A stretch of 64,000 nucleotides of DNA from Membranipora membranacea (Eukaryota; Bryozoa; Gymnolaemata; Cheilostomatida; Membraniporidae), in contig OU612067.1 of NCBI GenBank assembly GCA_914767715.1, positions 34,632,162 through 34,696,161 on the forward strand. Direction: 5' to 3'. Under the pieces are notes generated by a model that saw only the letters and a program-made list of their open reading frames with translations, did no database searches and had not been told where the DNA came from. This document shows positions 1 to 64,000 of this stretch, one piece after another (within the stretch, counting starts at the first letter, position 1; the number at the start of each line of letters is the position of its first letter). The position numbers and the translations under genes were made by a program.

Positions 1-425
1 TTTTGCTTCTTCTTTGCCAGATAGACAGGCTTGGAAACCAAGAGTTTTATCTGCTGATCTACTGTAAGACAGTCCAGTATCACCTTCACACACTCTGTGT
101 TACCTCTGAATGTTGCCTCATGTAGAGGTGTCTGCTCACCTATCAGCAGCAGCTTCAGTCTCTCTTCTTGTGATACTGATGTGAGCAGAGTGCTGATCAT
201 CTCTTTGTGACCACTGAGTGCTGCGTAAGTCAGAGGTGTCCAGACTGTGTAATTTTTCTGTATTATGGGAATCTTCTGTACATCGGTAAGCTTTGTGAGC
301 ACATCTCTGAGCTCTTCTATATCAGGGTACACAGACGGTGTGTCACAATACCGTCTCATCAAACTCTGTAGTAGGCGCAATTCTTCTGTTCCGAGACACT
401 CATTGGAGGTGCTTTCAGAGGCCAT
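1..425 (-). CDS. Ankyrin-repeat protein, N-terminal exon (partial, runs off the left edge)
   Basis: Reading the minus strand from the ATG at 425, about 141 codons stay open to the window edge. After roughly 65 residues without an obvious fold, ankyrin-type repeats appear: one starts TPLTYAALSGHKEMISTLL and a second TPLHEATFRGNTECVKVIL, separated by the usual linker. Ankyrin repeats are protein-protein interaction modules, so the partner cannot be deduced. The start was chosen because it is the first in-frame ATG before the open stretch. The C-terminal part and any further domain lie outside the window. The gene is divergent from the P-like transposase gene to its right. Confidence 0.8.
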   Translation of the reverse strand, partial: MASESTSNECLGTEELRLLQSLMRRYCDTPSVYPDIEELRDVLTKLTDVQKIPIIQKNYTVWTPLTYAALSGHKEMISTLLTSVSQEERLKLLLIGEQTPLHEATFRGNTECVKVILDCLTVDQQIKLLVSKPVYLAKKKQ

Positions 426-1260
426 CGTGTGCTGCCTGTCATAAAAATTATTGAAAGAAGTCGATAATTTTGCCCTTTAGAAATGAAATATAAACAACAG
501 TGTGAGTCCTGCACACCATACAGGGTATCAACTCGAAAAGTATTTGCAAAATTGTGCTCTAGCCTACAGATATCTAAGGAAAACCCTGGATCCACAGAGA
601 ATAGAAGTTGTTTTTTAATGCTATTAATTTAGTTTTATCAAATCTCAAATCAAATTTGGCATGACATTTTATGAAGCAAATAAAAAAAGCAAGGGCTCAG
701 CTAGATAGTCCGAAGACTAGAGCGACGGCTGTCCCGATGGTCATTCATAAAAAGCACCCACATAAGCTGATAAGTCAATCACGAATCATCACAGAGCTCG
801 CTGTCGAGCATACACCCAACTGTGTTATAGCTGCTTTAACTTAAAGAATCAAAATCACGGAATTGACAATGATCTAGATTGACATGACTTATCTTTTGAT
901 AACTTTGATATCAGCGGGGAGCCAATATCACCATAATATCTTTGACGGCCCGATATAGAATCTAGTCTGCTGATGATCCATTAAACTTATCACCAATGAT
1001 TTATGCATTATACTATGAAGTGGATTGCCTCCTAGACATTGGTCACAGAGGTCACTAAGACTGAGGATTTTAACTCCTTGTTAGGACTATGTGCGGTAAG
1101 ATGAAGAGTAAAGAACTTCTCCAGCAGGTTTATTTGAGGGTTTTCAAGGGCAGGGTAGAGGTAGGCAGGCAGGTATGGTTTTCTTGATACCAACTTGCCT
1201 TGGTCAAGGGTTGTTAGTTTACGTACCTCCACCCTGCCTATCTTTATTGCTCACTTTCAT

Positions 1261-1294
1261 CAGGGAGAATGGAAGGGGCCTTCCATTCTCCCTG
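1261..1294. repeat. Short perfect palindrome
   Basis: Two 16-base arms, beginning CAGGGAGAATGG and ending CCATTCTCCCTG, are separated by two bases. This is one of several fold-back sequences in the window. Confidence 0.8.
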
Positions 1295-1501
1295 CTTTCA
1301 TTGATTATTAATGAACCATCCTAAAAATAAGCTTGTTTTATGCTCCAATTTTTCAGGGAATGCAATGAAGGTGGATCTTTTGCTATGATAATTTTATAAA
1401 AAAAATAATACATTACTAGTATGCAAAAATCCCATGCATTGATTGATGATAGATAGGCCTACTTTACTCCTGTCTTGAATACCAAATTAGTTCAGTGAGT
1501 A

Positions 1502-1554
1502 ATTTATGTGGCCTCTGGGACTGACATGATGTCAGTCCCAGAGGCCACATAAAT
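1502..1554. repeat. Perfect fold-back element, 26-bp arms
   Basis: The arms at 1502-1527 and 1529-1554 are exact reverse complements (ATTTATGTGGCCTCTGGG and so on) with a single G between them. A perfect hairpin of this size is typical of a tiny palindromic MITE or a very recent inverted duplication. Confidence 0.9.
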
Positions 1555-1788
1555 GCACTACAAATGCACCAACTTCCGTTTTAGAAAAGTGTCATCAAAT
1601 TCTTATACTCTCGACAGGGCCTAAAAACTGCGCAGATTTTCGAAAACACAAGTTTTTTAAACCCAGATATCTCAGTTTCTATTCCTCCTACAGCCCAAAG
1701 CTTACGCAGTCTTAAGCTTCTACTGTCCCTTTATCTATATATAAGCAGGCAGAATATGGGCCAGCTCAGAATTGACCAATCAGGTGTC

Positions 1789-1812
1789 ACCTGAAAAAAA
1801 TAGCACTGTACA
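1789..1812. repeat. Candidate left inverted repeat of the P-like element
   Basis: The segment starts ACCTGAAAAAAATAGC. It matches the reverse complement of 10329-10351 over 23 of 24 positions; the only difference is a 7-A versus 6-A run. The pair brackets the THAP transposase gene. No target duplication was found, so these could be subterminal repeats. Confidence 0.5.
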
Positions 1813-1958
1813 GCCATTAAAGTAATAATAAGAATAGCTGTGACTGTGGTTTGATGAACCAATCACACAGAAGCAAGTATTTTCTGCTGCACAGCACTCG
1901 GACTAGATAAAGAAAACAGCAGACGGGTGGTTTGGAGATATACCTCAATTAAAAAATT

Positions 1959-4900
1959 ATGTCACAAAAGTTTAAATCACAAAAATCAGGATTCAGTTGC
2001 ATAGCAGCTAATTGCCACAATAGTCAGAGTGAGAGTAGCTGCAGCTTCTTTGCAGTACCTAGAAAAGATAGAGTCAGGTAAATCACATTGCATCTACCTA
2101 GATAGGAGTATCACTTGTTGTTCTCCAAGATATCACCATTCCAATATTGATTTAGTATCATTTGGTTTAGGTAATTTAAGGCATGACTCATAGAGAGAGA
2201 GCTTGCTTACTTGTTTTCTCCAAGCCTGTCTCAACCAAAGTGGTAACTATCTACAGTGCCCTTGTAACCCAGCCGGCACAACTGTATCTAAACTATGTTG
2301 AAAAGATGTTTACCTTAGAGGCTGAACTACGTCTGCCTAATGTGGCAATCTGTCACGCTATTATATGTTGGAATGGTGCATTTTAGTAGATATTGTTACG
2401 ATATATAAACTGCCTCTGCTACACATCTAACTAGAGGCTTGTATATATAGTAACCATGCGTTTTCTAGACAGCAAATTTATACACAATATATCATACCTC
2501 AGTATATATTTCATTTTAATTACAATTTATTATATTTAATATCAATAAGCATTTAGGAGGGTGTTTTACTCATAGTGATTCAGTCCACTGTGGATGTTGA
2601 GTAGTAGGCCCATTAGACCATTGGACTTCCACTAGTATAGGGTAAGTCATTGAGTCTCTCGCAGTGTAACTCTTGAACCTTTCTTCACATAAAATCTGGT
2701 TCAACTTTATTCGCAAAGAACATTAAGTGGTGCTTAATGCAGGTAAATTAGACCCTGGCTATTTATTAACCTATTTCAAAATACAGACATGTATTAATGT
2801 TTCAAAGTTATTGAATAATCGTTCATTTAAATAATTATATTGCACTGTTGTGTTGTCACAAGGGCTTACCAAACGTTAGCAGCTTACCAGGGGAGATAAA
2901 TGTAAGTAATGTATACAAATTCAACAGCTACGCAGTCATAAACGCATCGTTCCCATGCAGTTTAGAGACTAGATTTGATTTTAAGAAATTGGAATACAAC
3001 AGTGCAAAATAGAATTGCACACACATTGGAGCCACACAGAGTGTTAGCAAACAAATCGCAAAGCATTTTTTTCCCATATGATGCCAGAATTCTTGCAAAT
3101 TACTCTCTAGTAAAGTAGCTGTAGTTACTGCGCAGTTACCATATTGGAAAAATCTGTGTTGCTTTGTATGCACCATTTATGCATCTACGTGGTCATAAAC
3201 GCATCATTCCCATGCGGTCTAGAGACTAGATTTGATTTTAAGAAAATGGAATAAGACAGTGCAAAATAGAATTGCACACAATTTGGAGCCACACAGAGTG
3301 TTAGCAAACAAATGGCGAAGCATTTTATCACATATGATGCCAGTATTCTTGCAAATTACTCTCTAGTAAAGTAGCTGTAGTTACTGCGCAGTTACCATAT
3401 TGGAAAAAACTGCGTTGCTTTGTATGCACCATTTATGCATCTACAAGATATTGGATGTTAAACGTGTACCATGCAACACAGAAACAATCTAATTGTGACA
3501 TTGGAAACATGTTGCCGCATACAATGTGCCCGCTGGGAACTATCTACAGTGCCCTTGTCTTTGTATTTCAAAAACACTGGGTTTGATAGGTACAGATAAG
3601 AATGAATGATATTTGGTCATATGTTTCAGGTTACTACAACAATGCACTGACCCTACTTGTTAATACAATAAAAATAAACCAACTAGAGCGGATTCTGATA
3701 AACTCACGACAGGTTATTAGGTTGCAGTGAGAAAATGCTACAAGTTTACAATCCATCAAGTCAGCCTGAGTAATCATTGCTCAATTTTTATAGGCACAGT
3801 GTCCCTGATTATGCACACCTCTTTTTATTAATTTATTACAGGGGATTAAATTGGTTAAAAGCTGTCGGGAGGTATGATCTAGTAAACAAGTACACAAATG
3901 GAACGTTCAAGAGAAGGCATGTATGCGCTCAACATTTTGAGGCTAGAGACTTTACCCGCCGCAAGCCGTAAGTATTCTCACTTCAACTTTTCCCAAAAAA
4001 ATATTAGGATTATCAACCTATTTCTTACAAAGGGCTCAATTATGAATTGAAGCACAGAGGTAGGCTTCGCATCATTTAACTTAACTTATTTTAACTTCAA
4101 ATTGAGCTTGTCTTCATAACCACAAATTATAATTGTGTTCAAAGCAATGGAAAAAAAACTGTGTTTCAATTTCACTCAAACCAATATGATGTCTCTTTTG
4201 CAGGCTGCACAACAGGAATATCCTGAATAAGCAGGCAGTACCCAGGCTCTACCGCAGAGGGAACTCACTTGCTTGTCTGATAGGGCAAAAATCTTTGCCT
4301 CAAGATCATGGTAATTGTCCTTGATTTTACTACCGGGAGAAAATACAGCTATTATTCCATGTTCTAAGCCCTATATAAGAGCTGGCAAATGAATTGTTAC
4401 CATCACGACAACTATCCCGACAATCCGAGTGAAAAGAAAGGCTTCAAACAATCATTTCTCAACTATCGTCTCTTATTGATAGCTGAGTGATCCGGATAAT
4501 AATATATGAAAACTATTAACTATCAACGGCTGCTAAAATGCTGGGGTGCTCATAAACCACATTAACTGAACTAACTGTATCGATTCCCATCAATAATCCC
4601 TAGTCTTCATAGTTGATTACGGAACATCAGAATTAGTTGACCTAACTAAAACTAGACTAGACAGTAATCTGTGAGGAACAATATTATGGAAGTGAGACTT
4701 GATCATGTCTTATATTTTTTGGTAACTACTACAAGGCAGGACCTAACAAGCCATCTGTATATAGAATAAATATTTGTTGTTTCATTAGAAACTATAACAT
4801 AATATAGTAATAAATCTTATGTATCGGTGGTTCCAAGCTTATAAACTGATTACGGTGCATCGAGATTGAATTGATAAGTCTACACTGACAAATAATACAA

Positions 4901-7900
4901 AAGGAACACATATTTCTATTGATAATGCTTCCGCTTATCAACTTGACCGCAGTCAGGTTAATTATGAAAAAGTGCACTTGGATTTTTTTGGTCATGCCAT
5001 GAGTTGTGGTTTTATGAGCAAAGAGAAGGTAACTCATTGAATGCAGGAAGTCCTTCAAGATGAAAGGATGGTCTTAATAATCACTTTTGAGAGCTCATTT
5101 AGATGCCCACTCACTTTTCTATACGCCCCCCCCCCGCCACTTGTATTACCACCTTAATTTTTTACGAAAAATCAATAAAGTTATAGTATAACAACTGTTT
5201 AATTTTTTCAAGTTGTTATATAACTTGTCAACGATTTAGTCATATTAAATTGTCATTCTAGATCAAGTTGGATAGCATGATTTGCTAATGCAGTTGGATG
5301 GGACATTTTGTGGCAGGAGAGTACTGTTGTTATTGAGTCAAACAACACTCATGAGTGCTGGACAAAATTCCAATATAGTTAAGGAGTCACCTTTTCCCTT
5401 TCCAGGAATATACAACTCCCCAATGTCCAGAGTCGCATTTCATTTCCATTGGAGGGTGGGGGGTATACCCACCTGATTTCCCATCCGCCCTGTTTCAACC
5501 AAGGAGTCGTCCTTTCCTTTTCTCAGAGTACACAACTCCCTAGCAAAAGAGGAGCAGCATTCACATGTGATCAAGGAGTTGTCCATTCCCTCTTTAGTAG
5601 CATACAACTCCCTGACGATTATGATAATTATGTCTCTCATTGTAGATTACTGTTTACCAGAAAATAAACACACATTAAAGCCGACTGATGATAATGAGCA
5701 ACAAGCTGAGGATGGAGGCGAGACGGAGGAACAGGATGAAAAAGAAAACACTAACTGTAAGCAACTTCTTTTGTTGCATGATAAGGATCTCACTTGATTG
5801 ATTATTGATGATAAATACTATATTTTTATTAGATATAATACATTGGTCATTATTCCATGGAGTATCAGCTTAGAATTTTCAATGCAAATGCTCACATTAA
5901 AAAGGAACAGAAAGCTGTTACTTTATGATTTCATTTTAGCTTACTGCATCGCTAAACCACTGGAATCAGTTAAGGCTGAGCCACGAGTAACCCCCACAGC
6001 AGAGACGCTGCAGTACCCAGAGCCGCTGACCACACCTGGACCGTCCACCATCCAAACCTCCAATGATAATATTCTCCAGGAGAACATGAAGCTGAAAAAA
6101 GAAAATAAAAGTAAGTGACATATAAATTAAATGTACGTTTAAAATAAAGGCAACAAAATGGATAATTCAAGCTAACTCGATTAAATCCATTTTCAATCTA
6201 TGCAGAGTTGCAGACAATAACTCATCCCCACAAGCTTATTCTCACTATTCCTGCAAGGCACTGCAATAATCAGCTCAATGCATTTATTAGGCTAGTTGGT
6301 GACAGATTTTCCTGGTATGTCAAAGCCTAGGAAATTAAAAATTATTTATCATTCATTACATCTTGTGCTGTTACCACACTTATAAAATGATATCCACAAC
6401 ATTTATATATCACCAGACCAGGTTCAGGTTTCTTCATTATTTGATTACAGAACTGAGTGACCGTGTGAGGTATGTTCGAGCGCAGCTGGATAAACTAAAA
6501 GGAAGAAAACCTAGCACAGAAAAAGCTCTGGATGATCTCAAACAGTTTCTCTCTAAGGAGGCTCACCAAATATTGGTTGCCCAAGTGAACACGCATGGCA
6601 AGGTAAAACATGCTTATAGATGGAGTGCCGATCTAAAAAACCTCGCACTGACAATAAGGACATCTAGCAACAAGTGTTACCTTAAGCTAAGAAAGATTTT
6701 CAGACTACCTAGTGTCAAGACACTGCAACAAGTGCTTGACAAAATAGACATAAATGAAGGCTTTCACAGATCCATACTAGAAGCACTCACTATAAAGGCA
6801 GCTAAATGTAAAAGTAGAGAAGACCTTGAGGTTTCCATAAGCTTCGATGAAATGAACCTGACAGCTCAACTGGAGTACGACGTCATAGCTGATAAGATCG
6901 TTGGCCTTGACAAAACAAAAACAACTAAACTTCCAGTTGTAAATAGTGTAGGTGTGTTTATGATCCGCGGTCTCAAGGCGAACTTTAAACAGCCGATTGG
7001 CTACTTCTTCAGTAGTGGGCCAATACCAGCAGTACGCCTAGCAGAGCTTACTAAAGAAGCCATACTCAGAGTGAACAAAACTGGATACAGATGCAAAGCT
7101 TTCATATCTGACCAAGGTCCTAACAACAGTAAAGCCATGCGCATGCTCAACAACCTTGAACCAACCTTAGAGAACTCTGATGGTACTAAGACGTATATGT
7201 TTTGTGATCCACCACACCTACTAAAGAACACTCGTAATAATCTCAAAGCAAATGGGTTTTTGAACGGCGAAGGAGAGAAGATCTCATGGACCACGATTGA
7301 GAGACTTCACCAACTAAACCAGGAACAGGAGATAAACTATTGTCCGAAACTTAAAGATACGCATATTAACATAGAGGCCTTCAAAGAGATGAGCGTCAAA
7401 AGAGCAGCTCAAGTTCTATCACACACAGTAGCAAGTGCCATCAAGACTATGATCAGTAATGGACAACTCCCTGCAAGAGCTCAAGCTACTGCTGAGTTTA
7501 TTGAAATATTTGACAGCTTGTTCGATATATTAAACTCATCATTCTTATTCAGCGCTAAAAAACTGCACAGACCAATCAGTTTATCCTCAAACGAGCATCT
7601 CGCTTTTCTCAAAAAAGCTGACAAATATATTGCAGAACTAGTTCCCCAGGGTCGAAAATCCCAACTTCCATTTCTAGACGGTTGGAGACGAAACATAGCC
7701 AGTATACAGCTTCTACTCAATGACACTAACCTCAAGTATATACGGACACGGCGAATATGTCAAGATATGATAGAGAATTTGTTTGGACAGATCCGAGCTA
7801 AAGGGGGCAATCGAGACACACTCACTGTGCAACAGTTTCGGTACATATACAGATCTGTCTGTGTTGACAAGCTCCAGGAAACAATCAGAGATTCGAATTG

Positions 7901-8627
7901 TGAGGTTGATAAGGCTGTAATGGCACTCACAATCAATGAGATCGTAGACAGATGCAGCAATGAACAACAAATTAACAATGCTATAGATCCTCTGAGTCTG
8001 CTAGCAGACGTATGCTCTCGGGCTACAACCTCTTCCACAACGACCTCCTCGGACCATGTGGCCCACAGCTATGTAAAGTCTCAACAATCAAGCAGCCTTA
8101 GTGAGTCCGAGCTTCAGTGCTTGTATTACCTGATCGGAAGGGCAGTAAGCAAAGGGTTATCGGCAGTCAAGTGTTCTGCATGCTGTGAGGTGGTGCGGAC
8201 ATCATCTGCAGAGTTGACATCAAGCTGTGCAAGTCACGTCAAATTCTGCCAAAACAAACAGTATGAGGGCTTAAAAAATGGGCTGACTTGTCCTAGGATT
8301 CATGTATTTGAAGGGGCGCATAACATGGAGCTTAGATTCAGAGAGGTACGTGGCATCCTAATCTACGGCAATGATGTGGTAAAAGAGACATCCAAGCAGC
8401 TAATTAGATCTTTTATAAAAGGAGGATGTGAAAATTCATATGGATGCCCACTGCATTACAAACAATTGATCGGGGTAATTGTGAGGTGGTACGCAAAGGT
8501 CAGGTGTATGAAATACATGAGTAAAATCAACAAGGATATCAAAACAGCTCAGAAGAAGAAACGTCAGAACAAAAAATACAATAAATTAGTAAACTCAAAA
8601 CTGCCAATATTAAGGAGCGAGCAATAA
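1959..8627 (+). CDS. THAP-domain P-element-type transposase (THAP9-like), six exons
   Basis: The inferred exons are 1959-2077, 3842-3967, 4204-4310, 5661-5756, 5940-6110 and 6451-8627. All have GT-AG borders and matching phases, giving about 931 codons (human THAP9 is about 900). Exons 1-3 build a C2CH THAP zinc finger: C14, C19, W44, C68 and H71 (VCAQHF), closing with AVP at 93-95. Exons 4-5 are acidic and end in a lysine-rich, coiled-coil-like stretch. Exon 6 is the RNase H-like transposase, with SFDEM (D339), SDQGPNN (D427), CDPPHLLKN and ENLF (E648), matching the P/THAP9 catalytic pattern. In that family THAP binds DNA and the core performs GTP-dependent cut-and-paste. No stop or frameshift was seen. 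The small exon proposals are the least certain; an extra exon near 6205 is possible. Confidence 0.85.
2928..3440. repeat. Tandem duplication of about 257 bp in intron 1
   Basis: Positions 2928-3184 and 3185-3440 are two adjacent copies that differ at scattered bases (roughly 93% identical by eye). They lie in the 1.76-kb first intron of the THAP transposase gene. The remainder of that intron shows no feature. Confidence 0.85.
5381..5613. repeat. Three related short hairpin motifs in intron 3
   Basis: Copies at about 5381-5421, 5501-5541 and 5573-5613 each run from AAGGAGT(T/C) through a pyrimidine stretch to TACAACTCCC. The start and end are partly complementary (GGAGTTGT with ACAACTCC). They look like decayed fold-back repeats. 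The rest of this intron (4311-5660) shows only a C-rich run near 5125. Confidence 0.6.
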
Positions 8628-8857
8628 ATCCTCAGTACTATGTGCAACGGATATTACCCATAACCATGCAATAGCCGCACGATATTAAACTTTGAATTGC
8701 ATATTGATAAATCTGAATGAAATGTTTTTTTTATGTTTTGTTTCTCTGTTACTTCTGTTCAAATGACCTATGGTCGTTAGTGGATTTTTATACCCTGATG
8801 TTATATTTTATAAATTGAGAATGTTTCTGTTATTAGCTACCAAATCAGCTTGGATTC

Positions 8858-8863
8858 AATAAA
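8858..8863 (+). terminator. Possible poly(A) signal of the THAP transposase gene
   Basis: AATAAA lies 230 bases after the stop codon, on the coding strand, and is followed by T/G-rich sequence. This is the first canonical signal noticed downstream of the gene. Confidence 0.5.
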
Positions 8864-10328
8864 CTTTGGTGCTTGCTGTTAACAAACTAACATAATTCAT
8901 GATTATAAACTATGAAACGGAACATACCACCTGAAATGAAGGCTTGTGTTTTCTCAGCCACAAATAGTCACTTTCTGAGCTTGCAGTTCTATAGTAGAAA
9001 CCACTTTGGGAGGCTGAAAAAATATAAGCATGGTAACTTAATTGTTGCATGATTCGTGATCTTGTTCCAAATTTGAGCACTGACAACTACAGAGAGGCTA
9101 CAGCTATGGTAAGCGAACGATACAACAGATGCACATCCATGATAATCTATTCATAACAGTGCATGCGAACAGCAACAGCTTTGCTGTTAACATGCACTTT
9201 CATGAATGCTGTATCATTGTCAAGCAAAAATGGCAATGATACGAATATTACAAATCAAATGAATTCCATGATTGGCCGATGTGTCAATACCAACAATCAG
9301 ATAGACATATGGATCAAAGCCTCATTATAGAACTGTGGCTTCCCAGAAGTCATTCATCATCGACACAAGCTTACCACCAGGTATGACGTCTGTGGTGATA
9401 GTGGACGCCTTTAAATCAGGAGCGCTGGCATCCTAACACTTTTGTGCTCTTCTCTCCTTTCTTTTTAAGCACCAAGCAGCCTCGAACACAGAAAAATTAC
9501 TGCTCATACTTCTTCCACTCACAGATCTAAGCTACGTAAGAAATTTCAAATACGTTATGGAGCATGCAGATTATCAGGATCACCAATTCTCTATATATTT
9601 CTATTGCATATAGACAGTAGTATCTCAAAGCCAATGTGATGGCTCTAAAAAATTAGACCAAACACATTGATTAAGTTAAGTAATTCACCAACTGAGATAT
9701 TCCCAACAATTATCCTATAACCCATATATCTAGGCCCTGAGTTTTTAATCGGAAGATAGAAAGAAGGTAGTTAGTAACATCGAATAAATGCATGTTTGTC
9801 CATACTTTTACTCCTTGCTTTTACCATGCTTTTACTCTGCACGGTCAGAAAAATACGTTTATAGGCCTTCCAACCACAGGACATCTGTATCTGGTGCAAC
9901 TCCAGTGGTTGAACACCCCAGTGGTCAAGGCCTCAACAACTGGACTTGATTCAACTGTACTACAGAAAGTTGTGCTTACAACATAGAGACAGGTCGTGAT
10001 GGACCGGACTTGGAGTTACAGTCATATATATATAGTCCAATGAACTCCCTCTTCATTGCATAGTCCCTCTTAATCTAACTCCTTGATCCCAGAGTTACTT
10101 TTCTCCTTTCTTGAACCAACTGCCTAGTGATATCACTACTATGGTATTAGCAGGTACTTCTTGCCTGAACAACTTTGTCATATGAAACCAATACCATTGT
10201 ACTCACATCAACTCATCCAGCTCCTTGCTCACATTGCTGTAGTAAGAATCAGATTTACTGTATAGTTAGATTTCTATGGATAACATACACCAGATTTGCT
10301 AAGCGAGTCATATTTTGCCATTAGTTAG
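8864..10328. other. Non-coding 3' flank within the P-like element
   Basis: No coding exon is recognised. The only structured part noticed is a decayed copy of a fold-back repeat at 9862-9955. Confidence 0.5.
9862..9955. repeat. Decayed copy of the fold-back repeat found at 60236-60351
   Basis: GGTGCAACTCCAGTGGTTGA and CCCCAGTGGTCAAGGCCT follow in the same order and spacing as in the left arm of the 60.2-kb palindrome. The right arm here is shortened and mutated. Confidence 0.6.
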
Positions 10329-10351
10329 TGTACAGTGCTATTTTTTCAGGT
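10329..10351. repeat. Candidate right inverted repeat of the P-like element
   Basis: The reverse complement begins ACCTGAAAAAATAGCACTGT and pairs with 1789-1812. See that entry for the caveat about missing target duplications. Confidence 0.5.
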
Positions 10352-10438
10352 CATAATATAGTACACGCCCAGACCACGCCCAAGTTTCGAAGCTCTATTG
10401 ATATATTAGCTCTGCTACAGCCCACACTGATCACGTGA

Positions 10439-10463
10439 TATACTATACTATACTATACTATAC
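10439..10463. repeat. (TATAC)5 microsatellite
   Basis: Five perfect TATAC units follow a TCACGTGA palindrome. Confidence 0.9.
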
Positions 10464-10827
10464 ACATACTAATAGTGTAATCTCGAAATCAGTGTGCCTA
10501 CAGCCTTGAAATTTTTTCAGGATATAGATCTGAAGCATGCGCACCCAGCGCAATTGTTAGAAAACCATGGAAAACCCTAGAAAACTAAAGTAGGCAAGAC
10601 TGAAATTTAGTGTCAAACTGCTGCCTGAATTTTCACAGAAAAACTCCATTTTCACTCCCAACATACAATTATCTGATAAGATTGAAGGTTTCTGATTCTG
10701 ATGGTGTGTACTTTGTTTGGTTTAGCTCTGAAGAAGTGCTTGTACTCTCTGTTTTAAAATCTCATGTTTCAGTTGCTAGTTAGAATACTCAAGATGAAAC
10801 AACATGGCCACTGTATTGATATGGCCT

Positions 10828-10866
10828 CTGTGATTGGTCTAACTTTCAAAATTAGACCAATCACAG
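10828..10866. repeat. Short fold-back, 15-bp arms
   Basis: CTGTGATTGGTCTAA and its exact reverse complement are separated by nine bases. Confidence 0.8.
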
Positions 10867-12360
10867 TAGGTCATACTAAACTCTGCTAAATATCACAACA
10901 GAACATGGTCTAAGTGGGGTGAGTCTGTAGGCCCGCGAAGTTTTGGGATGTGACCAGTTTTAAAAAAAAGTGGACTCATTGATATATTCAAACTCCATTT
11001 TGAATTTTGCAAGAAAGTATATAATTCAAGTCTATCTATCCCTTTAATGACATGGAAATCTTGGTTAATCTGCTCATAGCAGCCAAGCAAGATATACTCT
11101 GGCATCAGTGATATAAAGGTCAAGAATGATGTGCATATATGGAGCTATGGTACTGTATAAATTAAGATATATCTTTCTCACTTCTCTTCTGTGATTCTAT
11201 ATTATTATCATTATTTGTCAATGAATGATGATGATTGTATGATGTAGGCTAGTGACAGTGTTGATGGATGGATAGACAACCATAGAAATGAGTGCCTGGA
11301 GTGACCCAAGGACTGGATGATGGGGTTCTGCTACTGGCTCCATGACCTGATTTCTTCTATTAAACATCACATTAGTTGGACTGTTCAAGCAATCAGCAAG
11401 GAGTTAAGAGGACTCTCTCAGGACCTCTATTCTAACTCATAGTAAGATATCTGGAGTTACAACCAAGGAGTTTTTTACTCCTTGTTACAACCATGTATAC
11501 TTTGCCAAATATTCAAATTTATCTAGTCAGGTTTGGATAATTCAGTCAGTTAATTCAAGGTCTATTCCAAAACCTGGGCTTCTGTGGTTAAGTTTAACTT
11601 GCCCTCCAAGATCCAGGGTTGGATTGGACAAACATTGACCAGATCTACTCCATTGAGTAGATCTGCTCAATATGCATAATTATAAACTAGTAGATGACTA
11701 TCTTAAGCCTTATTCTTTTTTCCACCATTGGTTTTGACAAGATGCCCTATATGCAATATTATAGTATTATACTGACCCTTTTCTTCATTAAATGACAATT
11801 GATTGAACATACGAATCTCAACATTGTATAGCCCCTCATGGAGTCCAATGTGCTTTAGTTTGCTTTATAAAGCTGGCAACATGATCTGTAACAACCGTGG
11901 CAATGTTGCAGATAATCATTATTCACTTCTGTTATCTCTAGAAAGGGACAAAGAAAAAAGGATAGCATTGAGCAATGTACATTCACAAATTACAGTGTGG
12001 AAGAAGAGTGAAACTACTGAAGAGTAACTGTGGTTATTGATTCCTGAATGTTCTAGGTTACTATGCAGGGAAAATTAGGCCGTATATCCCTGTTTGGTGT
12101 CATAGCAGATGATTTGATTGTATCGGTAAGTTTTCAAAACGATCTGTATATTTTTCCTCAATCTATATTCCACAGAAGATCCTACATTAGACTACATCCC
12201 TGATCCTTGAGTGTATTTTGGAATAAACATAAACTGAATCCAATGTCAGCGGAGCTGACCGTAGGCGAGAACCAAGGAAAGGATGATGAAGTTGGCCAGA
12301 CGCAATGCTTTCTGGGTAAAATGTCAGCTCAGTCATATTTAATTTCTATAACTTGTCACC
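10867..12360. other. Non-coding interval
   Basis: The ORFs here are short and have no recognisable similarity or plausible splice context. No repeat structure was noticed. Confidence 0.45.
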
Positions 12361-12363
12361 TGT

Positions 12364-13270
12364 TTTGCTCAGTAGTCTCTATTACAGACTGTTCATCAAG
12401 AGTCTGCATCACAGTTCAAGGCTCATTTCTCCCACTCCTTGTTGTGTGTAGTTATTGTAACACCTTCTGGATTTGGTATCATTGCCTTTCTTTTCTATCA
12501 TATGCAGCTTATAATTGCAATCCATCTCTATTTCAACTGATATCACTAATTCACCATGGGGCAGACTCTAGCAAGAGCAAAAATGGGTACCTCTTATACA
12601 TACAAATTTAGTATGTTAGAGGTTTGAAGGTTATTTCATTGCATGGGAGGGGGTATAGCGTGTAGCTCAGTGTGTGTGGGAGAACGTGGAGGTGTGCAAA
12701 TACTCTGTTTAGTACAATTTGGAATAATCGACATCACTAGCAAAGGTGCCTCTGTTCAAGACAGTTTGTGTGCTCTAAATGCCTTGCCATACTGAGTACA
12801 TCTGTGTGTTAGAGAGTTGTTTAGGCCTGACTGCTGGTACTAACTTTCCCCTGCTAGGTTCACTAAGACGTTTTTACATAAAACTGTTTGCCGAATCTGA
12901 CTTTTTTTTTTCCAGGCTAACAAGAGTGTTTCACTAACAACCGTAGTACATTTGCAACAGAGGGCTTCATCTATACTGCTCTGGGAGCATCCACCTAGCT
13001 GTAGAGATGGCACAGCATGTCCTGAAACTGAGGGTAGGTCTTAAAAATCGTGTTCCATTCCAAACACTTCATCTCACAATGTTGTGCAGTGTCTTAACCA
13101 TAGACCTAAGACCGAGACTTATGTCATTGGTATTTTACTGCACAACTGTTGTTTTATCTCAATTACTTATCTTTGAGCTAAACAGAATCCATGAGCATCT
13201 TAGACTTCACGGGAAATCATATTAAGCAGAAGTGAGGCATTTTATTGAAGTTAACGCTGTGATGCATTTT
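12364..13270 (+). pseudogene. Decayed copy of the SGNH-hydrolase gene
   Basis: Sequence blocks follow the intact gene at 15900-16960 in the same order. They include the exon start region (CTGTTCATCAAGA), the segment around the Asn block (CTAGCAAAGGTGC), the CTGACTGCTGGTAC stretch and the splice donor (GTAGGTCTTAAAAATCGTG). The match also includes downstream non-coding sequence (TCAATTACTTATCTTTGAGC). A 250-bp unrelated insert follows the first block. The GDS and GTND codons are lost and frames are broken, so no SGNH enzyme can be made. Confidence 0.75.
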
Positions 13271-14820
13271 GATCCATTTGATATTAATTCTTACCTAAAC
13301 AATTTTCTGTTAAAGAACAAAATCAATTTGAATTGAGACTGATTATTTCCGCCAGAGGACTTTGTATCTGAGAAAAATGCATGCCTGTATCTAAATTGTC
13401 AAGGCTTGGATAAAGCATGATAGGTGATTTATTTATTAATATGTCTGCTGTTTCAGAGTCTCAAGCAACGTGTACTGCTACCAACATCAGTTCACGCATC
13501 TGAAACAGTTTCCACCTCAATACAAGCTAGCAGGCCAGTCTCTGTTGGTGTACCTGTCTCACCACTGTCGCTGTCAACACCTGCTGTGACCAAGGTGATG
13601 GAGTTCCCCCATTAGGAATACCTCCACATAAACCTATGAAAAATGATACGTTGTTGGTCAGAAAGAAGGTGTCAACTTGGTGAAGCCTGCCAAATACTGT
13701 TTTGGTAAGTAGGTTTATATTTAAACCCTCTCTTACCAATGCTCTATATTTTTTTAGGCTTGATCACTGTCTCTGATGGCCAGTTTGAAATGCATTGGCA
13801 TTCTTCAAATTAAAATAACTAGGGACATAAGAAAAGATTTCAGTTTTCTAGTTGGCTTTCTTACTCTGATGAATGAAAATTCTTCCTTTCAAGGAACCAG
13901 ACTTGTCTATTTCAATCATACTGTTGAATTCATCTTCCTTCACGATATTCAAAGCTGCTCAAATTGATACTTCATATTATTGTCTGTTCGTTGTGTATGA
14001 GAAGACGATCATGAACTTTATGATCAGAAATTATCTAGTCCATAATGTTCTAAATAGATATATCCATAGACCCTTGTGTCCATTGCATTGTCCATCTTTG
14101 CATTTTTTGGTTAGTTGATATTTGGATGGAGTGTATGATTGATACAGAAATGACATGACATATTATATTAATAATAATATTTATGTTTTAGGAGATGTTA
14201 CCTGTGACTGTTCAATTGGGATAGTCTGTAAGCCAGCAGGGGAAGCCTACGAAAAGAGAGACATGCGACCAAAACACATCTTTGATGCAGGTACAGGTTT
14301 TAGCTATCTCATTATTCTCCCTATTCAAAGCTTGGCTATTGACTGCTCATACCTGTCATTGCATCACTGCTGCTTTCGGCTGTTTTGTTGTGTGATCACA
14401 TATTTGTTTTTTTTTCGCGTTGTGCCTCGATTGCTTCACTTTTTCTCACCTCCTGCCTTACTTCCACATTGTAAGGTAAATTAAAATTTTATTGCAGATG
14501 CCTCGCAGTTGAGTTGGTGAAACGGACGTAAGCACAGATCCAGGTGAAGAGTATTGGTTTGGTGAAGGTATGGTGTTTAGTTGTTTTACTGACTTTGTGT
14601 GATCTTGAGCGATGAACGCGTCTCCATATAGCTTAACTTCGCTCAGCATTCACGTGAGAGTCCTAGCCTCGACCACTGGGAGAGGTTCTTACCTCTGCAG
14701 GTCACAACGAATGCAAAAGTAAAGAACGGGGTTCTTTGCGCGGGGATGTAACTACCTTGTTTTGGTCACTTTCACAAGATGTGGTGTTACATACCCAAGT
14801 AAAATGCCAATAATACTCAC
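13271..14820. other. Interval between SGNH copies, with possible unassigned exons
   Basis: Two stretches look weakly exon-like. 13457-13604 is bounded by an AG acceptor and a GTGATG donor and is Ser/Thr/Val/Pro-rich. 14192-14288 follows TTTTAG and ends before GTACAG. They could be remnants of upstream exons of the duplicated gene, but their phases do not join and no family is recognised. Confidence 0.25.
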
Positions 14821-14955
14821 GGGATTTTTTACATTAAACTGTTTGTGGAATCACTCTGATCTTTCTGCTCTAGGCCATCAATAGCGTTTTACTACTACCC
14901 ATAGAATGTTTGCAATGAAGTACTTCATCTGACCCGCTCAATGCTGAGCCTGCTG
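14821..14955 (+). pseudogene. Short third fragment of the SGNH-hydrolase gene
   Basis: TTTTTTACATTAAACTGTTT, GAATCACTC, GAGC/TAGCGTTTTACT and a degenerate TTCATCTGA-CC block follow the order seen at 16285-16400 of the intact gene. Only the C-terminal third is represented, and it contains stops. Confidence 0.6.
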
Positions 14956-15899
14956 TGAAGCACACAAATTATAGAAAAAGGTTGATGAATGTGTAAATTC
15001 AGGAGTTGCCTTCAACTGAAATTTCTAGAGGGGGCAACTCTGACACTTGGTTTAAATTTGCATGTTGTGTTTGAAAATGTTTGCCATGTTTCCATCCCAT
15101 TTCAAACATGGATGTTGCTATTTTATTGCTTGTAGAAGGTGTAATGGGTGAAGATGGCAAGAAGATGAAGTGAAATCTGGATTTAAGTCGGTCATGAAAA
15201 TGATATGAAAATGGTATGAAGCAATAATTTCAGAGGGGGTGTGCTAATTATCACCGGTTGTGTTAGCTTCAACGCGGTATAATGAATGAATTTTGATCCC
15301 CTACCCTACCCTATCTGGATGCACATGTGTGCTTTAGTGCTTGGTCAACCGATTGAGCCTCTCCCTAAAATCCTATGTAAATGCTCCATAAAGTTGAAGT
15401 TGATCCTGCTTATTTATAAAGCCTTTCACGGGTTACTCAACTTTACTCTCTGAAAGGGATTTATAGCTAGCTGTTATTAAAGTGGGGAGTAGGATTTCAC
15501 CTAGATTTAGTTCCCTCAGGGATAATCCAATGTTTACCAATAATTCTTGCTTAGATTTTGATATCACTATTATGAGGATTGAGCCTATTGTCAGATGTTG
15601 CGGGTTTATGAAATAATCCAATGATTACCTTTACCAATCTGGATACCTTCAACATAGGTCATAAAACAACAAATAATCCCAATGCTACCTACAAGGGGAG
15701 TCTGTGAACAAGTACATAAGTCCTGGAATGAGAACCTCTCTTCATAATCGATTTGATCCTCGTAGTGAATCACTGATATTGTCACACATTTACATTTACA
15801 GCTAAGTCAATTATATATTCTATAACTAGTCACCTTCCATTTATTGTGAATAGTAATCGAGTTTTACTCAGTAGTTTTTACTACAGGCTGTTCATCAAG

Positions 15900-17252
15900 A
15901 TGGTAAAAGGGCCTGTTTATAGCGGCAGCGAGTCTGCCGTTCTTGTTGTAGGGGATTCTTTGGTCAAGTATGTTGGAGATGTTAGGTGTGATTTGGAGGT
16001 TGTTTCCTTGCCTGGAAGGGGGGTAGAAAGTGTAGCTGAGTGGGTGTTGGAGAACTCAAAACTCAGGCATAAACTTGTTTTAGTGCATGTTGGAACAAAT
16101 GACCTGGCTAGCAAAGGTGCATCAGTTCTGGAACTTTACGACAGGTTGTGTGCTCTAAATGATTCCATGCCATCTGGAGTACATCTGTGTGTTAGCGAGT
16201 TGTTCAGGCGCTGGGACAGTTGCTTGCCTGACTGCTGGTACACACTTTCTCCTGCTAGGTTGGCTAGGTTTAACCATGATGTTTTTACATTAAACTCTTT
16301 GCTGAATCACTCATATTTTTTTGTTCTGGGTCATCATGAGCGTTTTACTTACAGTCGCTGTGAATTCGCGATGGATGGAGTTCATCTGAACCGTTCCGGG
16401 AGCATTAAACTGACTGAAGAGATGGGACAGTATGCCCAGAAGTGGCAGGTAGGTCTTAAAAATTGTGTTTCATTCAAAACTCTTTGCCTCACAATGTTGT
16501 ACAGTGTCATAACCATAGCTCTTGCAAAGATCATGAGACTTTTCTGTCTTCGGTAGTTTACTGCGCACTACTGTGGGTGATCCTTTCTTGATGCATGTTG
16601 GAATCATTTGTTATATAATTACACTTTAACTAATTGAGACTCTAATCTTCGAATTGGCTTATAATTTGCACAAACTAATCGTCAAAATCACAGTATGAAA
16701 ACAATGAACTCGGGTGACTTTTTATCATGGTGATATTTGAAATGATAATGGAATTGACCATTGATAACACTCCCTGATTTTGAGTAACTGTTTCAGCAAA
16801 AAAATGAGTGACAATTCTGAGATGAAAGCCTCAATTACTTATCTTTGAGCTATACAGTATTTAATGAGCACCCTAGACCTAATAATAAACTCTCAAAGGA
16901 CACCCTATACATAAGTGAGGCAGGTTATTGAGGTTGCGGCATGCCATTGAATGGTGATCCAAGCTAGTGTCCTGTGTATGATGAGCACCCATGTCCCTGC
17001 CCGGCAGCAGTAGCTTAAGAAATTGTTTTTTCTTTTACATGAGATAACAATTCCAATACTGTATGTGGGCAGGTTTTGAGTATTTTTGTTTGAATTCCAT
17101 AAATGTTAGTTACTCTCCTAAAGGATAAAGACCATCCATTGTCTGTTCACTGATATTGTTGTCTTATTTTGCAGAATAACTGGTCACCACTTCTTCGGAG
17201 TCCAACTGGAGATCTCAAAACTGCAACTGGACTACTGTTTACCCCCAAATGA
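15900..17252 (+). CDS. SGNH-hydrolase (GDSL-like esterase) protein, two exons
   Basis: Inferred exons are 15900-16448 and 17175-17252, phase 0, about 208 residues. The ATG follows a possible acceptor (CTACAG). Block I reads VVGDSL (nucleophile Ser), block III GTND (oxyanion Asn) and block V DGVHLN (Asp-x-x-His), so the SGNH catalytic set is complete. There is no signal peptide. In animals, stand-alone proteins of this type are often found in, or derived from, transposable elements; the substrate cannot be predicted. Ending exon 1 at CAG|GTAGGT and joining it to AATAACTGG gives a short C-terminal tail and a TGA stop. Without splicing the ORF runs to 16556. Two decayed copies lie just upstream, indicating local duplication. 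Confidence 0.7.
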
Positions 17253-19787
17253 TAGTGTGCGCAATGGAAACATGATAAAACGCCACTGTATATTGTTGGT
17301 ATGCTTTTATTGGCTGCAAAATATGGAAAATGATTCCTCCTGGGAGATAGATCACATATCTGTCTTACTGGTTTTTGGAAACCTTTTTGGTGCTCACGAG
17401 CGATAAGCATGCTTGCTGAACTTCACTAAGAACTCATGTGAGACTGACTGCTAGGAACAGGAGTGGAATGATTGCAATGATTAGTTTTACTTTCTCTTTC
17501 CTCATATTCATACTCTATTTCATTATCGGTGTTTTTAACATGTAACTGGTGACAACTTTACTAAACCTAACTGAAAAGTAGCAGACTACCACTAATTTTC
17601 ACCATCTTATTTGACTTATCTACCATTACTTTGGCACTCAATTGTTTTTACCATGGTCTGTACTCCCGTCTTTTTCTATAAAATACTGAAGCATTGTGCT
17701 TTTATTATTTTATATGAACTCTCAATCTAGTCAATCGTGTGTTTGAACTCATATTTCTGTTTTCATAGAGGTATTGAAATGTTATGGTCGTTTCTCGATT
17801 TATGTCTAGTTCTAACACAGTTTCATCTATTATTGGCAAGGAAATACAACAAAATCATGTCTCCGTGAATGTGTAGCAAATTTTCTATCCCAATAAAACA
17901 ACATTACCAAAAAGCAAAAAGAAAATTGACTTGTAATGTAAACCTAACTGTTACACCTTTATTGGCGTGGCCGTGCACGTAAAGGCATGCATGTATAGCG
18001 AGTGAAACTCATACACTGGGTGTGCAGGGTCTTCTTGCCTGCCAACATGGAGGCAGTACTCCTTACAAGCAAGGAGACAAAGAGAAAAACTTACACTTTC
18101 CACAAGTAACGTAACTAATGCATTGGGTACTAGTGATGCAGTAACTGGCACCGTAAGATCAATGAACTCCTGGAGTTCATTGGTAAGATCACAAGTCATA
18201 ATTTGTGCCAAGTGAAAAAATGAATGGCCCAACCCATCTTAAAGTCCTACTGCTTTACTAGTAGGACTTGAACACACTGATATGAGCTTAGGGGGTTCCT
18301 TTACCAACCCACAAGAGGGTAAATAGTGAAGACAATCATTTACCGGAGTTTCCCTCTCATGCCATTTTGCAAAAACTTCCTAGCAGTTAGAAACCTATGA
18401 AGACAATATAAGTACAACCCACAAACTCAAAATATCTGCGCAATACTGAAACTAGCGGGTGCGCGGGGAAGCAGGGCGGGCCTGTAGTCTTTTCGGTCTA
18501 AGTGAAGCGATGATTTTTGTTGTTTTGTTGCTGATGGATTTTTAGTGTAAATTTCACATGTCTCCTCATACCATTCATCACTGAGTATGGTAAGGCCATA
18601 ACTGTCTGTGTTGGTACAAAATGAGAGCATGATGGACAAAGTTTGCACACTATTTCATCATTTATATGTACTCAAGTGATGTCCTCTCTAATTTCATATA
18701 AGATTGAACATCAACTTTCATAGTAGTTGGCCCACCTCAGATTGGTTTTGCACAGTTACTACCACAGATGGTGGTGTCAACTGTGTGTGATTGAAGTACC
18801 AATTAAGCTGTACATAAACCTATTTCACTAGTGATATCAGGGAGTGATCACCAAAATTTTACTGGGATATCTTAGCTAGATTCAGTGCAGACCAATTTGA
18901 TGAACAACTATTTTCACTTGCATTGCAAGCACCTGTTGTTAGTATTTGGATATGCTTGCTTAGGGCTAGGCTGGTTGACACTTCTTCTCTAGCAGATCAT
19001 AATCCATAACATAGTTGAGCTTTTGCATGTAATGAACATGTTTTAAGTTGGTAAAGCATGGGTGTCAACAATTTTGCTCATGACGCTCTAATCAGGGTAT
19101 AAAGGGAGTTCTTTTTCTTGTGATAAACAAGTTGAGTCAGTTGTAGGCCAAGGCGCAAGGGTCGCTGTTGTAATTCTATTGGTATGGTTTCGTCTCATAA
19201 TCAATGTGAGAGAAATGTATAAATATCTAGTTTTGCAATGTTTATTATATATATAATTGGCGGACATGTAAATCCCGGCATGTTAAAAAAGCTAATGCCA
19301 ACTTAGGGATTGAGCTCGAAACAGTGTTGAAAATCTAGAACTTCAGAGAGTGCCTACAGTCCTAAACATAGTCCTAAGGCTTAAAAAGAGGTGTCAAAAA
19401 ATGTAGTGCAATGCTCAAGAGATTTAGTAAGCTGAGAGTATCTGTTAGTTGGCTGTTATCATTATCAACGAGTAGTGAGGAGCATTGTATTAGTGAGGTT
19501 CAAGGTAGCTGTTAGTCGTTCTTTCTTGACCCCGACCAGTGTCTAGATCTTTCTGAGAATCATCTATATCAAATCAAACTATAAACATGAGCATATATAT
19601 ATATTACTGTATAGCTTTAAAAAAACAGATGTTACATCAAAAGCATGGAGTTTGCTTCACCGCTTAACAAAATATCGCATTTTAATACATAAATTTTGGC
19701 ATAATGTTTGATGGAATGGGTTACACATGTTTGAATATATGCGGCCAGGGAAGATGGAACATGGATACTTCAGGTATCAACTAGACT
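17253..19787. other. Non-coding interval
   Basis: Only short ORFs with no recognised family are present. Small palindromes occur at about 18160-18182 (CAATGAACTCC fold-back) and 18242-18270. Nothing else is evident. Confidence 0.45.
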
Positions 19788-19914
19788 CTAGAATTTACAA
19801 TATTTGATCTCAGGCAGTAGCAAAAATGAGTGTGTGTAACGTTGTGCAGTCATAGCGCAACGTTACACACACTATTTTTTGCTTCTGCCTGGGATCAAAT
19901 ATTGTAAATTCTAG
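19788..19914. repeat. Fold-back MITE-like element, arms of about 56 bp
   Basis: CTAGAATTTACAATATTTGA and its reverse complement bound the element. The arms pair almost fully through CAACGTTACACACA, leaving a loop of about 13 bases. Both ends carry CTAG. Confidence 0.85.
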
Positions 19915-20105
19915 ATGATGTTTTTGGCTGCTAAAATGAAATTTGATTTTGGATTTGCTTGCCTCATATTGCTCCCAGAGCAAATTTGAAAACATATTTG
20001 GAAAATTCACACCCATGTGGTTCCAACCATGTATTTATTTTCATGATTGGAACATTTTGAAAAAATCCTTTATACCTTTATTTTGCCTTGCTACTGAATA
20101 TAAGT

Positions 20106-20177
20106 AGCCAATGTGTTGGCTCGGTCTGATTGGTGGGTGGGGAGATGAAGCTATCCATCAGACCCAACACGTTGGCT
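20106..20177. repeat. Fold-back repeat, AGCCAATGTGTTGGCT type
   Basis: The left arm AGCCAATGTGTTGGCTCGGT pairs with the right end CCCAACACGTTGGCT. A second member of the family is at 44947-45006. Confidence 0.75.
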
Positions 20178-20394
20178 AATGAATAATGAAGCCCATGGAG
20201 TATGATGTATTGTCTATCAGGTCAAGAGCAAAATTCAGGATGGATACTTTGAATTTGCTGTTTAACAAAACATTTCTTGGCAGTAATAACTGACCAAACA
20301 GTATATTCACACACTTCTTATCCAAATTCCTTGCTCATCTTACACTCATAAATCACACAGATTTGACTTGGATTTCCAGTAATGACAATTGGCT

Positions 20395-21165
20395 CACAGA
20401 CAGCAGGTCACTGACAGTTGATTTGATGAGTTGCAGCCTTGTGTATGTCTGGTTTGTGTTTGTTGTGGTGAAGATGTGAAACTGCGTATGAACCAAGTTA
20501 TCGCGGCTGCGCAGCCAAATGCGTTGCTCAGATAAGTCACTTCTCTCTCATTGGTCAGAATATTAAACTTCCAAAACAAACAACACAAGCACGTGCACAC
20601 AATGCCTAGCCACAATCAAAGCATACTGACTCTCGTGATCTGACTGGGCATGTAGATCACTGATAAACTAGGCTGTAGTTACCACAAAGTAGATGTCGTA
20701 AGGCTAAGTATAAATCATGCGTGACTTTAAATTGCGCATGTGCGAGAACAATGAGTTTAGTCTAGGTTCTGAGAGAAAATTTGGTCAGGGAGAATGGGAT
20801 AGCCCCTGCATGAACTGCCAATCAAAATCAGCTAATAGTGACAAGAGAGAATAACTATCAATATCAATTCCGCACGCATTGAAGAGCATACCACCAGAGC
20901 AGGTAGCCAATCAGATGGCTTCGGAATTCCGAGGCTCAATTTTGCAGAGATCAGCTCATGCCCAGAGCTGAGCATGCGCAGAATGCAATCAAAGCAGTAT
21001 AGCACCAGTGAGCAGATGAAACACATGAGAATAACACATTACAGAAAGAGCTATCTATTGGAACACATACATATCTGCTGTCATTTTATTGATAGATGAG
21101 CATGTGAACACTTGCTAATTTCAAACTGTGAGGAAAATATACATCATGGAGCAACCAGATATTAT
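20395..21165. repeat. Left terminal inverted repeat of the large P-like element
   Basis: 20395-20623 and 20997-21165 align with the reverse complement of 44629 down to about 44204, with only scattered substitutions and small indels. The 362-bp segment between these two blocks is absent from the right end. The repeat reaches past the start codon of the PIF1 gene (21146), so the promoter lies within it. Confidence 0.85.
20624..20985. other. 362-bp insert in the left TIR, flanked by an 11-bp direct repeat
   Basis: CAATCAAAGCA occurs at 20613-20623 and again at 20986-20996, while the right TIR has it once. The segment is therefore an insertion with target duplication on the left, or an ancestral part deleted on the right by recombination between the repeats. 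It contains no recognisable ORF. Confidence 0.65.
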
Positions 21166-21963
21166 AGAACAGATTACTACAGCTGTGAAGGGAGGACACA
21201 ATGTTCTGATCACTGGCCAAGCTGGCACAGGGAAAAGTAAACTTACAAGGACCCTATACAAAACTTTGATGGATACTGGCAAGCATTGCGAATTAACCGC
21301 CACTACAGGCCTTGCTGCTGTGTCTCTGTCAGGCTCAACTATACACCGCTTTACTGGTATGTGTCAATAGTTACACTGAAGTAGTATCAAGGAGTACTCT
21401 TTGGTAGTATATGATTGGATACATCAGCCTTGATTTCTCCAACGCCATACTTTAATTATATTGGTGGTGTGTCAGCACACATAATGGCAAAATCTGAGGT
21501 AATCCTATTGGTATATTGAAAACAAAAGTGGAGATAAACAGCAACCCTGGGGAGTGCCAGTGTTCGTTATGATGGGTTTTGAGATATTGTCATCTACTAT
21601 TGTTCTTTGGGTGGGATTCGATTTGTTAGGAAGCTGTATATCCATTCAGTGACATCGGAGTCAAAATGTGATAGTTGCGAGATAAAGTATGGAACATGTA
21701 TTGTGTTGAATGCAGAAGCAAAGTCAAGGAACAGACACCTGGCATAATTTGAAGCTTTCTTGTCAATGGAATCTGGGATGGTAGTGGTGAGGCAATGTTA
21801 TTTTTTGCTGTTTAATTTTACCAAAACCACCTGATTAATAGGACTATAGGGACATATCAACATCCAAAATCCCCGCGCAAAATCCATGGGGAAACTTTGA
21901 TTTTTTTTAAAGCTGTATAGTAGTAAATAGTCTGTTTTTCCATAATACATTAATCCGTGGCCT

Positions 21964-22158
21964 TGTGAGATAACTTCACAGCTTCCTTTGGAGGACCCAG
22001 GAGGGTCAGGAGAAGGAGCGGCAGAAGCTGTGAGATAACTTCACAGCTTCCTTTGGAGGACCCAGGAGGGTCAGGAGAAGGAGCGGCAGAAGCTGTGAGA
22101 TAACTTCACAGCTTCCTTTGGAGGACCCAGGAGGGTCAGGAGAAGGAGCGGCAGAAGC
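21964..22158. repeat. 65-bp tandem array, three units (5' LTR)
   Basis: The unit starts TGTGAGATAACTTCACAGCT and ends GGAGCGGCAGAAGC. Units start at 21964, 22029 and 22094, then a diverged unit at 22159. Each unit carries its own small hairpin (GCTGTGAGATAACTTCACAGC). Confidence 0.9.
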
Positions 22159-22619
22159 TGTGAGATAACCTCACAGCTTTCTCGGATGACTCAGGAGAGT
22201 CAATAAAAAGGGAGGGCAGAAGCTGTGAGATCTCAAGTTCTCACAGCTCAGGAGATTTCAGATAACGAGAATGGAGCCAGGTGATACCGGTTGACGTCAA
22301 CCACTGCAGAATAATGTATATAATTAAAGTCCAACCTCCGCCTTTTTGGAGGGGATTAAACGTTCTCACAGCTCAGGAGATTTCAGATAACGAGAATGGA
22401 GCCAGGTGATACCAGTTGACGTCAACCACTTCAGAATAATGTATATAACTAAAGTCCAACCTCCGCCTTTTAGGCGCTGACATTTAAATGATATAGATAA
22501 TTAAAGACTTTTTATCAGAAACAAAATCTGGATCAAATCTCCGCTTTTGTCAAGAGGATGGGCGGATGCAATCTCCGGTTTTTTGGCCATGCGCGCCCGC
22601 CGTGGTGAACCCCTGTGCA

Positions 22620-22627
22620 TATAAAAA
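22620..22627 (+). promoter_or_regulatory. TATA box of the LTR promoter
   Basis: TATAAAAA follows a GC-rich stretch and precedes CCGGGGGAACATC. An identical copy is at 28781-28788 in the 3' LTR. Transcription would start about 30 bases downstream. Confidence 0.55.
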
Positions 22628-23000
22628 CCGGGGGAACATCAAGGCAAGTCAGTTCTTTTTGGAGAGCCCTTGGAGCATGTTTTTCTGGTAAAGTATAGAT
22701 TGCTTTTCTGGTATCTAACTTAGTTTATTATTCAAGAATAAAAATTGATTTTAATGTCTAAAAGGTATCTCAACTATGAGTCATTAGTAAATTGAATTAA
22801 TACCTACTTGTAACAAAATGCTAAAGAACAATGTTGTGGATAAATTTGATTAGGTAAACAAAACACTTTTTGTATGGAGTTGCCTTCTTTCTCAACAGGA
22901 AGAAGTTAACTCCATACAAAATAAACATGAGCAAAATGAATGAAATAGTGGTGTCTGTTCTGCTCGGGTATCCGGCCCCAAGTGGGTCGAATATGCGACA

Positions 23001-26000
23001 GAATTCTGGTGCCCCGAGTGAATTTTAACTTACGACCTTCAAGTTTTGAGACTGATTCGCGATCATGCTGCGTTATTGTCATTATATCCACTTTATTTAG
23101 CATCGATCTAGAGTAATATCCATGTAAGTACATGTAGCAGTATCATTTTTTTTTCTCTTAGTATTAATCGAGCGTCTCTTAGTATTAATCCAGTGAGACG
23201 ATAGCTGTAGTTTTGTTGCCACAGTTAGCCATAATTCAGTTATCATTATCCATTTCTCAAGATGTGTAGTGGATGTTTCTTCTTCTCTCATACTGTAGTG
23301 CTGGTATGATGCTTGTCATTTTTGGCGATCAGCATGATTGTTTCTTTCCAGTGCCTGTAATAATAAGAGTTAAAGGGCGTTAATCATGCATCAACACATT
23401 CACGCTTCGTATCAGCTAGATGTTTTATTTATAGGACATTAACATTATTATTCTATTCTCTAGATATAATTAATGCTGGATAGGATTGTATTCAAACCGA
23501 ACTTCCCGAGCCGACGACATATTTTACTGAAGAGAGATTAATCACCCATTACAACGTAAGTTGACAAAACAGCCTTTACCTCACAAATCACCAGGTTAAC
23601 CCTTGAGAAAATTATAGGGTTTGAAAATTCTTTTGAGACGACAAAATTACAACCATGGACAACAAAAGTATTTATAAATGATGGAAAAACTGAAGTGAAT
23701 TGAAATAGAACTTGTGGGAAACTCTGGTCCAGGAAAAATGCTGGGACGGATAAACAAAATATTTATAGGGATACTGGAAAAATATTATTATTACTATGGA
23801 GGAAAAAATTGGCGGACAAATTGAAAGGAAAATAGGAGGAAAATTATGGAAAATTGAAACCGGGGAGCTCCAGCGACAACTAATCACTCCATTTGTATGG
23901 AATAGGCCTATAGGGCTAGTTGTCAGAGGCTGCAGACTAATCAAATAAATACGCGTACTTAGTTGAGTTAATATCATTCCTTCATTAAAGATTGTCTGAA
24001 TCTGGCTTTATCTGACAACTGGTCTGACTCTGTACACTTGGGGGATTGATTGTCCATATGTTATACAAAGAGGATATAAAGGAGGATATAAGGAGGATAT
24101 TTATTTTATAGGATTTATTTAATTTTTTTTTTCAAGTCTTTTGTCATAAATCAGGCGCTTTCAACTTCTGATTACAGGATGAAGCTTCAAAACTACTAGC
24201 AATTTTCCTTTCATTTAGTTGTTTTGCCTGTGTTTAGAGTTAAGTTCACTAATTTTCTATACAACTTGAAAAGTTTTATTTTTGTTGTCACCAGTATCTT
24301 TTTAGATTTGGAGGTAAATAGTTTAAACTAGTGAAACATTTATACTCCCATGTTCTTGCAAGTTTTTCACCAACGTTGTCTGTGGTTTTGATCTTTACAA
24401 ACGGAATATAAACAATTATAACTGGTCTCAAAAGTCAACACGCAATGACATTTTATACAAACCCCTTCGGTAGAATGGGATCATTTAACCACGGGGACGG
24501 TAAGTCATGCTAGTAATAGGAAGTGACTATAAGAAAATTGCGTAATAATGGACATTGATGTACAATGCTATGTGTATTCAGACATCCAAATTATGTTAAA
24601 AAGTTACCCAACAACATACCTGTCACAAGTGGCGGATGCCTTGAGATATCTCATCGCCATACCTGCCAGTTGGTCAGCTTACAGGCTATCATGGGGTTAA
24701 ACTACCAAATACAAATTGTGATATGAATATAAATATTGCTGGTTTCATGATCATTTTTCTATGGATAATTGCGTGTTGACTGATACCAATGTATTTACAA
24801 GACAAGGTAAACCATTGGAAATTTGTGTAGGTGATTTGTCAGGTTGTTTTTAAAAGGATGGTTATTTGTCGGCTCGGGATGGTTCAATGGTCATTTGGGG
24901 AACTTATAAGTATTACAGTTATATTGCTGCGAACCTCTCAACACAAATAACCCTGTGCCGGCAAAACATAGAATTCACATGTACTTGTTGTAAATAACTC
25001 AATATACATACCTTGTCGCCCAGTTGGGGGATAATCTTTTCAGTTGTAGGTCTAATAATGACTAAGATATGTAGTTGATTACCAAATTGGGAATCTCCGC
25101 TATTATATGTATGGCCCCATTTATTACTAGGCTAGTTGACTTAGTGCTGAGGTTAGCTGAGTGTTGAAGTCCACCTGCACAGCACAACTAACACAAGTAG
25201 TTAGTTTCCATAGCAATAGGTATGATTGATGAGTACTATCTAATTAAAAAGATGTCTAATGTATTAGGGGGTTAAATGCTACTAAACCTGCTTATGGCAT
25301 AATTTCGCTTGACTTCCACTCTGATGTTAACAAACTTATTTCAAGTAAATTATTTCATGGTTGGCTGTCAGTGGGCTTTAATTCCCATAGCAGGCGTATC
25401 AACCACAACCACGCATAGAAATACAGGAACTAATTTAGAAGGACATGTCAGATGGTGTATTACCGGTAATTAGATAATATAAGACTTGAGATGCGCATTA
25501 GAGTTTTCACGGTTATTTGGGAGTCAAAGTTTGTGATTTATCATTTATTTAGGTAACTATTTAAGGGAGGTCTTGGTATTGGACGTTTGTGTTGTTTATC
25601 TATAATGGTTACTCTTATTGCGCCGTTAAAACTCCGGACGAAACTTTAGATAGTTGTTTTTTGAAGTTCAAAGTAATTGTAAATGCAGATATCTCTATAT
25701 GTTAGTAAAACTGGTTTTATCAACTGACCACTAGTTCTGACAACACTACTAGCCTCAATAGCCTAAATAGCATTAGTGGAATATAGGATGGAGTTTTTAT
25801 TAGCACTCCATCTATTGATGTAGGAGGGGATAACTCTCTGTTAGCATTAGTTTCATACACAATGGATATTCAATGAACTAAGATTGAATTAGGATGGGTG
25901 TTTGAAGTAATTAAATAAATGAAGATAAATTATGCAATTAATACTTTTTTGTATTAGGTAAATAAGAGTGTATGGATTCAAACAAACATTTATAGCTAAT

Positions 26001-27874
26001 TCTGAATGTAGGCACATGCCAATGACCTTGTCTGTCAAATTTGGATCGCAGGGACCTGGGAGCTTTAGTTGTAGGATTACTCCGATGATTGAAGCATTGT
26101 ATCCAACTGTTGAGTGATGTGCAGGTTTTTGGGGGAGGGGCCCAGAAGAACTATTCATTTTTGTTTCACTATACTCAGTATTCAGTGTCAGCAAACATTT
26201 CTTAGGAATTGCCTTTCACAGCGTCCTGCCGCTCCCTGACTGCCACATGCGGGAATAATCTTTCATGTAGGGTTTGGGTTTCCCTTCCACCTGATGGTAG
26301 GGCCTAAGTCACTCGCGACTATGATTCAGTTGTAGTGCAATTACTGTGAGCCTTCCAATATAAAGCAATCAGGGAGGCAAACTGGGCTAATGAGCCTACG
26401 TTGGTAGGGTGAGCTTCATGATCACAGGCATTCCAAACTTTGAATCGGCAAAATATTGATGGTATATTCAATTTGAATTGAGTTCTTCTTACAGGGCCAC
26501 TCCCAGAGACTGCTGATTTGGGCAACAGTGGATGTTGTTATGCCGAGAGCGGTGGGGAGTATGACTGTTGTTTGAAATGTACAGGACCCACGGCAGAATT
26601 CTCGGTGGTTAAGGTCATTGGTCAGTGTCATTTGTCTGTTAGTTGTTTGTTAGTTGAAAAAATTAATTCACCAAAAAGGGTGTAGGGCGAAAAATAAGGA
26701 TTAGCGTTTGGGTTAAAAGAGTCATTAGTTTAAATTTGATTGATGAATCAGTAATTTCCAATGGTACCTATCCATTATCCAATATTGAGAGTACCTTACC
26801 AGTAGTAATTGGGTGTTTTCTGTAGCAGTAGGTTTAAGTTATAGTTACCATGGTTAAATTTGTAATTTAGGTTTAAGTTATTAGATGGGAAATAATTATA
26901 CTCTATCCTTCACAAATTATAAAAGTTGTCTGGTTGCCAGTGTCGGTCAGTTGACAACTCCAAGCTAGGAAAAAGTAAATAAATAGTTACTAGTCTAACC
27001 AGGTAGTTTATTCAAAGCGCTTTGGCTCAATACTGTATTTGTAAACAAAAATTTGATTGAACGGATCTATCCATAACTTTTATTTCATTCATCACTGGGT
27101 TAGTTCATCTGGTTACCATTCCATGCTATTTTCTGTGGTTTTCCATGGAATGCCTTGCATTCCGGGTCAACTAATTTGTTTTCAGTGATGCAGTGTAGAT
27201 GGCCGAGGGGTAATGAGGGAGTGCCAGTACTAAGAGCTATGGTTCAGACGACATAATGGACAATGTCGAGCCAACTATCCTGATGAGCCAGGAATATAAT
27301 GTAAATAAAGCTTGTGAAGATTTAGACATTTCTCTCACAAGTGCGAAGGGAAATAATTGCGATAATATTATGAGTTTTATTTTTTGTCGCGAGGAAGGAG
27401 GATACAACTCCGAATTGAATGCTAAAATTGTCTATTGTGTACATTAAACAATGTTCCTGAATTTGCTTAGAATTGTTGGGAGTGGGAAGTGACCTGTCAT
27501 TTTGCCTTTAGTGTCATAGTCTTTAGATTAGGTCACCTGATAACCATTCTATGCTATTTCCTTTGGTTCTCCGTGGAATGTCTGGCATTCCGGATTAACC
27601 GATTTGTTTTCAGAAGGGAGTGAATGGCTGCTTTCAATGCTGCTTATATAATGGCGATCTAGGATGTATAATCATTCATTATGGTGGGCTGGCTATCCTG
27701 ATGGACAGGGAGACTCAATAGAAAGGAGATGTCACTAATTGAAAATTACTATGGAGACCCAGGGTGAACTATGGCAGCTTAGCTACCCAAGTGGATCAGG
27801 AGGAGATGATCAGAGGAGTGGCAGAGGAAGTGAGACCTCAACTCGGGCAGCGGGGTTCAGCATGAGCCGGAGGC
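23001..27874. other. Non-coding internal region of the LARD-like element
   Basis: 4.9 kb without gag, protease, RT or integrase signatures in any frame. Two related segments of about 90 bp occur near 27110-27190 and 27530-27612 (each ending TTTGTTTTCAG). The primer-site candidate is at 23007-23018. Confidence 0.6.
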
Positions 27875-29161
27875 TGTGAGATAACTTCACAGCTTTCTTT
27901 GGAGGACCCAGGAGGGTCCGGAGAAGGAGCGGCAGAAGCTGTGAGATAACTTCACAGCTTACTTCAGAGCACAGGAGAAACAAGGAGAAGAAGCTGTGAG
28001 ATAACTTCACAGCTTCCTTTGGTGGAACCAGGAGGGTCAGGAGAAGGAGCGGCAGAGGCTGTGAGATAACTTCACAGCTTCCTTTGGAGGACCCAGGAGG
28101 GTCAGGAGAAGGAGCGGCAGAAGCTGTGAGATAACTTCACAGCTTCCTTTGGAGGACCCAGGAGGGTCAGGAGAAGGAGCGGCAGAAGCTGTGAGATAAC
28201 TTCACAGCTTCCTTTGGAGGACCCAGGAGGGTCAGGAGAAGGAGCGGCAGAAGCTGTGAGATAACTTCACAGCTTCCTTTGGAGGACCCAGGAGGGTCAG
28301 GAGAAGGAGCGGCAGAAGCTGTGAGATAACCTCACAGCTTTCTCGGATGACTCAGGAGAGTCAATAAAAAGGGAGGGCAGAAGCTGTGAGATCTCAAGTT
28401 CTCACAGCTCAGGAGATTTCAGATAACGAGAATGGAGCCAGGTGATACCGGTTGACGTCAACCACTGCAGAATAATGTATATAATTAAAGTCCAACCTCC
28501 GCCTTTTTGGAGGGGATTAAACGTTCTCACAGCTCAGGAGATTTCAGATAACGAGAATGGAGCCAGGTGATACCAGTTGACGTCAACCACTTCAGAATAA
28601 TGTATATAACTAAAGTCCAACCTCCGCCTTTTAGGCGCTGACATTTAAATGATATAGATAATTAAAGACTTTTTATCAGAAACAAAATCTGGATCAAATC
28701 TCCGCTTTTGTCAAGAGGATGGGCGGATGCAATCTCCGGTTTTTTGGCCATGCGCGCCCGCCGTGGTGAACCCCTGTGCATATAAAAACCGGGGGAACAT
28801 CAAGGCAAGTCAGTTCTTTTTGGAGAGCCCTTGGAGCATGTTTTTCTGGTAAAGTATAGATTGCTTTTCTGGTATCTAACTTAGTTTATTATTCAAGAAT
28901 AAAAATTGATTTTAATGTCTAAAAGGTATCTCAACTATGAGTCATTAGTAAATTGAATTAATACCTACTTGTAACAAAATGCTAAAGAACAATGTTGTGG
29001 ATAAATTTGATTAGGTAAACAAAACACTTTTTGTATGGAGTTGCCTTCTTTCTCAACAGGAAGAAGTTAACTCCATACAAAATAAACATGAGCAAAATGA
29101 ATGAAATAGTGGTGTCTGTTCTGCTCGGGTATCCGGCCCCAAGTGGGTCGAATATGCGACA
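27875..29161. repeat. 3' LTR (1287 bp) of the LARD-like element
   Basis: It has the same layout as the 5' LTR but with seven tandem units (starts 27875, 27940, 27995, 28060, 28125, 28190, 28255; one is 55 bp) before the diverged unit at 28320. The extra 250 bp equals three 65-bp units plus the 55-bp one. Confidence 0.85.
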
Positions 29162-29822
29162 GCCTAGCAGACAGTGGATGAGGGCTGTATGTGTCCGATC
29201 CCCATTAGTTCTGCCACTTGGTAGTTGTGCGCCTTTCATTTCAATGATTTTATGGCTGGCGTTCCCAAAATAGGAAATAGTTTGTGTAAAGTCATAGGCC
29301 TGCATCGCATCCATAGATTTAAAAAACTGTTTTTTAAATCTATGATCGCATCACAGGCATATCACGTAATGTTAATTAGTAACTGCTGTGGTGGGTTAAC
29401 CACATCAGCTGGGGATTATAATATCTGCATGACTCTAGTGTACATGGCAAAAATCACTGCTTTTACATACCAGGTAATATTAGCTAGGTAGCAAGACTGA
29501 GCTCACGATCATGTACAAATCCTTGATATCAATGTGTTCCAGAGCCAGAGTATAAAATGTTTTAACCATATACGGTTCAGAAATCTTGCTATTGATGTTA
29601 TAAATCCCAAGCTCAGATATATCTCACAGTTATCAGCACGTTGTGACTGCGCATTGCTTTGTAATAGAACTGGTAATGCAGTCATTGCACTCTATTTCAG
29701 GAATCATGGATGGTCGAAATGCGGTATCGACCATCATTCACAGGATGGCGCCACAGCAGATACAGAGTATTCGCTCTACCGAGGTGCTATTTGTTGACGA
29801 GATTTCAATGATGAGCTATTAC

Positions 29823-30259
29823 TATGCACTATGCACTACGTAGGATATGCTTGGATTTTTCCTCTCATTACTTCTACATTAATCTTACTTCATATAGCCT
29901 AGGGTCCAATAATACACATTGTATGACCTTTTGTCAATGTCATGAATGACCGCCCTTATTCAAAATGAAAGAAATTCTGGCTGACATTTTCTTCACTACT
30001 TGGCAGTGAATATCTCTGCTCATGGGTATTTCCCAAACATGAGGCTACTTTTCCCAGAGTCTGACTGGAAAACTCTCATACCTGGAGCAATATAGTAGGT
30101 GGCATGAATAGAAATCAATAGATATTGCAGTTTTAGTGCTCCCCTTGATTAACTTACAACACTCAAGGGCAGACAACTCCAGCAAGATCCTGCATTGTTC
30201 TCAGACTTTCTCTCGCCCGGGGACGTCGGACGAGGGACAAGTCAGGGGGGCTCAGACTA
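29823..30259. other. 437-bp insert splitting the Walker B exon, flanked by a 9-bp direct repeat
   Basis: AGCTATTAC is present at 29814-29822 and 30260-30268. The PIF1 reading frame is continuous if one copy and the insert are removed, giving the usual spacing between DEISM and PFGG. Inverted termini are not evident and no ORF is seen, so the element class is unknown. Nine-base duplications are typical of MULE elements, among others. Confidence 0.6.
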
Positions 30260-31255
30260 AGCTATTACATGTTCTGTAAAATAGAAGCTGTGCTGAGGAG
30301 AGTAAGAAGTTCGGATCGACCTTTTGGGGGTATTCAGATGGTGTTTGCTGGTGATTTTTTACAACTTCAACCAGTTCCTAATCCAAGGTAATTAAATAGA
30401 GGATTGCTTATTGGAAGCAAGGAACCTGTTATAACCTTCTGTGTTATAACTAGTCTAACAAAACTTGTAAAGATTTAACCATTGATTTAACTACATTCAA
30501 TATATCTCATATGGTGTGCCAGTCAGTGATATACGGCGTTCATGTGTACTCTATGCCTGCGAAGCTACAGGTGTCTATTTACTACCATCTGGACTTGTGA
30601 AAAATCTGTTATAACACAATCACATTTATTCAGTCATGCTATAACTTACATCGCCATTCATGGTCACTTTTTTGCAAAATATATCATTCTGAAAACCAGA
30701 TATGGCCACTGAAAACTTTTCATTAACCCAATTTTCTCTTTTCATAAAGACGCCAAGCCATCAAACCCAATGTGTACAAAATTTTCCACTGTGTCAGAAC
30801 GTTATGTCAAAGGTGATGTCACATTTCAAAGGGCCCCATTTCAAAATCGCCTAAATCTGCAAATTCAGCAAAATGCTTGCCAAAATTTTAATCCGGGTGC
30901 ATCGGAGATTAAGGTGGATGGAGTTTTATGAATCTTTGGCATATAATTGGGGAGTGGATGAGGTAAACCTTTAGAGATTATCAAGTATCTGCGACAAAAA
31001 ATCTTCAAAAGATTGGCATATTTGCACTTTGTCAGTGTGTTGTGATAAATTGATAAGTCTAACTTGTCAATGTGTAGGTACGGTGACCCGGGAGAGTCTC
31101 TCATGAAGCACCAGGACATGTTATCGAAACTTCTTCCTCACCATTTCTCGTTAACTGTGGTTCATCGTCAGGAAGAAGGTAAATTTTACAGTGCACTGAG
31201 TCGATTTAATATCATCTTATCTATATGTATCATATCATATGCATAATGTTTTCAA

Positions 31256-31400
31256 CACAGGCAGCAGGTCCCCCCCCCCTTCCACTTACATTGATGAGTT
31301 GCAGCCTTGTGTGTGTGGTTTGGGTTTGTTCTGGTAAACAAACACAAACCACACACACAAAGGCTGCAACTCATCAAATGTCAGGGACCTGCTGTCTGTG
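31256..31400. repeat. 145-bp palindromic MITE derived from the large P-like element's ends
   Basis: It begins CACAGGCAGCAGGTCC and ends with the reverse complement of CACAGACAGCAGGTCC. The arms include TGATGAGTTGCAGCCTT, exactly as in the TIRs at 20395 and 44629. GTTTTCAA flanks it on both sides (31248-31255 and 31401-31408), an 8-bp target duplication. It lies in the helicase intron between the exons at 31078 and 31563. Confidence 0.9.
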
Positions 31401-31624
31401 GTTTTCAATTGGCAAAAGGTAACAAGAAATGAACCTCAAACTCAATTCATAGTCATAGATGCCGCTCTTTTGTTATAAGCTATTAGTACATGAAAAATCA
31501 AGCCTGTGCCCTCGCTGCGCATTTCCATACGGCTGAATACATTTTCAATAACATTTTCATAGATGACCTGATCGGAGTGGTAAATGAACTGAGTCGCGGT
31601 GTGGTGACAAAACAGACATGGAAG

Positions 31625-31960
31625 TGTTAAGATGTAAATAGTAGCAACCACAAATCCTGTCATAGGACTTTAGAGTTATCTCCCCGTTAACAGTAGTAGG
31701 ACAACTCTTATTAGCCTGTGCCTCATCTTAGTTTTAGTTTACACTCTATATCATTTTTATATTCTTACAAATAGTAGAAAACCTTGACATGATACATACA
31801 AGTAGATAAGATTTATAGTGTTTGTTTTAACTCCATTATTTTCTTTTTATACTTCCTTCTGGTTCTGGCTTCTGAGATGATAACATTAAATACTTGTTCC
31901 TCCAATTATATTTCCTGATTATTCCACTATACACCTGATATGGCACACTCCCAATCAACA
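31625..31960. repeat. 5' LTR of the copia element
   Basis: 336 bp, starts TGTTAAGATGTA and ends CCCAATCAACA. Confidence 0.95.
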
Positions 31961-32802
31961 GGTTATGGGCCCAGATCAAGGCTCTATTATTGTGGGGATC
32001 CAAACAAGTATGCAATATGGGAAACAAGGTTCCTAAGCTTCCTCTACACACAGAACAAATCATACCACAAAGCTGTATTACCAAAAGCACCAAGTGTAGA
32101 GGATGATGCTGAATTCGATGAGAACAATAAGACAGCCTATGCTGAACTTGTACAAGTATTGGACAGAGGTCACTTATGCTCATCATGAATGATGCTCCAA
32201 ATGATGGTAGGAAGGCTCTCAAAATTCTGCGTGAACATTATGCAAGCACTGAGAAGCCACGAGTGCTGACGCTCTACGAGGAGCTGACTACAATAGTGAT
32301 GTCCGATCATGAGGATATTACCGATTATATCATCCGCGGAGAGCGAGCAGCTACAGGCTTACGAGCAGCCAACGAACAGATATCAGACAACTTGGTTATA
32401 GCGATGATACTGAAAGGATTGCCAGAATCCTATCGACCATTTGTAGTAGTCCACACACAGCTTGATAAGGTAAAGACATTGGCCGAGTTCAAGTCGCAAC
32501 TACGCAACTATGCATCAACTGAGGCTATGAGAAAAGAACAGTCTAGTGTACTAGCAGCTCATGGCCCACCCGCGGGTCAGGCACGTAATCGTTATCAACA
32601 AAAATCCAACATGTGCAACGCCTGTGGTGACAAAAATCACAATACAAGTAAGTGTCCCGTTAGGTCTAATCTCATGTGCACATATTGTAAGAAACCCATC
32701 ACAATGAGAAAACATGCTATACTAAGAAACGCGAACAGCAGAAAACGCAGACATCTGCTAAAGTTGTTTCTTATGCTGATACATTCTCATTCAAACTCGT
32801 AG
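31940..32802 (+). pseudogene. gag: copia gag
   Basis: The reading frame opens at an ATG inside the LTR (31940), so the first codons and the primer site are translated. The early part has the copia-type GDPNKYAIWETRF segment. Near 32165 the frame shifts, then continues through the capsid-like helical region to a CX2CX4HX4C zinc knuckle (CNACGDKNHNTSKC, about 32614-32655). A second knuckle starts with CTYCKKP and is broken by an apparent one-base loss in a C run near 32690. Beyond that point the pol frame carries the remainder. Gag would form the particle shell. I infer that gag and pol were originally one ORF. Confidence 0.85.
31961..31974 (+). promoter_or_regulatory. Primer-binding site, internal tRNA-iMet type
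   Basis: GGTTATGGGCCCAG directly follows the 5' LTR. It is complementary to the anticodon-arm region of initiator tRNA-Met, the half-tRNA priming known from Drosophila copia and relatives. Confidence 0.8.
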
Positions 32803-35800
32803 ATATGGCCCACCGAGTCAAGTCTGAGTCAATGACACGCAGTCTTGTTGTCGACTCGGGTGCAACATCACATATACTTAATGACCCCAACCGTTTCATT
32901 GACTATGATAACACTTTCAAACCGGCAAACCACTTTGTCGAAGTCGCAGATGGTCACATGAGCAACGAAATCGTAACTGCCAAGGGTAAGGCTAAGTATA
33001 GTGTGCTAGATTCTGATGGCGTATCACATGACATAACACTCGAAAATGCACTACTAGCCCCATCATTTCCCACAAATCTGTTCTCAGTTCGTGCTGCTGT
33101 GGGTAAGGGCGCTAATGTTGTCTTCTCAAAGGATGAAAACTACATACAGGCTGGTAACACAAGGTTCAATCTCACACATGATATGAACTTGTACTATCTC
33201 CAAATAAATGATAGGCCTACAACAGCATATACAAATAAGTCCCTCGAACAGTGGCATATCGATTTAGGTCATATGAATTATGAAGATATCGTCAAACTAG
33301 CTGACGTCACAAATGGTATGACTATCAGTAAGTCATCCGAACCAGGTACATGCGTAGTATGTAAAGAGAGTAAGATGACCAAACAGCCAAAAGTTCAGGA
33401 TGACAAACCAATCCTGACTGCTGCACCTCTTCAGCGTGTCCACAGTGACATACAAGGCCCTATAGGTCCCCCATCCAAACAAGGCCACCGCTATTGTATC
33501 AATTTTGTTGATGAATACTCTTCTATGCTTTTTATATATTGTCTAAGGTCCAAAGATGAGGCACATGTAGCTTTCAAACAGTTCCTTAGTGATATAGCTC
33601 CCATAGGGCAGTTGAAAGAGTTACACACGGACAACGGCGGTGAGTACATTGGTAAGGACTTTCAGTCAGTATTACTCGATAGAGGTATAAAACATACCAC
33701 AACAGCTCCACACTCACCATATCAAAATGGTAAGGCAGAACGATCCTGGCGTAGTCTGATGGAAATGGCACGTTGCCTAATAAACAGTGCTAATATTCCC
33801 AAACAGCTATGGCCATATGCTGTCAAGTATGCAGTATATCTCCGAAATAGAGGATTCCAGCGACGCACTGGTAAAACTGCCTATGAGCTATTCTCAAAAT
33901 ACAAGCCTGACATGCGAAAGATCCACACATTCGGTGCTGAGTGCACATACTACATCGAATCGTATAAACACAAGCTAGACTCACGAGGTAAACGTGGTAT
34001 CTACATCGGCGTGAACACTCACAGTCAAGGTTACTATATCCTCACCGATAACCAGCAGATACTCACATCTCGCAACGTCATCATACACAAACCGACCGGA
34101 CCGCCTTCAAGCCACATCGAAGAGTCAGAACCAGAACCTGGTGTATCCCTCTGTACTAACAAGCTTAAAGGTACTGAGGGAACAGTGTCAGAGCAATCTG
34201 TCACTGAAGAGGCCAAAGATCACCCAGACAATTGTGATCCTGACACTAGCCTGGTCAACCAGGGGCTAACAGAGGGTAGCTGTCAACCGGAAATCCCAGA
34301 GGTGTCTAATGATGGTTACACTAGACTACAGAGAGAGCGTAAGAAACCTGCTTACCTCAACGACTATTATCTCACAGCCTCCATTGACTTTGCATATTCT
34401 GCTGTAGCCTGTATACCTGAAACGTATGAGCAGGCTGTCAAAAGCCCTGACTCAGAATACTGGAGAGCAGCTATGGACAAAGAAATGGAGACAATCACAC
34501 AAAATGACACCTGGGACGTAAAACCACTACCTGATGGACGATCTGAAACCAAGGGTAGATGGGTATACACAATCAAACAAGGCAAAGATGCCAACGAAAC
34601 CCAATTCAAGGCAAGGTATGTAGCAAAAGGCTTCACACAAGTCCATGGTATCGATTACTATGACACATACTCACCCACGACACGTTTCACATCTATCAGA
34701 GCACTGTTACAGAAAGCTGCTAATGACAACATGGTCATACATCAACTTGATGTGAAAGGTGCCTACCTTAACGCTCCTATCGATACCGATATATATCTAC
34801 AACAGCCGCCTGGATATGAACAATCGCATCACACACAATGGCTAACCTGCCACTTGAAGAAGTCACTCTACGGACTCGAGCAATCTGGTCGCAACTGGCA
34901 CCAAACCCTCACAGATTTCCTAAAATCTGAAAACTTCATACCCAACGACAATAATCCATGTGTATACAAAACCACACATGCTGATGATCCAGCTTACATA
35001 CTATTCTGGGTTGATGATATTCTCATTGCCAGTAAGTCGACCGCATCCATGACCGATATCAAACAGAAACTAGGCCAAAGATTCCGCATGGACGACCGCG
35101 GTGAACTCAGCTGGTTTCTAGGTATCGACTTCACCCGCCATGATGGTAGTAACTACCAAATGTCTCAGAGACGCTACACTGAAGAGATCCTGAAACGATT
35201 TGGTATGTCTGACTGTAGACCTGTCAAGGCCCCAGCTGACAGAAATCTCAGTCTAACCAAAGCTACCGACGCCGAACATGATAAGGTAAAAGACTATCCC
35301 TACCGCCGACTAGTAGGAAGTCTTATCTACCTCAACGCCACAAGACCCGACATAAGTTGGGTAATCTCCAAACTATCACAGTTTCTCGACAAACCTGGCC
35401 CTCCACACATAACCGCCGCCAAACGAGTTCTCAGGTACCTCAAGGGAACACTTGATCATTCTCTCATGTTCTCACCCACTGATGGAAAACTCACTGGTTA
35501 TTGTGATGCCGACTGGGCAGGTGACTGTGAAGATCGTAGATCAACAACAGGATACATATTCACACTCGCTAAAGGTGCTGGTACACCAATCAGTTAGAAA
35601 TCCCGTAAGCAAACCACAGTAGCACTATCCTCAACTGAAGCTGAGTACATGGCACTGTCTGATGCGACTAAGGAGATCATCTATCTCCGTTCATTCTGTG
35701 AATCCCTCGACATGATACAACCAACAACCAACGTCATATACAATGACAATCAGAGCGCACTCTCCCTTAGTAAAGGCAATCCCGTCTCGCACAATCGAAC

Positions 35801-35954
35801 CAAACATATCGACATACGCCACCACTTTATACGTGAGCAGAAACACATCGCATTTCAATACATAAACACTGTAGAGAATCCCGCAGACTGTCTAACAAAA
35901 CCGTCGATATGTCCGTTGGTCCGTATAGGATTCATGATTGAGGGGGCGTGTTAA
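32803..35954 (+). pseudogene. pol: copia pol polyprotein (protease, integrase, RT, RNase H)
   Basis: Aspartic protease DSGATSH lies near the start. The integrase zinc-binding region (HIDLGH...CVVC) follows. The DDE core shows HSDIQGP, HTDNGGEY and QNGKAERSW, and the RT has WVDDILIAS and LDVKGAYLNAP. RNase H (GYCDADWAGDCEDRRSTTGY) is cut by a TAG at 35595-35597, where the family has Trp; the frame continues to the ADCLTKP end. These enzymes copy and integrate the element. The nonsense codon removes the RNase H C-terminus. Confidence 0.95.
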
Positions 35955-36284
35955 GATGTAACTAGTAGCAACCACAAATCCTGTCATAGGACTTTAGAGT
36001 TATCTCACCGTTAACAGTAGTAGGACAACTCTTATTAGCCTGTGCCTCATCTTAGTTTTAGTTTACACTCTATATCATTTTTATATTCTTACAAATAGTA
36101 GAAAACCTTGACATGATACATACAAGTAGATAAGATTTATAGTGTTTGTTTTAACTCCATTATTTTCTTTTTATACTTCCTTCTGGTTCTGGCTTCTGAG
36201 ATGATAACATTAAATACTTGTTCCTCCAATTATATTTCCTGATTATTCCACTATACACCTGATATGGCACACTCCCAATCAACA
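35949..36284. repeat. 3' LTR of the copia element
   Basis: 336 bp. It differs from the 5' LTR at C versus A in GTAACTAG and A versus C in CTCACCG. Confidence 0.95.
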
Positions 36285-36740
36285 GGAAGGTCCTGCAACA
36301 ACTTAGCACTAAAAACTTCTCCTCTACGAAATCAACAGACGTAGTAAAACTACACGCTCACAATGTTGATGTAGAGATATCAAACCATGAAGCTTTGCAA
36401 AGCCACGATGGTAAGTTACAATTGTGAATGCGGATAGTGACTGATATTACATGCAGCATTGAGCTACAACTACAAAGACTTCAAACAGCATTGCAATCAT
36501 TGCTGTGTCTGCTGGTGCCGGTTACAACGACCGGCCCAGGGAGAAAGACAAGTGGAGATAATGGTGGCGTCATTGTTTTACATAAATTTGTTAACTATTT
36601 TGCTATGTATAGCAACATTATTCATGGCGGTCTGTCATAATATTTCTGATGACTATGATAACATTAATTATGCAAGTATAAACTATGAACCAGTAACAGT
36701 CTCTATCACTATGGGAAAAAGGCCTCTATTTCATAAAATG

Positions 36741-38535
36741 TTATATGGCTGCTCTGTATGGTTTTGCTGCAGATATTCCAGCATTAGACCTTCTGGCACT
36801 GGCTACTGCCGATTGGCCGATCAGTATGCTATTGTTTGTTGCACCGTATTGGCTGTAAGTTGGCATATCATTGGCACCGTTGTAAAACGCTCTTTGCTGG
36901 CAAAAATGGTTCTCTATATGGTCAGAGTTTGTCAGACTTATAGAGACATAGGAGCCTGGGAATGCGGTAAGATGTTGCCTTGCCCATTGTGGGAAGCCGA
37001 GCAGATATGATTCTAAATCATCCATACTCTGTGGGCTGGGCAAGTTGTAGGAGTCTTTGCGCGCTCTCCAGTTGATAATGAACTGAGCTATGTCGTCCAT
37101 GGACTTTAGCCGCTCATCATTGGGATCTTCTATGGGGCGTATGTCTTGGATGATGTTGATCAACGAAGTTGTGAGTTCTAGAAGCTTGATGGCCCCATCA
37201 AGCACAGTCCCATCTTTAAGTGAGCTTCGGTATTCTTTCATTAGGAATAGCATTTTACTACCTAAGCTGTCTATTGCTATTTTGTTTCTCATCTTTTGTG
37301 ATGCTGTCGGGAATAAATGCTCCTCTGTCATATTATAGTGTATAGGACGACTGTTTGACATGCGGTCCCAGCGTACGCTATCAATCCACATTTGCCAGTT
37401 GACCGATTGATTGTCGATAGTGATATGTCTTGTATGTCCCTTTTCTGGATGACCTCCACTCTTTAGGATATTGTTTCGGAATTTTTTGACGCAATGCATC
37501 GGATCTTGAATATACACAAGTTTTTGTCCATCAACAGTGTTCTTGCACGTATATTTGCATGTCCTTGCGGTTTCTTTTGGAAAGAGTGATTTCACGTAGC
37601 TCCGATTGTCTGCTCCGCCATCTGACATCACATACTCTACGCTAAATCCAAATAGCTTATGATAGTATATGAGCTCTGGTATTATTATGTGGTAATCAAG
37701 TGGCTTTGCGGTGTTTGTTGGATAATGAGCTATAGGGAATCTGAATCCAGTAGATCCCACAAACATGAACTGAAGTACCTGTGTGGCCATTCGCTTACCT
37801 ACCTCCTTCTCACATTTGTTATAGATAATATTGGTCTCTGGAGATGTGTCGATAAAACCCACCAACTCAGGCATGCCATTTTTGACTGTCATCACAAGAT
37901 CGTTTTGGATTTTCATCTCATCGTGTATTAGGCCGCCTGCGTATCCATGTTTTTCAATGTTCATGTTCAGTGCAGTCTGTCCCATCCATCGAAACATTTC
38001 GATAATTACTCCTGGCTTCTGCTTTATCTTATTTTTGTATATGGTGAGCTGGCGGCCAGATGGCAATATGAGCATCTGTGAGTCTTTAAGCATTGCATAA
38101 CTTTTGTGGCTTGCGATAAACATGCTGAGGCACAGCCTGATAACCTCTGTGTCCCAACGCATAGCCTGAGGGTTGACCATATTTGCCTTGCGTTGCGCGG
38201 CAAGTAATAGCTTTTGCTCTTGTGAGCAATTAGGGAATACCTTATGTAGTATGCTAGCTAAGTCCGACTCTATGTCTTTCAGTTCTATCTCGGGTGTGAA
38301 TTTTTGAAATCCCCTGCACCAATGGCATACAGTTATGCTTTTGGCTCCGAGTGGAACTAACCCGTTGCACCATTTTGATCGAATCCTACCATCCTCATTT
38401 AGTCTAAACCGTTTTGGGTCCAAAGCGCCTATAACAGATCTCTTTGTAACCGATAGATTTTCTAACATCAGTTTGTCTTGAATGTATTTTAAAGATAACT
38501 GCTCTGTGGCTACTCTGTATATACTGTTCAGCAGC
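36741..38535 (-). CDS. P-element-like transposase, main exon, antisense inside the helicase gene
   Basis: An ORF of 575 codons from the ATG at 38468. The frame stays open upstream to a good acceptor (pyrimidine tract, CACAG) at 38536, so this is probably a terminal exon beginning at 38535. P-like features in order: a helical N-terminal part with ILPSGRQL, then HDEMK (first Asp), MSDGGADNR (second Asp), DPMHCVKKFRNN (equivalent to DPPHLLKN in the other P gene) and SDHIENHFCQQR (Glu). This matches the RNase H-like P/THAP9 fold. No stop or frameshift was seen. No THAP exon was found on the minus strand to the right, although a first exon could begin in the right TIR. It may be the enzyme that moves the 20.4-44.6 kb element. 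The alternative is a nested P-like element whose ends I could not see. Confidence 0.8.
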
Positions 38536-40089
38536 CTGTGTGACAGAAGAGCAGATGAACATACAGCGGGATGTAATTAATAGGATTTTGCATACACTAT
38601 TGATGATCACAGCGGGAGTTGTTGCCCAGGCGTAGTAGTAAGACAACTCTGTGATATATGGAAAAGTTTCTTGCTGCCTATTGTAACATTTTTAGTTAAA
38701 TTATAATTTTATTGCTATTATAGCAGTGATGTATCGGTATAAAGCAAAGATTCTGGCAGGAAACGCTCTCTTATTAGCTGTACTGTACCAAATATACTTT
38801 GTCTGAAAGTTGGGGCTCCGGTCATTCTCAGGAGAACTATCTCACACAATCTGGTGAATGGACTCCAGTGTGTAATTAAGTCTCTCAACAATGTGGAAGC
38901 TGTCGTCAGTTTTGAGGACGATACACAAGTAACGATACAACCCGTGCATTTCCATGTTTATGATGTATATGGAAAAATCATAGCGACACGTCATCAACTT
39001 CCAATAACATTAGCGTATGCGCTGACTGTACACAAAGCACAGGGCCTCACTATAGCGAAGCATCTCATCATTGATGCAATGAATATGGATATGCCAGGTC
39101 AGCTCGCCGTAGCCATTGGTAAAGGGCAGAAGAAAGAGCGTATATCAATCATAAACCTCAAAACTTGCACTCCCACGAAGCACCCTGATTTCATCTTGGA
39201 GCAATACAAAGGTAAGTATTCATCACCAGTAGCCACTAGAACTTTTAAAATAACAAATGAAAAATGTTGGCTGAAGTTTGCCATACAAGTGGCACTGATA
39301 AGCTCATATTAGCCTTGGTCTTTCCCAATACATAGTCTATGTTTCCTACCCTGTTATATTTACCCATACTATGCTATCCAAAACAATCCCGAAATATTAT
39401 CCTTTGTTGTATTATAGGTCGATCAGTAGACAGCCAATGTTGTTCAAGTGCGAAATCTCCCTTTCAATCAACAGTGAACCCACCTACCACTAGTACCAGT
39501 GTACCATCTACATCACAGACAGCACCGCCTACCGAGTCAGTATCTGGTAAGTTGTTATCGCGGAGGCACAACTGTTTTTCGGACGCAACCTGCGTTGATG
39601 AGCGACAAAGATACAGGAAAGTGTTGCCAATGTTTCCAATTGGAGTAGCAACTGAAGATCGTCCATTTTTTCTTGAGTTCAATTAAGTTAATATGCCTTG
39701 CTGCTAAAAATGTTTACTATCTTTGCTCTGCCTTACAGTGTTATGTCAAACATGATGATACCAATCATCATCTATATGAGCATCTATGCGCACCTGTACA
39801 TAGATCTGTGCATATAAAGGTGCATACATACTTACAATGGCGTTATAATCTGTCAATAGTGGAACCAAACTTGCCAAACTAAGGTTGCTTTTTGAATTAG
39901 TTGATATAAGTATCTACGTAGCGTGCTTGTGTCACAAAGAGAAGACAACTCCCTGTTTTAGCATTAAAACTACTCAGCGCATAATGTATGATGTTTGACA
40001 ATAAAAAAATTATTTGGATCCCTGGACCCACTAGGTCAGGTTGATTGTGATGTGCCACCATAGAATGATAAAAACGCCAATAACGATCA

Positions 40090-41946
40090 GATACAACATA
40101 CAGTGGTGCGCGTACCACTGCACAACACACAGGTCTTCAGCTAGAAACCATGAGTCAAACGCTGTTTCGAGGCCTTCTCTAGTACAACCTCCTCATGGCC
40201 GGCCCCAGCAGCATGAAGCCACCCCTGTGTGTTGCTGAGCATCTCAATCAATCTCATCGATCCCTCAGTGCATTTTGTCAGTTTCGGTGGTTTGACATAA
40301 TTGGTGTGTTTACGCTGTTGCGCAACCAGGGAGGCTGCCAACTCTTCATTGTTTCAGTGCAACAATGTTCGCCCCATCACTCTCATGCTTATACTCTAAG
40401 CCAAACCAGTGCAGGGAGGTTTGCTTTCCATCAACTCATCGGCGCAAAGTCGCTATCGTCAAGGCACCCGCCCCTCGTGCCACTCGTTCACTACTCAAAT
40501 TCACCACATTGAGCATAGTACAACTCATACACAAGTCAGAGAGATGACTTGTTTGCGCTACAGCCAGTGGGCTGACTGTGATTTCCTGTCTCGCTCTGCC
40601 TGCCTTTTATGCGAGGGCCAAGCTTTTAATCCTATGTTTGTAAAACCTTAGATCTAACTCAGACTCACTTTGATTTTCACTCTGCAGAGATTAAACTACT
40701 TTAATTTGAGTATTAAAGGCATAATCTTGCTTAGCCTTCTACCCCAAGCAATTTGCTTATCATCACTTAATCCCCTCATTCTAATCCTTACAAGGATTAT
40801 AACAAAAGGAATTAAATGCTGGCCAACTCCACAAAACAAAGTGAGTGTGTTAAACCCCAGCTTACAAGTAATAGGATTACTTAGCTTTTGTCTTCACACA
40901 GTGCTGTTGCCATATCCATGCAGATGCGCTTTCTGCCTCATGTACTATGCTTTTTGTGGCTTGTTTGAGTGCTCTTCCTGAAAGCCCAACTCTGGTCAGA
41001 AATTTGGTAGCTGATCTAGCCATGAATCCACGGCAGCCAACTTCCACTGCGAATAATTCGCAATTCCAACCTTTGTCTTGGCATTGTGTGACCAGATCTT
41101 CGTATCTTGTCAGTTTTCTCTCATGCGCATATGAGAGATTTTCTTCCCAAGGCACCGTCAATTCCATCAGTATTAGTGCTTTTTCTTTGTCAGACCAAAC
41201 AATTAAGTCTGGTCTTTGGTTCGTGATCACAATATGCTGTGGCATGCTGAGCTGCTCTGTGAGGTCGCATCTCACCTGCCATTCTCCGCTGTTCATCAAT
41301 CCCTTTTTGCGCAAAATCTTTTCACGCGCTTCACCACCAGCATTAGCATATTCACACTTCTCCGTGACGTATTTACACAACACTTTCAGGACTTGATTAT
41401 GCCTATACGTGTATCTTCCCAGGCTCTGTTGGCAATTCGACAGTATATGTCGAAGTGTGCCCTTAGCCGAGCACTCGGCGCATTTCGAGTTCTCGGTCAA
41501 ATTCCAGCGTTCCAGGTTTGCCGGGGTCGGTAGTTGATCATAAGCTGCACCAACCAGAAAGCTGATCCTTTGTGGCTCCATCGACCACAATTCTGTCCAT
41601 TTGAGCTGACGCTGCTCAACAGACTCCCAACAAGTCCACCTGCCTTGTTGGGCTTGGCCTACAGCTTGTGTCTGGCGGCGCTCCTCTTCCATCTTGCGCA
41701 CCTCATCAACTACCATCTCCCGTCTAACCTTTGGGCTTTCCTTTGAGAACCACCGGTTTGCTTCCCAGCCGATGCCATGACGTGCAGTTGTCACAGCACC
41801 CACAATCTCACTTATCTCCAGTCGAGATTTGGCATCTCTGACAGTCTCTGTGACAGACCATTTTTTACCAGTGTCAAGTGTTGGAGCACATTCCCTTATC
41901 ACCTGGTCTGGTGACTCGTTCAACATCATATCCAGTCTCGAGTCTC
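40090..41946 (-). mobile_element. 5'-truncated RLE-type non-LTR retrotransposon with 18-bp target duplication
   Basis: AAACGCCAATAACGATCA occurs at 40072-40089 and 41947-41964. Between the copies lies a minus-strand coding end followed by about 790 bp of 3' untranslated sequence. The RT region is missing, as expected for incomplete target-primed reverse transcription. Confidence 0.8.
40877..41945 (-). pseudogene. C-terminal part of RLE-type retrotransposon ORF (zinc finger and endonuclease)
   Basis: About 350 codons are open. A knuckle CAECSAKGTLRHILSNC is followed by PDLIVWSDKEKALILMEL, continuing to a Lys-containing helix (ERKLTRYEDLV). This is the PD-(D/E)XK restriction-like endonuclease arrangement of R2/NeSL/Dong-type elements. 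Reverse transcriptase is absent because the element is 5'-truncated, so the fragment cannot transpose alone. The exact clade is not determined. Confidence 0.75.
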
Positions 41947-43257
41947 AAACGCCAATAACGATCATCTATAGCGCAATCGCTGTATATTCTTCACTAAATG
42001 TTGATATGTTCATCAAATTTCTCTCAAAAACCAAAATTCAGACAGTGTATGGAATTCCGGAGAATCTACGACTATGCGTGAACTTTATTCATTCATTCAT
42101 GAGCAAATTCTAATATTTTACTGTTTACATGTTTAGACGCTAGTTCAGATGAAGATATAGACTCAGATGATAGTGATGCTGAAGATGTGGTGGCAGCATT
42201 CTACAGTGAATACACAGAGCTGAGTCATGCTGATCTGACAAACCTATTTGAGCATGACGAGGAAGGACATCTCAAGGATCGAGTCGGCAGCTATCGTACC
42301 ACAAGGCTGCTCAAGTTCGTTTTCAACGTTAGGGAAGAGCTTGGGAAAATCGCTACTAAGACACTAGAAAAATCAGACACAAAGATAGCTAATTACAACG
42401 CCTTCTATGCCTAAGTCAGCCATTTCATGACATCCCCACGCTATGAACAGTTGAAAGTGAAGCTAGATAGGCGATGTGATCAGGAAACAAGTCTTGTTTG
42501 CTTCAAGATTGTGCAGGAAGTTCAACAGCACATCATTGTTGCAGGTGATGTCAACCCACTCCCAAATAGGCAAGTAAGAAACAGTGCCATTGGTGCCGAT
42601 AACATATGCAATATTGGTGGCTGGGCTGTTTTTCAGCTTATGAAGGAGCTCACAAAAGCAATCAAAAGTCATCCCGAAAAAATCAATGATCTCAAAATGG
42701 TGAAGTGTCTCGTCGATAGAACAGCCTCCAATAGATATACAGATGAAGTGAAATATGTCAAAGGCTCAATGATCCGGTTAAATGCTCAGAGCCAGCAATT
42801 CTTCATAAAGCTGGACGAACTTATCCGTAGGGAAGAAACTCCTGAAAAACTCAATGCCCAGAGACGGGATTTCTATTCATCTGTTCTAAACAACCTGCTA
42901 GCAAATACTGAACTTAACGATATTTATTCCTCACTCAACATCCCCGAGCACTTAAAGTTAAATATGATGAAACGTGATGTCAGGTTCAGCGCGAGCAGGT
43001 TTAGAGTTGAACTCAAGAGAGAAGTCGTGAAAGAGATCGCTACCAGGAAGTCAGTAGCGGCAGCTACCAAGAAAAGAAAGCTGGCATCTGCTGACATAGC
43101 TCCCTGCCTGTACTGCGGGAAACACTGTGCGCGGGCCAGCATATGTTGTGATAAGTGTGACAGATGGGCACACTACCGATGTGCAGGGTTTACTGGCAGA
43201 GAGCCATTTTTGAAAGATAAAGACAGTACATGGATGTGTAAAAACTGTGTTGTGTAA

Positions 43258-44203
43258 AAATAAGTTCCCTAATTATAATATAGGAACAATTATCATTACC
43301 ACTTGTTTAGCTGTGTTGTCTGGAGCCTCCATTTAGTTGTGTGTCCAAGGGTTGAGGCTGCCATCTTATATTTATTTGATGGAATGTACACAGAATTCTT
43401 CTGCTATCAACTTTTCACTTGACTGATTTTACTTTGCGCCAAAACCTGGTGACCAATTGTGTTAGCCAGCCCTCAATCCTACTTGGTGGCATATTACGCA
43501 GTCAGATTTTCATTGCTATATGGTTATATATATACAAGCACACACCCTAATTCCAGAATTGCATCATCACCTCTTGCTGTACACACTGTCTAGCCTTTGT
43601 TCTAGCATTCCTTAATTATCTCATTTCATTTTATATGCATGTCAGCGCCAATATCTACAGTTTTTCCACTTTGTGGGTAGTGTTGCTCAGTTACTCACCA
43701 TTCAAAATACATATACTTTTCATTGTCTTAGCCACCGTGTCTCAAGATAAGGGTGTGGATGACAATATAATATATATTGGTCGCAAATAAATAACTAAAC
43801 TTAGAATTATAATATTGCTGATTTAGACATCAACCACAACCACGGCCATTGTCAATACTGGAACAGAAAAAATTCTCATGGTTGTGAGTGAGCATCTCGA
43901 AAAGCATTAAATCGTTTGTTGTGTGATAGTCGCTTAAATTAAAGTGGACAGAAAAAAAGCAGAAACATCTAGTAATCGTCATCGGCATTTATGAGCATAA
44001 GGTGCAGAGTGCTGACACCGCTTGCTGATTATATCAATATGTTGTCAACAGTGCTAGTTATGTTTTCGACATCGATTTCTTGGCATTGTACTCCTGCTTC
44101 TATATCTTCTCAAACTTTCGAAGAGAGTGATTATGGTGGTACTGCTGCCACATTGTGCTGTAAATCAGATGCTCTGTAACAACCTACAATTAGACAATTA
44201 GAA
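43258..44203. other. Non-coding interval between the PHD exon and the right TIR
   Basis: AT-rich, with no convincing exon on either strand. If the antisense transposase has upstream exons they should lie here or in 38.6-42.1 kb, but none was recognised. Confidence 0.4.
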
Positions 44204-44629
44204 TTAAAATATCTGGGACTGATGATGATGGGTGCTCCATGATGTATATTGTCCTCACAGTTTGAAATTAGCAAGTGTTCACATGCTCATCTATCAATAA
44301 AATGACAGCAGTATGTATGTGTTCCAATAGATAGCTCTTTCTGTAATGTGTTATTCTCATGTGTTTCATCTGCTCACTGGTGCTATATTGCTTTGATTGT
44401 GGCTAGGCATTGTGTGCACGTGCCTGTGTTGTTTGTTTTGGAAGTTTAAAATTCTGGCCAATGAGAGAGAAGTGACTCATCTGAGCAACGCATTTGGCGG
44501 GTACAGAAGCTGCGCAGCCGCGATAACTTGGTTCATACGCAGTTTCACATCTTCACCACAACAAACACAAACCAGACACACACAAGGCTGCAACTCATCA
44601 AATCAACTGTCAGTGACCTGCTGTCTGTG
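44204..44629. repeat. Right terminal inverted repeat of the large P-like element
   Basis: Its reverse complement begins CACAGACAGCAGGTCACTGA and follows the left TIR through AAATGCGTTGCTCAGAT and GTGAGCAGATGAAACACATG to the ATGGAGCA start codon and a PDI(L/I)-coding stretch. Compared with the left copy it lacks the 362-bp insert and has small extra segments (TCTGTACCCGCC, ATCATCATC). Confidence 0.85.
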
Positions 44630-44946
44630 ATTGGCTCAAAAACCTTCAACTACTCGCTTTACTAACTCAAAACATCCTTTTTGTACTCTTCGTTAATTGG
44701 GGGCAGAGGAGTTTGTTATTCCCTTAGCAACCACACTGCTCGGAGATGGACTCTCCCTGGTTATAACCAATCTGAATTGATTAGTGCACATGCGCAAAGT
44801 GCTTAGCAACACAAAGTTCTTGAGAAAATGGAGGTACAAATACCAAATTTTTGGAAGTTATCTTCTCATTCACCAGGATAAGACAATGACATAAGATTTG
44901 ATACGGTTGCAGAATGAATCAGCATTCAAATAATCTACTAGTTCTC

Positions 44947-45006
44947 AGCCGATGTGTTGGCTCTGAGTTGGCTCCTCACCAACCAAACAGAGCCAACACA
45001 TTGGCT
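44947..45006. repeat. Fold-back repeat, AGCCAATGTGTTGGCT type (second copy)
   Basis: AGCCGATGTGTTGGCTCTG pairs with CAGAGCCAACACATTGGCT. Same family as 20106-20177. Confidence 0.8.
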
Positions 45007-45363
45007 ATCTAGTTTCCTGACAGAGGGCAAAAGTTATTTCTGAAATTCAACTGCCCAGAGTCTGTTGGCACAGTCCAAGGAATGAACTCCTGAAGAGGGA
45101 GTTCATTGGTCCAAGATGAATGTAAACGGAAAATATAAATTACACCCTTGTTGTGAATGAGTTTAGATGAATGTGGTTACGCGTAATGTGAATGTTAGTA
45201 GAGATTGTGGAGTATGAGGAATTTTATGTATTACATTTGCTAGTTGCCTTCTCGTGTACAAGAGAAGACAACTACAAAGTATCACAAATATGTTAACAGC
45301 ATGAATGAGAAGCCCTAGTTCGTATATATTTATATATATACTTTTATTGTCAGCAACAATTCA

Positions 45364-45750
45364 TTATTTCAAATGTTTTTCATGATGTGACATAAGGCAT
45401 AAGACATATGGCAAAAAAGAAAAATGATACAAACAAAGATTCAACAAAAAATAAGACTCTGCCAATAAACTGAAAAAATGTTGCATTAGCCTTTTCTTAA
45501 ACATATTCAAAGTAAGAGTGCTTCTCAATGAAGAGGGTAAAATATTAAAGTTTGTTGCTATTTTGTGGTTTAAGTTGTCTAATGGAGGTTTAAGTAAGTG
45601 TGTATCTCTTCTTGGAAATCGGTGTGGTGTGGTAACAAAAAAATCAGAGATGTATGGAGGTGATAAATTATTCAGAGCCTTAAATCCCGTAATGCAAGTA
45701 AAATAATTGCTCAGTATTGGAAGGGGTAAAATTTTAAGTGATGCACATAT
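45364..45750 (-). pseudogene. LINE ORF2 C-terminal remnant
   Basis: On the minus strand an open frame contains FKALNNLSPPYISDFF, then ILPSSLRSTLTLNMFKKRL, and a TAA at 45366-45364. This is the conserved C-terminal tail of CR1/jockey-like ORF2 proteins. The RT part is absent, so it is a 5'-truncated insertion. It is about 9 kb upstream of the longer LINE, whose ORF2 ends before this tail. Confidence 0.65.
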
Positions 45751-46547
45751 AGGCCAGCAGCGGTGTGGAGTAGTCTGACTAGCTAACTACACAACACCAG
45801 ATCTGGAGCACTACAGTGAATACAACCTACAGTATACCTGCCTCCAGATGCTTCTCAGACTATTGAGTACTACTTAGTGCTGAGCTCACTTCCTGGGTAC
45901 TACGTCATCACTATCTGGGAAGAATGACTCTTGGTTGTACCCTTCTTGGTAAGTTATACTACGAAATACTGCTCAGAGTTTATCGCAACTTTTAACTGAT
46001 CATCTCTGCCCATCCTGGCCCAGTAAGAACCCCTGGCTTCTTTACAAGCAGCACCTCAATATTGTTTCATTGTGTGTAAGGATGATGAACAGAGAAAATT
46101 AATAGCAAATAATCAAATGATATTTATTATTGTTTCGATTTTTGAAGTGGTACTATTCCATAAGTGGGGCAATAAAATAATGTTTTGCTAAAATTATTTT
46201 CTGATGCAGATTCTACAATATTTCTGCAGAACTAACTTGCAAAAGTTACTTGGCAACATTTAGCCAATCAAAATGGATAATTTTGATGATTAGCCAATGA
46301 CAGAGCATTTTTGTTTATAAAAGATGGCCGCCAACCATGAGGCTTGCTGCATCAATTGACTTGGATTTTTCTATCGGGAGAACACTTCGTGCACACTCTG
46401 ATTGGTTAATGAAATACTCTTTAATGATTGGTCAACCTCACTTTGATAAACAATGTGTGCACATGTTGTGGGTTTTCCCAAGGCTCGGCGGGAATGACTA
46501 AACTCTTGAAACTACTGTGTGCACACATCATCATAGCAAGTACGAAT

Positions 46548-49500
46548 ATGCCAATGCCCCAGGTACAAGCAGAGACATTTGAGGAGTGTCTCAAGTTGCT
46601 GGAGACTCATGAAGTAAGTCACGGTGTCAAGTATGTGCGTATGAATGGAAATATGCGGAAAGTCAGCAAGAATCCAACTTCACAAGGTAAGTGAGAAGTT
46701 TGAATTATTATAATCATCAGGTATTTTATTATAATTATTGTATGTATGTACATACATGTATGTACTATGTGCCTCTGCCTCAATCAACAACACTAGTTAC
46801 TACACTAGGCTGCATTAAACGCACAGTCCCTCCCAGACTTGCCAACCTAATTTTTCCAAAATGAGTACAAAAATTTGCAAAATGCTTAAAAATGAGTACA
46901 AAACTCCAGGGTGCCTCAAATGACCAGAAAACGCCCCAAAAATTTTTTGTAAGGTGCAATCTGCTAATAATAAATGAGAAGTTGTTTGTAACCTAGCCTG
47001 TCTGGACAAGACAGGCTATTTGAAACCCTGTTTGCCCATCCTCCCTGGTTTGCCCTTGAAACACTGGGGCAGGAGATCTGAGTTATCTCACCCCAACAAG
47101 GAGGTAGACAACTTTGTTACTCTGATTAAAGAAAAGTTGAAGTTGGCAGAACCACAATATTCTACAATGGATTACTAGTTATGTTCAGTCTGCGCATGTG
47201 CGAACTGTTGAGGCATACGTTCGTCTCTGCAGCATAGGGCTTGAACTAATTCACCTAGTCTGAGTACCAAAATTGGGAAAACAATGGAAACCCATATTTT
47301 GGATATATTTGAGCCTAAATGGAACACTGGTTTTGATATCTCATAACCTTAAACCCTGGGAGTTGCCTTTCTTGATGGAAGGCAGCGCCACCACTGCTGT
47401 GCTGCAGAGATAGACTATGTCACAAGGCTATCCTGCAAGCAGAATGAGTTATGTTGTGTCTCATTGAAGAAAAGTTGCAATTTGGCTCATGCAAAACTTG
47501 GACAGGTAAAAAGTCAACTGTAAATCAACATCATGGTTTTCTGCAGCCAATACCAGATTTTTAGACTATTATTTAACCATGACAACCAAGTAAACACTAA
47601 AGATAAAAGATGCGTTTTTGATTGCCTAATTAGATGAACAGGCGTTTGGAAAACCATAAATGAGTACAACTAGCGTTTTGCGTTTAAAACTCAATTAGTG
47701 TCAAATAAGCGTTTACAAACGCTTTATGCGTACAGGTTGGCAAGTATGCCCTCCACAACCCATCAATCTCAGAGCAAAGGCATACAAGCAGCTGATCAGG
47801 CTCGTCCTAGAGTATGACTCATGTAGCTTTGACCCCACCACTGTCAAACAAGGTAGAAGCATCACTGCGGCGAGCCATATACCTCGGACCAGCCATATAT
47901 CCACTACTAGCCTACTGAAGAACCTGTACTGGGAACTGCTAGAGACTCGACGCCTTCACATACATCTTGGTTTGCTCATTGTCAAACAAAGACACCGATA
48001 CAAATATTGATGACTATGTCACTCTGTCATTACACAAAACTAGCAACACGAGACATGATAAACAGTACACTCAACACAGGCCTGCTGCAAAAGAAAACCA
48101 GATTATCTGAGGCCATTTTAAGCAATATGAAATGGATTTTAGTATTTTGTATGAGTAAGTGCCATATAAAACTTATGTCTTTTCATTGTAGACCTAAGAA
48201 AACTAAGGGTCGTATGCATCGATGGGACGCTCGCTGGCGTCAGACTTGGCACAGATAAACTTTCCTGTCAGCATGGGCATGATCACCATGGAAGGGACGA
48301 AGACAAGTGCAGACAGTCTAAGGTGAGCAGGCGGATTTGTAAATTTGTAATAGAGAGGCCACAACATTGTCTTTAACAGCCTTCAATCCTACCTTGCCTT
48401 GCTTATGGCATTTCTAATGGCAGTTGTGCTAGCAACAGTTGACAACACAAGAAAATATATGAGCAAAGAGAATCCTGCCGTTCAAGCTTGGGATGTATGT
48501 ATCTACGTTTATTTGGGTAATTATGTCATAGTAACGACCTGTGATTCACAGCTTATTGATTTCTTTTTAAGGAATCAAAGACAGCTCACAGTTATGAGAA
48601 GAAGAACCGGACATACATTCAAGATAGCTGGAAACTGGGTTGCTCGGCAGAAGTCACCATCACTCACCATGTCATCATTGATGGATATAAGGTAAAGAAA
48701 CATGCTACATTGTAGAAAAAAACAACCTGAGGCCATCACAAATATAATTCTGGATAAGGGGAAAGGAAACTGATTAACTAGTCCGGACTTTTCGAGCATC
48801 AACAGACTTTGTAACTAGTAGGTACATATTATATCTATCTATATATCATAGCTGATGTAAATATGCTCTGGTTGTATAGGCTTGCTCACACAACTTTGCA
48901 TCACCGTATATCTGTACTTGCATATATTTTATTGGGACTCTACTTCAGATTAGCGGATTTGTTGGCAACACAGAGCGGCAGAGAAGGGGCAACATGTTGA
49001 AGGCTGCAGGCAGGGCCTTCGTAGGAGAGAGCGGTCAGCTGACACATCGATTTCAGCTCACATTTCCAGAGGACAACGATCACCAAAACCATCCAGTTGA
49101 CAAGGTATGCTTAATAAAAAACTAAGTTGAAGGGCTGTGAAATCAAGAACCAAAAGATGAGAATGATTCTTCGAAAGTATTGGTTTGTTATGATATTGAT
49201 TGCGCTTGCTAATTTGAGTCAAGTTAGTTAGGGTTCATGTCAATTTAACCTCAGTACCAAGTAAGACAACTTACGCTTAAGGCTGGAACCCCTGCCAGCT
49301 TCAACAAATCAACATTATTACTTTGATTTTCACAATAATTGTTGCAGCACTTCGGCTATCAACCAATGGATGAACGCCTCAGGGAGCTGGTAGCGTACAT
49401 AGTGAATCACCTCTTTGTGACGAGCACCAAACAAGTGGCTAAACACCTGGAGGATTTTGTTGACACTTTATTCAATGGGTCTCCGCCACACAGAAGTAAC

Positions 49501-52500
49501 AGAAGGTTCTTTCCTACACCAAAGGATCTAAAAAATGCCATCGATGCTGTCATTGCAGCAACACAGTAAGCTTCTATGAATCATTCTATTAGTTCTTAAT
49601 TGTTGGCCTACTTGCCTTTTGTTTAAGCGCTTTAGTCGACTTGATTCCCTGTAAAATGCAGTAGTGTGTCCTGATCAGACTCTTAGCTTGAGACTAAACC
49701 CACTCCCCCATTTCAATTAAATTCGGCCTCAAACTATGTTGGTGATATTTGCTTACCCACCGAGTCTTCCCACCTCTATTGCAGCACACACACGGACGAT
49801 CAGGACAATCTGGAGGATAGACTATGTAGGTTAGACCCGTCTCATCACAGGGTTCTTCAGAAGTGTCAGGGGGATTCGGAATCCCTCACCTTCATTCACC
49901 AAACAACGGAACAACAAAGGTTGTTAAGCATCTACGGTAATGATTTGTGCCTGCTTGACGCCACACATAAGACCACCAGATATGGGCTGCCGTTGTTTTT
50001 CGTTGTTGTCAAAACCAACGCAAACTATCAAATAGCCGCAAGCTTCATTGTGAGTGAAGAGACCCATGACCAGATATCAAAAGCTCTCTCTATCTTGAAG
50101 TTCTGGAACAGCTCATGGAAGCCGAAACATTGGATGGTAGATTGCTGCACAGCAGAGATAACAGCTGTGGAATCTGTCTTCCCTGGTAAGTTGTCTATGT
50201 ATAAATTATGCTGACGGAGAAACTTTAGATAGCGACATGATTTTAATTATATCCATAGCTAAAACTCACTATGCATAAGATATCCAGAAGACATTCTACC
50301 AACCAACTCTAGAGTGATTACAATAAAAAGCCTTGTGCTTTCTTACATGCTCCGCACAAATATTGTAGTATGTCAAATTTTGATTTATCCCTATAAATAT
50401 GTTTCAGGTTCAGCTGCTCTGATTTGCGACTTTCACCGCCTTCAAGCCTGGAACCGCTGGCTGGTAAAGGGAACCAATAACATCGACAAAGACGCCCAAC
50501 TAAAGATAAAAAAACTTTTGAATACTATAGCTACGAGTACAACAGAAGGTATGCTGAAACAAGTAAAAAAAACCTAATGATTATGGTAAAAATGGAATCA
50601 TACCCTTTGGTAACCTATATATAACAAGTTCCTAACATGTGTTCGGTGTTAGTGACCCCATTCCCTTGAGAGTCTTGAAAGTCTTTGTAACATAAGGCTA
50701 CCCTACCTCAGTTTTTCTCTGGCCTTTGTTAGCTATATCCTTGCTAGACCTGGGGTATGATTGCAAGTCTTGTAATGATTATTGTGATTGATCTCGTCTA
50801 AAGTGACGTAAATCAATGTTGATTCGGTGACCAATTCATATGGTGACCGATGCTGACCTTTTCTCATTTAACTATGAATTTAATTCTTATAGGCGAGTCT
50901 CATTATCAAATCATTCTTGTAGATGCAAATGTAGCATTTCTATATTATTAAAACTTCTCGGACAGATTAACATGGAATATATATAACTGACTGACTATAT
51001 AGGTGTGGTTTTTAGAGCTGTACAATACCCATCTTCTTCAACTATGGGCTAGTGATGAGTGGAAGGGAAACACTAACCTCCAGAACTACCTTAACCAGAC
51101 ATGGTTTTCAGGTGATATGCATAAGGTGAGTCCTTGGCCAGGTTATTTCATTTCCAACTCACCAGAAAGAGAGAGAGAGGACAACTAATAGTAAGACCAT
51201 GCCTAGCATAACCAACCAATACCGTGACATAGCCCACAGCTAGGAAAGCTATGAAGCTAGCTAGGAAACTCAAAAACGTCAGATTTGACCCATCATACCT
51301 CTTACCAACAATAAGTTGTATTGAAAAAAGTTTTATACCCATTAACTTAGCTAAATATGACCACAAGATGTTCAGCTATCATAATAATGCGATAGATTGG
51401 CTTCAATAAACCAGCTCAAATAATATTTTTGTTATGTTTTCCTCCTTCTAAGGATGTAGATTTTGAAATTGGTAGTGAACAAACATAATGTTTTTCTATT
51501 ATTGCAGAGGTGGGTCCGCTGTTATAGAACGAACCGTGTTTTAAGATCTGTACGGACCAATAATGGTATTGAGGCCATCAACAGAGTTGTTAAGTCAACC
51601 ATCGTACACGGGACCAGGGCTCCAACTGTAACAGCCACGGTTGTGAAGTTGCTACGGTGGCTCGAAACTCATCATGCCAAGTAGGACTGATCAAATACGA
51701 CAATTACTAAAAGTCACGACCAACCTAGCTACTGTGCTACCTAGCTACTACTTTACTGTGAGCTATCTCCTCCCACTCGGGGAGGGGATAACTCACACTC
51801 AAGCTAATGCATAGTAGCTATTACCAACCATTAAAGTATATACACTTCCACGTAGACTAGATAGAAAGTTGATGCTCCAGACCATTGAAATGATATATTT
51901 GATTTTTCGGTCTATAACAAACAATAGATCAAATTTATTGACCAAGCCAGCCCATTGTGATCATTCGTCACCGCTACCATCATTCTTCATTCTGATCATT
52001 GGATAATCCAATACCATGATAATCAAGAAAGTCTTTTGAAATCCTCAAACCTGGTTTCAAGAAATCCTTAAATTACCAAGAACACACTTTAGGAATTATA
52101 TTTGGGTAATACTTATACTCTCTATCCGAGTAAGTAATTAATAGCATTTTGCAACAGTTCCCATTCTTCTCTCTACATCTATTAATTTTTCGTTAATTAT
52201 TAATTATTCATACTATTTTATAGATATCTAGATCTGAACAGAAAGTGTTCCGGCACTACCAGGCGCTATGCCTCAAACATCCCAACCACTCTGCACAACC
52301 GCCCACACAACTTTGTGAGCCATGTGATGACGAGGCTGGACGACGCGAATCAGCTGATGGAAGAGGAAGACTCCTACAAAGTCGAGTTGGGAGAGCACCC
52401 AACATGTGAGTGTCCTGACTTTATAAGACATACATTCCCCTGCAAACATATTATCAAACACTGGTTGAATCCAGAGGGAGTACTCAGAATCCCAACCAAT

Positions 52501-54539
52501 CTTGCTGTTAATAGCTGGATTACTTTGGACAGTGAGGCAGAACTCAATGAACTGAATTATCCATTGCACCCAACTTGTCAGTCACCAACCTTCACTCCTA
52601 CAAGTACACCAAGTACTCCTCCACCTTCAGAGAAAGACATTGAAGAACAGTCACTAGTCTCCTCCCTGTCAGCTATCCGTTCGGTCTGTGACCAAATAAA
52701 AAGTTGGACATATAACTGTGTCGATAATACCACTGCTGCCGAGGTTATGAGAAAAATATCGGCTATTCAAGAAGAATGCTTAGGCGTAAAGACACAAGGA
52801 AACCTGCCCCTTAGACCTAGCAGATCTCAGGAAGCAAACTCAACACAGCGTGGCAGGCGCATAATCAGAAGTGGTGCACTCAAAAGAAAGAAGAAAATCC
52901 CGCTGAAATACAGAAGAAGAAAGACAGGAGTATCAACAGTAGAGACAGTGGAGACCCTGTCTGAGTGTATGGAGAAAGAAGAGATTGAGGCGATACAAAG
53001 GTTTGTCAATCTTCTGTTTGCCGTCTTACTGACAAACTATATCGGTACTTGCTTGCACAAATAATGAAAAAGAATGTGTCTTATCCATATCTATGGTCTA
53101 ATCTCATTTAAGTCAAGAGGCCGTTGCCTGTGTTTGGGATTTTGTGGAACGCCACTATCAAATACCCAAAGTGGAGTCCCACAAAATCTCAGACGCAGGC
53201 AACGAGCCCTTGACTAATCTCATATGTATGTGTCACATCTGTATACGCCAGGTTTGCAATCAGACCTGAAGCCATAGCATCATGTCATACTTACTGTCTC
53301 AATAGCACTCTCTTGTTAGATTAATAATGGCTAAACGACATTATTAACATTTCTTTTCAGCGAGAAGACTGTAAAGAGACTGAGACAAAATCCGTCACAT
53401 AGGATGCTGGAGCCAGGTTACTGGCTTACTGATGACGATATGGAACTGACCATAAATCTCATTCGTCATCAGTGGCCGAGTATCATAGCACAGGCTCCTT
53501 GTTATATCCAACGGCCAACTGGGTTTGACTGCGCTCTACCCGGAAAGTATGTGCAGGTGAGTTTTTAGTTCTGCTTGTGTCAAATTATTATTATCACAAT
53601 TGATAGTAGGAATCTGCAGGCACTCATTTCTATTTTTACAATGTGAAATACATTTCTCCCATATAGATCTGTCATAAACAATACCTGCTATCTCTCAAGT
53701 TAATGTTACACGAACTGGTAGATTATCTATGTCTGTTGGATTGAAAGTGCAGCCATTTTTTATATTAAGACAAGGATCCGCTTGTCACATGACCATCATC
53801 AATTGACCTTTCATATTGACTAGTGCTAAGTAAACAAGTATGATGGAAGTATGAACCTTGATGTACCTGCTCGAGGTGGAAGAATGCAATCGAAATACAG
53901 TAAGTGTTATCTGTTGAATGTATTATGACCCTTGTATGCTTTAGATCCTACACGCCAACAGAAACCACTTGCTTGCTATCAGTAACATCGGCAGTTCTAC
54001 GTTCGTCAGGATGTTTGACAGTCTTGCATACGATCTGGATTATGAGGCATTCCGTGGAATAGCCAGTAAGTTAAGGCAGGAGAGACTTAAGTTGTCTTGT
54101 GTTTATGAATTTTGTATTTGAGCGTGCCAGACTGAGTCTCACATATACACATTTGACATCAGCCATACTGTTGCCCCAAAGAGCTATACAACCATTTAAT
54201 AATTAAAACCTCTGATCCGATGTGATTTTTCATGATAAGAACATCTTAAGTGGCTCTCCCCGTCATTTGATTTCTTCCGCTTAATATATTCATGAGATTA
54301 CTCAACCTGCTATATCTTACACATCTTACACTTGGAAACTTTCACTTACTTGTTATACAGGTCTGCATAAGACACAGGCTCCCCATCTAAGATTAAGATG
54401 GGAAGCAGTACAGAGACAGGAGGGGGCCAGTGATTGTGGCCTCTTCACCATCGCCTACCTCACGGATCTGTTGTACGGAACGAATCCGACCAAGGTATTC
54501 AGACATACATGCGCCAACATTGACTTGGTTAAAAGCTAA
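46548..54539 (+). CDS. MULE transposase - SWIM zinc finger - Ulp1-like cysteine peptidase fusion, 13 exons
   Basis: Inferred exons: 46548-46686, 48192-48322, 48572-48691, 48949-49104, 49348-49565, 49785-50185, 50408-50562, 51003-51125, 51508-51680, 52224-53000, 53361-53556, 53945-54065, 54361-54494. Phases agree at every junction and no stop occurs over about 948 codons. The MULE DDE core has D313 (DATHKTT), D374 and E503 (GIEAINR). SWIM is C600-x-C602-x9-C612-x-H614. A low-complexity basic linker is followed by a C48-type peptidase with H871, D888 (FDSL), Q923 and C929 (SDCGLF). MULE enzymes cut and paste DNA; Ulp1 proteins cleave SUMO-like modifiers. The exon 7 donor (CAA|GTAAAA) is non-standard, chosen for phase. 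The C-terminus is uncertain: exon 13 reads through to a TAA at 54537, or splices to a 12-nt exon at 54612. Introns otherwise show nothing notable. Confidence 0.85.
53112..53214. repeat. Fold-back repeat in the intron before the Ulp1 exons
   Basis: Arms of about 45 bp (GTCAAGAGGCCGTTGCCTG against its imperfect complement) around a short loop. It separates the SWIM exon from the first peptidase exon. Confidence 0.8.
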
Positions 54540-54979
54540 AGATGATAACCATCATTGTGGTCATGAACTATTGATCGTTGAAAACGTTTAATGTGTCTAT
54601 ATTTTTTGCAGATGCATGTCAAGGTAAGAGCGTGTGTGTGTTTCATTAATTGTGATTGACCCGGCTAAATTACTCAATGCAGTGCAGTTTTCTTCACCAC
54701 TTTCTCACCCTCTTACCGCACATTATATATCTGATATTCCAAAAGTGGTGTTTTGGGGTTGAGGTTTCGATTCTATGCTGTTTTCGAAGTGTCAAAAATC
54801 TAATCTAATAAAAATCTAATCTAATCATTTAACTTTCTACATGTATGCTTCTAACAGTGCTTGTGGGATTTTCATTGTGGACACTCCATTCAGGTGTCAA
54901 CTGAAGAACTGTAGCTAACATGGTTTTACTCTTCAGATTTGAAGTTTGCCTATTGCCTATTTGTTAGCGCTATTTATTA

Positions 54980-57553
54980 TCAAATGGCTTTTCTTTCCAT
55001 ATACCTTCTATGATATAGGTCATTAGTAGGTGACAAATAAAAAGGTATATGTTGAACATTGGCCACAATTCTCAAGGCTCTTTTTTGCTGAGTGAAAATA
55101 GGGTTTGTGATATTTGATGCACATAAGTTGTAATATATATGGATACCATAAATGAGATAACAGTGAATAAATTGAAAATAAAATTGTTTAGCAGAATGCG
55201 TGGTCAAGTAGGGTCTGCATAGCTTAAGTAAGTTAGTATTTTTTGACACCTTATCCAAAACAGTCTCACAATGGCCATTCAATGAAAATGAGTCAGATAT
55301 CTTAAAGCCAAGAAGTTCAGTTTCATGCCTTTGAAATATTTGGTTATTGTCAATTTTTAAATTTAATGATGAATCCTCTCCAAAAGAACTTAAAAAGTGT
55401 GATTTTTTATAATTTATTGTCATGTGATTATTTTTGCACCACTTGTTGATTGAAACCAAATCTCGATTACAAATTTGAACTAATGTAGAGGGAACAGAAT
55501 GGCTTGCTACAAAAACAGTGTCATCAGCATATGCATAAGAGTTCGAGGAGAGAGGTAGATTTAGTAGGTCATTTATATAAATCTGAAATAAAGTTGGTGC
55601 CAGTATTGAACCTTGCGGCACCCCAATATTGATGTCAAGTATTGATGACACTGCACCATCAAAATGAACATACTGAGACCTGTCCTGTAGAAATGATGAA
55701 AGCAACAAAAATGCCTTGTTCTCAAAATTAAAGTTCTGTAGTTTATTTTTTAATATTTGGTGATCAACACAATCAAATGCCTTGCAGAAATCAATAAACA
55801 GAAAAATACTCTTCCTTTGTTTGAGTTTCTCAGAAGAATAGTCAGAAATAATTTTGTGAACGGCGTCGCTGCATGAATGTGCAGTGCGAAAACCGGACTG
55901 CGATGAAGATATTAGATGGTTTTCATTCAAAAATATCTGTATATTAATATTTAAATGTTTTTCAAATATCTTTGAAAGAACGGGTAAAACTGATATAGGT
56001 CTATAATTTCCTGGGTCATCTTTTGACCCTGACTTAAAAATAGGGGTTACGCGAGCAATTTTCCAGACTTTTGGGAATACTCCTTCATCTAAAATTCTAT
56101 TGAAAATATCTGTGAGCACTGGACCTATGTAGGGAAATGTTTTGTTTAACATCCGAACTGAAATCTGGTCAGGACCAGTGCTTTTGCTTATGGGTATTGA
56201 TTTTAGAAGCTTATGCAATGAGACTGTTGTGAATTTTGGAAATTGTTTCAAACCTTTGTGGTGGTAATTTGGTAAAGTACTAGAAAAATCCGAAATCAAC
56301 GAAAAATCCTTTGATAGCTTCGCAGCGATAGATGTAAAATGCTCGTTCAAATTACTGCTAGAAATATCAGCAGCATTGTCAATGTAGGTTTTAGTTTTGT
56401 TTCCGATATTTAGCGCATTCCACAATGATTTGGTATTATGGCCTTTGGAATTTTCTACCAGTTTTGTCATATACTTCTTCTTTTTTCTTTTTATCATGTT
56501 AGTCACTAAGTTTCTTTCAGTTTTATAAAAATCCCATAAATTTTGAGATTTATACTGATCTCTTAGTCTCATATGATCACGCACTTCATCATCAATCCAC
56601 ATAGGAAGGACCTCAGATTTGACATAGCGAGTCCTCCGTTTTATAAGTTTTGATGTTAAATTTAAGAAAGTTTCATTGAAATTCTCTATGACATGGTTGA
56701 TGTTGCTGTAACATAGAGATTGGTGCCAGTCAACATTGCTGAAATATTTGTGTATATTTTCATCGGTAAATTTGCTATAATCGTTGAAATTTATCTTAAT
56801 TCTTTTCTCTGATTTTACAACACCCTTTTTTCGTATTGCCATAACCAAAAAATGATCACTTAAAGAGTATTTCAGAACTAAGCTAGAACGAACATTGGCT
56901 GGTTGGTTAGTGTATATGTGATCAATGATAGATTCAGAATTTTCTGCAATTCTTGTAAAATCCTTTATTAGTTGTGTAAGTCCAAGTGGATTTATGACAT
57001 TTCTAAACCACCTGACCAATGTGCTGTTATGACCGAGGTCAACATTAAAATCACCCAAAATGATTACTTCCCTGCAAATTGATACAATGTTCTCGATGTA
57101 ATGAGTGAAGACATGATTCCAATCAACAAGTGCGCTAGGTGGGCGATAAACGAAGCATGTTAAAAAAGATTGTGAGTGGGTTTGGGAGATTTTCAAAGTA
57201 ATTGACTCAGGCATTGAATGGTTTGCAACATTGATCTCTTCAAATGAAATACCAACACGTATGTAGCATAGCAAACCCCCTCCTTGACCAGTATTCCTAT
57301 CCTGTCTTACAATATTATAGTTCAATATATGGAAAAAACTATTTGATTTAGACTCATTTAGAAAAGTCTCAGATAAACAAAAAATATCAAGATCATTTTC
57401 ATGTAAGATCTTTTTAACTTCATCAATTTTGCTTGTAAGCCCTCTAATATTTAGATGAGCTATTTTCATGCCTTGAGTAAAATAACTAGACATTTGGAGT
57501 TGAAATTTCTGATAGGTGGCAATATATGAATAAAGATTTGAGTGGTATACCAT
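54980..57553 (-). CDS. LINE ORF2: endonuclease and reverse transcriptase
   Basis: 857 codons without a break. The N-terminal APE endonuclease shows HLNIRGL, LSETFLNES, GDFNVDL and SDHFLV. The RT has STGPDQI, NYRPISVLP, FIDFCKAFDCVDH, GVPQGSILAP and the catalytic AYADDT. It would nick the target and copy the element RNA. The protein ends soon after QQKRALRIVA and lacks the usual C-terminal tail, suggesting 3' truncation or a late mutation. It overlaps ORF1 by 68 bases. Affinity is CR1/jockey-like, clade not settled. The first Met may be internal (before KIAHLNIRG). Confidence 0.9.
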   Translation of the reverse strand: MVYHSNLYSYIATYQKFQLQMSSYFTQGMKIAHLNIRGLTSKIDEVKKILHENDLDIFCLSETFLNESKSNSFFHILNYNIVRQDRNTGQGGGLLCYIRVGISFEEINVANHSMPESITLKISQTHSQSFLTCFVYRPPSALVDWNHVFTHYIENIVSICREVIILGDFNVDLGHNSTLVRWFRNVINPLGLTQLIKDFTRIAENSESIIDHIYTNQPANVRSSLVLKYSLSDHFLVMAIRKKGVVKSEKRIKINFNDYSKFTDENIHKYFSNVDWHQSLCYSNINHVIENFNETFLNLTSKLIKRRTRYVKSEVLPMWIDDEVRDHMRLRDQYKSQNLWDFYKTERNLVTNMIKRKKKKYMTKLVENSKGHNTKSLWNALNIGNKTKTYIDNAADISSSNLNEHFTSIAAKLSKDFSLISDFSSTLPNYHHKGLKQFPKFTTVSLHKLLKSIPISKSTGPDQISVRMLNKTFPYIGPVLTDIFNRILDEGVFPKVWKIARVTPIFKSGSKDDPGNYRPISVLPVLSKIFEKHLNINIQIFLNENHLISSSQSGFRTAHSCSDAVHKIISDYSSEKLKQRKSIFLFIDFCKAFDCVDHQILKNKLQNFNFENKAFLLLSSFLQDRSQYVHFDGAVSSILDINIGVPQGSILAPTLFQIYINDLLNLPLSSNSYAYADDTVFVASHSVPSTLVQICNRDLVSINKWCKNNHMTINYKKSHFLSSFGEDSSLNLKIDNNQIFQRHETELLGFKISDSFSLNGHCETVLDKVSKNTNLLKLCRPYLTTHSAKQFYFQFIHCYLIYGIHIYYNLCASNITNPIFTQQKRALRIVANVQHIPFYLSPTNDLYHRRYMERKAI

Positions 57554-59159
57554 TGTGTATAGCGTGTTTCATGTCGGTTTGTGATGCGAATTTTACCTTC
57601 ACAGTGCGCAAGGTCTTACCACCTTTTGAGAGTCTCTCAATAGTGGCCTCCGGATAAACTGCTTTGATATCTCGCTCTATATCATTGTTACTGCCTTCTT
57701 TAGGGACATTGTACATCATGGCACAGTTTAAATTCTGAGTCTTGGGGTCTTGTGGTCTCCTTGCAGTCGATCCACCAAAGAGGAGACAATTCCATTCCGT
57801 TACAATTTTTATAGCTGCAGCAGTATCTCTAAATTGAATGGCCAGTTTTGGATGATCTGACTTAAACTTATATGGCGTTATTTTTTCTACAATCACTAGA
57901 CCATAATGTTTGCAGATCTCTTGTCGAGTAATATCTTGGTTGTAATTTAAATGGAAAGCTGAGTCTTTCTCAATATTGACGATAATGTTTCTTTCAGGTG
58001 CAAATGGTTCTCTATGCGTTGACTGTGGATGGTCTGAGCTGTGTTGGTCCTTACTGGATGATTTGAGTTTTGACTTTCTGCTGTGAAGGGTATTATTGTT
58101 TGGTGATCCACTATGGTGTGGTGAAGGGGAAGGCCGGCCGTGGGATTGGAAGGATAGTGGTCGGGATAAAGGGTTTGCCTGGTTTTGTTGAGTGGAAGTG
58201 TGTGGTGTTGGTATGAAGGGGGAAACATGTGCACCAGTGTCGTGACTTTGTGTTTTTCCAGCAACCTCTGCATACGTTCCAAATTTCTGGTTGTTGGAAG
58301 ATTCCAGTTGTTGTTTTACACAGAACAGTTGATGGTTAAATTTCTGCTCCATAGTTTCTGAGAAATGGCTCAGGTGAGCACGTAATGTGTCATTGGTTAA
58401 TGGTCCGATGTTTCTGCTCTCCTGCATTTGTTGGATGATCTTGGCCTGGTTATTGACTACCTCTTCCAGTTCTTGAATTCTTGATTGCAGTGACTTGTTC
58501 AAAGCCTTGCACATATCTAGACTGCAGTCTGGAATTTTGGTAGGTGGTGAAGAAATTGGTGGGTAAGAACTTACGTCAGAGATTGGTGGAGGGATCGATT
58601 TATTGAGAGGAGATCTTGATCTTGATCTTGATTTTTCTCTTGATTTCTTTGGTGGAGTGAGTTGGTCATGTTTTCCTGTCTCAGCTTGTCTCCTGTTAAA
58701 GGTTGCAGATTTAAGCTGTTGGTTGACGGGAGAGGAATTTGTTATAGCGGTTCGAACATGAGTGATATCTATGTCAGACTGGATAATAGGAGATGAGGTG
58801 TTGGGGATGGGTGATATAGGACTGGCCGTATTGTTGATTGGGCTCTGGTTTTTGACTGGGCTCTGTTGGGAAGGGGTGGTGGGATGGGAAGGCAAACCCT
58901 TTGATGACTCACTTTCAATATTTGATGAAGTTGATGGGACAGGGTGAGTTGGGAGCGATGGCTCAGTAGCTTCATCTCTGCTATGTGTGAAAGATGGACT
59001 ATTGATTGATGTATCCATATTACTTTCGTCTGAGAAGCTATCTCTTTCATAGTTTTTTACACTAGCCAGAGCTGTGTGGCAGATTGATTGGTAATCCTGG
59101 TTAGCAGCATCAACAACGTGATGAGGCATCTTAGACATTAGTTCCTCGTAGTGAGCCAT
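57486..59159 (-). CDS. LINE ORF1: nucleic-acid-binding protein with coiled coil
   Basis: About 557 codons from the first ATG (the frame is open to 59192). A Ser/Pro-rich N-terminus includes a KSREKSRSRSRSPLNKS stretch. A coiled coil (LQSRIQELEEVVNNQAKIIQ) follows, then a low-complexity region and a folded C-terminal third (from ERNIIVNIEKD) resembling RRM-like ORF1 domains. ORF1 proteins usually form trimers that coat the element RNA; the RRM assignment is tentative. Confidence 0.75.
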   Translation of the reverse strand: MAHYEELMSKMPHHVVDAANQDYQSICHTALASVKNYERDSFSDESNMDTSINSPSFTHSRDEATEPSLPTHPVPSTSSNIESESSKGLPSHPTTPSQQSPVKNQSPINNTASPISPIPNTSSPIIQSDIDITHVRTAITNSSPVNQQLKSATFNRRQAETGKHDQLTPPKKSREKSRSRSRSPLNKSIPPPISDVSSYPPISSPPTKIPDCSLDMCKALNKSLQSRIQELEEVVNNQAKIIQQMQESRNIGPLTNDTLRAHLSHFSETMEQKFNHQLFCVKQQLESSNNQKFGTYAEVAGKTQSHDTGAHVSPFIPTPHTSTQQNQANPLSRPLSFQSHGRPSPSPHHSGSPNNNTLHSRKSKLKSSSKDQHSSDHPQSTHREPFAPERNIIVNIEKDSAFHLNYNQDITRQEICKHYGLVIVEKITPYKFKSDHPKLAIQFRDTAAAIKIVTEWNCLLFGGSTARRPQDPKTQNLNCAMMYNVPKEGSNNDIERDIKAVYPEATIERLSKGGKTLRTVKVKFASQTDMKHAIHNGIPLKSLFIYCHLSEISTPNV

Positions 59160-59208
59160 GAAATAGTTAATATCTGAATTTCCGTTCACCAAAATAGTGG
59201 ATGTCGTA

Positions 59209-59631
59209 TTAAAAAAGTTGATAGTATAAACTTTTTTTTCCTTTTTTTTTTAGCTTTTTCGAAACACTTATACATGCTCCACTTTTATCAACAGTCAACT
59301 TAGAACACACACCTTCAATATCTTTAGTTTTGAGAAAGTTTGCTAGTGAAGTTTTGATCCACTCGAATGCAGCGGTGTTACATACAATCACTATCTGCGG
59401 GTTTTTGGTAGTGCCCTTAACTTCTATAGTTGATGTTTGGTTAAAGGTACTATCCAGCTTCTTCTGAATGGCATTTATCTTGTCCAGATAATATGGCACT
59501 TGGTTGACATGTTCCTCAGTTGAATTAGGCTTCATTGTGAAAACCAGTGTAGGTTCAGAGGAAGATGAAGTACTATCCGAGTCTAAGTCATAGCTATTCT
59601 TTTTCCGCGCTCGGTGAAAATGTTTTATCAT
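59209..59631 (-). CDS. Upstream small ORF of the LINE (140 codons)
   Basis: A Met-initiated ORF of 140 codons, with an acidic/Ser N-terminus and a Lys-rich C-terminus (KKLKKKGKKS). It ends 49 bases before the ORF1 ATG, in a different frame. It could be a separate leader protein, or the original start of ORF1 detached by a frameshift in the A-rich Lys codons. No family is recognised. Confidence 0.5.
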   Translation of the reverse strand: MIKHFHRARKKNSYDLDSDSTSSSSEPTLVFTMKPNSTEEHVNQVPYYLDKINAIQKKLDSTFNQTSTIEVKGTTKNPQIVIVCNTAAFEWIKTSLANFLKTKDIEGVCSKLTVDKSGACISVSKKLKKKGKKSLYYQLF

Positions 59632-59640
59632 TTGTTAAAT

Positions 59641-61511
59641 ATTACTAGTATAGGTTTTACTAAAAACAATGTCAGAGCAGTTTTTTATTGCTGCTTGCTG
59701 CGTCGCTCACAACAATCCTTCGTTAGTGATGCTGTGCATCACTAATTAGTATCATATATACTGTAATGTTCCCCTAACTATCGTCAGTTGTGATATTGGT
59801 ATCGAGAATAAAAGTAGCAATTCTATCAGCTCACTCTTTCCTTATTAACATCTCACACTATCCAACTCATAAGAATTCTCCCAATATAACTCACCATCGA
59901 GACACAACACTAAATCATTACACGCAGCATAAATACAGGACATTATCAGACGCAAAGATGTAACTATAACACCAAACAAAAGAGATCTTTTCAGTCACAT
60001 CACAAGTACATTTATTTGTTTATTTCATGAACATACTAGTGTCTCTTCTAGTATTAGTAGCCTATCCCCATCCTAGGTGTTTCAATGTGATGGTGGGTTA
60101 TCAATATTATTAGAAAATCAATATTTTAAAAAGATTGGGTTTATGTAAAAAAAAAATAGGTCTATGTAATTGTTGACCTTACTTTCAGCAAGGAGTAACT
60201 TCGCTATTACAGCTTACTCCAGTTCAAATCACAGGCCTTCTCTAGTTGGTGCAAGTCCAGTGGTCGAGTGCCCCAGTGGTCAAGGCCTAAGAGAGAAAAG
60301 GCCTCGACCACTGGGGCACTCGACCACTGGACTTGCACCAACTACAGAAGGACCGTGGTCCAAATCACTACATTTAAAGCATGCCAGTTACTCATCAGCC
60401 TTTTAATGCTAGTGGGACTGGATTGCTGTTACTACTAGCAAGGCGTAACACTGCTGTTAGCATTATTAGTAGTGTTAATGTGTTGTGATAGCAGTGTTAT
60501 CAAACTATCATTAATGTATTTAGAATGAAGATACGTATCTAGTAGTGATGATGACAACGGAAACAAGGCGACAGCTTGGTTACTCTTTACTGTTCAGTGT
60601 TTATGAATTACAGATGCTCGATTCGTTTTTTTTTTCAGCTGGCTTGTACCAAGTGGCTCAAGCTAATGAAATAGAGAGCTTACTATTATATATTTGAAAA
60701 TTCTGATGATGTGGCAAGAGAAGCACACTACCATCAAATACTATACCAGGAAGACTTATGAAAGGTGAAGGATAGTTCAAAACCTTGAAAACTCTAGAGG
60801 AGTAAATAGTTTGCTGGAGGAGATGTTCACCATTTCACACACTCCTAAGACAGGTGACATTCAAGCCTTATTTCATTTAGACTCTCACCTCAGCTTGCCA
60901 AAAGTAAGTGCTAGCTAACATTAAGTCACCCATAAACTAGCTAAACCTCGCCAAATATTACTCCTCTAGGGTAACTATAGGTTATTTCTGTAGTGTTATA
61001 TCTATTTCAGCATCTATGATTTATTTGAAGAAGAGTCTGCTTGTAAAATATGTGTAGGGTGATGTCATAGGTCTAAGCAGTTGACATCTATTACAAGAAA
61101 GCCATAACCCCCCTTCCTCCCCCCGTGTTTATATATCTACTTGCTTGTAATACGAATTACATATTCATCCAACAGATTTGTTTTGCAAGCTTTTTAACTT
61201 AGTTGCTAGATGTGATGTGAGATAGAATCATTTTTTGTTCAAAGGTTGTTCTACCTCCTGCTGTTAACTTGAGTTGAGATCCAGTTATGCTATTGTATTT
61301 CCGCTCCTTAATCTTGAGTTTCATCATTCTTTCAGTGATACAGCGAAGGAGGAAGAACCACGCAAAAAGGCTTAAGATAACTATTCCGATCATAGATCAT
61401 TGCCAAAGTCCAAGACTAAGAAGCACCAAATTTAACAAGATGACCAAGTACAAAAATACTCTGCATGCATTTGTGTCAAAGCATGTTTTCACATGAATTT
61501 TATATTCTTGA
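59641..61511. other. Non-coding interval right of the LINE
   Basis: It contains the palindrome at 60236-60351 and otherwise nothing recognisable. A possible acceptor at 60640 leads only to an 11-codon frame, so it is not supported as the last exon of the MULE-Ulp1 gene. Confidence 0.45.
60236..60351. repeat. Fold-back element, arms of about 53 bp
   Basis: TTGGTGCAAGTCCAGTGGTC and its complement bound arms with only two or three mismatches, around a 10-base purine loop. A decayed relative is at 9862-9955. Confidence 0.9.
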
Positions 61512-62010
61512 TGTCCTTTGTTGCATGCCCACACGTTGACATAGGTCACATTGCAGGTATGTGTTTTACTGCTGTATATATTCATTTGAAACAGGCTTGT
61601 ACCAATATCTACTTTCAAATTAGTCAATGAAGAGGATTTGTACCTTGAATGTATTTATCAATACTGGTTTTCACAGCAGGAAATACTCGTTTTTTTTGCT
61701 TTCCTTCTTGTTTACACAGGTCATATTATTGTTGGTATTCACTTATTGTATTTTTATGTAACAATTTTATATATGTTTGTACTCACCTTCCAATTAGTCA
61801 TTGACTGGATTTTTACCTTGATAAAGAATGTATTATATCAATACAGGTTTTCGATGCATTTGATAAGCACATTAGTTCGTCTTTCTTTGCTTTCCTTCAC
61901 GTTGACACTGGTCACATTGTGGATATATCTTTGTTTATACTGGTGTGTACTTGTATTGCACCTCTCAATAAGTCAATAAAGAGGATCTGTTTGTGCCTTG
62001 GTAGATGTTA
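61512..62010. repeat. Three diverged tandem units of about 187 bp
   Basis: Each unit shows (TTTG)CTTTCCTTC..GTT(G/T)ACA..GGTCA-ATT, then a T-rich stretch, then (A/T)TAGTCA(T/A)T.A...GGAT.T..ACCTTG. Units begin near 61512, 61695 and 61885. Short ORFs here are artefacts of the repeat. Confidence 0.7.
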
Positions 62011-62225
62011 CACATACAGAATGCTCATTAAAAAACCAAATTTTGCAACTTTTTTGTCTTTTCTTAGCCTCTGTAGAAAGAATATGCACTCTGAGAGTTA
62101 TGAACTTTGATTTGGATTCGCAGCGAAATTCGAGTTTAGTTTCACTCAATTCTAGGTAACCCCAGAGAGATAATTATTATTAAATGCAATTTTTTGATCA
62201 CTCATTGGCAAGAAGTTTCTGGACT

Positions 62226-63418
62226 CTACCTGTTTTTCGCATCTTAACAGTTTTTCACATCTTAACTGGATCCACCCTGTCCCCATATATCCCCAATTCA
62301 TAATTAGACTGCTACCAGTAATTTTATATTAGGGTCTTCTTATAAAAAGATAATGAAAATCACATAGGAAGTTTATTTATCGCTGTTATTCTGGAAAGGT
62401 TGCGCAAAATCTATTTTTATGCCACAACTGTGTTTGAGGGGTGTCTACAATCTGTCTGTAAAACGTCAATAGATGGATTTTGCAGTATATTTTCTCAAAA
62501 ACCACTCAAGATATGCATGATATTGATAAAAAAATTTCAATGACGCCACATCATTCTATGATCTTTGCCGAAAGAAGTTAAATGGCAAAAACGCTCTATA
62601 TACCCCCTTTTCCATGTTTCTTACTTGGATCCGCCCCCTTTTGCCTCATCTGTAAAATAGTACATAATTATGCGCCATCAGAACGGCCATAAAAAAAGCG
62701 GTGGATGCTCATGTTTGAAGGCCGGTTTGCATTGTACGCAATTGTGTGGATGCCTTCAATGCGACAATGGCAGGGACGACACTCAGCAAGATGAATATGA
62801 CCAAATTACCGATGATGAAGACCTTGACCTTTAAACTAGTATGAATTTGCATCCTTTCTTTGTTTTGTTTTAGCAGTGATACTTATGTGCTATTTAAAAT
62901 AGCTATTAAATTCAAAATACATAATCAGATTACACGCTTTACCAGAATAAAACTTCATAAACGTTTACCTGTTTATCACATCCCAACTGGATCCACCCCT
63001 TTCTCATATATTCTCAATTTATTATTACACTGCTACCAGATACTTTATGATGGGGCCTTTTTATAAACAAATCATGAAAAATGACATGAGAAGTACATTT
63101 ATCACTGTTATTCTTGCACGCTTGCACAAAACCTATTATTATGCCGCAACTGTGTTCGAGGGGTGACTACAATTTGTCTGTAAAACGTCAACCATTGGGT
63201 TTAGCAGTATGATATTTTCCCAAAAACTACTCAAGATATGCATGATATTGATAAAAAAAATTCAATGACACTGCTTCATTCTATGGACTTTGCCAAGAGA
63301 AGTTAAATTGCAAAAAACGTCCTTTTAACCCCCTTTTCCGTGTTTTTTATTTGGATTCGCCCCATTTTGCCCCATTTGTAAAATGGTACATATGCGTCAT
63401 CAGAACGGCCATAAAAAA
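62226..63418. repeat. Direct duplication of a block of about 460 bp
   Basis: 62226-62698 and 62966-63418 align throughout (shared CAAGATATGCATGATATTGA and CATCAGAACGGCCATAAAAA) with many substitutions. They are separated by about 265 bp of other sequence. No coding capacity is seen, and the family is unknown. Confidence 0.8.
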
Positions 63419-63690
63419 CTACACCAGATGCAGTCTTCAGTTTTCTCTGTTCAAGACACTTACACAGATGTAATTTTTAGAGCCTTTTATGTACAGCCGC
63501 TGCTGGCCTAATAGTAAAATTAGTAAAATACCAAAGTCAATTACCTTATCTGGTCGTTAAGACGTATGCTATTATTTTTGTCATGCGTTTTAGATTATGA
63601 AATAAACGTGTGTGTAGCTGCAATAAACTTTTATTTAATACAATTAATTATCAGAGGCATCGATTAAAAAAAATGAAAGAGAATTATGCA

Positions 63691-63719
63691 TGTTGGTTGG
63701 TTGGTTGGTTGGTTGGTTT
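63691..63719. repeat. (TTGG)n microsatellite, probable 3' tail of a LINE
   Basis: Tandem GGTT units directly follow (on the minus strand) the 3' untranslated region of the LINE fragment at 63838-64000. Confidence 0.75.
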
Positions 63720-63837
63720 ATTTTGTCACAAACATTAGGTATGCTGCGAGATTGAGTGTTTATACTGTTACATGAGTAGGGAATACCAAAAAGAAACATA
63801 AACAAAATGAGTAAAGTAAAGTCTGACTTCTAGTGGA

Positions 63838-64000
63838 TTAAAAAATATCTTGCAAAATCAAAATCAAGTGTCTGAGGAATGAGTCTTTACCCCAGGCAGT
63901 TCTGTATTTAAGGCTGCGATATCTGCCTGAGGGGAGTTTCTCAAGAAAATTGTTTAAAAAATGTTCGTCATCATGTATTATCTGGAGGGCCAGGTTCTTT
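63838..64000 (-). CDS. LINE ORF2 C-terminal end (partial, runs off the right edge)
   Basis: The minus strand is open from the window edge to a TAA at 63840-63838. It encodes NLALQIIHDDEHFLNNFLEK and then LPSGRYRSLKYRTAWGKDSF, the typical C-terminal signature of several LINE ORF2 proteins. The rest of the element lies beyond the window. Confidence 0.65.
   Translation of the reverse strand, partial: KNLALQIIHDDEHFLNNFLEKLPSGRYRSLKYRTAWGKDSFLRHLILILQDIF

Follow-up and report, generated by a model that had tools for sequence, protein, structure and literature searches.

A Probable P-Superfamily Transposon Copy with a PIF1 Helicase Gene in the Bryozoan Membranipora membranacea

Organization of the Element

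Between positions 20395 and 44629 of the window (the whole stretch of 64,000 nucleotides that was analysed), a P-type transposase and a spliced PIF1 gene lie between inverted ends that measure about 400 bp and are 98% identical (Table 1). The ends, described as nearly identical in the initial annotation, align with 381 matches and 8 mismatches among the aligned bases; the gaps measure 12, 1 and 373 bases, the largest being an insertion that sits in the left end. The 7-bp direct repeat reported to flank them, ATTGGCT, is exact on both sides. Five later insertions have brought the length of the unit from about 9.6 kb to 24 kb; their subtraction leaves 9.5-9.7 kb, in agreement with the ancestral unit of about 9.5 kb that had been proposed. 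In full, the unit encodes a P-type DDE transposase together with a PIF1-type helicase that bears a C-terminal extension, in the window copy a PHD finger. Three features add to the initial annotation: the transposase lies in PIF1 intron 4, the PIF1 start codon falls in the end repeat, and a foldback copy is present at 31256-31400.

Table 1. Coordinates of the features of the element, in window positions.
Feature	Position	Strand	Remarks
Target-site duplication ATTGGCT, left copy	20388..20394	.	exact 7 bp
Left terminal inverted repeat	20395..21157	+	tip CACAGACAGCAGG; PIF1 start codon (21146) in inner end
Insertion in left terminal repeat	20624..20985	.	edges by BLAST; 373 bases in global alignment; absent from C7a
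PIF1 exon 1 (Walker A)	21146..21356	+	90-93% identity at three other end-bearing places, two of them duplicates
Insertion in PIF1 intron 1, young LTR-type element	21964..29161	.	absent from C7a
PIF1 exon 2 (Walker B, motif III)	29701..30387	+	interrupted by 446-bp insertion
446-bp insertion in PIF1 exon 2	29823-30268		9-bp duplication; absent from C7a
PIF1 exon 3	31078..31178	+	
145-bp foldback non-autonomous copy of the ends, PIF1 intron 3	31256..31400	.	8-bp duplication GTTTTCAA
PIF1 exon 4	31563..36410 (31563-31624 + 36290-36410)	+	interrupted by LTR retrotransposon
LTR retrotransposon in PIF1 exon 4	LTRs 31625-31960 + 35949-36284		5-bp duplication GGAAG; absent from C7a
P-type transposase ORF, 611 aa	36744..38576	-	within PIF1 intron 4
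PIF1 exon 5 (2B domain, motifs V-VI)	38724..39211	+	frame broken at start in window copy
PIF1 exon 6 (linker)	39418..39546	+	
Insertion in PIF1 intron 6	40090..41946	-	18-bp duplication; absent from C7a
PIF1 exon 7, C-terminal region with PHD finger at end	42137..43257	+	one internal stop
Right terminal inverted repeat, 401 bp	44229..44629	-	inner end with same start-codon context
Target-site duplication ATTGGCT, right copy	44630..44636	.	exact 7 bp

The PIF1 Helicase Gene

The spliced PIF1 gene announced by the initial annotation consists of seven exons from 21146 to 43257, with the transposase antisense within its fourth intron. Exons 1-4 form a single open frame with GT/AG borders. In the window copy, exon 5 is interrupted at its start by a phase break and an in-frame stop; exon 7 contains one in-frame stop. 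For the helicase part, comparison with solved PIF1 structures gave E=9.5e-43 and with the PIF1 family PF05970 E=3.7e-31; the score is 150 bits against the PIF1 structures versus 55 bits against the chain of the Helitron Helraiser. In the alignment, both arginines of motif VI of the window copy differ from the PIF1 structure sequence. Codon comparisons show purifying selection on PIF1: omega is 0.48 between the window and the copy C7a (p=0.0015, 592 codons) and 0.49 between the window and C7d (p=0.020, 328 codons).

The gene had been said to end in a PHD finger. Residues 231-278 of the last ORF do match PF00628 (E=5.8e-05), but the 23.5 bits lie slightly below the 24-bit cut-off, and the finger is seen in the window copy only. 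At the DNA level, the exon 7 part that bears it (42654-43257) has no match in its own genome other than the window copy, and a protein search gave weak matches only elsewhere. The copies C7a and C7b are without this part of the exon; the 3-base overlap at their junction fits a deletion in C7a and C7b better than an insertion in the window copy. An ancestral "chromatin reader" is accordingly supported by a single copy. The AlphaFold model of the exon 7 ORF (mean pLDDT 36.6) was too poor for use.

The P-Type Transposase

The antisense P-like transposase between the ends was confirmed: its ORF matches PF21787 at E=1.4e-10, with a score above the curated cut-off. A direct phmmer comparison of the ORF with the PDB gave no match, the solved P transposase included. 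The core of the ORF aligns (6e-09) with a second P transposase of the window, which itself matches the solved P transposase (6p5a) at 7.9e-39. Residues D219, D319 and E555 of the ORF coincide with the D, D and E positions of this second transposase, and these align with 6p5a residues that we take to be the catalytic ones. The Pfam search gave no match to the GTP-binding domain PF21788. The first residues of this domain, as present in the second P transposase, line up with a DPxHxxKxxRNN stretch. Neither a THAP nor another known DNA-binding domain was matched by Pfam in the six frames of 38577-44630 and in 36287-38742 on the minus strand, nor in the extra N-terminal transposase exon of C7a and C7d.

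About 600 bp that C7a, C7b and C7d possess, comprising an intron and a portion of an N-terminal exon, are missing from the window transposase. An insertion of these 602 bp in the C7 copies was considered and dropped: the segment is common to all three copies and contains an open exon as well as a splice donor, hence a loss in the window copy. Omega for the transposase is 1.05 between the window and C7a and 0.60 (p=0.046) between the window and C7d, so that this ORF appears to be under no clear constraint. Its AlphaFold model, built from a two-row alignment, was also too poor for use (pLDDT 32.6).

Related Copies in the Genome

The end repeat has 65 matches in the genome. Two more copies run from end to end, C7a (C7:278222-306203) and C7b (C7:455860-490285), and are segmental duplicates of one insertion. 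Both hold all seven PIF1 exons, the last one shortened, and the transposase in the same order, and both are missing the five insertions of the window. A third, cut-down copy (C7d, at C7:10.55 Mb), in which the ends are not reached, has PIF1 exons and the antisense transposase colinear over the part present. The search proposed in the initial annotation for copies sharing all parts was thus successful for PIF1 and the transposase, but the PHD part is missing in C7a and C7b; of the supposed combination of transposase, helicase and chromatin reader, the first two recur together. The PIF1 start codon lies within the end repeat in the window copy, C7a, C7b and C3b.

The 600 bp flanking the window copy on each side do not match those of C7a, which makes the two insertions independent; the unit is therefore present at two independent sites at least. 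Despite the unlike flanks, the internal foldback copy is found at the same place in both. The C7 insertion has no clean duplication (5/7 bases agree). The window copy, C7a and C7b have broken genes and every other copy seen is cut down, so that joint activity of the two genes is not in evidence. PIF1-PHD genes consistently outside such ends had been named as evidence against the unit; exon 5, at an identity of at least 84%, occurs at four places in the genome, all within such units. No relatives came from viral contigs (queried with three proteins, an alignment and a DNA pattern), from genome contigs (a pattern and a protein) or from phages (tblastn).

Foldback Derivatives and Duplication Size

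End-bearing copies that lack both genes, likewise considered adverse to the unit, are many, but those inspected are small foldback or deletion derivatives. The foldback copy of intron 3 is also present in C7a and C7b, and partly in C7d. From this internal copy, 8 bp was first taken as the duplication size of the element, as the initial annotation had expected; this was dropped, since the foldback loci gave 7 bp (exact in 9 of 13 loci, with one mismatch in 2 and neither in the other 2). Seven base pairs is the normal size for this family, a size also known for Galileo. In 16 of the 20 orientations of 10 duplications, position 2 is T, and in 16 of 20 position 6 is A; both orientations were counted, so the two values are equal by construction. 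The full consensus GTANTAC is not matched by the duplications.

Comparison with Known Elements

The Drosophila P element has one transposase gene and is the textbook cut-and-paste transposon. Helitrons and Helentrons combine a PIF1-like helicase with a Rep/HUH rolling-circle protein and have no terminal inverted repeats, whereas the window element has 401-bp inverted ends, a 7-bp duplication and no Rep/HUH match in a six-frame search. Kolobok elements make TTAA duplications.

According to PMC4168063, Galileo, a P-superfamily element of Drosophila, makes duplications of 7 or 8 bp. It resembles the window element in its P-type transposase, its 7-bp and few 8-bp duplications, its long inverted ends and its foldback-like non-autonomous copies. 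The target skeleton is shared in part: the T and A that most orientations show at the second and sixth positions also occur in GTANTAC. It differs in having no helicase, a word absent from the main text of PMC4168063. The Drosophila P element (2.9 kb) and the zebrafish THAP9 element share the P-type RNase H core, the inverted ends and short duplications; they differ by the 8-bp duplications and the THAP domain described in PMC7776569, in whose available part an element-borne helicase is not mentioned. A DDD/E transposon with an accessory helicase is described in PMC9587614: KolobokH of fungi, of the Kolobok superfamily. That helicase is RecQ, not PIF1, and lies downstream of the transposase domain, and the transposase belongs to another superfamily. 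Helitrons encode a helicase as well (PMC12730594). The open-access literature, mostly titles and the beginnings of abstracts, with Repbase and closed journals outside its scope, yielded no PIF1-carrying P element.

Origin and Possible Role of the Helicase

The best reading of the window element is a P-superfamily DNA transposon of the cut-and-paste type, now decayed in this copy, to which PIF1 belongs as a gene of its own (probability roughly 0.87). The interpretation of the initial annotation, a P-like transposon with a PIF1 helicase beside its transposase, is supported. Among 29 distant PIF1 loci, 15 have a P-like transposase match at most 8 kb away, distance being the criterion, and 14 have none. 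Uniform random placement, which takes no account of repeat clustering, gave a mean of 0.061 such loci and a maximum of 2 in 2000 runs. The 15 pairs lie at C1:31.66, C3:8.63, C3:14.97, C5:26.12, C6:6.66, C7:6.15, C7:10.50, C7:10.83, C7:20.12, C7:21.70, C7:22.23, C7:22.83, C10:4.36, C10:4.52 and C10:12.34 Mb. Their arrangement is mostly other than that of the window element (convergent in 11/15).

A P-type element could also have captured a host PIF1 gene only once, as a passenger in few copies and without a role in transposition. The low number of end-to-end copies (the window, and the one insertion behind C7a and C7b) would fit, as would a helicase closer to the PIF1 structures than to Helraiser. 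Such an event is nevertheless unlikely, given a PIF1 start codon inside the end repeat, a transposase nested within the PIF1 gene, the omega of 0.48 and the transposase matches next to about half of the distant loci, even if mostly arranged otherwise.

The location of the transposase entirely inside intron 4, together with the different order of most distant pairs, might suggest that a separate P element later entered an intron of some other PIF1-bearing element. This is improbable: no terminal repeat with a duplication encloses the transposase alone (0 found; of 12 random placements, 11 had no hit and one had 1), the gene is consistently at the same place in C7a, C7b and C7d, and it is the outer ends that show duplications of 7-8 bp, as in the P superfamily. 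More improbable still is a Helitron-derived helicase fragment caught between P-type ends, even if PIF1-like helicases are typical of Helitrons. The helicase has a spliced gene of its own, and a six-frame search of the genome placed no Rep/HUH at the locus (none of 9 PF14214 matches is there). Compared by eye, the 29 distant PIF1 loci have no Helitron Rep match at 8 kb or less; with 9 such matches in the genome, few are expected there by chance anyway. Unrelated inverted repeats flanking neighbouring genes, by chance or assembly artefact, would suit a region dense in nested repeats but have a negligible probability in view of the 65 end-repeat matches, the foldback copies with 7-bp duplications, the colinear copies and the empty sites.

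The transposase would cut at the CACAGACAGCAGG ends and insert the unit at a target cut with a stagger of 7 bp. In break-induced replication, it is PIF1 helicases that power long D-loop synthesis. The likeliest role of the helicase here, put forward tentatively, would be to help copy the unit back after excision: by long D-loop synthesis, a 10-kb donor gap could be refilled from the sister chromatid, and the copy number would rise. The PHD part may tether the helicase protein to chromatin. Besides the PIF1 start codon, the ends probably carry the PIF1 promoter and perhaps, on the other strand, that of the transposase. It is conceivable, at less than even odds, that a whole clade of the P superfamily has its own PIF1 as a selected second gene and copies itself by long-tract repair synthesis at the donor gap, one family having gained a PHD fusion.

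A P-superfamily lineage of this kind would join a replication and repair helicase to a transposase, distant relatives of both genes being neighbours across one genome. It makes the copy gain of cut-and-paste elements testable, as host gap repair alone versus help from an enzyme of their own. It also bears on the annotation of eukaryotic genomes, where PIF1-like genes could then come from elsewhere than Helitrons. Should PIF1 and copy-back hold across the clade, this would be a cut-and-paste transposon with a built-in replicative step.

Later Insertions in the Window Copy

Nested repeats are dense in the window region. In the young element of intron 1, the direct repeats are 100% identical over 1038 bp, with GCCT at both flanks (by eye); no coding domain was found within 21964..29161. 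The LTR retrotransposon of exon 4 is Copia-like, as judged by eye, and the intron 6 insertion resembles a fragment of a non-LTR retrotransposon (weak zf-RVT match).

Structure of the element

The outer boundaries of the element are two long inverted ends with the tip CACAGACAGCAGG, 98% identical over aligned bases; they form one inverted pair within the window, and the 7-bp sequence ATTGGCT stands directly outside both. Between them lie a spliced PIF1 gene on the plus strand and an antisense P-like transposase, so the arrangement described in the initial annotation (near-identical inverted ends, a 7-bp direct repeat and both genes) holds. A 40-bp inverted match (83%), just beyond the two ends at 20096-20135 and 44977-45016, contains GCCAATGTGTTGGCTC, which is partly like ATTGGCT.

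Positions of the features in the window copy and of two other end-to-end copies on contig C7
Feature	Position	Strand	Remark
Left long inverted end	20395-21157		pairs with right end
Right long inverted end	44229-44629		pairs with left end
PIF1 exon 1	21146-21356	+	
PIF1 exon 2	29701-29822 + 30269-30387	+	
PIF1 exon 3	31078-31178	+	
Foldback copy, 145 bp	31256-31400		second pair of tips; exact 8-bp duplication
PIF1 exon 4	31563-31624 + 36290-36410	+	
P-type transposase ORF, 611 aa	38576 to 36744	antisense	wholly within PIF1 intron 4
PIF1 exon 5	38724-39211	+	
PIF1 exon 6	39418-39546	+	
PIF1 exon 7	42137-43257	+	
Five window-copy insertions			left end; intron 1 (LTR-type); exon 2 (446 bp); exon 4 (Copia-like); intron 6 (retrotransposon fragment)
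Copy C7a	C7:278222-306203		full pair of ends, 28 kb between
Copy C7b	C7:455860-490285		full pair of ends, 34 kb between

A single open frame runs across PIF1 exons 1-4 with GT/AG borders, and exons 5, 6 and 7 are mutually in phase (derived by hand). The broken frame at the start of exon 5 and the single stop in exon 7 mean that PIF1 is dead in the window copy. Over residues 10-390 of 408, nearly its full length, the helicase part aligns with a PIF1 structure (E = 9.5e-43); against the Helitron chain of Helraiser, the best stretch covers 21-148 (E = 5.1e-14). The PHD finger said to end the protein is present at the end of exon 7, with a Pfam score slightly below the cut-off, but this half of the exon was found in the window copy only.

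Pfam identifies a TNP-like RNase H domain in the 611-aa transposase ORF. A test that picks up both the foldback copy and the long ends of the element found no terminal repeat with a duplication enclosing the transposase alone. An extra N-terminal transposase exon occurs in C7a, C7b and the cut-down copy C7d (C7:10.55 Mb); a Pfam scan of it in C7a and C7d gave no match. A second, canonical P-type transposase ORF of 762 aa, with HTH, RNase H and GTP-binding domains, lies at 6339-8624 on the plus strand and matches the solved Drosophila P transposase (PDB 6p5a, 7.9e-39); its DNA is not similar to the element. The two transposases align over ~500 columns with 22% identity (E = 6e-09), and three acidic residues, which we take to be the catalytic ones, fall on matching columns.

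C7a provides empty sites for all five insertions lengthening the window copy. Without these insertions, the 24,235-bp element shrinks to ~9.7 kb, and to 9.5 kb if the foldback copy is taken out as well, in agreement with the ancestral unit of ~9.5 kb initially proposed. A young LTR-type element occupies 21964-29161, with direct repeats that match perfectly over 1038 bp and GCCT on both sides; the repeats start with differing numbers of a 65-bp tandem repeat, and no coding domain was found in the frames scanned.

Copies in the genome

The Membranipora membranacea genome was searched (339 Mb, 18 contigs; window at C3:34632162-34696161). The right end gave at least 65 matches, a lower bound from 40 scored of 253 candidates. 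C7a and C7b both carry the parts in the order of the window copy: exon 1, located at the end repeat, then exons 2-3, the foldback copy, exon 4, the antisense transposase, exons 5-6, and exon 7 as far as codon 172 of 372. Their DNA identity to the window copy is 87-97% per colinear stretch.

C7a and C7b are a single duplicated insertion, since they are 99.5% alike over 9.1 kb of element and share flanks where compared (190 bp outside the left end and 600 bp outside the right one). This segmental duplication, ~178 kb apart, may alternatively be an unmerged haplotype or an assembly duplicate. The duplication at the C7a/C7b insertion is imperfect (5 of 7 bases agree). As the flanks of the window element do not match theirs, the whole unit has inserted independently at least twice; the foldback copy occupies the same internal place in both insertions. 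In C7d, colinearity extends from intron 1 as far as codon 83 of exon 7, interrupted by an internal loss, in a comparison that stops short of its ends. Deletion derivatives were found on C11, C3 and at three places on C5. The latter (C5:18.90, 18.98 and 19.29 Mb) bear ends and have flanks ~92% alike; they represent one insertion spread via local duplication.

Target site duplications

The 145-bp foldback copy, a small non-autonomous derivative made of the element's ends, folds far more strongly than shuffled sequence (z -15). Among 19 loci matched by the element end (L012-L030), 13 had a scorable tip pair near the match. L018 (the L012 site), L022 (the window) and L021, L024, L028 and L029 (second tip absent) were left out, and five more rows were discarded as wrong pairings. 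An exact 7-bp duplication was present at nine of the 13, and one with a single mismatch at two (L016, L025); L015 and L026 had none. Exact duplications of 6, 8 or 9 bp occurred at 0/13 tip pairs, contrary to the 8 bp initially expected. The second base is T and the sixth is A in 16/20 (nine exact duplications plus the window element, in both orientations, which makes the two counts equal by construction).

The P-superfamily element Galileo makes 7-bp duplications and a few of 8 bp, at a GTANTAC-like target, and has long, foldback-like ends (PMC4168063, PMC2775673). The size of 7 bp, common to both elements, is on this basis no deviation from the superfamily.

Association of PIF1 with P-type transposases

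PIF1 exon 5 as query gave 36 matches, merged into 33 loci (all 55 candidates scored). Four belong to the element's family (window, C7a, C7b, C7d); the other 29 show 26-46% identity to the query. A transposase match lies within 8 kb at 15 of these 29, and none at 14. Uniform placement of the 43 transposase loci gave a mean of 0.061 and a maximum of 2 in 2000 runs, an expectation that ignores repeat clustering and so overstates the excess. The 15 pairs form ~9 groups by eye and are not 15 independent events. Eleven are tail to tail, three on the same strand and one (C7:10.83 Mb) as in the window; the shared opposite-strand spacing of 2-5 kb is unlike loose clustering. By eye, no Helitron Rep match lies within 8 kb of the 29 loci, the nearest being ~33 kb away on C2 (a weak control, with nine Rep matches in the genome). 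The 15 pairs and the Rep comparison indicate that PIF1 relatives of this type often lie beside P-type transposases in this genome, and they were not seen with Helitrons.

Selection and proposed mechanism

Comparison of the PIF1 exons of the window and C7a gives 38.5 nonsynonymous and 29.5 synonymous changes across 592 codons, hence an omega of 0.48 (p = 0.0015, one-sided binomial test with a ts/tv ratio taken from noncoding DNA of the element itself). The comparison with C7d, across 328 codons, gives 0.49 (p = 0.020). These values indicate that selection maintained the helicase for as long as the source copies were alive. For the transposase, the corresponding omegas are 1.05 (C7a) and 0.60 (C7d, p = 0.046). 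This weak signal does not favour a simple account; it may stem from relics whose decay has lasted longer.

Judging from the anatomy of the element, the P-type enzyme would transpose the unit at its long ends. These ends probably also serve as the promoter and the start of the gene, perhaps for both strands, because the first PIF1 codons lie inside the left end of the window copy, C7a, C7b and C3b, and the start context recurs in the right end of the first three. Helicases of the PIF1 type unwind DNA in the 5' to 3' direction and power the long synthesis tracts of break-induced replication. Copies lost by P elements are recovered through gap repair from the sister; an element-encoded helicase would aid the copying back of a 10-kb element.

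Other features of the window

Diverged direct copies (~71% identical over 583 bp) lie at 12362-16878 and include an ORF with a weak GDSL-lipase match (15777-16553). Pieces of a MULE/ZSWIM-type transposase (PF21056, PF10551, SWIM zinc finger) occupy 49687-53064. On the minus strand at 54980-59249, adjacent long ORFs of 862 and 587 aa resemble, by eye, two LINE proteins.
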